NCBI RefSeq assembly: GCF_037975245.1
Contig: NC_092561.1
Span: 18,295,001 to 18,359,000, forward strand
DNA from: Apostichopus japonicus
Taxonomy: Eukaryota; Echinodermata; Holothuroidea; Aspidochirotida; Stichopodidae
Length of the DNA: 64,000 nucleotides
Direction: 5' to 3'
The translations under genes were made by a program, and so were the position numbers. Shown here piece after piece: positions 1 through 64,000 of this stretch (positions are counted from its first letter, which is position 1; the number at the start of each line of letters is the position of its first letter). The notes under the pieces are model-generated. The model saw only the letters and a program-made list of their open reading frames with translations, was not told the DNA's origin and ran no database searches.

Positions 1-582
1 ACCTCATTAATTAAAAGAATATGCATACATGGCAACATCTTACAGTAACCAGAATATCATAGAGTTCATCAAATGACAGTAATGCAGAGAACTCACTGTA
101 GTGTATGTACTGTATGATGGTATATGGTAATTTTTTTGATAGTTAGCCCAGGCATTAAGTAATGTTCTTTTCTTAATAAAACAGGTAACAGTGATAATCA
201 TACTGATTTTCCTCAGTGGCTTAGTTCTATCCGTAAGTTATTTGATTCTATTGATGGTTTGACCATAATCTGCCAGAAATAGAAAGAATTACACCTTTAT
301 ATCTGTCGGAAGTCAATCTGTTCAAAGCAAGGGAATAATTTCCCTAACATTACGCATGCCTTGAAGTTTACTGTATAATTCCACTGCATGGGTTGTGTGC
401 AGTAACACACTAAAGTGTCTCAAGTCTATACAAATTGGTGTCTCCTGTTTCATTGTGGCAATTTTGGCCGTTTCTGTTTTGTAGATTACACTTGCGATGG
501 AATGTCACAATTTGCTTACAAGTTCATGGCAACTACAGTGTCCATCAGTTTAACTACAGTACATGTGACACAGCACACGAAT
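1..582. other. non-coding stretch, presumably intron of the TMTC-like gene
   Basis: I see no coding exon, RNA gene or mobile element here. The stretch lies downstream of the donor site of the minus-strand TMTC-like exon, so it is probably intronic. It is rich in short TACAGTA/TACTGTA words, a feature that continues to about 2.3 kb. Small ORFs here have no recognisable content. Confidence 0.4.
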
Positions 583-586
583 TTAA

Positions 587-955
587 AGGGTGTGGAGACT
601 CGCGCACAAAGAAACGTCTCATGCCGGTTATCTGACCTAGTTTCGACTGAGGTGTAACAGAAGTGTTAGACACCACCATCGATCCCAGGAAATACACACA
701 CAGCTTGCTACCATCGGTAATTAGACAATAGTGTACAGTCAATACATGCAGCTACGGACAATACCTACAACACAGCTTACATACTGTACTGTAGCAGCAA
801 TGGACATCTCAGGTCTAGATGAAAGATAACAAGGTATCACGTTTCATTACTGTCTGCATTTTGTAGCAATAAGAAAAAAAAACTTCACTTGCAAGCAACA
901 GAAAGTTAATTTTTTCACAGGGCGGCACATGGTTTGGAACGAGTCTTTAATGCCT
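587..955 (-). mobile_element. TTAA-flanked MITE, copy 1
   Basis: A 369-bp non-coding element is bounded by TTAA at 583-586 and 956-959. Read on the minus strand the ends are TTAA-AGGCATTAAAGACTCG and, inverted, TTAA-AGGGTGTGGAGACTCG, an imperfect terminal inverted repeat. A second copy lies in opposite orientation at 7874-8221 with the same flanks and similar interior, which is what defines the boundaries. TTAA target duplications are typical of piggyBac and Kolobok DNA transposons; I cannot assign the superfamily. It sits in the putative first intron of the TMTC-like gene, about 70 bp from the donor site. Confidence 0.7.
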
Positions 956-1026
956 TTAAGGGGACATGTGAAGTTACCGTACACCACCATACATTGAGAC
1001 AAAACCATATGCATACTGTACAGTAC

Positions 1027-1418
1027 CTGAAAGAGAGAACAGTAAGTGGTCTGTAGGATTTATGACTTCTTCGGTCCTGGATGGGCTTCCCCCAAAAATC
1101 ATTATGCAGAAAAGCAGTCGTGCTTTGAGGTGAAGTCACATCTTTGTTTCTCACGACTGCAAAGAGGTCATCGTGAACAAAGTCGCCATTCAGACTATTA
1201 AGATACACCACAATGGTCAATGCTGTGATAAGTAAGTAATGTTTACTATGACAGCCTCCATTCTTCTTCCTGGAACATCCATCTCCATTCTTAATTAAAA
1301 CTGTTCTGCTTGCTTTGGTTTTGGGATCATGGAGATCTTCTCTATGGCTGGGAGTGAACGTCCTCAAGTTTGCTTTGTCAACGAGAATCTGCGGCCTGGA
1401 TGTCAATTTTTTTCTCAT
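1027..1418 (-). CDS. TMTC-like protein (transmembrane and TPR repeat), first coding exon
   Basis: From ATG at 1418 the exon encodes 130 residues plus two bases of codon 131 and ends at a donor reading TTTCAG|GTACTG (GT at 1026-1025). A basic N-terminal region of about 60 residues precedes a hydrophobic helix (about 61-75). Then come the motif GDFVHDD (about 78-84), NDFWGKP (about 106-112) and SHKSYRPLTVLSFR. These are hallmarks of the first luminal loop of TMTC1-4, ER multi-pass proteins implicated in O-mannosylation of cadherins. The acidic pair in HDD is at the position conserved in GT-C type enzymes. The remaining transmembrane and TPR exons would lie beyond the left edge. The family call is strong; which TMTC paralogue is unclear. 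The long basic leader before the first helix is unusual, and the true start could be downstream. Confidence 0.8.
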
Positions 1419-1876
1419 GTCTGTCCTTCAAGATGTCTCCCCTTTAAGTTAAACTTCAAGACATCTTCCACAATCATTCTCACAAGTGATGAGTTTGGTC
1501 ATCTGATGTGGATTTATACCCCCTTTGTAAAAAATAAAAGAGCCCAAAAATCATATAGTACTCTATTAAAGGCATATATGTTCTAGTCACTTGGGTGTTT
1601 TGTTTTTCTCATATTAGGCTAAGGTAAGCCTAGCCTACACTAGAGTTAACTAAAGGAAATAATCCGAACAGGTAAACAGGTGACTTGATCCTCATACAGT
1701 TGCCTTCATTAAAATTTAACTTACAGATCAAGCTGCATTTTGCATCCCTAATGTAGCTCTAATACTAGCTTATCTAGGCCTAAGCCTAGTTTAATTTCTA
1801 TTAGGGGTAGTACTTTCAGCATCATATGTTGGGTTTCACACAGTATTAGCGTAGGTCTTGCTTGGCCTAACATTAG

Positions 1877-2092
1877 GCCTACAGTACATGTATTTGTTCT
1901 CCACTCAGTCAATCATTGAGGTTATTACCGGATTTGTTATTTCGGATAATACTAGGCTTATGTCAAGTTCAGTCTAGTAATAGCCTACAGTACATTTATT
2001 TGTTCTCCACTAAGTCAATCATTGAGGTTATGACCGGTTTTGTTATTTCGAATAATACTGGGCTTATGTCAAGTTCAGTCTAATAGCCTACA
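1877..2092. repeat. two-copy direct tandem repeat, about 105 bp
   Basis: The block starting GCCTACAGTACAT at 1877 recurs at 1983 with few changes (shared TTTGTTCTCCACT, CAATCATTGAGGTTAT, GGCTTATGTCAAGTTCAGT). A third start, GCCTACAG at 2086, begins another unit and then diverges. Periods are 106 and 103 bp. It is non-coding. Confidence 0.85.
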
Positions 2093-2700
2093 GTAGCATA
2101 ACATAAGCGCTGGAGGTACCTACAGTACACATAACCTTGTAAATATAAGTTGTATTAGGCCTACTGTACGTCTACATACTGTAGCCTGTACAGAACGTCT
2201 TCAAGTCGTGGAACTGGTATGCGTACCATTATTGCTTATACTAATGCAAAACTTTGTTACAGTAACTTGAAGCTATAGATATATCAAAGTCTTTAACTCT
2301 AGCTGCTTGAAGTATTATCAGCACTAAATGGCCAATAAATGTTCTCATATTAGATTGTAGACATATTCCTGGTATCACATATACCTGAAGTCTGATAAAC
2401 CAGTTGATGAGCTCACAGTACGGATCTAAGGTGTATTTGGCTTTCTGATCAGTTATCATTGCATTGTCAGTAATACGGCAGATTGACAGGCTATACATGA
2501 TAACAAAATTAATAGCACATATATGTATACGATTGTCTCATAGCAATCAAGGATACATCTTGGAACGTTACACTTTCTTGAAGGGGGTCCACACACAAAC
2601 GAACCCACGTTCCGCCTTTAGTTCATGACATAAACTTCCAAAGACAGCTAAAAAAATATGATCATCGTTTGGGAGATATCCTACAGTAGTTTAAAACTCG

Positions 2701-2850
2701 GTACAAGTTGGCTCTGGTAGCTCAGTCATTTTGTAATCCTGTGATAGATCTTAGTGCCACTACTGAGGTTATTTCAAACCTCTCACTTTCTCTCTGTTTT
2801 TAATTCCTATTTTCAAGGAGTGTTGACATTGAAACCATTTCAATCAACTT
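2701..2850 (+). mobile_element. tRNA-derived SINE-like copy 1
   Basis: The segment opens with TCTGGTAGCTCAGTC, resembling a tRNA D-arm/A box, and has a degenerate B-box-like GAGGTTATTTCAAACCTC about 50 bp on. A second diverged copy at 7661-7805 shares the spaced blocks TCATTTTGTAA, CTGTGAT, CACTAC, TCAAACC and a TGTTGACAT tail region. Both lack a proper acceptor stem, so neither is a functional tRNA. Confidence 0.45.
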
Positions 2851-3164
2851 TTTGTAAGTTTCTGTGTTAAAATTTGAGATTCAGCATTTGCTAAGTCTGC
2901 CCAATACCAATCTTTTCTGAAAACCCTGCGGATCCGGCCCTGAAAATATTCTCTCTCTGTTGTCAAACAAGCAATGTCATCATGTTGTTTCTTTCTCTTC
3001 TTCTTCTTTCGTTGTAGTAGTCTGTACAATTGCCATCGAAATGTTGGATGGATTAAAACGTGAATTTATTTTACATGTCATTTAATATATAAACAATAGC
3101 GCATGCTTAGACGAAATTTATCATAATTTACCAATGAATTTGTGTGTGTATAAAGGGTTGTCAG

Positions 3165-3258
3165 ATTAAATATATATATTTCTATATGTATATTTCTATG
3201 TGTGTGTGTATGTATAAATATTTCTTTATGTATATTTCTATATATGTATATTTGTATG

Positions 3259-3313
<55 letters not shown>

Positions 3314-3345
3314 TGTGTGTGTGTGTATTTCTATATGTATATATA
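3165..3345. repeat. AT/GT microsatellite
   Basis: Low-complexity TATATTTCTATATGTATA blocks grade into a (TA)n run of about 45 bp and a short (TG)n run. The long apparent ORFs on both strands here are artefacts of the repeat. Confidence 0.9.
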
Positions 3346-3729
3346 ATAAGTATATACTTAATATCGAAATAATACGGCCTTTCACAAGTGGAAAAGGTTA
3401 ATAAAAACAATTGAAAACGACATCTGAAACAAGTTATCATAACTGTTTATCGTTACAAATCCTAAAAGTTTATGAGGCTCCTATAAAAAAACTTTGAAAG
3501 CAAATTAAATTTCACGGACAATAACAACGTTGCTGGTATAACAAATTTGCTGGTAAATCCATTTGTTTAATTTGTTTCAATTATATAATTGCTTTGAACT
3601 AATAAATGTACGGCTTTATTTCGGTTGAAATTCAGTTCTCTGTTTGTATTGAATGTCTATAACATCTGTTTAGTTTAACAAACAGAGACGTTTCCTATTT
3701 TCAAGTAACTTTGTAAGCTAACATTAACG

Positions 3730-6700
3730 ATGTCGGTGGAAGTAAATGCTTTTTCTGGTCTGGATTATTTCATCTTCATTGCGGTATTAACCGTATCGGT
3801 TCTTATCGGTATATATCACGCGATGTTTGCCGGTCGTCAAAAGACATCCGAACAATACTTTTTAGCTAACCGATCCATGCATAGTTTCCCAGTGGCAGTT
3901 TCTGTGGCTGTCAGTATCGTGTCTGCAATCACATATCTCGGTACACCGGCAGAAGTATATCTTCGGGGCCCAGGATATTGGCCGTCCGCTCTAAGCAGAC
4001 CATTTGCTGGTTATCTAGTCGTCAATTTGCTACTGCCTGTTTTCTACAATCTGAAGATCACGAGCGTGTTTGAATATCTGGGGATGCGCTTCAGTCCAAC
4101 AGTTCGATACATCGCGGTAGCAGTTCAATTTGCGGCTAATTTGTTGGGTATGGGATTGGCGGTGTATGCACCTGCTTTGGTATTGAATGCTGTAACAGGA
4201 CTTAGCCTTTATGGATCTATTTTGACCGTTGGTATTGTTTGCACCTTTTACAGTGCAGTTGGTGGTATCAAAGCCGTAATATGGGTTGATATGTTTCAGG
4301 TAAGAAACCCAAGGAAGTATGATTTGCTTTTTAACTACAACCTGTCTACACGATTAACGATGATAAAAGTCATGGATAGGAGATTTCAAATATTAGAGCC
4401 TTGAGCTGAGTCAAGGTCCACCGTAATTGGCGACAGTACACAAAATATAATTAATTCATTTTATGGGTAAACACCGCCATTATCATCCGGCACATGGAAG
4501 CATATATGTAGTGACATGTCAATTGACGTTTTGGCGAGATGCATCAACTCGTAAGAATGCCCCCAAAACCTGAAAGTTACCGACTTTGGACTCTTTTAAA
4601 TCTGGAATATAACAACAATTTGATGTAATGTCGTCAAAGCGTCTATCTTTAGATATACTCCAATGTGACGAGTTAATGCTTCTCGACAAAACGATTGTTG
4701 TCAGAAAGATTGTTGTCACAATACATCAGTATTTAAGGACAAAACGTGAATTTTAAGATTTTTGCTATTTGACGAGTTGATGCATCACGCCAAATTGTCA
4801 AATTCAGGTTTTTGCCATATTGACGAATTGTAGCATCTCATCAAAACGTCAATTGACCCTCTTCCGTACCAGCATCGCATTGGCATTATGTTCTTTGAAC
4901 TACATTTTAAGTAAGGAGAATAAAGTGTAGTGATCGTCCTACTAAGCAAATGTCCACATTTTTCATATATATGTTGCAGTCAAGTACTTTTAATAAAAGT
5001 ACCGCGTACTACCAAGTACAATTGAGGTCCAGAATACTAAGTAACAGTTTCCAAGTACTGCTTTTAGAACCCGAGTATCATTAGTGTCTTAGTACAGCAT
5101 TTTATAATCGTGTGATCCATCTTTATTCTTGGGATTTTCGAATCTAGATATTCAATCCCTTACCATGACTAATGATGCTATGTTTTAAGTATCAGCTCTG
5201 GTCACATTCTTAACTTAAAAACATGAACAGATAAAGAAGAAGGACAAGTGTTCAGATGATATATAGTAACACCAAGACATCACAGACAGTCATATAAGTT
5301 GAAGATGATAATTGGGTTTTTTCTTCTCTTTAAACAGCTAGTATTTCTTGTTTACAATATAAAATGCTAGTATTTGAGAAGCGGCAAACTTATTGATTAG
5401 GAAGTGTGCATTTTCGTATGCTGGAAATTAAGTAAATGGTGCGCATAATGTGTTCTTCCTGATACTAACCACAGTATTCCAAAACTAGCTGTAACAGATC
5501 ATTGTTTACTTGATGCTTCGTAACCAAAACGGTGCTATATGTTTCGTCGTGATTTTACTCAAATTAGTATCTACAAATCTTTTCTTTATTTTGCTGTATT
5601 TTCAATTCCAGAGTGCAGTAATGGTCGTGGGATTCGTGACAATAATAGCTACCGGCTGCTCTCAGGTTGGCGGTGTCGAAACCGTTTGGCTGGCGGCTGT
5701 TAATGGAAACAGATCAACTGTGTTTGATTTCCGTTTCGACCCAACCATACGGTTTACATTCTGGTCCACATTTCTTGGTGGCTCGGCAACCATTATCAGC
5801 GTAGCAGGAGTCAACCAAAACATTGCTCAACGTGCGCTAACGTGTAAGGATCTTCACAGCGCAAAGTGGGCCGTTTTTATAGGCTTATGTATATTTGGTG
5901 TGTTGGAGTTACTGGCCGTGGCCGTCGGTGTGGTTATATTTGCGTACTATGATGGTTGCGACCCGTTGACTCTTGGACAGATATCACGTGTAGACCAGAT
6001 TGTGCCATATTTTATGGTTGAAGTATTCAGTGGTGTGCCGGGCTTGACCGGTTTCTTAGTGTCCGCCATATTTAGTGCAGCACTTAGCTCAGTGTCGACC
6101 GCGATTAATGCTACGGCAACGGTAACTGGAAAAGACATTGTGAAGATACTTTGGCCAGCTTTACCCGACGAGCTCTTTACATTTATTGTCAAGATTTCAG
6201 CTGTCTTTTTCGGCTGTGCATTTATGGCTACTGCCTTCCTGGCGTCGTCTCTAGGGAGTCTTATTCAAGTCAGCTTGGGTGTCATTGGTGCCATATACGG
6301 TCCTGTTCTTGGGATGTTCCTTCTAGGGGTGCTCGTACCACGTGCAAACAACACCGGTGCTTTAGTAGGATTTGCTTCAGGTCTCGCATTTGGACTTTGG
6401 ATCCTGATAGGCTCTATGACATACCCACCACCATCGGCGGACTTGCCTCTCTCCATCGATGATTGTCCACGTAATTCACCCGCACCTAACTACATCGACG
6501 TTACAACTAGTCAATCTTATCTGCTCACCTCTGACCCCATGTCAACGAACCGGAAGATGCCTGGCGAAGATACTGTTCCTTTTCAAAACCTTTATTCTGT
6601 ATCATTTTTATTCACCACTTTGTTTACGTGTACGCCATGTTTTATTGTTGGTATTCTTGTGAGTATTCTTACTAATAATCAAACGGAATTTGTTGACCAA

Positions 6701-6826
6701 GGTCTCTTAAGTCCTGTCATCCTAAGTGCTCATCGGAATGCCCCAAAATTTTTTCAAGATATGGTCAAGATACAAACTACCGCTGTTAATCAAACAACCG
6801 ATACAAACAATATCGCCTTAGGATAA
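3730..6826 (+). CDS. SLC5-family sodium-coupled transporter (SMCT/SMVT-like), two exons
   Basis: Exon 1 is 3730-4299 (donor TTTCAG|GTAAGA) and exon 2 is 5612-6826 (acceptor ATTCCAG|AG), joined in phase 0 to give 594 residues, close to the roughly 600 usual for SLC5A8, SLC5A12 and SLC5A6. Many hydrophobic segments fit the 13-helix SLC5 fold. Family signatures include the QYFLANRSM region after helix 1, GGIKAVIWVDMFQ at the junction, QRALTCKDLHSAKWAVF, and SAALSSVSTAINATATVTGKDI, which holds small polar residues used for sodium binding. The predicted role is Na+-driven uptake of monocarboxylates or vitamins at the plasma membrane; the substrate cannot be read from sequence. The open frame upstream of exon 2 (from 5510) is intron read-through. 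Having only two coding exons is far simpler than the vertebrate genes. The poly(A) signal is at 7128. Confidence 0.88.
4518..4857. mobile_element. MITE in the transporter intron, about 340 bp
   Basis: The ends are inverted repeats: GTCAATTGACGTTTTG at 4518 and its reverse complement ending at 4857. The similarity continues about 34 bp inward (GAGATGC..CAA.TCG). Two further internal copies of the terminal motif (CGAGTTAATGCTTCTCG near 4659 and CGAGTTGATGCATCACG near 4773) lie in the orientation of the right end. There is no coding capacity. The target duplication is not obvious, so the superfamily is unassigned. Confidence 0.75.
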
Positions 6827-7127
6827 GTAAATCCGATACCGGTATCCTATAGTCATGGATCTCAACGTGATTAAATGAAGCGACATCTTTAATAATGGCG
6901 TATCGATGGGAAATATACGTCACGTATAAGTTAACATCATATCAACCAATAAAAACTTCAGTTACTCATGAAACAACCATCCTATGTAGAAATTGTTTGA
7001 ATTTCGGATTTTAAAGAATTTTAATGTGTATGTATTAGAGTAAAACGTTTACTCCATGTCGTGTGATGTGTGAGTGTTATAATATTATTGATGCTATGTG
7101 AGCATGGGATAAAATTGTAATTTATCT

Positions 7128-7133
7128 AATAAA
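7128..7133 (+). terminator. AATAAA poly(A) signal of the SLC5-like gene
   Basis: AATAAA lies about 300 nt after the stop codon of the transporter and is followed by T-rich sequence, a plausible 3' end signal for a short 3'UTR. Confidence 0.55.
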
Positions 7134-7220
7134 GTTACACGTTATGATTAATTTTAACAAAATGTATAACCATTGACTTTAATTCACACTACAGCTTGTA
7201 TTGTATTGTTTTGTATACGT

Positions 7221-7265
7221 ACTATATATATATATAAATATATATATATATGTATATTATATATA

Positions 7266-7298
<33 letters not shown>

Positions 7299-7300
7299 AT
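7221..7300. repeat. (TA)n microsatellite
   Basis: An almost pure TA-dinucleotide tract with interruptions. It could form hairpins but shows no gene content. Confidence 0.9.
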
Positions 7301-7660
7301 TGACATTGTTAAGGTTATATACTGCTTACGTTTATCCGGGGTGTATTAAAAACATAATTTATATAACAGATGTTTCCCTAAATTGCGGCCAAATGAAATG
7401 AAGCTGTAATGAAAAGTGTCCTGTTTGATGAAAAATGTATAGCCATTTTAGAAAGAATTTGCTTGCATGCAGACTGAACGAAAGTCGAAATGAACTTGAA
7501 ATATAGGAAAGAGAATTGATAAATAAAGAGTAAGAATGCACATCTTAAAGGAGACACAAACCTAACCACCATCTTTGACTTGAATGGTAGAGACATTTTT
7601 GAAGAAGAGCAACTGAAATTGCTAAGAAATATATTGCTCCGTTTGAGAGATATCTTAGTT

Positions 7661-7805
7661 ATAAATTTGTGTCTGGGGTATGTCATTTTGTAAATCTGTG
7701 ATGTCGTTGCTTCACTACAATATCAAACCCTTTACTCTTTGTTTCTTGTTCTCAGTTTTATTCTCAGATTAACTTATTTCAATGTTGACATACAAATCAA
7801 TTTCA
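7661..7805 (+). mobile_element. tRNA-derived SINE-like copy 2
   Basis: This stretch shares ordered blocks with 2701-2850 (GTCATTTTGTAA, CTGTGAT, CACTAC, TCAAACC, TGTTGACAT). The A-box region is more degenerate here. Both copies are in the plus orientation. Confidence 0.45.
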
Positions 7806-7873
7806 TAATATGTCATGATAAGTATTTACATATTTGAGAATCTAGGTTAAACTTTATGTATTGTAACACTTAA

Positions 7874-8221
7874 AGGCATTGAAGACTAGCCCCAAACAGG
7901 GTGCCGCCATCTTTAAAACGTTAACTTCCCGTTGCGTGCAAGTGAAGTTTTTCTCTTGTCGCTACAGAATGGAGACAGAAATGAAACATGATACCTTGTT
8001 ATCTTTAGCTTGACCTGAGATATCCATCGCTGTATCGTTTGTACACTGTGCTGTGGGTATTGACCGCATCTGTATGTCCTGACTGTACACTAGTGTCTAC
8101 ACTAGTGTGTGTGTATTTTCTGGGGTCGATGGTGGTGTCTTACACTTCTGTTACACCTCATTCGAAACTAGGTCAGATTACCGGCATTAGACGTTTCTTT
8201 TTGCGCGAGTCTTCACACCCT
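7874..8221 (+). mobile_element. TTAA-flanked MITE, copy 2
   Basis: A 348-bp element is bounded by TTAA (7870-7873 and 8222-8225). Its ends are AGGCATTGAAGACT and, inverted, AGGGTGTGAAGACT, with 11 of 14 positions matching. It is an inverted copy of the element at 587-955 and shares, for example, TCGATGGTGGTGTCT and GAAACTAGGTCAGAT. It is non-coding. Confidence 0.75.
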
Positions 8222-8939
8222 TTAAAGGCAAACATGAAAGACTGAAGTATATTTGGCTTTCTGATATCATAGTTTGACTAGATCAAGTCTTACCTCCTCT
8301 GTCAAAGTTTTCGCAAATAGAATGAGGGTCTTTATTATACTTACAACTGTTTGGAAAAATGTTTCATAACAGTTATGTATCATATAGGCAAATAACGAAA
8401 GTTGAGCCTGTGTCTCCTTTAACACCCACAGTAATATTAACAAGTAAATCCGACATAACTGAGCGCAATTGAAACTATTCTTGTCCGAAAAGAATCATAA
8501 TATTATATTCAAATTGAGTGAAGTTATCCGTTCGTGTCCATATAAAATGACGTATACACGGTGATTATTTGGGTTATTAAGTACACCATCGCTGCTGTGT
8601 AGTCTAGCGATTGGCGGTAAAATTATACGACATATAACGGTTGAAAGCAGTCAATATATTTATATATCATTAATATGTTGTTCATTTTCGTTTCGAGAAA
8701 ACAAGTTGATAGGTTTATTTTGCAATTTACTGTGTAATTATGTCAGGGGCAGTAAAATTAAATCACTTAACTTAACTGTGTTTTCAGTTTCTGCTAACGT
8801 TTTTCAACTTTCCTTTGTTCTTTCCTCTGTTTCAAATTGTCTCTTTCTTGCTTACCTTTAGTAATCACTAAGGCCGAAAAAAAAACTAAACAGACTGCAT
8901 TTGGTGTTTAATCGTTGAAAGATATGTGAAAATGAAAAT

Positions 8940-9297
8940 ATACAAAACAGCAGACCAGATTTCATAATTAATATGATTATTATCGACATATAGGTAGTCT
9001 ACAATATTGAAGAAAAAGTTTGCACTGAAAAGGTGACAACGAAAATGTGACAAAATGTGACAACGAAAATATACAAAACAACAGACCAGATTTCATAACT
9101 GCTATGATTATTATCAACATGTAGGTAGTCTACAGTATTGAAGAAAAAGTTTGCCCTGCAAAATGTGACAACGAAAATGTGACAACGAAAATGTGACAAC
9201 GATAATATACAAAACAACAGACCAGATTTCATAATTGTTATGATTATTATCGACATATAGGTAGTCTACAATATTGACGAAAAAGTTTGCCCTGCAA
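8940..9297. repeat. three-unit minisatellite, about 131-136 bp period
   Basis: Units start at 8940, 9071 and 9207 with ATACAAAACA(A/G)CAGACC and contain ATGATTATTATC, TAGGTAGTCTAC and AAAAAGTTTGC. Between units a short motif, TGACAACGAAAA, is itself repeated two to three times, so the array is a repeat within a repeat. The minus-strand ORF across it is a by-product. Confidence 0.88.
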
Positions 9298-10276
9298 TCA
9301 AAAGACGCTGTGTCACGAGGATAGAAGAAGAAAACATATTGTAACAGTTTATGTTACTTCCGGTAATTGCGCTTTGCGATTTACACAATGTTCTATCACA
9401 TGCGTGTGTAACTGGATGAGAAACACGAAATTATTATTATAACTGCTGTAAATCGAATTTGGTTAAGGAAGTAACTTAAAACACGTTCATTTTTCAAAAA
9501 AGAAAGGGAATAGGGATTTAACATCATAATTATTATATTCGAATTTGTATAAGGAAGTAAACCTTTAAAAACAGATTATCTCTTTAATGATTAATTAAAA
9601 ACTGTTGAAGAAAGCAACGTCTATGAAGTTAATTGCATTTAGTTTTAGTTTCAAACAATAAACTGAAAGTAATATGTTATTAAGTTCAAGTACCACTTAC
9701 AACTAACTACCACTAGTAAGTGTACTTTGAACAGTATTGTCCATCATATAAAATCTCGCTACGCAATTAAGCTACTTCTGCGGATAGATGTCTTTTGGAA
9801 ATATCCTCTTCCTCTTTTACATACCTTTTAATACTTTTGTTAATGAGTTGTTCATATTTATCCTGAAGAGTATATCGAAACTTACTGATACATTAGTCCT
9901 ACGGATTTTTGCACCAATGGTAAGTACTTCTCTTCAAATACTCTATTGACATTCACAATTAAACAGTAAAGACAAACTGTCGGATCAACCATTTATCAAT
10001 TCGTATAGCATACAAAGCATATGTGAAGGAAACGTCGTAGTTTAAATTTTTTTATATGAAAGAGCAAAAATAAGAGCGCTTTTTAAGTAGATAGTTAGGA
10101 TTATCAAATTAGTAAGGCACTGCTACTGAATTAAAAGTTTGAAAGTTCCGTACTTCCCGATCTATTTTCGGATTAGTTTGTGAAAAAAATCATCCATTTT
10201 AGAAAACAAATCTGGATTTAGTTGTCATGACCAGCCATCTGCTACAACCTCTGAATGCTACACGAGTTCCACTTTC

Positions 10277-10393
10277 ATGTCTGGGTTCATTTCATTTGCA
10301 CCTATATCCGTAGAAGAACTTGAATCAGTTCTGAAAGTTTGTAAACTAAAAACATCCAAATTAGATCCTCTACCATCAATTCTTCTACAAAGT
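10277..10393 (+). pseudogene. decayed LINE reverse transcriptase fragment
   Basis: The frame from 10277 reads FAPISVEELESVLKVCKLKT followed by SKLDPLPSILLQS. This matches the conserved connector just before the RT domain of L2/CR1/Jockey-type LINEs. Weakly related frames with stops continue upstream to about 10175. No RT catalytic motifs follow, so it is a short dead fragment. It does not derive from the LINE at 27.3-31.9 kb in any obvious way. Confidence 0.6.
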
Positions 10394-10642
10394 GTTTGCC
10401 CATGTTGCTGCCGTTATATGTTCATATATTTTTTTTCCATTCCATATTACACGAGGAGGCATAAAATACCTTCTCAAATCAATTGATGGTTACACTTATC
10501 TTCCGTTTGTAGACAGGCAAATGGTTCAACTGATTATATAGGTATATTTATATTCTCAGCTAATTCACTACTTCTCTATTTGTTAAAGTTTCAAGAAAAT
10601 CGTTTAATACTCACGCTGTTATAATTATGTTGTTTTGTAGAC

Positions 10643-13600
10643 ATGGGAATGAAGATGAACCTGGTCAACAGAATTACACTTCGTGGCGTCTCGAGTGTCT
10701 ATCTTTTTTGTGTGCTTATTTTGCCAGAAAGTAAGTGAAAAAAGAGTTAAACAAGAATAAAACTTAACAATATCAATTGCAGTCACTGTTTTTTCCTCAA
10801 GTACATTATTAGCTTAGCCTACGGAATTAAATGTTACATGTATTATAACGTTACTACCTTTCTGAGTTATCAAGTGTTTTTTAACACAAGTAATGTTATG
10901 TTATGAAAAATACAACAATTTCATTAAAACTATTAAAATCTGACACTTACATTACCTAAAATACACTAACATTAACTGTATTTAGGTATTACAGTGATCC
11001 TATCTCTGTTTTCTTACAACAGCTACCAGTCTCATAAAGAAGTACGTTCGCAAAGGAGAATCGACATCATTAAAATGTGTTGTCGAACCTGAAAATAATT
11101 ATAGCTCGGTGTGGATATTCAACAATAAGGTTATATACACAAAGAGGCTGCCCTATCCACGCGACATAGGTATTGATAACGCATGCGGTGAGATTGTCAA
11201 CAATACTCATTCAAACTTGTACATCCATCAGTTTCAAGCTAAGAACGAAGGCAATTACACGTGTTCACTCAACCAAAAAAACTATAGTGAATACGTTCTC
11301 AAACTTATTGGTGAGTTATAAAGGATTGGCATTAAACATCTTGTTTCATTCTTACAATAATGTTACATTGTCGAATTTGAATAAGAAAAATAGAAAATAC
11401 ATTTCCAATATGTGAATTATGACTTGATTGATTGATTGATTATCAATACTACATCTAGAGTTCTTACATTCTTATACTTTATTGTTCAGATGACAGAAGT
11501 CAACCGATGAATTCTACTTCGCACTTGCAACTTCACGTAAACTTGAACAGCAGCGTTCATGAAGGCATTGTATTCTTTCCTAAAGGAGAGAGTGTATTTC
11601 TTAACTGTCTGTTCAGTATACCAGGGAATGCCTCCCTGCATTGGACAATGCAGACAACAGTTGAAGAGAATGAAGGAGAAAGAAAGAACTTTCAGAGAAA
11701 TAACTATGAAACATGTTACATCGAAGCTCAGCTATCTTTCACCCTCGTCGAGAATATTAATGTCACTTGCCATGTTACTCAAGAGAGCTTTGGAAGTCTT
11801 CAAGGAAATGTGACGATCAGTATTTCAATACAAACTAACGATTCGTCTGAGATCCTCCAAGCCGAAGGTAAATAAAAAGCCTCATTATCAGCTTCATTCA
11901 TGTAGTACTAAGCCAATTGTTGCTAATAAGAATACAATTTTGTAGACTAGATGAATGATCGGATATAAAAAAAAAATGAAATGGAACTCGAGTAAATCTT
12001 TAACAAACTTCTGTAAGTCTTTACCAGGTGTATTTATTCCACAATGCTGCTCTTAAATGAATTAGTTCTTGGTTATATTGAGAGACGATTGAATCTATAA
12101 GTTGATAACTGGTTCTGTATAAGCACGTCAGTATTCCCACAAGATACTTTGTGGCGTGGTCCACATCTATTTCGGTGTTTGAAATCTTAGAGAAGCTGCA
12201 TTGGGCGAAACGTAACAAGACATATAGTGCACTAGAGTTACATTATATCACACCTACATCACACCTACCCTCACACCACCACCCCACCCCACTTCAAACT
12301 AGCCAAATAATTCAAAAGGAAACAAATAACAGTTGCCGAATATCAACTGATAATTTAGACAATGATATTGAAGAAACATGTATAATCAAAATCATAAACT
12401 TTTACTGGAATATTTAAAGATTATCATGCATTGATACCAATATCTATTTATACGTCATTACATGGAATCAATTGGTTTGTTCCTCAGACACAAACTACAC
12501 ACTGTTGTTTGTTACTGTTTGCATTATTCCACTGGTAGTCTTTGGCTCCGTTATGCTCATCTCTGTTGCATGTTGGATAAGGAGAAGACGAAAAACAGGT
12601 TTGACACAAATATATAATGTTTTTGACACCCAAAAGAAATATTACATTATTATAAGTTGTCATTGTTACAAAAGTTGAAATATTAAATACCAAACTTGAT
12701 ATCGTGGATAAACAAAAGAAACGTATATAGGTTATGTTTTCATTTTGTACCTATCACATCACACCTGTTTGCGTCAAATTCATCACCTCTTAACTCTTAC
12801 CTGACGATATATCGAAAACGATAAGAAGGCTATGGGCGATTATTTGTGGTATAATCAACATCAGTCTCATTACCGTATCTTGTTTAGATTTGTCCGAGGA
12901 ATAAAGTCGCGATAAAGTATTATTTTAATGACTATGTGGATCGGTGATGAAATGTGTGGATCACTATAGTTTGAGACAGAAGTGACTAATATAAGATAAC
13001 ACAAAAATGAAAGAAAAAAAGCTATAGTGAAGTGGATTCTTACTATGGCACAGCTTTAAATATTATATTTAAATATTTGAAACAATCAAATAGTAAGAAA
13101 TATCAACTATCCGCGATTCAATTACTATAAAATATTTTCTTTTCATTTCTCATAGATATTCATTATACCGATGGAATCTCTATTTACTGGTGAGATTGAA
13201 ATTTCATAATACATCTTTCATATTAACTGAATGATGGTCAAAGTGTATGTTCGTAGTAATGAAGTGTTTTAATATCTATTCCCGTTGCTCAAAGTTACAT
13301 GTTCGCTGCTGTCCATGAAACTGTCGACGTGTACTGCATCTGCAATTGTCTTTCTAACAATCTGAAATTATATTTAAAAAAAGGTGAAACATGACGTAAT
13401 TCGATATGAAATGAAAGTTACGTATCATTCGTTGTATTTGTCGATATGTATGATATACTTATGTCATAAACTAGCTTACAAACACATTTTTTAATGAAGT
13501 ATGCAACTCGAGAGTGTCATGTTAATGTGTGATAGCGTCATCTACTTAAACTAAATCTTGTAAATGTAAACAACTCGGGCTTCAAATAAGACATTCGCAT

Positions 13601-13830
13601 AATGGAATTGTCACATAATATTTGTAGTCTCTATTATATCACAGAGATCCTTTGGTTGGTTTGAAGCTTTGCTTTTATTTATTTCTTTTCAAGTGCAAAA
13701 TAACTATTACGAGACCAAGTTCTGTTATTTTTTTTCCTTCTCTTTTTCACATTCTAGTGAAGTGGAACTACCAAAAGAGAGCAACGTATCGACGCAACCT
13801 ACGCCACTAGCCTACAAAAGAGTTACCTAA
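10643..13830 (+). CDS. Ig gene 1: two-Ig transmembrane receptor with two ITIM-like motifs
   Basis: Six exons give 323 residues: 10643-10730 (signal peptide), 11023-11310 (Ig1), 11490-11867 (Ig2), 12488-12598 (transmembrane), 13156-13189 and 13758-13830 (tail). Junctions are phase 1 except the last, which is phase 2; all sites are GT-AG. Ig1 has C48, W60 and NEGNYTC (C110). Ig2 has the LNC/W/VTC pattern and several N-glycosylation sites. After one helix comes a basic WIRRRRKT stop-transfer. The tail holds SIYCEV (Y299) and LAYKRV (Y319), both fitting [SILV]xYxx[ILV], the consensus of inhibitory receptors that recruit SH2 phosphatases. The inferred role is a cell-surface inhibitory receptor or adhesion molecule; ligand and family are not recognised. 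It is the divergent first member of the cluster and is outside the duplicated units. Only the exon 1 start lacks paralogue support. Confidence 0.75.
11871..11876 (+). terminator. AATAAA overlapping the Ig2 splice donor of gene 1
   Basis: The Ig2 donor reads GAAG|GTAAATAAAAAG. Failure to splice adds a lysine and a TAA stop, and AATAAA lies across that point. This is a possible signal for a secreted, tail-less form. It is suggestive only. Confidence 0.25.
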
Positions 13831-14508
13831 TCCAAACTTAGTCAGCGGGCAAAACAACAATTTCTGTCCGGAAGATGTTAAATGTTGACGTTGTTTTGCA
13901 ATGTATTTCGTCAAATACTATTATAGCTGTTTTTTCACAATTCCAAAATGAACTTTTACATTTTTTGTAAACTTTGCCTCAATTTGTAACTAAATATTGG
14001 TGTAACATTTGCTAAATTAACGTTAGCAATGTGTAAACAAAATATTGTTCTAATTTTAAAATTTGTAAAGAATATTATATAAATTGTAGAAGGAATATAC
14101 TAATATCTTATAATAATTTAATATTGATCATCAGTTCGAAATGAAAGTAAAAAGTTCATCGAAACTTCATTTCATAGGCTAAAAAGAAAGAACTTGTGGC
14201 AACAACAACGTTAATACGTAAACTCGTTTCTGCATTAAGTTTCAAAGTGAACTAATAATTGGAACTGTATGTTTACCTTGTATAAAATATTAATCTGATA
14301 TGACATACATTTTGTAGAAGGATTTAACTGATGGTTCCGCATTATACTGTTGTCATTAAAACTATTCTGATAGTATGGATATCTTTTGAGTGGGTCAGGC
14401 CAACGTGTTGACCCATCATATTTGAGCGTTGTATTCGAAACAGAACGAGTTGTATAATGAATATTCCTTATGAGAAGTTATTTTCCCACCACGTGGATTC
14501 GAAATCAA
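13831..14508. other. non-coding sequence between gene 1 and the duplicated units
   Basis: I see no gene or repeat here. It is presumably the 3'UTR and flank of Ig gene 1. Homology to the tandem units starts abruptly at about 14509 (ATTAAATTTTATAAAAG), marking the left edge of the array. Confidence 0.5.
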
Positions 14509-16980
14509 ATTAAATTTTATAAAAGAAAATGGCGTTCCAATTTCAGTTTATTTCATTCTATCTTATGAAATTATATGCAGGAGAGTTCATGTTTTATATA
14601 TTTTGAGTGGAACAGTTATGTGACACGCGACTTTTTACTATTTTTGCCTTATAAGATGACTATATACCATGTAATTTGTGCAATATGCATGTTTAATCAC
14701 ACGCAATAAAACTTTATATATTTTGTATGTAGAAGGGTTGATTTCACTGAAGTGTTGGAAACCTAATATTTCGCTTCTATCTAATGTAATTTAAGAGCAT
14801 ATTTTTTAGTACAACCTGTTTCTGTTTATATTGAAAGAGAGGTGAGAAATGTTGGGATTTCAAATTACGTAACTTTTGAAATGTTTAAGCTATTCAAACA
14901 AGCATAGGAAGGCATGATTGCTTTTTGTAGGGACCTCTGAAAGTCCTCGTCTTTGAGTTTGCGATACCATTTTCTCGGTTACATGAAATTTAGGATAGAA
15001 ACAATAGACTAATTTATATTCATGTTTTGATCAGCGTGATATTTGTTATATTCTGATACTCCGTTGACTACTAAAAATTACCTGAAAGCTATAGCGTCCT
15101 TAATATCCTTTTTTGACGGTAATGGAAACTCATCCTAATTATGCATGTCACCTTTATTTCTTTTATAGACATAGTCTGTTATTTCCCACACTTTAGTACA
15201 AGTAAACCATACAGCATGAATGTGAGTACAAGTAGAATTCCTCTTGTTGTGAAACGAGTATATATTCAACGGTCTAAGGGCAAGCATTAATCATGATAAT
15301 ATTGCACTTACAACAAGCTTAGATTTGTACAATGCCCGAGTACGAATGTTGAGATAAATCCGTGAGGTCGACTGTTCAACTTCAAACAACTATGTATGGA
15401 TATATCATATTAAACTCCATAATGTCCAAATTTCAGTTCAACATTAAATGTTAATGAGTATCGTATAACCAGCCTCCTGACTCGTGTGTAACGTCAATAC
15501 ATCATTTTATATGCCCAATATAGCCTACAGACTAAAGGTGGCATACTCCTATTAGAGTCTATATCAATCCGCTCGATTGTTCTCCTTCAGGAAAAGTGCC
15601 AAAAAGCAGCAGGAGAACATCTTTTGTGACCTGTTATCAATCATAATCTAGTTTTTTGTGGCTTTCATGTTGAAGAGCATGAATGGAAGTACATGTGGTG
15701 AAAAAATTGGGTCAATTGAGGCAATTTTAGACCCCTTTAGGCTTCCCAGGAGCAGCGTAGGAAATTTGTTTACCACTGAGTGAAGAGGTTTGTTTACAAG
15801 TGACGAAAACTTCCGGCTCGGATAGCAAAAAATTTTCACGGTCATGGTACAAAAAATTGATGGTGCCATGAAAGGCCAACTTGTCAGCTATCCGGTGATG
15901 GGTAGCGTTAAGCTAGTGAAAACTTCTATCTAGACTTAGAGACCACATTACTTTTGTGATTTAGTGTGTAAGTCAATGGGGCTTTTAATGGGCGTATGCT
16001 ACCTAAATGTAACCTTAGCAAACCTGGTGTGGCGCTGTTCATTAATAAAATGTTTATATGTGTGGTGAATTCTTTTTTTTTTTCATTCAAATGAATGCAA
16101 ACTGTTAATGGCGACCGTTTTATGTCACCACAGAGCATTAGACGTGAGTATTATGCATTGTCAGAAACAACTTTTTGCCAAATACTTTGATAACATATGA
16201 AAGACTAGCAATGCATTATGAAACCACACGCACAGCGACTTCTTCATCTCCGACCCAGTTTCTTCTCGTTTTCCTTATTTCATTCCTGAAATAAATTTTC
16301 AGCAGATGCCTGTTGTGGGTACGGCTATGTACGGCAGAAATAACAATTGCAGAGAATATGATTCTTAATTTACGAAGGTACTTTAACTCCGTGCAGTTTA
16401 ATATGTAAGCCCAAGTAAAGAAGAATTGGAAAATTCCTTCATGGTAATCCGTTGTCACTGAAACCAATTAATGCAATTATATTCAACATAAGACAAAGAC
16501 AAAGTGAAACAGGCATACTGTCTGAAGTCGCGTGCGATAGAAACTTAATTAACCTTAATAGCAAAATTTAACATAAGTACCATAAAACATATTAATAACG
16601 TAATGTCGAAAGTAACCTAGCTTTCAACTTAGTGACGATAGTTGCTCAAGTAACCCACTTCAGGGCAATAATATATTTTAAAACATTTGAATAGTTTGAC
16701 TGATCAGCGATGTATTTAATTTAGATAACTCCCACGTCTATCAATCAGAGATTCATTATTGATATCACATATAATAATGCAAATTTGAACATAGTGTGTA
16801 AATTCTCATGTTATGCAAAATAAAATACTACGCTATACAGTGTGTATTACATTTCATTTTATGTCCTCTGTAATTCGCTTCACTAGTTGTTTAGCCAGCT
16901 AATACTTACGGAAGGAAGACTGAATTACACGAAAACAAATGATCAATGGAAAAATGAAAAGAAGATGTTTACAAAGCAAC

Positions 16981-17352
16981 ACGTTTTATGCATATCATAT
17001 CTGGGAATTCATCGGTTATTACATCAAATGCCAATAACATACAATCATTTTCCGTGTTAGTAACCTTCCATATTGGTTATAATTATTGGGGAAGTCGTTA
17101 CAATAATAATGATAATCATAATATAAGTTTAAGCATTGAAAAACACATTGCAAATTATTCTTCTTTCAGTAGGTGCCCAAAAAATTCTCATCATTTTGCC
17201 CGAAATTTTACCAACAAATTTGAAAAACACATTGCAAATTTCTCTTCTTTCAGTACGTGCCCGAGAAATTCTCAGCATATTGCCCGAATATTCACCAAAA
17301 GTTTTGGTCGGGGAGGGGGGGGGGGGGGTTGGCTGCGCCTCCTACGCCTATG
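16981..17352 (+). mobile_element. hAT-like nonautonomous element, copy A (5' truncated)
   Basis: The right terminal repeat CTCCTACGCCTATG ends at 17352 and is followed by TTACTGTG (17353-17360). The left end is missing: the unit sequence joins straight to the interior at a CAACA shared with both breakpoints of intact copies, a microhomology deletion. Two 84-bp tandem subrepeats (start 17136 and 17220) and a poly-G run are kept. Confidence 0.8.
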
Positions 17353-18376
17353 TTACTGTGTTATTCCAAAGTGACATGTTTAGCTTTATATAATCTTATT
17401 TTTTGTTAAAGTTTACAAATACATATTAACATATCGATTCAAGTACTTGATCAGTGAATTCTTATCATTGAGTAGCGTGTATTCTAGAAAGTGAGACTTT
17501 CAAATCAAGTTCACAACATTATGTGCATTAAAGCTACGAAAACAATGTTTCGACGCTTTAATGGGCATCCAAATCCTCATATTGAAAGTGGCAAGACTAT
17601 TCAATTACAGCTTACAATTGCATTAAATGTATATATAGCCTATTGAAAAATTTCAAAAGTACTTCTCAGCAAGCATTACGAGTTACTCGGAATAGATACT
17701 TCTAACTCTCAGCGACATCCCATGTTTTCCATCTGCTCTACGACTTCCTATTACATATATTTATATACAGCATTGATCAGACTATACTGGTAAGTTACTT
17801 AAAACTATTCTCTTGATATAAGTTAAACATATAATCCAAGCACCATATATTGACAACGGTTCACCTTACAAAGGAACTATAGAAAAATAACGTGGCCATT
17901 TTCAAGTCTATAGGTACCAAATTGGTCAGTCGAATGCTAACGCACTATCATTAGTTTCACGCTGAAACAAGAAGCTATATGGATAAGGTTAGTGGTGTCG
18001 GTAACAGTAATTCATTTGTTATGCAATGGAGATTAGCTTAGTGTTCTTAAATAGTATTATCCATGCCCTGCAATCAAATGGAGCGGTTGGTACGCTTATA
18101 TTTTTTGAAAATATCATTGCTGCTTCTAATTCTGCAACATATGTATTTTGCATTTTCCATCAATTGAGGAATCGTTGTTGTATCACGACAGCCTTAAAAA
18201 CGCGAGTAGCTCTAGCAGGGGTGCAGTAGAGCCTTAGAGGCCGAATCATCACTTCCGGAGCATTGTAGTGACATGGACTAAAAAGGGTAATGGACCAAGT
18301 TAAAATCCTGTCCAGACCATTACGTCGTGCACCTATTCAAGGCAGTTAACTTGCATTGCCTATGTTCACACTGGTG

Positions 18377-18382
18377 TATAAA
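18377..18382 (+). promoter_or_regulatory. TATA box candidate, Ig gene 2
   Basis: TATAAA within CTGGTGTATAAAATGGCGAC is kept at the same place in units A, C, D and E, about 275-310 nt before the signal-peptide ATG. A pyrimidine tract with TTTAG about 30 nt before the ATG suggests an intron in the 5'UTR. Confidence 0.5.
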
Positions 18383-18653
18383 ATGGCGACCTCCCCGGAC
18401 TTCCCCTTATATGAGATGTCCCTCAGAATACATGTTAATATGGCGCACTACAGAAAGAGAGTCTGATTTTAATGTGAAGAGTTGGGTGTGTGTGTTTGAC
18501 AAGTGATCATTAAAACAAGGAATACACTGTTGTAAAATTTTATACGAACAACGTGACTTCATACAAGAATGCTAACCTTAAACTTTTAGCAGTATATGCG
18601 TTTTGATTTCCTTCTTCTTTAGGTGAAAAAAAAGGACGCTGTGGACTAACACA

Positions 18654-21600
18654 ATGAAATATAATTGCCTCTCAATTACTTTTCTACTTGTGATACTATC
18701 ACATAAAGGTTAGTTCCATTGTAAGGTACTTTAACTAATGCAACAACCCCCCACCCACACCCCGTCTATTAACACCAGCAGCATTGCCCTTTATCGAAAG
18801 GTTCCAGTGATATTTAATGGATTCCTTTAGGATGAACTTTGCAGTCTTCATATGTAATAGTCCAAGAAAACAAATTGTCAGGAATGTTTCTATAGTTGCT
18901 CCTTTAAGGCTGTTAAGTACAAGCCTGAACGCTCCTTTAAGGCTCTTCAGTGGAAGCCTACATGTTAATGTAATCTATCGTTTCTTTACTTTTTAATAGC
19001 TGCTCAACATGTTCTTTTAATTGGACAAAACAGCACAATTGGAGGACATTCAACACCATTTGGAATTACAAGCTTGACATTACATTACAGTATAAACAAA
19101 TCATTTGAGGGCATGAAAGTCATTGATTTTTGTGTTACTTCTGAAAAACTGACGTAAAGGTATGTGTATTAGACTATACACTTTGACTATATTATCCGGA
19201 CAGTTAACTTGATTAACCTCTGCTGGTTAAATAGTAATTTTCTAAACAGAAATTGTAAGTGTTGTAGAACCACATCCTGAACTGATAACAGTGGTGTTTA
19301 AATGTTTACACACCAACAAAATTTGTTCACTAATTTAGTTATCCTGTAATCAACTTATGAATATTTATATATTGTTTTTGGTTAGTGTGTTCGTCTGTGT
19401 TTGTGTTCTCTCAATAGGCATCGGTTTCTCAACAAAATGGATTCAAACCGGACAGTCAATCTTACTTGATTGTGTTTTCAAGCCTGAAGATATTGGAAAA
19501 CCGGTGTGGGGGTTCAATGGGAGAATTATATTTGCAGATTCGGTTGAAGCATATGAATTAGGTATTTCTAACGTCCACGGTGAAATTATCAATAACAGTC
19601 ATACGTCTTTGAACATCCAGCATGTTCAAGCTGAGAATGAAGGAAACTACACCTGTTTGTTCAACGGCATAGTTCAGGTTGGATATACTTTACATGTTAT
19701 AGGTGAGTTTTAAGTTAATGTAAAAACAATACATGTTGTATCAAGAAAATATTATGTAGCTTACATTGAAGAAGTTATATTCTGATAATATATGGGTTTT
19801 TTTTCTTCGCTTCTCCCCTTTTTTCATATACTTCATTTTTATTCATCATTATTATTTTAATATAAAAATTTTGCTATCTCAATTTCATTTAAGATCCTAT
19901 ACAAGTGAAACTTTGTATAAATGGCAACAACAGTAAACAACAACAACGACCTAAATGGGAGAAATTAATACTTACGTGTCTGGCTTTAAATGTAACAGGC
20001 AACACGTCTGTATACTGGACCATACAGAGTGAAGTTGATAAGAATGTCACCGAAAAGACAGCCAGACAATTTCAAGATGAAACATTAGAAGCCGAGCTGT
20101 CTCTTGTTCTTGTCGAGAATATCAACGTGACCTGTCACGTGACACTCGATGAGTTTGAAGATGCGGGAGAAAACGCGACGATCAGTGTCAGCTTGAAACC
20201 TGTGAACAGCATTTCTGAAGGTACTACCACCGCCTCAGTTTGGCTCTCTGAATGCCCTGGATGTGATGGCTCATTGCATGGTAAAGCAAAGTATTGGCAA
20301 TGGGTTGTTCTAAAATCGTCGTAAGGCTTCCTGGAATGTTCACTTTGTGAAAATTAAGTATAGAAACCATTGTCAAAATCAGTAGGTTTTAAGTCTGTAT
20401 TTGCTATTGCTGGATAAATGTAGCAAATGTCACCTATTCAAATGAAATGATATAAGATGACATGACATACGTTACTTAATTATCCCATTAAGCCTTTAGA
20501 AGTTGTTCCAAAATTGATCACTTGTTGAACAAACCATTGGAAATGTTTTGATTTTCCTTCATTCTATTTGTGAGTTTAGCTTACAGGCACCGCTCTCATT
20601 CTTAAATAGATTGTAAATAGACTGTTCTGCGCCATATTTAGAACTGACGTATTCAGTCCTAAAGTGATTGAAGCAAAATCTACGTTGTCTTGTGCATAGA
20701 CTAAACATGACCTTAATGATATTCCATAACTTTGTGAACAAAAAGCTCACCTACTGGCAACAAGCTTTGATTGCGGCAGAATAGTGCAATGTTATATATG
20801 TACCTTATGTGTGTTATAAATCGCTATACAGCATACTATTGTTAGGCTTAATAAACTCACTCAATCACTTTAAATCAGTGAACCACATTGTGATGTCTAA
20901 TTTACAACAGATCATTAGCTAATCGTTAAAACGGAATTCACCTTGGAGGACAATAAAGTCAGAATATTGAAATACACACAGCAAATTTTATATAATAAGG
21001 ATCACTTGCATACAATAAAGATTGCAAAAATATGTTTTTAGCTGACTATTATTACTTACAAACATAAATGTATTGCTCCATCGATGAACTCGTTTTAACG
21101 GTACAAGATGCAATAATATAAGTTCGTCCCCAATACATCTTTAACTATGATCTGTTTCGTCTTCAGAGTCAAAATATATCTGGATTTTTGTACTAGCTGG
21201 AATAACCATTACAGTCCTATGTCTAGTCGTGTGCTTTATTGGATATTGGTGGCGAAAAGGAAACAGCAAACAAGGTATATATAATTCCATCCATCCTTCT
21301 ATTTATATATATATCTATATATATATATATATATTACCCGATGACAAACTATTTAAAAGGCGTCTGTTATCTATATTATATAATTATAAATGGTCATATA
21401 TTGATTTCATCTATTCGATTATGTACATAAATTAGTCAAGTTCTTTATATTTGTTGTTTTTAATTTTTATTATTAGCAACTTAATTCTGTCACTGAAAAA
21501 TGCTATACCCTCACACTAATCGCAACAGTCGACATCTGAAATATGAAGTAAAGTTGATCCCACTCCAATTACTATTGCGGAGTCCTCAGATCATGTTAAC

Positions 21601-22304
21601 CGTAGATGGTTGTCTCGATTGTTGAACACCCGTCCTCCCTCCTTTGTTATATTTCTTCTTTCTTTCTTTCTCCCTTCTATTCATTTTTTGCTCATAATCA
21701 TTGTATAGACAGGAGAAATTATTATATCTCTTTAATTTCTCATTAATATTTTTCATATAACAGGCAGCTACGGTAACCCCACTTACAGGTAAGATTTGGC
21801 ATTCATGTTGCAAATAGTAAATATGTGAACTATTCCCCACTGTCTTTGTAAAATAATATTGTACAGGAAAGGCATTATAAACAATCCTACATAGCATATG
21901 GGATGTCGACAGCTTCGTATCGTTTTTTACCGTTTCAGGTCTATCTGAAATATACTTCAGGCAAATCGATATAGCCTGATGCATCATTCTAAAGTCACTA
22001 GACATAGCTTATTAGCAACATCATTGCAATCCTGCTAGGTAATTAATAAATATAGATATCGAGGTAATTATTTGTAAAGCTTTGCTCTCGATTATTTGTT
22101 ACAAGAGGTGAAGTGCTATTACAGCTATAAAAGACAAAGAAAAATATCTCATGAGCATATAGTGAAGGCATAAATACATAAGTACACACAGTTGCATTGT
22201 ATTGGATAGATGAGAAGACCATTACGTTCAATGTGAAATATGTGTACTAAACGTATTTCATTCATTTTCACTTTGCTAGTTCGGTGAAACTGCGGAGATA
22301 TTAA
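18654..22304 (+). CDS. Ig gene 2: two-Ig transmembrane protein
   Basis: Exons: 18654-18708 (signal peptide MKYNCLSITFLLVILSHK), 19418-19702 (Ig1), 19894-20220 (Ig2), 21167-21274 (transmembrane), 21764-21788 and 22280-22304 (tail), giving 274 residues. Ig1 has C37, W49 and NEGNYTC (C98). Ig2 has C142, W155 and C194 and several NxT/S sites. The helix (WIFVLAGITITVLCLVVCFIGYWW) is followed by RKGNSKQ and a short tail, GSYGNPTYSSVKLRRY, with a YSSV motif at the place of the first ITIM of gene 1. A second in-frame donor at 20280 would add 20 residues with a CPGC motif. An in-frame ATG at 19357 could give an alternative signal peptide. It is probably a surface receptor; function and ligand are unknown. 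Confidence 0.78.
19000..19157 (+). other. possible alternative exon in intron 1 of Ig gene 2
   Basis: After an acceptor-like TTACTTTTTAATAG the sequence stays open in phase 1 for 52 codons (AAQHVLLI..., ending ...CVTSEKLT) to a TAA. Spliced to exon 1 it would give a small secreted protein. The same frame is open over the same length in gene 4 (43435-43592) and gene 5 (52550-52707) but broken in genes 3 and 6. No family is recognised. It may be a relic exon. Confidence 0.3.
20850..20855 (+). terminator. AATAAA in the intron after Ig2 (gene 2)
   Basis: GGCTTAATAAACTCA is kept in all five units, downstream of the read-through stop that follows the Ig2 exon. It could end a secreted transcript. 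Since introns here are conserved anyway through recent duplication, conservation is weak evidence. Confidence 0.3.
21299..21336. repeat. TA microsatellite after the transmembrane exon, unit A
   Basis: Follows CCATCCATCCTTCTAT. A (TA)n tract sits at the same place in every unit, with very different lengths. Confidence 0.85.
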
Positions 22305-23222
22305 CTTCTTTCGATTTGGCGACAACAATATGATACCGCTGCAGAGGAATTTAATCTAAATACGGCAGTCAAGTCAATGAGAGCCAGCCTTATAGTTACC
22401 CAAGAAATACGAAGATTTCCTGTACAGATAACTGTAATATGTATGATACTATATACTCGTTTTATATCTTGGTAACATTTCTATAGTGATAATCACTTGA
22501 ACTTTATATTTTCCAAGTTTATAGTAACTGGTTTATGTAAATCTCCAAATACAAGAATTGAGCGATTACAGTATCATCAGACAATTCCAAGATTATTAAT
22601 ATTATTCACGAATGAAAAAGTGTCAAATCAGTTGAACTATATAAATACCCTGTAAAGCTTGGCATTAACATCACTACACGTATAGAAGAGAAGACTTAAA
22701 CATATATGTTACTGTAGCCCCCCCCCCCTATCTCCAACTCACCCCACCCAGAAGCGAAGGTGAATAAGTAAACAAGTTACAATAAATATAAACTTTAAAA
22801 GTTCGTTTACTGAACATAGCAGTGTCTCAAGTATTGGCAGTTATGATTTAAAATAAATAAATACTGGTGATAGTATTCACAGCATTGGTATGTGGAATGC
22901 CATTCAATGTGAAGTAATGCTACACGCCAGTTTATTAGTTTACAAAAACTGTCGGTGTTACCTTGCATTGCTTGTTCTTAAGATATTTCTTTCTGCTTTC
23001 AAATACTATGCAATTTAAAACGCAATTTCATAACTAGAGATGTCATTTCCTTAAACGCTGTCTATGTACTTCCGCCTATCAAATATGTAAATTGTTTTAC
23101 AGCCATTAATAGCGCCAATCTGTCTTCAAACGTTGATCCATAATCGTCACATTGCCTCAATTGTTATAACGCACGCTTGTAACAATACTGACTAAAGTCT
23201 TATTGAAGTAAAGAATAGCATA

Positions 23223-23475
23223 ATGATCAATGCGGCGAAGCACTTCATGCAGCTCTACGCGACTGTCATAACTATTTTATTCAGCAATGTCGAGACATGT
23301 CCATCCGAATGTTAATGTGATTGTCGTAATGTTGTATGTGAAGTAAAACGCCTACTGATTGGAGTCTCTCCGCTAACAGTAATTCCGCAACCGTTTCAAA
23401 TGACACAACCATGTTACGTGTGAATGGACATCGCATAACAACTGCAATAGAAGGTGACTTTCGTGAACCACTTTG
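23223..23475 (+). pseudogene. LRRNT-type exon, broken copy (unit A)
   Basis: Aligns with the intact ORFs at 37807 and 47565. It starts MINAAKHF and keeps the signal peptide to NVETCPSEC, then has a TAA stop and a later frameshift. It is a pseudogene copy of the leucine-rich repeat N-terminal module. Confidence 0.75.
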
Positions 23476-25569
23476 TACATTTGCGACCCTCGTACTGTGT
23501 AACAATGTCAACAATTCCTAACTAGGGCTTTATTTTACTTGGAAGTATTTGTCAGGCCGAGCGAGTCAACGTGCTAAGTGGATCTGGCAAACGGAAATAA
23601 GCATTGAACCAGTTCGAACACACTCGACAGAATTTTTGAAAATGAAAGTCGTTCATAATTTACCCCCTTGCAATTCGTAAACGTTTCTTTTCTGATATTG
23701 TTAAGATGTCATCAATTTCTCTCTACGTTTATTTTACTTGGAAATATTTGTCAAGCCGAGAGAGTCACAGAAACATCAGATCGTATTTTAGTGCTATATA
23801 AATCATTACCAGGAAGAAAATGTCAGAAATTGTGTTTAAGTTAATTTAATATTAACAAGACAAATCTGTCGCTGCGATAAAATGTCAATAAATATTTGAA
23901 AAAGTTATTTTGGGGTAATTCCTGCGTAGTTTACAATCTTGATTCACTAACTCAGATATCATTATCTATGTTCCTTGTGTATGACGTTTAGTTTATGTCA
24001 TAAAAACATACTAAAATGTGACATTCTAGTATAAAAAACAATAACGTTTGGCTACGAAACAACAGAACTCATCAATTATTGTGAAGAAATTCCGGCATTG
24101 TTGCTGTAAAGAAAAGTCTTCCTCCTTGTCAAACGTATTTTACAAATATAACAGTAACATATGAGTATAATAAATCAAGGAACGAAGTGTATTTCAGGCT
24201 CTTCAATAGAAAATTCTTTATCGCTTGTAAATAATTTTATGATCAAATGTGGTTTGGTAATGTTGTTGGAAATCTTATTGAATATTGTTACATTGATGTT
24301 TGACTCAAGCTTACTGGAATTTTTGAACTTCGTACTTTAATCATTCTGTAAAACTGTCATTTTGCACAAATATTTCATGGCGATATGTATATAATTTATG
24401 GAAAAATAATAATTGATAGCTTCTTTGCTCGCATATAAGTGTTTTATCGAAAGTGTTTTATCGAAACACATATAAGTATTTTATCGAAAGTGCGTGGTAC
24501 TTAAATAATATTAAATTTTATAAAAGAAAATGGCGTTTCAATTTCAGTTTATTTCCTTCTATCTTCTGAAATTACATGCAGGAGAGTTACTTTGTACGTA
24601 CCACAGAAAAGGAAAGAAGCGAAATTTATGTTTTATATATTTTTAGTGAAACAATTATGGGACACGCGACTTTTTACTATTTTTGCCTTATACAGACTCA
24701 AAGATGACAACATACCATGTAATATGTGTAATATGCATGTCCAATCACACGCAACAAAACTTTATATATATATTTTTCTATGTAGAATGGTTCAATTTCA
24801 TTGAAGTGTTGGAAACCTCATATTTCGCTTCTATCTAATGTACTTTAAGCGCATATTTTTTAGTACAACCTTTTCTGTTCATTTTGAAAGAGAGGTAAGA
24901 AATGTTTGGATTTCAAATTACGTAACTTTTGAAATGTTTAAGTTATTCAAACAAGCATAGGAAGGCATGAAAGCTTTTTTGTAGTGAGCTCTGAAGGCCA
25001 CTTCTTTGAGTTTGCGATACCATTTTCTCGGTTACATGAAATTTAGGATAGAAACAATAGACTAATTTATATTCATGTTTTGATCAGCGTGATATTTGTT
25101 TTATTCTGATACTCCGTTGACTCCTAACAATTACCTGAAAGCTGTAGCGTCTTTTATATCCTTTTTTGACGGTAATGAAACTCATCCTAATTATGCATGT
25201 CACCTTTAATTCTTTTATAGACATAGTCTGTTATTTCCCACACTTTAGTACAAGTAAACCATACAGCATGAATGTGAGTACAAGTAGAATTCCTCTTGTT
25301 GTGAAACGAATATATATTCAACGGTCTAAGGGCAAGCATTAATCATTATAATAATGCACTAGCAACAAGCTTAGATTTGTACAATGCCCGAGTACTAATG
25401 TTGTGATAAATCCGCGAGGTCGACTGTTCAACTTCAAACAACTATGTATGGATATATCATGGTAAACGCTACAATGTCCATATTTCAGTTCAACATTAAA
25501 TGTTAATAAGTATCGTATAAACAGCCGCCTCACTGATGCATGCACCGTGTGTAACGTCAATGCATAATT

Positions 25570-26010
25570 ATGTATGCCCATTATTGCCTACAGACTATAT
25601 ATTACCTTAGCAAACCTGATGTGGCGCTGTTCATCAATGAAACGGTAAGTGTTTGTGGTGATTTTTTTTTTCATTCAAATGAAAGCAAACTGTTGATGGC
25701 GATCGTTATATTTAACCACATAGAATTAGACGTGAGTATTTTACATTGTCAGAAACAGTTTTTTTGGCCAAAGAATTTGATAAAATATGAAAGAGAAGCA
25801 ATGCATTATGAAACCACAAGCACAGCGACTTGTTCATCTACGACCAGGTTTTCTTCACTTTTTCCTTACTTTATTCCTGAAAATAAATATTCAGTAGATG
25901 CCTGTTGCAGGTACGGCTATGCACGGCAGAAATGTCAAATGCAGAGAATACGATTCCTAATTTACGAAGGTACTTTAACTCCGTGCAGTTTAATATGTAA
26001 GCCCAAGTAA
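25570..26010 (+). other. conserved spacer block with an unassigned ORF
   Basis: Each unit has this block (PDVALFINET, then GTAAGTG, then a frame ending near CCRYGY.RQKCQ). Open frames of 146 residues here and 110 at 58528 are interrupted in other units. Upstream, an acceptor-like TTCTTTTATAG is followed by a short frame (DIVCYFPHFSTSKPYSMNV). I recognise no family. It may hold remnants of an older gene copied with the unit. Confidence 0.25.
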
Positions 26011-26730
26011 AGAGAAATTGGATAATTCCTTCATGGTAATCCGTTGTCACTGAAACCAATTAATGCAATTATATTCAACATAAGGCAAAGACAAAGTGAA
26101 ACAGGCATACTGTCTGAAGTCGCGTGCGATAGAAACTTAACCTTAATAGCAAAATTTAACATAAGTACCATAAAACATATTTCAGAACGATTGACAAGCT
26201 GATCACAAACAATAACGTATTGTCGAAAGCAACCTAGCTTTCAACTGAGTGACGATAGTTGCTCAAGTAACCCACTTCAGGGCAATAATATATTTTAAAA
26301 CATTTGAATAGTTTGACTGATCAGCGATGTATTTAATTTAGATCACTCCCACGTCTATCAATCAGAGTTTCATTATTGATGTCACATATAATAATGCAAA
26401 TTTGAACATAGTGTGTAAATTCTCATGTTATGCAAAATAAAATACTACGCTATACAGTGTGTATTACATTTCATTTTACGTCCTCTGTAATTCGCTGCAC
26501 TAGTTATTTAGCCAGCTGCAACTCCCGAAGGAATTAATTTAGTTAATGTACACGAAAAAAAAAGATCAATGGAAAAATGAAAAGTAGGTGTTTACAAACC
26601 AACATTTCCAAGCATGTATATATATATATATATCTGATTCCACTATATGAGGTGATAAATCATCATGTATAAAGACAACTAACGAAAGTGTACTGAATCT
26701 CACACTAAGAGCTATGACATCAGTACTGTG

Positions 26731-27203
26731 CATAGGCGTAGGAGTCTAATTTGATTTGGGGGAGGGGGGGGGGGGGCTGTAACGACTTGCCCGAAAAATA
26801 CGACCAAATTTTTCGCTCGCCTCGCGCGTTCAACACGTTTTAATATGCACATTATATCTGGGCATTCATCGGTTATTACATACCATGCCAATATAACATA
26901 CAATCAGTTTCCGTGTTAGTAACCTTCCATATTGGTAATTATTATTGGGGAAGTCGTTACAATAATAACGATATCATAATATAAGTTTAACCATTGAAAA
27001 ACACATTGCAAATTATTTTTCTTTCAGTAGGTGCCCAAAAAATTCTCATCATTTTGCCCGAAATTTTACCAACAAATTTGAAAAACACATTGCAAATTAC
27101 TCTTCTTTCAGTACGTGCCCGAAAAATTCTCAGCATATTGCCCGAATATTCACCAAAACTTTTGGTCAAGGGGGGGGGGGGGGCTGCGCCTCCTACGCCT
27201 ATG
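26731..27203 (+). mobile_element. hAT-like nonautonomous element, copy B
   Basis: 473 bp bounded by CATAGGCGTAGGAG and CTCCTACGCCTATG (perfect 14-bp inverted repeat) with 8-bp flanks GTACTGTG (26723-26730) and TTACTGTG (27204-27211). The empty site TTACTGTG in units D and E proves the boundaries. Poly-G runs lie inside both ends and two 84-bp subrepeats begin at 26994 and 27078. CA...TG termini with an 8-bp duplication fit the hAT superfamily. Confidence 0.88.
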
Positions 27204-27585
27204 TTACTGTGTTATTCCAAAGTGACATGTTTAGCTTTATATAATCTTATTTTTTGTTTCATTTCATTTCATTTATTTTTCCATTTTCTCACAATGTTTT
27301 TATAATAATAGGACTGTGAAGACAATACCATGCAAAGAAAATAATAAGTAGTAATTCAAATAAAAGAAAAATAATGGAAATTACGGAGAGAAAATGGTGG
27401 AGGGGCTTGGAAGCCGTAGCTTGTACAAGAAGCCCACCAAAAATAAAGGTAACAAGTATAAAGTAAATGGGCATAATAATAAAGACCCTAACAAAGAAGA
27501 CCTATACCCCCCCCCCACCCCTAAAATAAACAAAAAGGCATTTTGATAATGTGGGAAATACTTAAAGTCAGAGACAAATGTAGAT

Positions 27586-30500
27586 CTAAAGATGTTGATA
27601 CTTGGATAAAAGATGATTTTTCAACTTGAATGAAAATGAATTAAGGTACTTAATATTTCTTAATGTATGACTTAGGCTATTCCAAAAATTAACACCATAA
27701 CAGACGATGGAACGTTTAAAGACATCGGTATTTATGGGCAATGAAAATAAATTTCCAGAGGATCTGGTGTGGTAGTTATGTATATTATAATTGAAATGAA
27801 AGTAATTATTAAAATTGACTGGTAATTTATTATTAATAGACTTAAAAATAAAAACTGCACAGTGGTATCTATGTAAATCAAAAATATCTAGTAAGTTCAG
27901 TGAGCTGAATAGTGGTGGGGTATGTGCTAAGAAATCAGACTGTGTAATAACACGGACAGCCTTCTTTTGTAATAAAAGCAATTGCTTTAGGTAGGTAGAA
28001 TATGCATTACCCCAAACAATATTACAATAATTAAGATGAGGTAGTATGAGAGTATTATACAAGTTCTTGAGAATATACATTGGAACAAAGTCTTTGATTT
28101 TATAAAGGACTCCAACAGTTTTTGAGATGGTAGTTTTAATCTTGGAGATGTGGGAAGACCACTTTAGAGCAGGATCAATAAATAAACCTAGGAATTTTAT
28201 AACCTCAACACGCTTTAACTGTGAGTTGCCAATACATATATCTATGTTCTTGATTTTTTTGTGGTTTGGGTGAAAAATCATAAAGTGGGTTTTGTTAATA
28301 TTCAAAGATAATTTATTTACTTGACACCAAGTAGAGACTTTAGCTAATTCAAAATTTATAGTAGATGCAGCATGATTTATATCTTTGTGTTTATATAGTA
28401 TACTGGTGTCATCTGCGAAAAGTGTAAAATACAAGGTGTTTGAACAATTTATAATATCATTTATATACAAGGAGAAAAGCAGTGGACCTAAAATTGACCC
28501 TTGTGGTACTCCACATGTAATTTTACTGAAATTAGAATAATGATTATCAATATGAACACATTGGCGTCTATCGGATAGATAATTAACAAACCAGTTAAAT
28601 GCAACCCCTCTTATACCATAACGATACAATTTGTTGAAGAGAATTCCATGATTGACAGTATCAAAGGCTTTAGAAAAATCTAAAAATACACCCAAAGAAT
28701 ATTCCTTATTGTTAAAGCCGTTAATGATATATTGAGAAACATCCAAAGCTGCCATATCTGTAGAACGCCCCTTACGAAATCCAAATTGTCTATCAGTAAT
28801 AATGTTGTTCTTGTCTAAAAAATGTACAGTACGGTTATATATTATACGTTCTAAGAGTTTAGATAAAGATGAAAGAACTGAGATGGGCCTGTAATTGTTA
28901 ATAGATAGCTTATCACCACTTTTGAAAATTGGAGTAACTTTAGCTTCTTTAGTACGAGTTGGAACAACACCTGTAGATATTGATAAATTAAAAATATATG
29001 TAAGAGGGGCAGCTATAATAAAACGATTTTCTTGGAGAAACTGAACAGAAATATTATCAAGACCGCAAGAGCCTTTTTTCAATTGCATTATTAAATTGAT
29101 AATTTCAGAGGAGTTGGTTGGTGAGAGAAATAGAGATGATGGGGTACTATCAGTAAGAAAATCTGTAAATTTTGAGTGGCAAGTGGGAATAGAACTTGCA
29201 AGGTTGTTACCTATATTAGCAAAAAAGTCATTAAATTTCTCGGCCATGTCAAATTTATTTGTAATTAACAAATCATTATCTTTAATTTTATCAATTGGAG
29301 TATTGATTGAAGTACGACCAAGAATTTTATTAATCGTATACCATGTTTTCTTTAAATTATTTTTATTGTCTTTGAAACAGTTTTCATAATACATCTTCTT
29401 GGCTAATCTGATAATTTTTGTCAGTTTATTTTTATAAAGAGTATATTTACATTTATTGGTACTGGAAGGATTAAGAAGGTACTTTTTATATAATTTATTC
29501 TTTTTTGAAATTGAAGTTAAAATACTTGATGTTATCCAAGGTGAGCGAATAGTATTGGATTTTCTTTTAAATTGCTTAACTACACAGTGCTTAGAAATTA
29601 TATTGTTAATATTATCGACAAAAAAGTTATATGCAGTATCAACATCTCGGAGATTGTATAATAGGTTCCAATCAAAAGAAGAAAGTTCTAAATTGATGTT
29701 ACGTAAAGAATCTTTACTGGTCCTCTTATGGTAAAAAAAGTTATTGGAGCATGGTAATGAGTGCGCCTTAAAATCCCTACAACAATAAACAGGCAAGTGG
29801 TCACTTATGTCTGATAATAGAATCCCCGAGCTTAAGTTAACAAAAGTATCATTACAAAAGATGTTGTCAATGAGTGAGGCTGATTGTGGAGTAATTCTAG
29901 TTGGTTTTGAAATAAGTGGAAAGTAAGAATGGGAATACATTAGATCTAAGAAATTGGATACATTAGAATCATGATCACTTTTTAACAAGTCAATATTAAA
30001 GTCACCACAGATATAGCAAGTCTTACTGACAACACTTAAATTAATCATTAGACTGGACAGTTCATCATTAAAATTGGATATTGGAATGTCAGGGGGCTTA
30101 TAAATAACTCCTATAGAAAGAGATTTGTTGTCAAATTTTACATCAATAAATAAAGATTCAAATAATAAAGGGTTGGACATCAAATCATTACTAACAGTAA
30201 AAGATACTGAATTATGGACATAAAAACCAACACCACCACCCCGTTTAGTATCCCTGTCCCTATGCGTAAAAGTATAATCTGGGATTTGAATTAAATCAAG
30301 ATTAGTATCGGAATGCAACCAGGTCTCCGTAATAGCTATAACTGTAAATTTAAATGATGAAGATGCCAAGAAATCGCGAATAGTATCATAATTACGCATT
30401 AAGCTACGGGCATTAAGGTGAATAATAGAAAAGGTGCTATGTGAAAAATTGTGTAGATTATGTAAATCACTTACATCAGAATATAAAGAGGAATCAAAAT

Positions 30501-30645
30501 TAGATGAATAATTATCAACCTGATCATCATCTCCATTTGAGATTAAATCACACTCAGAAAAAATATGGTTCAGAAGAGTAGGATTTCCCAAAGTGGTAGA
30601 AATATCATTGGAAGTGTTCGAGTCCAAAGTGTTAATTGGATTCAT
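27586..30645 (-). CDS. LINE ORF2: endonuclease and reverse transcriptase
   Basis: The product is 1019 residues with no stops. The N-terminal apurinic-type endonuclease shows HLNARSL, ITETWL, a YKPP strand, CGDFNIDLL and the SDHLPVY active-site motif (roughly residues 70-310). The reverse transcriptase follows, with NNYRPISVLS, FGFRKGRSTD, FLDFSKAFDTV, GVPQGSILGPLLF and the catalytic FADDT. The C-terminal region (YHTRSSGN, FWNSLS) is typical of CR1/L2-like elements, and no RNase H domain is seen. It would nick target DNA and copy the element RNA in place. All key residues are present, so activity is possible. It lies 45 nt after ORF1, so it would need reinitiation or a similar mechanism for translation. 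Confidence 0.92.
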   Translation of the reverse strand: MNPINTLDSNTSNDISTTLGNPTLLNHIFSECDLISNGDDDQVDNYSSNFDSSLYSDVSDLHNLHNFSHSTFSIIHLNARSLMRNYDTIRDFLASSSFKFTVIAITETWLHSDTNLDLIQIPDYTFTHRDRDTKRGGGVGFYVHNSVSFTVSNDLMSNPLLFESLFIDVKFDNKSLSIGVIYKPPDIPISNFNDELSSLMINLSVVSKTCYICGDFNIDLLKSDHDSNVSNFLDLMYSHSYFPLISKPTRITPQSASLIDNIFCNDTFVNLSSGILLSDISDHLPVYCCRDFKAHSLPCSNNFFYHKRTSKDSLRNINLELSSFDWNLLYNLRDVDTAYNFFVDNINNIISKHCVVKQFKRKSNTIRSPWITSSILTSISKKNKLYKKYLLNPSSTNKCKYTLYKNKLTKIIRLAKKMYYENCFKDNKNNLKKTWYTINKILGRTSINTPIDKIKDNDLLITNKFDMAEKFNDFFANIGNNLASSIPTCHSKFTDFLTDSTPSSLFLSPTNSSEIINLIMQLKKGSCGLDNISVQFLQENRFIIAAPLTYIFNLSISTGVVPTRTKEAKVTPIFKSGDKLSINNYRPISVLSSLSKLLERIIYNRTVHFLDKNNIITDRQFGFRKGRSTDMAALDVSQYIINGFNNKEYSLGVFLDFSKAFDTVNHGILFNKLYRYGIRGVAFNWFVNYLSDRRQCVHIDNHYSNFSKITCGVPQGSILGPLLFSLYINDIINCSNTLYFTLFADDTSILYKHKDINHAASTINFELAKVSTWCQVNKLSLNINKTHFMIFHPNHKKIKNIDICIGNSQLKRVEVIKFLGLFIDPALKWSSHISKIKTTISKTVGVLYKIKDFVPMYILKNLYNTLILPHLNYCNIVWGNAYSTYLKQLLLLQKKAVRVITQSDFLAHTPPLFSSLNLLDIFDLHRYHCAVFIFKSINNKLPVNFNNYFHFNYNIHNYHTRSSGNLFSLPINTDVFKRSIVCYGVNFWNSLSHTLRNIKYLNSFSFKLKNHLLSKYQHL

Positions 30646-30690
30646 TAGGTCCTAGTGTCCTCGAAAAGAAAATACAAATTACTTCTTGAA

Positions 30691-31425
30691 CTACAAATTA
30701 TTCAAGTCATTCAATCCATTTATTCGTTTCTTCAGTTCAACTCCATCTGCAGATTTTGTTAAGGCAAAAATCCGTCCATCTATGGTCCAGGCTGATGAGA
30801 CACGGAGATGGTCTTTGACCTTCTGTAAGAGTGCCTTGTTTCTGGCAGTCAGGTCCTCCTGGATGCCGATGCCCGATGATTTCAGTTTGCGTCTTGCTCT
30901 TAGCACACGTGACTTTATGTTATAGTTGGTGAATTTCATTATGATTGATCTTGATCCTTTTCCGTTGGGTTTTCCAATACGATGGCTCCTATCGATGTCG
31001 GACAGTTTGAGATCAACACCAAGTTTTTCCTCGGCAAGTTTTGTAATAATTTGATCGGTATTTTCGCCTGTACTCTCTGGAATACCGAAAATGCGAATAC
31101 AGTTGCGGCGAGAATATTGCTCCATTAAATTGAGTTCACATTTGTATTGATCTAAGTCACTTGTTAATTTCTCATTTTCCTTGGCTAAAGCAGCTAATTC
31201 TTTGTTGCTTTTGTCCATTTGGAATTCAAGATCCAGGATCCGACCTTCATGGAGGTCAATGACATGAGATATTTTGTCAAGGGATTCTTTAAGTGCTTCT
31301 TTAAGTGCAGACTGGATAACGACTTTCAGATCATTGCTTTCAAGTAGGGCGGATAAAATGGAAGAGATCAATTCTTCCTGTTTTCTAGTTGAAACTCCTT
31401 TTGTGTCCTTGGTGTCTGGCATCAT
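30691..31425 (-). CDS. LINE ORF1: coiled-coil RNA-binding protein
   Basis: The product is 244 residues. A leucine- and glutamate-rich stretch (about 25-100) predicts a trimerising coiled coil. Then comes QYSRRNCIRIFGIPES (about 102-117), the RRM start typical of LINE-1-like ORF1p, and DIDRSHRIGKP. A basic C-terminal part (RRKLKSSGIGIQEDLT) matches the ORF1 C-terminal domain. It is expected to coat element RNA and act as a nucleic acid chaperone. It starts at ATG 31425; the first residues (MMPDTKDTKG) are poorly constrained. Confidence 0.85.
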   Translation of the reverse strand: MMPDTKDTKGVSTRKQEELISSILSALLESNDLKVVIQSALKEALKESLDKISHVIDLHEGRILDLEFQMDKSNKELAALAKENEKLTSDLDQYKCELNLMEQYSRRNCIRIFGIPESTGENTDQIITKLAEEKLGVDLKLSDIDRSHRIGKPNGKGSRSIIMKFTNYNIKSRVLRARRKLKSSGIGIQEDLTARNKALLQKVKDHLRVSSAWTIDGRIFALTKSADGVELKKRINGLNDLNNL

Positions 31426-32883
31426 GGATTTGGTCGCTCAACAAGAGACAGAAGGCAACTTGTAGACGGAGACAAGTTAACTTGTGTAGGATTAAAGGAT
31501 TAAATGGTGTAAGACTGCTTGATGCTCATTGGAGTGCAACGGTCGATATCTTCTCCTTGAACTGTTCAAAGTCAAAATGGCATCCACATAGTAGAGAAGT
31601 CCAGAAGGAGAGGCTCAACATTGTAGGTATGAACAGGACACATAGGATAGGTTTGAACTTAGTCACATATTTCCTGTAAAAAGTAATACATACTTTCTCG
31701 AGAACGTGATGACTAAAAGATAAGTCAACTTGTCAAATGTATTCTCTGATGGATAATCACCATCCTGTATACGATTGAACAAGATTGCTCACACAAAAAC
31801 AGTAAAATTCCAGAGAAAACAGGAGGCTGTCTCTAATGTGACTTGTGCTTTTAACCTCCTCTGAACTTTTGTTAAAGTTTACAAATACATATTAACATAT
31901 CGATTCAAGTACTTGATTAGTGAATTCTTATCATTGAGTAGCGTGTATTCTAGAAAGTGAGACTTTCAAATCAAGTTCACAACATTATGTGCATTAAAGC
32001 GACGAAAACAATGTTTCGACGCTTTAATGGGCATCCAAATCCTCATATTGAAAGTGGCAAGACCATTCAATTACAGCTAACAATTGCATTAAATGTATAT
32101 ATAGCCTTTTGAAAAATTTCAAAAGTACTTCTGAGCAAGCATTACGAGTTACTCGAAATAGATACGACTAACTCTCAGCTACATCCCATGTTTTCCATCT
32201 GCTCTACGACTCTCTATTACATATATTTATATACAGCATTGACCAGACTATATTGGTAAGTTTTTAAAAACTATTCTTTTGATATAAGTTATAACTATAA
32301 TCCAAGGACCCTAAATTAACAACAATTTCACCTTACAAAAGAGAAAAGAACTATAGACATGTCAAGTGGCTTTTTCAAGTCTATAGGCAACAAATTGGCC
32401 AGTCCTTGTCGAATGCTAACCCACTATCTTTAGTTTCATGCAGTAACTAGAAGCTAAATGGATAATGTTTCTGGTATTTTGTAGACCAGAAATCCATTCG
32501 TTATGCAAAGGAGATCAGCTTAATAAGTGTTCTTAGTTAGTGTTTTCCGTGCCCTGCATTACGATTGGTGTCAAATATTAAACAAATGAGGCGGTTGATA
32601 CGCTAATATTTTCAGAAAATATCATTCTGCTTCTAATTCTGCAACATATGTATTTTGCATTTTCCATCAATTGAGGATTGTTGTTTTTGAAGTCAGCCTT
32701 AAAGACGCGAGAAGCTATGATATAGCAGGTGTTCAGGAGAGCCTTAGAGGCACAATCATCAATTCCGGAGCATTGTAATGAATTGAATTAAAATGGGTAC
32801 TGGACCAAGTTCAAATCTTCCAGACCATTACGTCGTTCACCTGTCAAGGCAGTTATCTTGCATTGTATATGTTCACACTGGTG

Positions 32884-32889
32884 TATGAA
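32884..32889 (+). promoter_or_regulatory. mutated TATA box, Ig gene 3
   Basis: The site that is TATAAA in the other units reads TATGAA here, in GGTGTATGAAATGTCGACC. With the frameshift in the same gene this hints at weakened function. Confidence 0.4.
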
Positions 32890-33190
32890 ATGTCGACCGG
32901 CAAGGTAACATGTAAATAAAGCTGTGCAAGCCTGTGTGTGAATCCGCCTGATGAGATGTCCCTCAAAATACATGTTAATATAGCGCACTACAGTAAGAGA
33001 GTCTGAATTTAATGTGTAGAGTTGGGTGTGTGTGTTTGAAAAGTGATCATTAAAACAAGGGATATAATGTTGTAAATTTTATACGAACAACGTTACTTCA
33101 TACAAGAATGCCAATCTTTAACTTTTAGCAGTATCTGCGTTTTGATTTCCTTCTTTTTTAGGTGGAAAAGGGACGATGTGGAATTACACC

Positions 33191-35860
33191 ATGAAATATA
33201 ATTGCCTCTCGATTACTTTTCTACTTGTGATAATATCACATAAAGGTTAGTTCCATGGTAAGGTACAAATTAACTAATGCAACCACCCCCCCCCCACCCA
33301 CACCCCGTCTCTTAACACCAGCAGCCTTGCCCTTTTGCGAAAGGTTCCAGTGGTATTTAATGGATTCCTTTAGGATGAAATTTGCAGTCTTCATATGTAA
33401 TAGTCCAAGAAAAAAATTGTCAGGAATGTTTCTATAGTTGCTCCTTTAAGGCTGTTCAGTACAAGCCTGAACGCTTGTTTAAGGCTCTTCAGTGGAAGCC
33501 TAACTGTTAATGTAATCTATCGTTTCTTTACTTTTTAGTAGCTGCTCAACATGTTTCTTTAACCTCATGTTAACAAAATAGCACAATTTAACACCATTTG
33601 GAATTACAAACTTGACGTTACATTACATTATAAACATATCATTTGAGGCCATAAAAGTCATTGATTTTTGTATTACTTCTGAAAAACTAACGTAAAGGTA
33701 TGTGTGTTCGACTATACACTATGACCATATCATCTGGACAAGTAAGTTGATGAACCTTAACTGGTTAAATGGTCATTTTCTAAACAGAAATTGCAAGTGT
33801 TGTAGAACCACAACCTGAACTGATAACAGTGGTGTTTTAATGTTTACATACCCCAAAAATGTGTTCACTAATTTAGTTATCCTGTAATCAACTTATGAAT
33901 ATTTATATATTGTTTTTGGTTAGCGTGTTTCTCTGTGTTTGTGTTCTGTCAATAGGCATCGGTTTCCAAATGAAGCGGATTCCAAACGGACAGACAATCT
34001 TACTTGAGTGTGTTTTCAAGCCTGAAGATACTGGAAAACCGGTGTGGAGGTTCAATGGGAAAACTATATTTGCAGATTCTGTTGACGCATATGAGTTAGG
34101 TATTTCTATCGTCCACGGTGAAATTATCAATAACAGTCATACGTTTTTGAAAATCCAGCATGTTCAAGCTGAGAATGAAGGAAGCTACACCTGTTTGTTC
34201 AACCACATAATTCAGGTTGGATATACTTTACATGTTATAGGTGAGTTTTAAGTTAATGTAAAAACAATACATGTTGTTTCAAGAAATTATAATGTAGCTT
34301 ACATTGAAGAAGTTATATTCTGATAATATATGTTTTTTTTTCTTCGCTTCTCCCCTTTTTCATATATTTCATTTTTATTCATCATTATTATTTTAATATA
34401 CAAATTTTGCTATCTCGATTTCATTTAAGATCCTATACAAGTGAAACTTTGGGTAAATGGCAACAACAGTAAACAACAACAACGACCTAAAGGGGAGAAA
34501 TTAATACTTACTTGTCTGGCTTTAAATGTAACAGGCAACACGTCTGTATACTGGACCATACAGAGTGAAGTTGATAAGAATGTCACCAAAGAGACAGCCA
34601 GACAATTCCAAAATAAAACAGTAAAAGCCCAACTGTCTCTTGTTCTTCTCGAGAATATCAACGTGACCTGTCACGTGACACTCGATGAGTTTGAAGATGC
34701 GGGAGAAAACGCGACGATCCGTGTCAGCTTGAAACCTGTGAACAGCTTTACTGAAGGTACTACCACCGCCTCAGTTTGGCTCACTGAATGCCATGGATGT
34801 GAAGGTTCGTTGCATGGTAAAGCAAAGTATTGGCAGCGGGTTCTAAAATCGTAATAAGGCTTCTTGGAATGTTCACTTTGTGAAATTAAATAAAGAAACC
34901 ATTGTCAAAATCAGTGGGTTTTAAAGTCTTTATTTGCTATTGGTGGATGAAATTGTAGCAAATGTCACATATTCAAATAAAATGATAAAAAATGATATGA
35001 CATACTTGGCATTATTATCCCATTAAGTCATTACAAGTTGTTCAAAATTTGACCAATTGTTGATCAATCCATTGGAATTATTTTGATTTTTCCTCATTCT
35101 ATTCACGAGTTTAGCCTACCGGCACTGCTCTCATCCTTAAATAGATTGTAAATAGAGTGAGTAAAGCAAAATATACGTTGTCTTGTGCAAAGACTAAACA
35201 TGACCTTTTCACAAATTAAAGATATTCCACAACTTTGTGAACAAACAGCTCACCTACTGGAAACAAGCTTCGAATGCGGCAAAACAGTGCAATGTTATAT
35301 GATGTACCGTATGTGTGTTATAAATCGCTATAAAGCAGACTATTGTTAGGCTTAATAAACTCACTCAATCACTTTAAATCATTGAACCACATTATGATGT
35401 CTAATTTACAACAAAGCATTAACTAATCGTGAAAACGGAATTCACCTTGGATGACAATAAAGACAGAACATTGAAAGAGACACAGCAAATTTGATATTAT
35501 AAGGATCACTTGCATTTATTAAAGACTGAAAAAAATATGTTTTAAAGTAACTATTATTACTTACAAACATTAATATATTGATTTATTGATGAAATCGTTT
35601 AAACGGTACAAGATCCTGTAATACCAATAACTTCATCCCCTAATACATCTTTAACTATGATCTGTTTGTTCTTCAGAGACAAAATATATCTGGATATTTG
35701 TACTAGCTGGAATAACCATTACAGTCCTATGTCTAGTGCTTTATTGGATATTGGATGCGCAAAGGAAACAGTAAGCAAGGTTTATATAATTCCATCCATC
35801 CATCCTTCTATATATATATATATATATAGATAGATAGATAGATATATTTATATATATATA

Positions 35861-35927
<67 letters not shown>

Positions 35928-36888
35928 TTTATAATTGAATTGTACTGAGTTAAAAAATCAATAACAGTGAACAAAGTTCTTTAAATTTGTTATTTTTATG
36001 TCTATTATTGGCAACTTCATTCTGTCACTGTTAAATGCTACCCTCACAATTATCGCAACAGTCCACATTTGAAATATGAAGTAAAGTTGATGCTACTCTC
36101 CAATTACTATTGCAGAGTCCTTAGATCATGTTAACCGTAGATGGTTGTCTCGATTGTTGAACACCCGTCCTCCCTCGTATGTTAATATTTCTTCTTTCTT
36201 CCTTCCATTCTTTTTCTTCTCATAATCCTGTAATATACAGTAAAAATTATGATATCTCTTTCGTTTCTCATAAATCTTTCTAATATAACAGGCAGCTACC
36301 CCACTTACAGGTAAGATTTTTCAGTAATTTTGCAAATCGTTAATATGTGTACTATTCCCCACTGTCTTTTTAAAATGAACTTGTAGAGAAAAAGAATCCT
36401 ACAAAGTATCTGGGATGTCAACAGCTTCATATCGTTTTTACCGTTTCATGTCTATCATAACTTTACCGAACTTCAAAGGCAAAGCGATATAACCTAATGC
36501 ATTATTGTAAGGTCACTAGACAAAGCTTATTATCAACATCATTGCAATCCAGCTAGATAATTAATACGTATAGATATCGAGTTCATTACTTTGCTCTCGA
36601 TTATCTGTTAAAAGAGGTTAAGTGCTTTGAGCGCTATTAAAGATAAAGAAAAATATTTTTAAAGCTTTGCTCTCGATTATCTGTTACAAGAAGTTAAGTG
36701 CTTTGAGCGCTATTAAAGACAAAGAAAAATATCTCATGAGCATAGTAAAAGGCATAAATACATAAGTACACACAGTTGCATTGTATTGGATAGATGAGTA
36801 GACCATTACGTTCAATGATAAATATGTGTACTAAACATATTTCTTTCATTTTCACTTTGCTAGTTCAGTGAAACTGTGGAGATATTAA
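33191..36888 (+). CDS. Ig gene 3: two-Ig protein with frameshifted transmembrane exon
   Basis: Exons match gene 2: 33191-33245, 33956-34240 (Ig1), 34430-34756 (Ig2, or to 34816 with the second donor), 35677 onward (transmembrane), with tail exons at 36292-36310 and 36864-36888. Ig1 and Ig2 keep all cysteines and tryptophans; Ig1 has NEGSYTC. In the transmembrane exon CTAGTGCTTT replaces CTAGTCGTGTGCTTT, a 5-nt deletion. The frame then reads LVLYWILDAQRKQ and stops at 35772-35774. A membrane helix with a few basic residues survives, but the tyrosine tail is lost, and the early stop may trigger decay. An in-frame ATG at 33895 offers an alternative signal peptide. Either a tail-less receptor or an early pseudogene. 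Confidence 0.7.
34889..34894 (+). terminator. AATAAA after the Ig2 read-through stop (gene 3)
   Basis: Lies about 35 nt after the stop (34852-34854) that ends the unspliced Ig2 frame. Gene 4 has the same signal at 44787-44792, while genes 2, 5 and 6 differ by one or two bases. Confidence 0.3.
35806..35925. repeat. expanded TA/GATA microsatellite, unit B
   Basis: About 120 bp of (TA)n with a (GATA)n block, at the same place as the short tracts in the other units. Confidence 0.9.
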
Positions 36889-37806
36889 CTTCGTTCGATT
36901 TGGCGACAACAATATCATACCGCTGCAAAGGAACTTAATCTAACTACGGCAGACAACTCAATGAGACCTTAGAGCTACCCAATAAATCCGAAGATTTCGT
37001 GTACAGAAGACTTGAATATGTTTAATGCAATACCCGTTCTATATCTTGGGAATATTTCTAAATTGCCTATCTCTTCATCTTTATTTTTTACTTTTAAGTA
37101 TATATTAACTGGTTTATATTAATCTCGAAAACAAGTATTGAGCGATTGCAGCATCATTTGATAATTCCAAGATAATTAATATCATTCAAGAATGGAAAAG
37201 TGTCAAATCATTTGAACTATAGAAAAACCTTGTGAAGCTTGGCATTAACATTACTATATGTATAGAAGACAAGACTTTAACATATATGTTACTGTAACTC
37301 CCCTCCCCCCCAACACCCCCAACGCACCCCCACCAGAAGCGAAGGTGAATAAGTAAACAAATTACAAAAAATATAAACTTTGAAAGTTCGTTTACTGAAC
37401 ATAGGAGTGTCTCAAGTATTGTCAGTTAGGATTTAAAGTTAATAAATACTGGTGATAGTATTCACAGCATTGATATGTGGAATGCCATTCAATGTGAGGT
37501 AATGCTACACGCCAGTTTATTACTTTACACAAACTGTTGGTGCTACCTTGCATTGCTTGTTCTTAAGATATTTTTTCTGCTTTCAAATACTATGCAATTT
37601 AAGACGCAATTACATAAATAGTGATGTCATTTCCTTAAACGCTGTCTATGTACTTCCGCCTATCAAATATATAAATTGTTTTACAGCTATTAATAGCGTC
37701 ATTCCGTCTTCAAACGTTGATCCATAATCGTCACATTGCCTCAATTGTTATAACGCACGCTTGTAACAATACTGACTGAAGTCTCATTGAAGTAAATAAT
37801 AGCATA

Positions 37807-38058
37807 ATGATCAAGACGGCGAAGCACTTTCAGCTCTACGCGATTGTCATGACTATTTTATTCAGCAATGTCGAGACATGTCCATTTGAATCTCCATGTG
37901 AAGGTGGTAATGTTGTATGTGAAGTAAAACGCCTACCGATTGGGGTATCACCGCTAACAGTCATTCCGCAACCGCTTTCAAATGACACAACCATGTTACG
38001 TGTGAATGGACATCGCATAAGAACTGTAATAGAAGGTGACTTTCGTGAACCACTTTGA
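37807..38058 (+). CDS. truncated secreted LRRNT-like ORF (unit B)
   Basis: An 83-residue ORF. MIKTAKHFQLYAIVMTILFS is a good signal peptide. Then CPFESPCEGGNVVCEV is a cysteine-rich cap and TTMLRVNGHRIRTVIEGDF resembles the first leucine-rich repeat, as in Toll-like and other LRR ectodomains. The frame stops after FREPL. The following bases (QLR..LT-like in another frame) look like the start of the next repeat, so this is probably the 5' remnant of an LRR gene and not a complete gene. A near-identical ORF is at 47565, and broken copies are at 23223 and 56739. It lies about 0.9 kb after Ig gene 3. Confidence 0.5.
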   Translation: MIKTAKHFQLYAIVMTILFSNVETCPFESPCEGGNVVCEVKRLPIGVSPLTVIPQPLSNDTTMLRVNGHRIRTVIEGDFREPL

Positions 38059-41000
38059 ACAATTGCGACCCTCTTACTGTGTAAACAATGTCAACAATTT
38101 CTAGCTAGGGCCTTATTTTACCTGTAAATATTTGTCAGGCCGAGCGAGTCAACGTGGTAAGTGGATCTAGCAAACGGAAATAAGCATTGAACCAATTCGA
38201 ACACACTCAACAGAATTTTTGAAAATGAAAGTCGTTCATAATTTACCCCCTTGAATTCGTAAACGTTTCTTTTCTGATAATGTTAAGATGTCATCTACTT
38301 CTCTCTACGTTTATTTTACTTGGAAATATTTGTCAGGCCGAGAAAGTCACAGAAACATCGGATCGTATTGAAGTGCTATATAAATCATAACCAGGAAGAA
38401 AATGTCAGAAATTTTGTTTAAGTTTATTTAATATTAACAAGACAAATCTGTCGCTGCGATAAAATGTCAATAAATATTTGAACAAAGTTATTTTGGGGTA
38501 ATTCCTGCGTAGTTTACGATCTTGATTCACTAACTCAGATATCATTATCTATGTTCCTTGTGTATGACGTTTAGTTTATGTCATAAAAACATACTAAAAT
38601 TTGACATTCTAGTATAAAAAACAATAACGTTTGGCTACGAAACAACAGAACTCATCAATTATTGTGAAGAAATTCCGGCATTGTTGCTGTAAAGAAAAGT
38701 CTTTCTCCTTGTCAAACGTATTTTACAAATATAACAGTTACATAAAAGTATAATAAATCAAGGAACGAAGTGTATTTCAGGCTCTTCAATAGAAAATTCT
38801 TTATCGCTTGTAAATAATTCTATGATCAAATGTGGTTTGGTAATGTTGTTGGAAATCTTATTGAATATTGTTACATTGATGTTTGACTCAAGCTTATTGG
38901 AATTTTTGAACTTCGTACTTTAATCATTCTGTAAAACTGTCATTTTGCACAAATATTTCATGGCGATATGTATATAATTTATGGAAAATAATAGTAGATA
39001 GCCTCTTTGCTCGCATATAAGTGTTTTATCGAAAGTGTTTTATCGAAACACATATAAGTATTTTATCGAAAGTGCGTGGTACTTAAATAATATTACATTT
39101 TATAAAAGAAAATGGCGTTTCAATTTCAGTTTATTTCCTTCTAAGGAAAAAAGGAAAGAAGCGAAATTTATGTTTTATATATTTTGAGTGAAACAATTAT
39201 GGGACACGCGACTTTTTACTATTTTTGCCTTATACAGACTCACAGATGACAACATACCATGTAATATGTGTAATATGCATGTCCAATCACACGCAACAAA
39301 ACTTTATATATATATTTCTATGTAGAATGGTTCGATTTCATTGAAGTGTTGGAAACCTCATATTTCGCTTCTATCTAATGTACTTTAAGCGCATATTTTT
39401 TAGTACCACCTTTTCTGTTCATATTGAAAGAGAGGTAAGAAATGTTTGGATTTCAAATTACGTAACTTTTGAAATGTTTAAGTTATTCAAACAAGCATAG
39501 GAAGGCATGATAGCTTTTTGTAGTGAGCTCTGAAAGTCCACTTCTTTGAGTTTGCGATACCATTTTCTCGGTTACATGAAATGTAGGATAGAAACAATAG
39601 ATTCATTTATATTCATGTTTTGATCAGCGTGATATTTGTTATATTCTGATACTCCGTTGACTCCTAACAATTACTTGAAAGCTATAGCGTCTTTAATATC
39701 CTTTTTTGATGGTAATGGAAACTCATCCTAATTATGCATGTCACCTTTATTTCTTTTATAGACATAGTCTGTTATTTCCCACACTTTAGTACAAGTAAAC
39801 CATATAGCATGAATGTGAGTACAAGTAAAATTCCTCTTGTTGTGAACGAGTATATATGCAACGTTCTTAGGGCAAACATTAGTCATTATAATATTGCACT
39901 AACAACAAGCTTAGATTTGTACAATGTCCGAGTACCAATTTTGGAATAAATTCATGAGGTCGACTGTTCAACTTCAAACATCTATGCATCTATCATGGTA
40001 AACTCTATAATGTCCATATTTCAATTAAACGTTAAATGTTACTGAGTATCGTTTAACCAGCCTCCTCGCCATGCATCGTGTGTAACGTCAATACATCATT
40101 ATATATGCCCTTTATTGTCTACAGACTATATATTACCTTAGCAAACCTGATGTGGCGCTGTTCATCAATGAAACGGTAAGTGTTTGTGGTGATTTTTTTT
40201 TCATTCAAATGAATGCAAACTGTTGATGGCGATCGTTATATTTAACCACATAGGATTAGACGTGAGTATTTTACATTTTCAGAAAGAGTTTTTTGGCCAA
40301 AGAATTTGATAAAATATGAAAGAGAAGCAATGCATTATGAAACCACACGCACAGCGACTTGTTCATCTACGACCAGGTTTTCTTCACTTTTTCCTTACTT
40401 TATTCCTGAAAATAAATATTCAGCAGATGCCTGTTGCAGGTACGGCTAGTTACGGCAGAAATGTCAATTGCAGAGAATATGATTCTTAATTTACGAAGGT
40501 ACTTTAACTCCGTGCAGCTTAATATGTAAGTCCAAGTTAAGAAGAATTGGATAATTCCTTCATGGTAATCCGTTGTCACTGAAACCAATTGATGCAATAA
40601 TATTCAACATGAGGCAAAGAAAAAATAAAACAGGCATACTGTCTGAAGTCGCGTGCGATAGAAACTTAATTCAACTTAATAGCGAAGTTTAAAAGTACCA
40701 TCAAGTATCATAGAAAAAAACATATTTCAGAACTATTGACAAGCTGATCACAAACGATAACGTTATATCGAAAGTAACCTAGCTTTCAATGGAGTGACGA
40801 TAGTTGCTGAAGTAACCCACTTCAGGGCAACAATATATTTTAAAGCATTTGAATAATTTGACTGATCAGCCATGTATTTAATTTAGATCACTCCCACGTC
40901 TATCAATCAGAGTTTCATTATTGATGTCACATATAATAATGACTAGACTATACAAAGTGTATTACATTTCATTTTACGTCCTCTGTAATTCGCTGCACTA

Positions 41001-41226
41001 GTTACTTAGCCAGCTACAACTCCCGAAGGAAGACTGAATTAATTTAGTTAATATACACGAAAACAAAATGATCAATGGAAAAATGAAAAGTAGGTGTTTA
41101 CAAACCAACATTTCCAAGCATGTTTATATCTGATTCTACTATATGTGGTGATAAATCATCATGTATAAAGACAACTAACGAAAGTGTACTGAATCTCACA
41201 GTAAGAGCTATGACATCATTACTGTG

Positions 41227-41798
41227 CATAGGCGTAGGAGTCTAATTTGATTTTGTGGGGGGGGGGGGGGGGGGGCTGTAACGACTTGCCCGAAAAATAC
41301 GACCAAATTTTTCGCGCGCTTCGCGCGTTCAACACGTTTTGATATGCATATCATATCTGGGCATTCATCGGTTACTACATCACATGGCGAAAACATACAC
41401 TCATTTTCCGTGTTAGTACCCTTCCATATTGGTTATATTTATTGGGGAAGTCGTTTACAACAATAATGATAATAATAATATAAGTTTAACCATTGAAAAA
41501 CACATTGCCAATTATTCTTCTTTCAGTACGTGCCCGAAAAATTCTCAGCATATTGACCAAATTTTCACCAACAAATTTGAAAAACACATTGCAAATTATT
41601 CTTCTTTCAGGAGGTGCCCAAAAAATTCTCACCATATTGCCCGAATTTTCACCAACAAATTTGAAAAACACAATGCAAATTCTTCTTCTTTCAGTACGTG
41701 CCCGAAAATTCTCACCATATTGCCCAAATTTTCACAAAACTTTTGGATTGGGGGGGGGGGGGACTGCAGCCCCCAGCCCCCCGCCTCCTACGCCTGTG
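41227..41798 (+). mobile_element. hAT-like nonautonomous element, copy C
   Basis: 572 bp from CATAGGCGTAGGAG to CTCCTACGCCTGTG, with perfect TTACTGTG duplications (41219-41226 and 41799-41806). It has three 84-bp subrepeats (start 41493, 41577, 41661) where copies A and B have two, plus long poly-G runs inside both ends. Confidence 0.88.
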
Positions 41799-42814
41799 TT
41801 ACTGTGTTATTCCAAAGTGACATGCTTAACTTTATATAATCTTATTTTGTGTTAAAGTTGGCACATACATGTTAACATATCGTTTCAAGTACTTGGTTGG
41901 TGAGATCATTGAGTAACATGTATTCTAGAAAGTGAGACTTTCAAATCAAGTTCACAACTTTATGTGCATAAAAGCGACGAAAACAATGTTTCGACGCTTT
42001 AATGAGCATCCAAATCCTCATATTGAAAGTGATAAACTATTTCATTACAATTAACAAAGTGAGTTCACTGTACAGCCTTTTGAACATTTCATAAGTGCTT
42101 CTGAGCAAGCATTACGAGTTACTCGGAATAGATACTTCTAACTCTTAGCGACATCCCATGTTTTCCATCTGCTCTACGACTTCCTATTACATATATTTAT
42201 ATACAGCATTGATCAGACTATACTGGTAAGTTACTTAAAACTATTCTCTTGATATAAGTTAAACATATAATCCAAGCACCATAAATTGACAACGGTTCAC
42301 CTTACAAAGGAACTATAGAAAAATAACGTGGCCATTTTCAAGTCTATAGGTACCAAATTGGTCAGTCGAATGCTAACGCACTATAATTAGTTTCACGCTG
42401 AAACAAGAAGCTATATGGATAAGGTTAGTGGTGTCGGTAACAGTAATTCATTTGTTATACAAAGGATATTAGCTTAATAAGTGTTCTTAAATGGTATTAT
42501 CCATGCCCTGCAATCAAATGGAGCGGTTGGTACCCTTATGTTTTTAGAAAATATCATTGTGCTTCTAATCCTGAAACATATGTATTTTGCATTTTCCATC
42601 AATTGAGGAATCGTTGTTGTATCAAGACAGCCTTAAAAACGCGAGTAGCTCTAGCAGGGGTTCAGTAGAGCCTTAGAGGCCGAATCATCACTTCCGGAGC
42701 ATTGTAGTGACATGGACTAAAAAGGGTAATGGACCAAGTTAAAATCCTGTCCAGACCATTACGTCGTGCACTATTCAAGGCAGTTAACTTGCATTGCCTA
42801 TGTTCACACTGGTG

Positions 42815-42820
42815 TATAAA
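42815..42820 (+). promoter_or_regulatory. TATA box candidate, Ig gene 4
   Basis: TATAAA in the conserved GGTGTATAAAATGGCGACC context, 275 nt before the ATG. The flanking block is of the unit A type (CCTCCCCGGACTTCC). Confidence 0.5.
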
Positions 42821-43089
42821 ATGGCGACCTCCCCGGACTTCCCCTTATATGAGATGTCCCTCAGAATACATGTTAATATGGCGCACTACAGAAAGAGAGT
42901 CTGATTTTAATGTGTAGAGTTGGGTGTGTGTGTTTGACAAGTGATCATTAAAACAAGGAATACACTGTTGTAAAATTTTATACGAACAACGTGACTTCAT
43001 ACAAGAATGCTAACCTTTAACTTTTAGCAGTATATGCGTTTTGATTTCCTTCTTCTTTAGGTGAAAAAAGGACGCTGTGGACTAACACA

Positions 43090-46000
43090 ATGAAATATAA
43101 TTGCCTCTCGATTACCTTTCTACTTGTGATACTATCACATAAAGGTTAGTTCCATTGTAAGGTACTTTAACTAATGCAACAACCCCCACCCACACCCCGT
43201 CTATTAACACCAGCAGCATTGCCCTTTTTCGAAAGGTTCCAGTGGTATTTAATCGATTCCTTTAGGATGAACTTTGCAGTCTTCATATGTAATAGTCCAA
43301 GAAAAAAAATTGTCAGGAATGTTTCTATAGTTGCTCCTTTAAGGCTGTTAAGTACAAGCCTGAACGCTCCTTTAAGGCTCTTCAGTGGAAGCCTACATGT
43401 TAATGTAATCTATCGTTTCTTTACTTTTTAATAGCTGCTCAACATGTTCTTTTAATTGAACAAAACAGCACAATTGGAGGACATTCAACACCATTTGGAA
43501 TTACAAACTTGACATTACATTACAGTATAAAGAAATCATTTGAGGCCAGAAAAGTCATTGATTTTTGTGTTACGTCTGAAAAACTGACGTAATAGTATGT
43601 GTGTTCGACTATACACTATGACCATATCATCCGAACAGTTAACTTGATGAACCTTTACTGGTTAAATGGTCATTTTCTAAACAGAAATTGCAAGTGTTGT
43701 AGAACCACATCCTGAACTGACAACAGTCGTGTTTAAATGTTTACATACCAAAACAATGTGTTCACTAATTTATTTATCCTGTAATCAACTTATGAATATT
43801 TATATATTGTTTTTGGTTAGTGTGTTCCTCTGTGTTTGTGTTCTCTCAAAGGCATCGGTTGCCTAACGAAGTGGATTCCAAACGGACAGTCAATCTCACT
43901 TGAGTGTGATTTCAAGCCTGAAGATATTGGAAGACCGGTGTGGAGCTTCAATGGGAGAATTATATATGCAGAATCTTTTAACGCAGATGATTTAGATATT
44001 TCTAACGTCCGCGGTGAAATTATCAACAACAGTCATACGTTTTTGCACATCCAACATTTCCAAGCTAAGAATGACGGAAACTACACCTGTTTATTCAACG
44101 ACACATTTCAGGTTGGATATACTCTACATGTTATAGGTGAGTTTTAAATTAATGTAAAAAACAATACATGTTGTTCCAAGAAAATATTATGTAGCTTACA
44201 TTGAAGAAGTTATACACTGATAATATATGTTTTTGTTTTCTTCTCTTCTCCCCTTTTTCATATATTTCATTTTCATTCATCATTATTACTTTAATATACA
44301 AATTTTGCTTCCATGGTTTCATTTCAGATCCTATACACGTGAAGCTTTGGGTAAACAACAACAACAGTAAACATCAACAACGACCTAAAGGGGAGAAATT
44401 AATACTTACTTGTCTGGCGTTAAATGTAACAGGCAATACGTCTGTATACTGGACCATACAGAGTGCAGTTGATACGATTGTCACCGAAGAGACAGCCAGA
44501 CAATTTCAAAATAAAACAATAAAAGCCCAACTGTCTCTTGTTCTTGTCGAGAATATCAACGTGACCTGTCACGTGACGCTCGATGAGTTTGAAGATGCGG
44601 GAGAAAACGCGACGATCAATGTCAGCTTGAAACCTGTGAACAGCTTTACCGAAGGTACTACCACCGCCTCAGTTTGGCTCACTGAATGCCATGGATGTGA
44701 AGGTTCGTTGCATGGTAATGCAAAGTATTGGCAGCGGGTTCTAAAATCGTAATAAGGCTTCCTGGAATGTTCACTTTGTGAAATTAAATAAAGAAACCAT
44801 TGTCAAAATCAGTGGGTTTTAAAGTCTGTATTTGCTATTGGTGGATAAATGTAGCAAATGTCACCTATTCAAATGAAATGAAATAAGATGATATGACATA
44901 CGTGATATTATTATCCCATTAATTCTTTAGAAGTTGTTCCAAACTTTATCACTTGTTGAACAGACCATTGAAAATGTTTTGATTTTCCTTCATTCTGTTC
45001 GCGTGTTTATAGCTTAAAGGCACCGCTCTCATTCTTAAATAGATTGTAAATAGACTGTTCTGCGCCATATTAAGAACTGACGTATTCAGTCCTAAAGTGA
45101 TTGAAGCAAAATCTACGTTGTCTTGTTCATAGACTAAAAATGACCTTGCAACATCTTAATGATGTTCCATAACAAAAAGCTCACCTACTGGAAACAAGCT
45201 TTGATTGCGGCAGAATAGTGCAATGTTATATATGTACCGTATGTGTGTTATAAATCGCTATACAGCAGACTATTGTTAGGCTTAATAAACTCACTTTATC
45301 ACTTTAAATCAGTGAACCACATTGTGATGTCTAATTTACAACAAATCATTAGCTAATCGTTAAAGCGGAATTCACCTTGGAGGACAATAAAGTCAGAATA
45401 TTGAAATACACACAGCAAATTTTATATAATAAGGATCACTTGCATACAATAAAGATTGCAAAAATAGGTTTTTAGCTGACTATTATTACTTACAAATATA
45501 AATATATTGCTCCATTGATGAACTGGTTTGAACGGTACAAGATGCTATAATATAAGTTCGTCCCCAATACATCTTTAACTATGATCTGTTTGGTCTTCAG
45601 AGACAAAATATATCTGGATTTTTGTACTAGCTGGAATAACCATTACAGTCCTATGTCTAGCCGTGTGCTTTATTGGATATTGGTGGCGAAAAGGAAACAG
45701 TAAGCAAGGTTTATATATTTCTATCCATCCTTCTATATATATACATATATACATTATAATTAAAATTGTACTGAGTTAAAAAATCAATAACAGTGAACAA
45801 AGTTCTTTAAATTTGTTATTTTTATGTTTATTAATATTAGCGACTTCATTCTGTCACTGTAAAATGCTACCCTTACACTTTTCGCAACAGTCCACATCTG
45901 AAATATGAAGTAAAGTTGATGCTACTCTCCAGTTACTATTTCGGAGTCTTCAGATTATGTTAACCGTAGATGGTTGTCTCGATTGTTGAACACCCGTCCT

Positions 46001-46653
46001 CCCTACTTTGTTATATTTCTTCTTTCTTCCTTCCATTCATTTTTTTCTCATAATCCTTTAATAGTATACAGTAGAAATTATAATATATCTTTCGTTTCGC
46101 ATCAATCTTTCTAATATAACAGGCAGCTACCACACTTACAGGTAAGATTTTTCAGTAATTTTGCAAATCGTCAATATGTGTACTATTCCCCAATGGCTTT
46201 TTTAAAATGAACTTGTAGAGAAAAACAATCCTACAGAGTATCTGGGATGTAAACAGCTTCATATCGTTTTTCCGTTTCATGTCTATCATAACTTCAACGA
46301 ACTTCAAAGGCAAAGCGATATAACCTAATGCATTATTGTAAGGTCACTAGACATAGCTTATTATCAACATCATTGCAATCCAGCTAGATAATTAATACGT
46401 ATAGATATCGAGTTCATTATTTTTAAAGCTTTGCTCTCGATTATCTTTTACAAGAGGTGAAGTGCTATTAGGGCTATAGAAGACAAAGAAGAGTATCTAA
46501 TGAGCATATAGTGAAGGCATATATACATAAGTACACACAGTTGCATGGCATTGGATAGATGAGTAGAGCATTACGTTCAATGATAAATATGTGTATTAAA
46601 CGTATTTCTTTCATTTTCACTTTGCTAGTTCAGTGAAACTGTGGAGATATTAA
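43090..46653 (+). CDS. Ig gene 4: two-Ig transmembrane protein
   Basis: Exons: 43090-43144, 43852-44136 (Ig1), 44328-44654 (Ig2, or to 44714), 45601-45708 (transmembrane), 46123-46141 and 46629-46653 (tail), 272 residues. Ig1 keeps both canonical cysteines (LECDF, NDGNYTC) and has an extra cysteine near its start (GIGCLTKW). The Ig1 exon and its flanks are essentially identical to those of gene 5. The start of Ig2 and its upstream intron match gene 6, while the end matches gene 3. The tail reads GSYHTYSSVKLWRY. A one-base deletion before Ig1 (CTCAAAG) breaks the in-frame alternative signal peptide seen in genes 2, 3 and 6. A surface receptor of unknown ligand. Confidence 0.78.
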
Positions 46654-47564
46654 CTTCGTTCGATTTGGCGACAACAATATCATACCGCTGCAAAGGAACT
46701 TAATCTAACTACGGCAGACAACTCAATGAGACCTTATAGCTACCCAATAAATCCGAAGATTTCGTGTACAGAAGACTTGAATATGTTTAATGCAATACCC
46801 GTTTTATATCTTGGGAATATTTCTAAATTCTCTTCATCTTTATTTTTTACTTTTAAGTATATATTAACTGGTTTATATTAATCTCGAAAACAAGTATTGA
46901 GCGATTACAGCATCATTTGATAATTCCATGATAATTAATATCATTCAAGAATGGAAAAGTGTCAAATCATTTGAATTATAGAAATACCCTGTGAAGCTTG
47001 GCATTAACATCACTATATGTATAGAAGATAAGACTTAAACATATATGTTACTTTAACTCCCTCCCCCCCCCCAACACCCCAACGCACCCCACCAGAAGCA
47101 AAGGTGAATAAGTAAATAACTTACAATAAATATAAACTTTGAAAGTTCGTTTACTGAGCATAGGAGTGTCTCAAGTATTGTCAGTTAGGATTTAAAGTTA
47201 ATAAATGCTGGTGATAGTATTCACAGCATTGATATGTGGAATGCCATTCAATGTGAAGTAATGCTACACGCCAGTTTATTAGTTTACACAAACTGTCGGT
47301 GCTACCTTGCATTGCTTGTTCTTAAGATATTTTTTCTGCTTTCAAATACTATGCAATTTAAGACGCAATTACATAAATAGTGATGTCATTTCCTTAAACG
47401 CTGTCTATGTACTTCCGCCTATCAAATATATAAATTGTTTTACAGCCATTAATAACGTCATTCCGTCTTCAACGTTGATCCATAATCGTCACATTGCCTC
47501 AATTGTTATAACGCACGCTTGTAACAATACTGACTAAAGTCTCATTGAAGTAAAGAATAGCATA

Positions 47565-47816
47565 ATGATCAAGACGGCGAAGCACTTTCAGCTCTACGCA
47601 ATTGTCATGACTATTTTATTCAGCAATGTCGAGACATGTCCATTTGAATCTCCATGTGAAGGTGGTAATGTTGTATGTGAAGTAAAACGCCTACCGATTG
47701 GGGTATCACCGCTAACAGTCATTCCGCAACCGCTTTCAAATGACACAACCATGTTACGTGTGGATGGACATCGCATAAGAACTGTAATAGAAGGTGACTT
47801 TCGTGAACCACTTTGA
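47565..47816 (+). CDS. truncated secreted LRRNT-like ORF (unit C)
   Basis: An 83-residue ORF differing from the unit B copy by one residue (VDGH for VNGH). The signal peptide, CPFESPCEGG cysteine cap and first LRR-like segment are all present. It ends at the same stop after FREPL. See the unit B entry for interpretation; expression is not shown by the sequence. Confidence 0.5.
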   Translation: MIKTAKHFQLYAIVMTILFSNVETCPFESPCEGGNVVCEVKRLPIGVSPLTVIPQPLSNDTTMLRVDGHRIRTVIEGDFREPL

Positions 47817-50800
47817 ACAATTGCGACCCTCTTACTGTGTAAACAATGTCAACAATTTCTAGCTAGGGCCTTATTTTACTTGTAAATATTTGTCAGGCCG
47901 AGCGAGTCAACGTGCTAAGTGGATCTAGCAAACGGAAATAAGCATTGAACCAATTCGAACACACTCAACAGAATTTTTGAAAATGAAAGTCGTTCATAAT
48001 TTACCCCCTTGCAATTCGTAAACGTTTCTTTTCTGATATTGTTAAGATGTCAGCTACTTCTCTTTACGTTTATTTTACTTGGAAATATTTGTCAGGCCGA
48101 TAGAGTCACAGAAACATCGGATCGTATTGAAGTGCTATATAAATCATAACCAGGAAGAAAATGTCAGAAATTTTGTTTAAGTTAATTTAATATTAACAAG
48201 AAAAATCTGTAGCTGCGATAAAATGTCAATAAATATTTGAACAAAGTTATTTTTGTGTGATTCCTGCATGGTTTACGATCTTGATTCACTAACTCAGATA
48301 GCATTATCTATGTTTCTTGTGTATGACGTTTAGTTTATGTCATGAGAACATACTAAAATTTGACATTCTAGTTTAAAAAACAATAACGTTTGGCTACGAA
48401 ACAACAGAACTCATCAATTATTGTGAAGAATTTCCTGCTTTGTTGCTGTAAAGAAAAGACCTTCTCCTTGTCAAACGTATTTTACAAACATAACAGTAAC
48501 ATATGAGTATAATAAATCAAGGAACAAAGTGTATTTCAGGCTCTTCAATAGAAAATTCTTTATCGCTTGTAAATAATTTTATGATCAAATGTGGTTTGGT
48601 AATGTTGTTGGAAATCATATTGAATATTGTTACATTGATGTTTGACTCAAGCTTATTGGAATTTTTGAACTTCGTACTTTAATCATTCTGTAAAACTGTC
48701 ATTTTGCACAAATATTTCATGGCGATATGTATATAATTTATGGAAAAATAATAATTGATAGCTTCTTTGCTCGCATATAAGTGTTTTATCGAAAGTGTTT
48801 TATCGAAACACATATAAGTATTTTATCGAAAGTGCGTGGTACTTAAATAATATTAAATTTTATAAAAGAAAATGGCGTTTCAATTTCAGTTTATTTCCTT
48901 CTATTTTCTGAAATTACATGCAGGAGAGTTATTATGTACGTACCACAGAAAAGGAAAGAAGCGAAATTTATGTTTTATATATTTTGAGTGAAACAATTAT
49001 GGGACACGCGACTTTTTACTATTTTTGCCTTATACAGACTCAAAGATGACAACATACCATGTAATATGTGTAATATGCATGTCCAATCACACGCAACAAA
49101 ACTTTATATATATATTTAAATTATTCAAACAAGCATAGGAAGGCATGAAAGCTTTTTGTAGTGAGCTCTGAAGGCCACTTCTTTGAGTTTGCGATACCAT
49201 TTTCTCGGTTACATGAAATTTAGGATAGAAACAATGGACTAATTCATATTCATGTTTTGATCAGCGTGATATTTGATATATTCTGATACTCCGTTGACTC
49301 CTAACAATTACCTGAAAGCTATAACGTCTTTTATATCCTTTTTTGACGGTAATGGAAACTCATCCTAATTATGCATGTCACCTTTATTTCTTTTATAGAC
49401 ATAGTCTGTTATTTCCAACACTTTAGTAAACCGTACAGCATGAATGTGAGTACAAGTAGAATTCCTCTTGTTGTGAAACGAGTATAGATGCAACGGTCTA
49501 AGGGCAAGCATGAATCATTATAATAATGCACTAACAACAAGCTTAGATTTGTACAATGCCCGAGTACTAATGTTGTGATAAATCCGCGAGGTCGACTGTT
49601 CAACTTCAAACAACTATGTATGGATATATCCTGGTAAACGCTACAATGTCCATATTCCAGTTCAACATTAAATGTTAATAAGTATCGTATAAACAGCCGC
49701 CTCACTGGTGCATGCACCGTGTGTAACGTCAATGCATAACTATATATGCCCAATATAGCCAACAAACTATATATTACCTTAGCAAACCTGATGTGGCGCT
49801 GTTCATCAATGAAACGGTAAGTGTTTGTGGTGATTTTTTTTTTCATTCAAATGAATGCAAACTGTTGATGGCGATCGTTATATTTAACCACATAGAATTA
49901 GACGTGAGTATTTTACATTTTCAGAAAGAGTTTTTTGGCCAAAGAATTTGATAAAATATGAAAGAAAAGCAATGCATTATGAAACCACAAGCACAGCGAC
50001 TTGTTCATTTACTACCAGGTTTTCTTCACTTTTTCCTTACTTTATTCCTGAAAATAAATATTCAGCAGATGCCTGTTGTAGGTACGGCTATGTATGGCAG
50101 AAATGTCAATTGCAGAGAATATGATTCTTAATTTACGAAGGTACTTTAACTCCGTGCAGTTTAATATGTAAGCCCAAGTAAAGAAGAATTGGATAATTCC
50201 TTCATGGTAATCCGTTGTCACTGAAACCAATTGATGCAATTATATTCAACATGAGGCAAAGACAAAGTGAAACAAGCATACTGTCTGAAGTCGCGTGCGA
50301 TAGAAACTTAATTAACCTTCATAGCAAAATTTACCATAAGTACCATAAAACATATTTCAGAACGATTGCCAAACTGATCACAAACAATAACGTAATGTCG
50401 AAAGTAACCTAGCTTTCAACTGAGTGACGATAGCTGCCCAAGTAACCCACTTCAGGGCAACAATATATTTTAAAGCATTTGAATAATTTGACTGATCAGC
50501 CATGTATTTAATTTAGATCACTCCCACGTCTATCAATCAGAGTTTCATTATTGATGTCACATATAATAATGCAAATGTGAACATAGTGTGTCAATTCTCA
50601 TGTTATTCACAATAAAATACTGGACTATACAAAGTGTATTACATTTCATTTTATGTCCTCTGTAATTCGCTCCACTAGTTGTTTAGCCAGCTACAACTCC
50701 CGAAGGAAGACTGAATTAATTAAGTTAATGTACACGAAAAAAAAATGATCAATGGAAAACTGAAAAGTAGGTGTTTACAAACCAACATTTCCAAGCATGT

Positions 50801-51921
50801 TAATATCCGATTCCACTATATGTGGTGATAAATCATCATGTATAAAGACAACTAACGAAAGTTTACTGAATCTCACACTAAGAGCTATGACATCATTACT
50901 GTGTTATTCCAAAGTGACATGTTTAACTTTATATAACTTTATTCTGTGTTAAAGTTTGCAAATACAAATTAACATATCGATTCAAGTACTTGATCAGTGA
51001 AACTTTCAAATCAAGTTCACAACTTTAAGTGCATCAGAGCGACGAAAACAATGCCCCGACGCTTTAATGAGTATCCAAATCCTCATATTGAGAGTGATAA
51101 ACTATTTCATTACAATTAACAAAGTGAGTTCACTGTACAGCCTATTGAACATTTCATAAGTACTTCTAAGCAAGCATTACGAGTTACTCGGAATAGATAC
51201 TTCTAACTCTCAGCCACATCCCATCGTTTTCAATGTGATCTACGGCTTCCTATATATTTATATTCTAAAACAGCATTGATCAGACTATACTGGTAAGTTA
51301 CCTAAAACTATTCTCTTGATTTAAGTTAAAAGTATAATCCAAGCACCATAAATTGGCAACATATTCACCTTACAAAAGAGAAAAGAACTATAGAAAAATA
51401 ACGTGGCTTTTTCAAGTCTATAGACAACAAATTGGTCAGGAGTTGTCAAATGCTAACGCACTATCATTAGTTTCATGCAGTAACTAGAAGCTAAATGGAT
51501 AATGTTACTGGTATTTGTATACCAGAAATCCATTCGTTATGCAAAGGAGATTAGCTTAATAAGTGTTCTTAGTTGATGTTTTCCATGCCCTGCATTACGA
51601 TTGGTGTCAAATATTAAACAAATGGAGCGGTTGATACGCTTATATTTTCAGAAAACATCATTCTGCTTCTAATTCTGCAATATATGTATTTTGCTTTTTC
51701 CATCAATTGAGGAATGTTGTTTTTGAAGTCAGCCTTAAAGACGCGAGTAGCTTTTATAGCAGATGTTCAGGAGAGCCTTTGAGGCACAATCATCAATTCC
51801 GGAGCATTGTAGTGAATTGGATTAAAAATGGGTAATGGACCAAGTTCAAATCCTGTCCAGATCATTACGTCGTGCACCTGTTCAAGGCAGTTAACTTGCA
51901 TTGTATATGTTCACACTGGTG

Positions 51922-51927
51922 TATAAA
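51922..51927 (+). promoter_or_regulatory. TATA box candidate, Ig gene 5
   Basis: TATAAA in the conserved context, followed by GGCAAGGTAACATG, which could serve as a 5'UTR splice donor paired with the TTTTTAG acceptor just before the ATG. Confidence 0.5.
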
Positions 51928-52229
51928 ATGGCGACCGGCAAGGTAACATGTAAATAAAGCTGTGCGCGCCTGTGTGTGAATCCACCTGATGAGATATCCC
52001 TCAGAATACATGTAAATGTAGCGCACTACAGTAAGAGAGTCTGAATTTAATGTGCAGAGTTGGGTGTGTGTGTTTGAAAAGTGATCATTAAAACAAGGAA
52101 TATACTGTTATAAAATTTTATACGAACAACGTTACTTCATACAAGAATGCTAACCTTTAACTTTTAGCAGTATCTGCGTTTTGATTTCCTTCTTTTTTAG
52201 GTGGAAAAAGGACGCTGTGGACTAACACA

Positions 52230-54860
52230 ATGAAATATAATTGCCTTTCGATTACTTTTCTACTTGTGATAATATCACATAAAGGTTAGTTCCATGGTAA
52301 GGTACTTTAACTAATGCAACCACCCCCCCCCACCCACCGACACCCCGTCTCTTAACACCAGCAGCCTTGCCCTTTTGCGAAAGGTTTCAGTGGTATTTAA
52401 TGGATGCCTTTAGGATGAACTTTGCAGTCTTCATATGTAATAGTCCAAGAAAAAAAATTGTCAGGAATGTTTCTATAGCTGCTCCTTTAAGGCTGTTCAG
52501 TGGAAGCCTACATGTTAATGTAATCTATCGTTTCTTTACTTTTTAATAGCTGCTCAACATGTTCTTTTAATTGAACAAAACAGCACAATTGGAGGACATT
52601 CAACACCATTTGGAATTAGAAGCTTGACATTACATTACAGTATAAAGAAGTCATTTGAGGCCAGAAAAGTCATTGATTTTTGTGTTACGTCTGAAAAACT
52701 GACGTAATAGTATGTGTGTTCGACTATACACTATGACTATATTATCCTGACAGTTAACTTGATGAACCTTTACTGGTTAAATGGTCATTTTCTAAACAGA
52801 AATTGCAAGTGTTGTAGAACCACATCCTGAACTGACAACAGTCGTGTTTAAATGTTTACATACCAAAACAATGTGTTCACTAATTTAGTTATCCTGTAAT
52901 CAACTTATGAATATTTATATATTGTTTTTGGTTAGTGTGTTCCTCTGTGTTTGTGTTCTCTCAAAGGCATCGGTTGCCTAACGAAGTGGATTCCAAACGG
53001 ACAGTCAATCTCACTTGAGTGTGATTTCAAGCCTGAAGATATTGGAAGACCGGTGTGGAGCTTCAATGGGAGAATTATATATGCAGAATCTTTTAACGCA
53101 GATGATTTAGATATTTCTAACGTCCGCGGTGAAATTATCAACAACAGTCATACGTTTTTGCACATCCAACATTTCCAAGCTAAGAATGACGGAAACTACA
53201 CCTGTTTATTCAACGACACATTTCAGGTTGGATATACTCTACATGTTATAGGTGAGTTTTAAATTAATGTAAAAAACAATACATGTTGTTCCAAGAAAAT
53301 ATTATGTAGCTTACATTGAAGAAGTTATACACTGATAATATATGTTTTTGTTTTCTTCCCTTCTCCCCTTTTTTCATATATTTCATTTTTATTCATCATT
53401 ATTATTTTAATATACAAATTTTGCTATCTCGATTTCATTTAAGATCCTATACAAGTGAAACTTTGGGTAAATGGCAACAACAGTAAACAACAACAACGAC
53501 CTAAGGGGGAGAAATTAATACTTACGTGTCTGGCTTTAAATGTAACAGGCAACACGTTTGTATACTGGACCATACAGAGTGAAGTTGATAAGAATGTCAC
53601 CGAAGAGACAGCCAGACAATTTCAAGATGAAACATTAGAAGCCGATCTGTCTCTTGTTCTCGTCGAGAATATTAACGTGACCTGTCACGTGACACTCGAT
53701 GAGTTTGAAGATGCGGGAGAAAACGCGACGATCAATGTCAGCTTGAAACATGTGAACAGCTTTACTGAAGGTACTACCACCGCCTCAGTAAGGCTCACTG
53801 AATGCACTGGATGCAATGGCTCGTTGCATGGTAAAGCAAAGTATTGGCAGTGGGTTGTTCTAAAATCGTCTTAAGGCTTCCTGGAATGTTCACTTTGTGA
53901 AATTAAATATAGAAACCATTGTCAAAATCAGTGGGTTTTAAAGTCTGTATTTGCTATTGGTGGATAAATGTAGCAAATGTCACCTATTCAAATGAAATGA
54001 TATAGATGATATGACATACGTTACATTATTATCCCCTTAAGTCTATAGAAATTGTTCCAAAATTGATCAATTGTTGAACAAACCATTGGAAATGTTTTGG
54101 TTTTCCTTCATTCTATTGGCGAGTTTAGCTTACAGGCACCGCTCTCATTCTTAAATAGATTGTAAATAGACTGTTCTGCGCCATATTAAGAACTGACGTA
54201 TTCAGTCCTAAAGTGATTGAAGCAAAATCTACGTTGTCTTGTGCAAAGACTAAAAATGACCTTGCAACATCTTAATGATATTCCATAACTTTGTGAACAA
54301 ATAGCTCACCTACTGGAAACAAGCTTCGATTGCGGCAGAATAGTGCAATGTTATATATGTACCGTATGTGTGTTATAAATCGCTATACAGCAGACTATTG
54401 TTAGGCTTAATAAACTCACTCAATCACTTTAAATCAGTGAACCACATTGTGATGTCTAATTTACAACAAATCATTAGCTAATCGTGAAAACGAAATTCAC
54501 CTTGGAGGACAATAAAGAGAGAATATTGAAAGACACACAGCAAATTTTATATAATAAGGATCACTTGCATACAATAAAGAATGCGAAAATATGTTTTTAG
54601 CTGACTATTATTACTTACAAACATAAATGTATTGCTCCATCGATAAACTCGTTTGAACGGTACAAGATGCTATAATATAAGTTCGTCCCCAATACATCTT
54701 TAACTATGATCTGTTTGGTCTTCAGAGACAAAATATATCTGGATGTTTGTACTACCTGGAATAACCATTACAGTCCTATGTCTTGTCGTGTGCTTTATTG
54801 GATATTGGAGGCGAAAAGGAAACAGTAAGCAAGGTTTATATATTTCCATCCATACTTCTA

Positions 54861-54911
<51 letters not shown>

Positions 54912-55833
54912 TATATATATACTTTATAATTGAATTGTACTGAATTAAAAAATCCATAACAGTGAAAAAAGTTCTTTATATTTGTTGATTTTATGTTTAT
55001 TAATATTAGCGACTTCATTCTGTCACTGTAAAATGCTACCCTCACACTTATCGCAACAGTCCACATCTGAAATATGAAGTAAAGCTGATGCTACTTTCCA
55101 GTTACTATTTCGGAGTCCTCAGATCATGTTAACCGTAGATGGTTGTCTCGATTGTTGAGCACCCGTCCTCCCTCCTATGTCAATGTTACTTCTTTCTTTC
55201 TTCCTTCCATTCATTTTTTGCTCCTAATCCTTTAATAGACAGGAAAAATTGTAATATCTCTTTCGTTTCTCATCAATCTTTCTAATATAACAGGCAGCTA
55301 CCCCACTTACAGGTAAGATTTGGCATTCATTTTGCAAATACTAAATATATGTACTATTTCCCACTGTCTTTGTAAAATGATATTGTACAGGAAAGGCATT
55401 ATAAACAATCCTACATAGCATATGGGATGTCGACAGCTTCATATCGTTTTTACCGTTTCAGATTTATCTGAACTTTACCAGACTTCAAAGGCAAAGCGAT
55501 ATAACCTAATGCATTATTGTAAGGTCACTAGACATAGCTTAGTAGCAACATATTTGCAATCTAACTAGATAATTAATAATTACAGATATCGAGTTAACTA
55601 TTTTGAAAGCTTTGCTCTCGATTATCTGTTACAAGAGGTTAAGTGCTATTACAGCTATAAAAGACAAAGAAAAATATCTCATGAGCATAATAAAAGGCAT
55701 AAATACATAAGTACACACAGTTGCACTGTATTGGATAGATAAGTAGACCATTACGTTCAATGATAAATATGTGTGCTAAACGTATTTCTTTCATTTTCAC
55801 TTTGCTAGTTCGGTAAAACTGCGAAGATATTAA
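52230..55833 (+). CDS. Ig gene 5: two-Ig transmembrane protein
   Basis: Exons: 52230-52284, 52967-53251 (Ig1), 53444-53770 (Ig2, or to 53830), 54726-54833 (transmembrane), 55294-55312 and 55809-55833 (tail), 272 residues. Ig1 is the same protein as in gene 4. Ig2 is closest to gene 2 (QFQDETLEA) and has NTFVYW where the others have NTSVYW, which removes a glycosylation site. The helix has a proline (FVLPGIT). The tail reads GSYPTYSSVKLRRY. All splice sites are intact, so the gene looks functional. The broken LRRNT copy follows about 0.9 kb downstream. Confidence 0.78.
54865..54921. repeat. TA microsatellite after the transmembrane exon, unit D
   Basis: A (TA)n tract at the paralogous place, longer than in units A and C. 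Confidence 0.9.
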
Positions 55834-56738
55834 TTTCGTTCGATTTGGCGACAACAATATCATACCGCTGCAGAGGAACTTAATCTAACTACGGCAGACA
55901 ACTCAATGAGACCTTATAGCTACCCAATAAATCCGAAGATTTCGTGTACAGATGACTTGAATATGTTTAATGCAATACCCGTTCTATATCTTGGGAATAT
56001 TTCTAAATTGCCTATCTCTTCATCTTTATTTTTTACTTTTAAGTATATATTAATTGGTTTGTATTAATCTCGAAAAACAAGTATTCAGCGATTACAGTAT
56101 CATTTGATAATTCCATGATAATTAATATCATTCACGAATGGAAAAGTGTCAAATCATTTGAACTATAGGAACACCCTGTTTAGCTTGGCATTACAATCAC
56201 TACATGTATAGAAGAGAAGACATAAACATATATGTTACTGTAATCCCCCCCCCCAAACACTCCCCAACCAGAGGCAAAAGTGAATAAGTAAACAAGTTAC
56301 ATTAAATATAAACTATTCAAGTTCGTTTACTGAAAACATGAGTGTCTCAAGTATTGGCAGTTAGGATTTAAAATTAATAAATGCTGGTGATAGTATTCAT
56401 AGCATTGATATGTGGAATGTCATTCAATGTGAAGTAATGTTACACGCAAGTTTATCAGTTTACAAAAATTGTTATGCTATTTTGCATTGTTTGTTCTTAA
56501 GAAATTTCTTTTTGCTTTTAAATACAATCAATTTAAGATGTAATTTCATAACAAGTGATGTCATTTCCTCAAACGCTTTCTATGTACTTCCGCCTATCAA
56601 ATATATAAATTGTTTTACAACTATTAATAGCGTCAATCTGTCTTCAAACGTTCCATGATCGTTACATTGCCTCGATTGTTATAACGCACGCTTGTAACAA
56701 TTACTTACTGAAGTCTTATTGTAGTAAAGAAAAGCCTT

Positions 56739-56986
56739 ATGATCAAGACCGCGAAGCACTTTCAGCTCCACGATTGTCATGACTATTTTATTCAGCAATG
56801 TCAAGACATGTCCATTTGATCCCCATGTGAAGGTGGTAATGTTGTATGTGAAGTAAAAGCCTAGCGATTGGGGTATCACCGCTAACAGTCATTCCGCCAC
56901 CGCTTTCAAATGACACAACAATGTTACGTGTGAATGGACATCGCATAAGAACTGTAATAGAAGGTGACTTTCGTGAACCACTTTGA
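56739..56986 (+). pseudogene. LRRNT-type exon, broken copy (unit D)
   Basis: Starts MIKTAKHFQL, then a 2-nt deletion (CTCCACGATT) shifts the frame, and there is a further small indel. The rest aligns with the intact copies to the shared CCACTTTGA end. Confidence 0.75.
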
Positions 56987-59900
56987 ACAATTGCGACACT
57001 CGTACTGTGTAACAATGTCAACAATTTCTAGCTAGGGCTTTATTTTACTTGTAAATATTTGTCAGGCCGAGCGAGTCAACGTGGTAAGTGGATCTAGCAA
57101 ACGGAAATAAGCATTGAACCAATTCGAACACACCCGACAGAATTTTTGAAAATGAAAGTCGTTCATAATTTACCCCATTGCAATTCGTAAACGTTTCTTT
57201 TCTGATATTGTTAAGATGCCATCTACTTCTTTCTACGTTTATTTTACCTGGAAATATTTGTCAGTATTTGTTGTATTATATCAATTTATGGAAAATTAAT
57301 AATTGATAGCTTCTTTGCTCGCATATAAGTGTTCTATCGAAAGTGTTTTATCGAAAGTGTTTTATCGAAACACATATAAGTATTTTATCGAAAGTGCGTG
57401 GTACTTAAATAATATTAAATTTTATAAAAGAAAATGGCGTTTCAATTTCAGTTTATTTCCTTCTATCTTCTGAAATTACATGCAGGAGAGTTATTATGTA
57501 CGTACCACAGAAAAGGAAAGAAGCGAAATTTATGTTTTATATATTTTGAGTGAAGCAATTATGGGACACGCGACTTTTTACTATTTTTGCCTTATACAGA
57601 CTCAAAGATGACAACATACCATGTAATATGTGTAATATGCATGTCCAATCACACGCAACAAAACTTTATATATATATTTTTCTATGTAGAATGGTTCGAT
57701 TTTATTGAAGTGTTGGACACCTCATATTTCGCTTCAATCTAATGTACTTTAGGCGCATATTTTTTAGTACAACCTTTTCTGTTCATATTGAAAGAGAGGT
57801 AAGAAATGTTTGGAGTTCAAATTACGTAACTTTTGAAATGTTTAAGTTATTCAAACAAGCATAGGAAGGCATGAAAGCTTTTTGTAGTGAGCTCTGAAGG
57901 TCACTTCTTTGAGTTTGCGATACCGTTTTCTCGTTACATGAAATTTAGGATAGAAACAATAGACTAATTTATATTCATGTTTTGATCAGCGTGATATTTG
58001 TTATATCTGATACTCCGTTGACTCCTAACAATTACCTGAAAGCTATAGCGTCTTTTATATCCTTTTTTGACGGTAATGGAAACTCATCCTAATTATGCAT
58101 GTCACCTTTATTTCTTTTATAGACATAGTCTGTTATTTCTCACACTTTAGTACAAGTAAACCGTACAGCATGAATGTGAGTACAAGTAAAATTCCTCTTG
58201 TTGTGAAACGAGTATAGATGCAACGTTCTTAGGACAAGCATTAATCATTATAATAATGCAGTTAAATGCACTAACAACAAGTTTAGATTTGCACAATGCC
58301 CGAGTACGAATTTTGGAATAAATTCATGAGGTCGACTGTTCAACTTCAAACATCTATGTATGCATCTATCATGATAAACTCTATCATTTTCATATATCAA
58401 TTAAACGTTAAATGTTACTGAGTATCGTTTAACCAGCCTCCTCGCCATGCATCGTGTGTAACGTCAATACATCATTATATATGCCCATTATTGCCTATAG
58501 ACTATATATTACCTGAGCAAACCTGATGTGGCGCTGTTCATCAATGAAACGGTAAGTGTTTGTGGTGATTTTTTTTTTCATTCAAATGAATGCAAACTGT
58601 TGATGGCGATCGTTATATTTAACCACATAGAATTAGACGTGAGTATTTTACATTGTCAGAAACAGCTTTTTGGGCCAAAGAATTTGATAAAATATGAAAG
58701 AAAAGCAATGCATTATGAAACCACACGCACAGCGACTTGTTCATCTACGACCAGGTTTTCTTCACTTTTTCCTTACTTTATTCCTGAAAATAAATATTCA
58801 GCAGATGCCTGTTGCAGGTACGGCTATGTACGGCAGAAATGTCAATTGCAGAGAATATGATTCTTAATTTACGAAGGTACTTTAACTACGTGCAGTTTAA
58901 TATGTAAGTTCAAGTAAAGAAGAATTGGAAAATTCCTTCATGGTAATCCGTTGTCACTGAAACCAATTGATGCAATAATATTCAACATGAGGAAAAGAAA
59001 AAATAAAACAGGCATACTGTCTGAAGTCGCGTGCGATAGAAACTTATTTAAACTTAATAGCGAAGTTTAAAAGTACCATTAAGTACCATAGAAAAAACAT
59101 ATTTCAGAACTATTGACAAGCTGATCACAAACGATAACGTTATATCGAAAGTAACCTAGCTTTCAATGGAGTGACGAAAGTTGCTCAAGTAACCCACTTC
59201 AGGGCAACAATATATTTTAAAGCATTTGAATAATTTGACTGATCAGCCATGTATTTAATTTAGATCACTTCCACGTCTATCAATCAGAGTTTCATTATTG
59301 ATGTCACATATAATAATGCAAATTTGAAAATAGTGTGTCAATTCTCATGTTATTCACAATAAAATACTAGACTATACAAAGTGTATTACATTTCATTTTA
59401 TGTCCTCTGTAATTCGCTCCACTAGTTGTTTAGCCAGCTACAACTCCAGCAGGAAGACTGAATTAATTAAGTTAATGTACACGAAAAAAAAAATGATCAA
59501 TGGAAAACTGAAAAGTAGGTGTTTACAAACCAACATTTCCAAGCATGTTTATATCTGATTCCACTATATGTGGTGATAAATCATCATGTATAAAGACAAC
59601 TAACGAAAGTGTACTGAATCTCACACTAAGAGCTATGACATCATTACTGTGTTATTCCAAAGTGACATGTTTAACTTTATATAACTTTATTCTGTGTTAA
59701 AGTTTGCAAATACAAATTAACATATCGATTCAAGTACTTGATCAGTGAAACTTTCAAATCAAGTTCACAACTTTAAGTGCATCAGAGCGACGAAAACAAT
59801 GCCCCGACGCTTTAATGAGCATCCAAATCCTCATATTGAGAGTGATAAACTATTTCATTACAATTAACAAAATGAGTTCACTGTACAGCCTTTTGAACAT

Positions 59901-60667
59901 TTCATAAGTACTTCTAAGCAAGCATTACGAGTTACTCGGAATAGATACTTCTAACTCTCAGCTACATCCCATCGTTTTCAATGTGATCTACGGCTTCCTA
60001 TATATTTATATTCTAAAACAGCATTGATCAGACTATACTGGTAAGTTACCTAAAAATATTCTATTGATTTAGGTTAAAAATATAATCCAAGCACCATAAC
60101 TTGACAACATTTTCACCTTACAAAAGAGAAGAGAACTATAGAAAAATAACGTGGCTTTTTCAAGTCTATAGAAACAAATTGGTCAGGAGTTGTCACATGC
60201 TAACGCACTATCATTAGTTTCATGCAGTAACTAGAAGCTAAATGGATAATGTTACTGGTATTTGTAGACCAGAAATCCATTCGTTATGCAAAGGAGATTA
60301 GCTTAATAAGTGTTCTTAGTTAGTGTTTTCCATGCCCTGCATTAAGATTGGTGTCAAATATTAAACAAATGAGTCGGTTGATACGGTAATATTTTCAGAA
60401 AATATCATTCTGCTTCTAATTCTGCAACATATGTATTTTGCATTTTCCATCAATTGAGGAATGTTGTTTTTGATGTCAGCCTTAAAGACGCGAGTAGCTA
60501 TTATAGCAGATGTTCAGGAGAGCCTTTGAGGCACAATCATCAATTCCGGAGCATTGTAATGAATTGAATTAAAATGGGTAATGGACCAAGTTCAAATCCT
60601 GTCCAGATCATTACGTCGTGCACCTGTTCAAGGCAGTTAACTTGCATTGTATATGTTCACACTGGTG

Positions 60668-60673
60668 TATAAA
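60668..60673 (+). promoter_or_regulatory. TATA box candidate, Ig gene 6
   Basis: TATAAA in the conserved context, about 305 nt before the ATG; promoter block of the unit B/D/E type. Confidence 0.5.
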
Positions 60674-60972
60674 ATGGCGACCGGCAAGGTAACATGTAAA
60701 TAAAGCTGTGCGCGCCTGTGTGTGAATCCACCTGATGAGATATCCCTCAGAATACATGTAAATGTAGCGCACTACAGTAAGAGAGTCTGAATTTAATGTG
60801 TAGAGTTGGGTGTGTGTGTTTGAAAAGTGATTATTAAAACAAGGAATATACTGTTGTAAAATTTTATACGAACAACGTGACTTGATACAAGAATGCTACC
60901 CTTTAAGTTTTGGCAGTATCCGCGTTTTGATTTCCTTTTTATAGGGGAAAAAGGACGCTGTGGACTAACACA

Positions 60973-63956
60973 ATGAAATATCATTGCTTCTCGATTGCTT
61001 TTCTACTTGTGGTACTGTCACATGAAGGTTAGTCCTATGGTAATGTACTTTAACTAATGCAACCCTCCCCTACTCCCTCTCTTAACATCAGCAGCCTCGC
61101 CCTTTTGCGAAAGGTTTCAGTGGCATTTAATGGATTACTTTTGGCTGAACATTTTAGTCTTGATATGTAATAGTCCAAGAAAAACAAATTGTCAGTAATG
61201 TTTCTGTTATCGTTCCCAAGATACTCATCATACTCAATGTCTGGACTTCTTCTTTGAGGCTTTTCAGTACAAGCCTGAATGCTCCTTTAAGTATCTGCAG
61301 TGAAAGCCTAACTGTTAATTTAATATATTGGTTTATTACTTTTAATAGCTCAGCATGTTATGTTAAGTTCATGTTAACAACATAGCCCCATTGGAGGACA
61401 TTCCACATCATTTGGAATTACAAACTATACACACACCAGATACACATAGAGAACACAGTTACCACTATAAATCTTAAAGTTTTGTACCACAGTAAAAACT
61501 GGATCGTGCAATCAATCGGCAGCATGTGCTATTAGGATTACAGTAATAACTGGGGATTTGTGTAATTCCAACAAATCCAGTTGTTTGGGATTTATTGGAA
61601 TCACAAATATCCTCAGTTCTTACTGTAAACCTAATAGCACATGCTACCGATTTATCAGATTTGTCAGCACAATACATTTTTTTTTACGGTGGTACAAAAC
61701 TTTAAGATTTACAGTAGTTACTGTAATCTCTGTATGAATCGGCTGTTACATTACATTACGTTATAAATATACTATTTGAGGCCATGAAAGTAATTGATTT
61801 TTGTGTTTTCTTTGTAAGGAACTGACGTAATGGTATGTGTGTTCGACTATACACTATGACCATATCATCCAAACAGTTAACTCGATGAACCATAACTGGT
61901 TAAATGGTCATTTTCTAAACAGAAATTGCAAGTGTTGTAGAACCACATTCTGAACTGATAACAGTGGTGTTTAAATGTTTACATACCCCCCCCCCAAAAA
62001 AATTCATTTAATTAGTTATCCTGTATTCAACTTATGAATAGTTATATATTGTTTTTGGTTAGTGTGTTCCTCTGTGTTTGTGTTCTCTCAATAGGCATCG
62101 GTTTCATAACGAAGCGGATTCCAACCGGACAGTCAATCTTACTTGAGTATGTTTTCAAGCTTGAAGATACTGGAAAACCGGTGTGGATGTTCAATGGGAA
62201 TATTATATTTGCAGATTTTGTTGACGCAGATGACTTAGGTATTTCTAACGTCCACGGTGAAATCAATAACAGTCATACGTTATTGAACATCCAGCATGTT
62301 CAAGCTGAGAATGAAGGAAACTACACCTGTTTGTTCAACGGCATAGTTCAGGTTGGATATACTCTACATGTTATAGGTGAGTTTTAAATTAATGTAAAAA
62401 ACAATACATGTTGTTTCAAGAAAATTATGTAGCTTATATTGAAGGAGTTATACACTGATAATATATGTTTTTGTTTTCTTCTCTTCTCCCCTTTTTTCAT
62501 ATATTTCATTTTCATTCATCATTATTATTTTAATATACAAATTTTGCTTCCATGGTTTCATTTCAGATCCTATACACGTGAAGCTTTGGGTAAACAACAA
62601 CAACAGTAAACATCAACAACGACCTAAGGGGGAGAAATTAATACTTACGTGTCTGGCGTTAAATGTAACAGGCAATACGTCTGTATACTGGACCATACAG
62701 AGTGCAGTTGATACGAATGTCACCAAAGAGACAGCCAGGCGATTTCAAAATAAAACAGTAAAAGCCCAACTGTCTCTTGTTCTTGTCGAGAATATCAACG
62801 TGACCTGTCACGTAACGCTCGATAAATTTGAAGATGTGGAAGAAAATGTGACGATCAGTGTCAGCTTGAAACCTGTGAACAGCTTTTCTGAAGGTACTAC
62901 CACCACCCCAGTAAGGCTCACTGAATGCCCTGGATGCGATGGCTCGTTGCATGGTAAAGCAAAGTATTGGCAGTGGGTTGTTCTAAAATCGTCTTAAGGC
63001 TTCCTGGAATGTTCACTTTGTGAAATTAAATATAGAAACCATTGTCGAAATCAGTGGGTTTTAAAGTCTGTATTTGCTATTGGTGGATAAATGTAGCAAA
63101 TGTCACCTATTCAAATGAAATGATATAGATGATATGAGGTACGTGATATTATTATCCCATTAATTACTTAGAAGTTGTTCCAATCTTGATCACTTGTTGA
63201 ACAAACCATTGGAAATGTTTTGATTTTCCTTCATTCTATTTGTGAGTTTAGCTTACAGGCACCGCTCTCATTCTTAAATAGATTGTAAAGAGACTGTTCT
63301 GTGCCATATTAAGAACTGACGTATTCAGTCCTATGGTGATTGAAGCAAAATCTACGTTGTCTTGTGCATAGACTAAAAATGACCTTGCAACATCTTAATG
63401 ATATTCCATAACTTTGTGAACAAATAGCTCACCTACTGGAAACGGGCTTTGATTGCGGCAGAATAGTGCAATGTTATATATGTACCGTATGTGTGTTATA
63501 AATCGCTATACAGCAGACTATTGTTAGGCTTAATAAACTCAATCAATCACTTTAAATCAGTGAACCACATTGTGATGTCTAATTTACAACAAATCATTAG
63601 CTAATCGTTAAAACGGAATTCACGTTGGAGGACAATAAAGTCAGAATATTGAAATACACACAGCAAATTTTATATAATAAGGATCACTTGCATACAATAA
63701 AGATTGCAAAAATATGTTCTTAGCTGACTATTATAACTTACAAATATAAATGTATTGCTCCATCGATGAACTCGTTTTAACGGTACAAGATGCTATAATA
63801 TAAATTCGTCCCCAATACATCTTTAACTATGATCTGTTTGGTCTTCAGAGACAAAATATATCTGGATTTTTGTACTAACTGGAATAACCATTACAGTCCT
63901 ATGTCTAGTCGTGTGCTTTATTGGATATTGGTGCCGAAAAGGAAACAGTAAGCAAG
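60973..63956 (+). CDS. Ig gene 6: two-Ig transmembrane protein, 3' end outside window
   Basis: Exons: 60973-61027 (signal peptide MKYHCFSIAFLLVVLSHE, the most diverged), 62095-62376 (Ig1), 62567-62893 (Ig2, or to 62953) and 63849-63956 (transmembrane). The two tail exons lie beyond the right edge. In Ig1 the first canonical cysteine is replaced by tyrosine (LLEYVF for LLECVF) and one isoleucine codon is missing (GEINNS), so the domain cannot form its core disulfide. Ig2 is intact but differs near the end (DKFEDVEENVT). The helix ends GYWCRKGNSKQ. An in-frame upstream ATG (62034) could give an alternative signal peptide. Functional status is uncertain. Confidence 0.72.
61445..61736. mobile_element. 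foldback (palindromic) MITE in intron 1 of gene 6
   Basis: Two arms of about 140 bp are inverted copies: AAATCTTAAAGTTTTGTACC near 61470 matches the reverse complement of the sequence ending near 61710. AGCATGTGCTATTAGG and GGATTTATTGGAAT-like blocks also pair. The outer ends read TAGAGAACACAG and CTGTAATCTCTGTA, so a TA target is possible (Tc1/mariner-like). The element is absent from the other four units. The minus-strand ORF inside is incidental. Confidence 0.75.
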
Positions 63957-64000
63957 GTTTATATATTTCCATCCATCCTTCTATATATATATATTTATAT

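Follow-up and report, generated by a model that had tools for sequence, protein, structure and literature searches.

Predicted kinase-less immunoglobulin receptor genes in a tandem cluster with kinase-like siblings in the sea cucumber Apostichopus japonicus

The window analyzed here, a stretch of 64,000 nucleotides from the sea cucumber Apostichopus japonicus, carries six genes, g1 to g6. In the most fitting interpretation, they are offshoots, lacking the kinase, of a family of receptors composed of immunoglobulin (Ig) domains, a membrane helix and a pseudokinase domain. They appear to be derivatives of a family of the receptor-kinase type, since five of their siblings carry a kinase-like domain and relatives located outside C1, on which the cluster lies, combine Ig with kinase exons. 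It is very likely that the six genes are members of a cluster of 13 Ig receptor genes of Ig-helix-kinase descent. The complete reading, as set out below, is given a probability of roughly 0.5. An earlier note on this DNA, which correctly placed it in an invertebrate deuterostome, as the mitochondrial code and gene order of echinoderm type bear out, took the family to be unrecognised, and this was half right: the kind of receptor is already known, and the kinase-less branch is undescribed. A search among open-licence papers yielded no description of this Ig receptor cluster.

All six genes lie on the plus strand and consist of six exons whose splice phases match, encoding in turn the signal peptide, Ig1, Ig2, the helix, tail 1 and tail 2, as the earlier note had described. 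The joins from the signal peptide through Ig1, Ig2 and the helix to tail 1 are in phase 1, and the join between tail 1 and tail 2 is in phase 2. This six-exon splicing was inferred from the sequence, and the exon limits given below are those of the splice model. In g1, the signal peptide exon (10643..10730, starting with the first base of the start codon and ending at a phase 1 donor, GTAAGT) is followed by Ig1 (11023..11310), where the whole g1 protein matches Pfam Ig_3 at 2.3e-9, Ig2 (11490..11867), which is C2-like and weakly supported by its cysteines and Pfam, the membrane helix (12488..12598, also found in the helix and tail motif scan), tail 1 (13156..13189, 34 nt, phase 1 to 2) and tail 2 with the stop (13758..13830), the two tail exons jointly encoding two ITIM-like motifs. 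The identity between g1 and g2 is 39% and 42% in the two domains, g1 being an old, diverged, yet intact copy.

The exons of g2 are located at 18654..18708 (signal peptide), 19418..19702 (Ig1, where the whole g2 protein matches V-set at 7.1e-8), 19894..20220 (Ig2, with an alternative in-phase donor at 20280), 21167..21274 (membrane helix), 21764..21788 (tail 1) and 22280..22304 (tail 2 with the stop). RNA folding around this second donor gave no signal (z 0.03). In g4, the signal peptide exon (43090..43144) precedes an Ig1 exon (43852..44136) identical to that of g5 over the 282 bases compared, an Ig2 exon (44328..44654) closest to that of g6 in terms of shared sites, the membrane helix (45601..45708), tail 1 (46123..46141) and tail 2 with the stop (46629..46653); the corresponding exons of g5 occur at 52230..52284, 52967..53251, 53444..53770, 54726..54833, 55294..55312 and 55809..55833. 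The full proteins are 323 (g1), 274 (g2), 272 (g4) and 272 (g5) residues long. A separate signal peptide within the Ig1 exon, to which an in-frame upstream ATG in g2, g3 and g6 might have pointed, was rejected because a one-base difference breaks the frame in g4 and g5 and the stretch looks like a pyrimidine tract.

Two of the six copies, g3 and g6, are damaged. The signal peptide (33191..33245), Ig1 (33956..34240) and Ig2 (34430..34756) exons of g3 are followed by a helix exon (35677..35779) in which comparison of the units showed a 5-base deletion: the hydrophobic helix is kept and then gives way to a short tyrosine-free tail and a stop, tail 1 (36292..36310) having lost its frame through the deletion and tail 2 (36864..36888) being out of frame. 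In g6, the signal peptide exon (60973..61027) is followed by an Ig1 exon (62095..62376) in which, by comparison with the other copies, the first cysteine is changed from Cys to Tyr and one codon is deleted, then by Ig2 (62567..62893) and the membrane helix (63849..63956, the final position being the last base of this exon); the tail exons lie just outside the window (64376-64394 and 64956-64980), and one of their tyrosines has been lost through a change from Tyr to Asp. Tail tyrosines are thus not conserved throughout the copies, and the tail of g3 has none at all.

The Ig1-to-Ig1 spacing from g2 through g6 is 14.5, 9.9, 9.1, and 9.1 kb. The longest of these steps, from g2 to g3, contains a LINE (27586-31437). 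The repeat pieces longer than 1.4 kb show about 82-96% identity, and this degree of identity, along with the row of 13 genes, supports the recent tandem expansion that had been suggested. Broken LRR-like fragments also occur within the same repeat units as the Ig genes.

Ig1 is surely an Ig domain to judge from its sequence, as a Pfam Ig_3 match was obtained in all 16 family members submitted (E 0.01). In the case of Ig2, the assignment rests weakly on two conserved cysteines, its place and its exon phase: a match with the CD80-like C2-set_2 model was obtained in four out of 10 members (best 5.8e-4), and the unrelated Pfam model TraL_transposon scored about equally (7.4e-4). The AlphaFold2 models had mean pLDDT values of 37.3 for Ig1 (five sequences) and 45.0 for Ig2 (six sequences), too poor for use, and since they were poor even for Ig1 they are uninformative about either domain. 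Signal peptide exons are present in all six window genes and a membrane helix in all 13 genes of the cluster. The window genes have the features of immunoglobulin superfamily receptors, weakly so as regards Ig2, and the earlier description of small two-Ig transmembrane receptors is supported, with Ig1 firm by Pfam Ig_3 and Ig2 weaker. The best PDB match of g2 is CD276 (E 5.3e-4). The best matches of the Ig1 profile among solved structures are DSCAM, contactins and IgLON proteins, which might suggest receptors for adhesion or guidance that act in the nervous system or during regeneration, in line with what the text of the 2017 genome paper says about expanded tyrosine-protein kinase receptors. 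However, the Ig type matched is a common one and says nothing about function, and the rapid mosaic turnover of the copies is atypical of conserved guidance receptors, so that this explanation is highly improbable.

The inhibitory members of KIR and LILR carry ITIMs in their tails, and the activating members have a charged residue in the helix. If the products of the window genes worked in the same way, their Ig domains would bind a ligand, the tail tyrosines would be phosphorylated and SH2 phosphatases would be recruited. The cluster resembles KIR and LILR in its tandem Ig receptor genes with two Ig domains, a single helix and short tyrosine tails, its phase 1 Ig exons, its exon mosaics and the ITIM-like tail of g1, which has two motifs of ITIM form; the tails of g2, g4, and g5 have the motif YSSV. 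The tail motifs vary among the copies: the motif scan detected no ITIM form in g2 to g6, that is in five out of the six tails, including those of g3, which has no tail tyrosine, and g6, which lost one. No charged residue was found in the helix core of any of the 13 cluster genes, which therefore show no sign of activating partners, and the siblings bear a kinase-like domain. The likeness to KIR and LILR put forward in the earlier note is therefore weak, and inhibitory receptors of this type are an unlikely explanation.

The reading of the window genes as kinase-less offshoots draws on the wider cluster. The tandem row noted earlier is real, but it is larger than the six genes claimed, and mixed: it continues for another 90 kb, reaching 13 genes on one strand, and a tyrosine-kinase-like domain lies behind the helix in five of them (g8, g9, g10, g12, and g13). 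A helix exon was found behind each of the seven downstream genes (7/7). The two siblings scanned matched Pfam PK_Tyr_Ser-Thr at 1.5e-37 (g13) and 7e-37 (g12), and the best matches of the g13 domain among solved structures were EGFR and FGFR4 (about 2e-28). With the canonical kinase motifs, as seen in the EGFR alignment, for reference, the catalytic sites were found to be altered in all five siblings: HRD is replaced by HPG or HPA, the catalytic Asn by Lys, and DFG by DFW or DIW, the Asp of DFG being kept. These domains seemingly lack the catalytic residues and are predicted to be dead, i.e., pseudokinases. The window yielded no kinase exon, all the kinase matches within it and up to 80 kb having E values of 0.12 or worse, and g1 to g6 lack the intracellular kinase by which Ig receptor tyrosine kinases are defined. 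In the genome search with the kinase, the C1 matches listed formed five groups, all at g8, g9, g10, g12, and g13. The candidate juxtamembrane exon 1 of g9, g10, g12, and g13, chosen from scans that gave further candidates, runs from phase 1 to 2, as does tail 1 of g1 to g6.

PTK7/CCK4 in vertebrates also has an Ig ectodomain, one helix and a kinase-like domain with broken catalytic motifs. The five kinase-like siblings have the same architecture, on which this comparison is based; they differ in having two or three Ig domains and in forming a tandem cluster, and the window genes have no kinase-like domain. In A. japonicus itself, a family of "tyrosine-protein kinase receptor" genes has been reported to be clustered and expanded (PMC5638244), and the present family is probably a part of it. 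The two agree in species, clustered expansion and the tyrosine-kinase-like nature of the downstream siblings; they differ in that the window genes have no kinase and the siblings lack catalytic residues.

Outside C1, a kinase row occurs on the same strand at most 15 kb downstream in 13 of the 80 Ig rows listed by hand, vs. four pairings of other kinds. In the Ig1 tree, a branch with a support of 96/96 sets the C1 domains apart from the others; 11 of the 23 inner branches are open, and rooting the tree otherwise could make the kinase-bearing relatives the derived ones. Two membrane proteins of A. japonicus, AjNLRC4 and AjNLR-new, which are reported to have an Ig-like and an Ig domain along with NACHT (PMC8699970, PMC13133943), share the Ig and membrane features with the cluster; however, none of the 106 NACHT matches listed is on C1 or C20. 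A link to Ig-NACHT receptors found no support among these matches: the NACHT genes near the Ig genes of C16, C12, and C21 are on the opposite strand, and no fusion is therefore demonstrated there.

The copies in the cluster are exon mosaics. The genes g4 and g5 share a run of 68 sites over Ig1 (p 0.0005), and g4 has intron 2 and Ig2 in common with g6. The dN/dS ratio is 1.20 (0.63-2.62) in Ig1, which is not certainly above 1, and 0.52 (0.27-1.05) in Ig2, indicating borderline constraint; since both values are uncertain, drift of the copies is possible. The cluster might accordingly be young and decaying, consisting of kinase receptors which have lost the kinase and persist as drifting relics without any function, as the frame shift in g3, the missing structural cysteine in g6, these dN/dS ratios and the LRR-like fragments in the units would suggest. 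Against this, all six exons are open and in phase in g1, g2, g4, and g5, the tail indels between units are multiples of three, and g1 is still intact despite its divergence, which makes decay a doubtful account.

If the window genes are offshoots of the Ig-helix-pseudokinase family, as we favor, the ancestor would have been an Ig-Ig-helix-kinase receptor, whose kinase-like domain has been retained by the siblings and by the relatives on other chromosomes, the window genes stopping at the juxtamembrane exons. This would imply three or more losses of the kinase: one in g7, one in g11 and one in the window lineage. The products may be surface receptors binding their ligand mainly via the more variable Ig1, with a binding face renewed as genes duplicate in tandem and individual exons undergo conversion. 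The kinase-less forms might compete or pair with the kinase-like siblings for a similar ligand, thus damping or tuning them, and g1 could contribute an ITIM-like signal; this decoy or paired-receptor mechanism is tentative, with the odds somewhat against it. It seems rather improbable that the cluster goes further and forms a set of paired receptors made from dead kinases, in which a single kind of Ig ectodomain would be combined with pseudokinase, ITIM-like, short-tyrosine or near-absent tails, and conversion-shuffled Ig exons would give individual receptor sets directed at self or microbes, as an independent counterpart of KIR and LILR.

An immune or allorecognition role is plausible for the predicted receptors g1 to g6, and the most likely setting, at a guess, would be self/non-self or microbe recognition on coelomocytes. 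Sea cucumbers are not known to have antibodies. VCBP, Sp185/333 (SpTrf) and FREP are likewise expanded recognition-type families in invertebrates, with other domains and architectures. If the reading is true, the cluster illustrates a route from receptor kinases of the growth-factor type to a fast-evolving recognition cluster, in which first catalysis and then the kinase were lost, the Ig face being kept and reshuffled. The compact 13-gene locus would be suitable for typing individuals and for testing self/non-self recognition with coelomocytes. For A. japonicus, some of the genes counted as "tyrosine kinase receptors" in the genome may be kinase-dead, and kinase-less ones may be absent from such counts.

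The six plus-strand genes g1-g6 in the window each consist of exons encoding a signal peptide, a first and a second Ig domain (Ig1 and Ig2), a membrane helix and two tails (tail 1 and tail 2). The common six-exon plan proposed in the earlier note was borne out by the alignment of each exon between the copies and by splice-site checks, on which the gene models are based, and self-comparison of the window likewise recovered the five tandem units claimed, from approximately 17 to 64 kb, with repeat pieces longer than 1.4 kb that are about 82-96% identical. The reading frame is uninterrupted in g1, g2, g4, and g5. The helix exon of g3 carries a 5-base deletion, and as read it would keep the hydrophobic helix, followed by a six-residue tail lacking tyrosine, while g6 has lost the first Ig1 cysteine, one codon and one tail tyrosine. 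The identity between g1 and g2 amounts to 39% in Ig1 and 42% in Ig2, and g1 is an old, diverged member. Two phase-1 donors, separated by 60 bases, are possible for the Ig2 exon of g2-g6. Beyond the first of these (20220-20321 in g2, with counterparts in g3-g6), about 34 open codons precede a stop, so that an unspliced or late-polyadenylated message of g2-g6 would yield a secreted two-Ig form.

A run of 68 shared polymorphic sites was found over Ig1 in g4 and g5 (2000 permutations, p 0.0005), the Ig1 codons of which are identical, and g4 agrees with g6 at 7 of the 11 two-against-three sites in intron 2 and at 11 of the 20 in Ig2. Shared runs longer than expected by chance at the 0.05 level occurred in nine of the 10 pairs, which are not independent of each other. 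By these patterns, the copies are exon-level mosaics of the kind produced by conversion or unequal crossing-over. The pooled dN/dS was 0.52 (0.27-1.05) for Ig2 and 1.20 (0.63-2.62) for Ig1, a value by which positive selection on Ig1 is not established; Ig1 is the more variable of the two domains.

The cluster extends beyond the window: a profile scan covering the window and the next 90 kb downstream revealed seven more genes with Ig exons on the same strand (g7-g13; the Ig2 exons of g10 and g12 were located separately), each followed by a helix exon, g7 and g8 having an additional Ig1-type exon. Tyrosine-kinase-like exons lie behind the helix of g8, g9, g10, g12, and g13. The two scanned matched Pfam PK_Tyr_Ser-Thr (g13, 1.5e-37; g12, 7e-37), and the best solved-structure matches of the g13 domain were EGFR and FGFR4. 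In all five siblings, HRD is replaced by HPG or HPA, the catalytic-loop Asn by Lys, and DFG by DFW or DIW, while the beta-3 lysine is seemingly retained in four and ambiguous in g8; the domain looks like a pseudokinase. When all six kinase exons were used as queries, no match in the window rose above chance level (E 1.8 at best), one weak match was obtained behind g7 (E 0.12), and no kinase exon was found at g11. The genome-wide kinase search gave at least 153 matches, and among those listed, the ones inside the cluster sit solely at the five siblings.

Outside the contig carrying the cluster (C1, NC_092561.1), rows hand-listed from the search matches (80 for Ig, 63 for the kinase) were paired within a limit of 15 kb. 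A kinase was located downstream on the same strand for 13 of the 80 listed Ig rows (11 kinase places, on contigs C11, C16, and C20), and four pairings of other kinds occurred among the listed rows. Ig-helix-kinase is thus the common plan. Many related kinase exons, mostly without a nearby Ig match in the listed rows, are also present on C12 (~5.6-23 Mb) and C16 (4.6-9.9 Mb).

Loss of the kinase in g1-g6, g7, and g11 would be the simpler history, with a minimum of three losses given the Ig1 tree, where g7 falls with g8, and g11 falls with g10 and g12. This tree comprises 26 domains (g5, identical to g4, was omitted), and 11 of its 23 inner branches are open. One branch (96/96) has all 14 C1 domains on the same side, and a second (96/96) does so for the 11 from C20. 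Since the candidate juxtamembrane exons of g9, g10, g12, and g13 go from phase 1 to phase 2, as does tail 1 of g1-g6, the latter genes probably stop at the point where their siblings continue into the kinase.

The mitochondrial contig of the assembly (16,099 bases) shows the gene order typical of sea urchins and sea cucumbers, and its COX1 agrees with the echinoderm code. In the A. japonicus genome paper, tyrosine-protein kinase receptors are one of five families with strong expansion and clustering, and are linked there to the nervous system and to the recognition of signals (PMC5638244). No description of this cluster or of its kinase-less branch was found in the open-licence papers searched.

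The HMM check of the Ig domains claimed in the earlier note upheld Ig1, which matched Pfam Ig_3 in all 16 members given (from C1, C20, and C16; E up to 0.01), and lent weak support to Ig2, which matched C2-set_2 in four of 10 members (best 5.8e-4, an unrelated model reaching 7.4e-4). The Ig2 profile had no significant match in the PDB; Ig2 is kept as Ig-like on its two conserved cysteines, its place and its exon phase. A genome-wide protein search gave at least 75 matches. These included additional groups on C20, as well as weak groups on C16, C11, and C12. At one C20 locus (25890000-25899999; reverse strand, 3143-4829), there are four near-identical Ig1-type exons about 430 bases apart, behind which no helix exon was found within the locus; this array might be spliced as alternatives. 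At C23:14.82-14.88 Mb and C22:18.55-18.58 Mb, the top matches of a Pfam Ig_2 search mark other Ig exons, densely arrayed on a single strand.

ITIM-form motifs were present only in g1, in two copies, and YSSV in the tails of g2, g4, and g5, g2 also having NPTY; none of these motifs occurs in the tails of g3 and g6. No charged residue was found in the helix core of any of the 13 cluster genes. A common ectodomain joined to tails of four kinds suggests that the receptors share one ligand class and differ in output, and among them the kinase-less copies might dampen or tune their kinase-like siblings. In another sea cucumber, a TIE1-annotated gene (a tyrosine-protein kinase receptor) is reported to rank at the top of a coelomocyte-type cluster, together with other top genes, in a cluster rich in immune genes (PMC11925454), which may at most serve as a lead to the cell setting of the receptors.

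Each unit also carries one fragment which encodes a signal peptide and, by eye, an apparent leucine-rich-repeat protein start, without any Pfam match: two copies are open (37780-38058 and 47538-47816) and three broken (23223-23473, 56739-56983 and, beyond the window, 65932-66144). Between g2 and g3, the minus strand carries a LINE with long open frames (27586-31437; reverse transcriptase 7.2e-36, endonuclease 1.7e-12). The left neighbours are a plus-strand sodium:solute symporter gene (3709-6826; Pfam SSF 2.3e-19 and 2.8e-15) and a minus-strand exon (915-1427) without a Pfam match, which we take to resemble TMTC proteins. Among the hand-listed matches, 10 Ig-NACHT pairings within 30 kb were noted on C16, C12, and C21, all on opposite strands and several head-to-head at 6.4-7.5 kb, for example between two minus-strand Ig-like exons at C16:37369500-37372499 and a NACHT match at C16:37378296.
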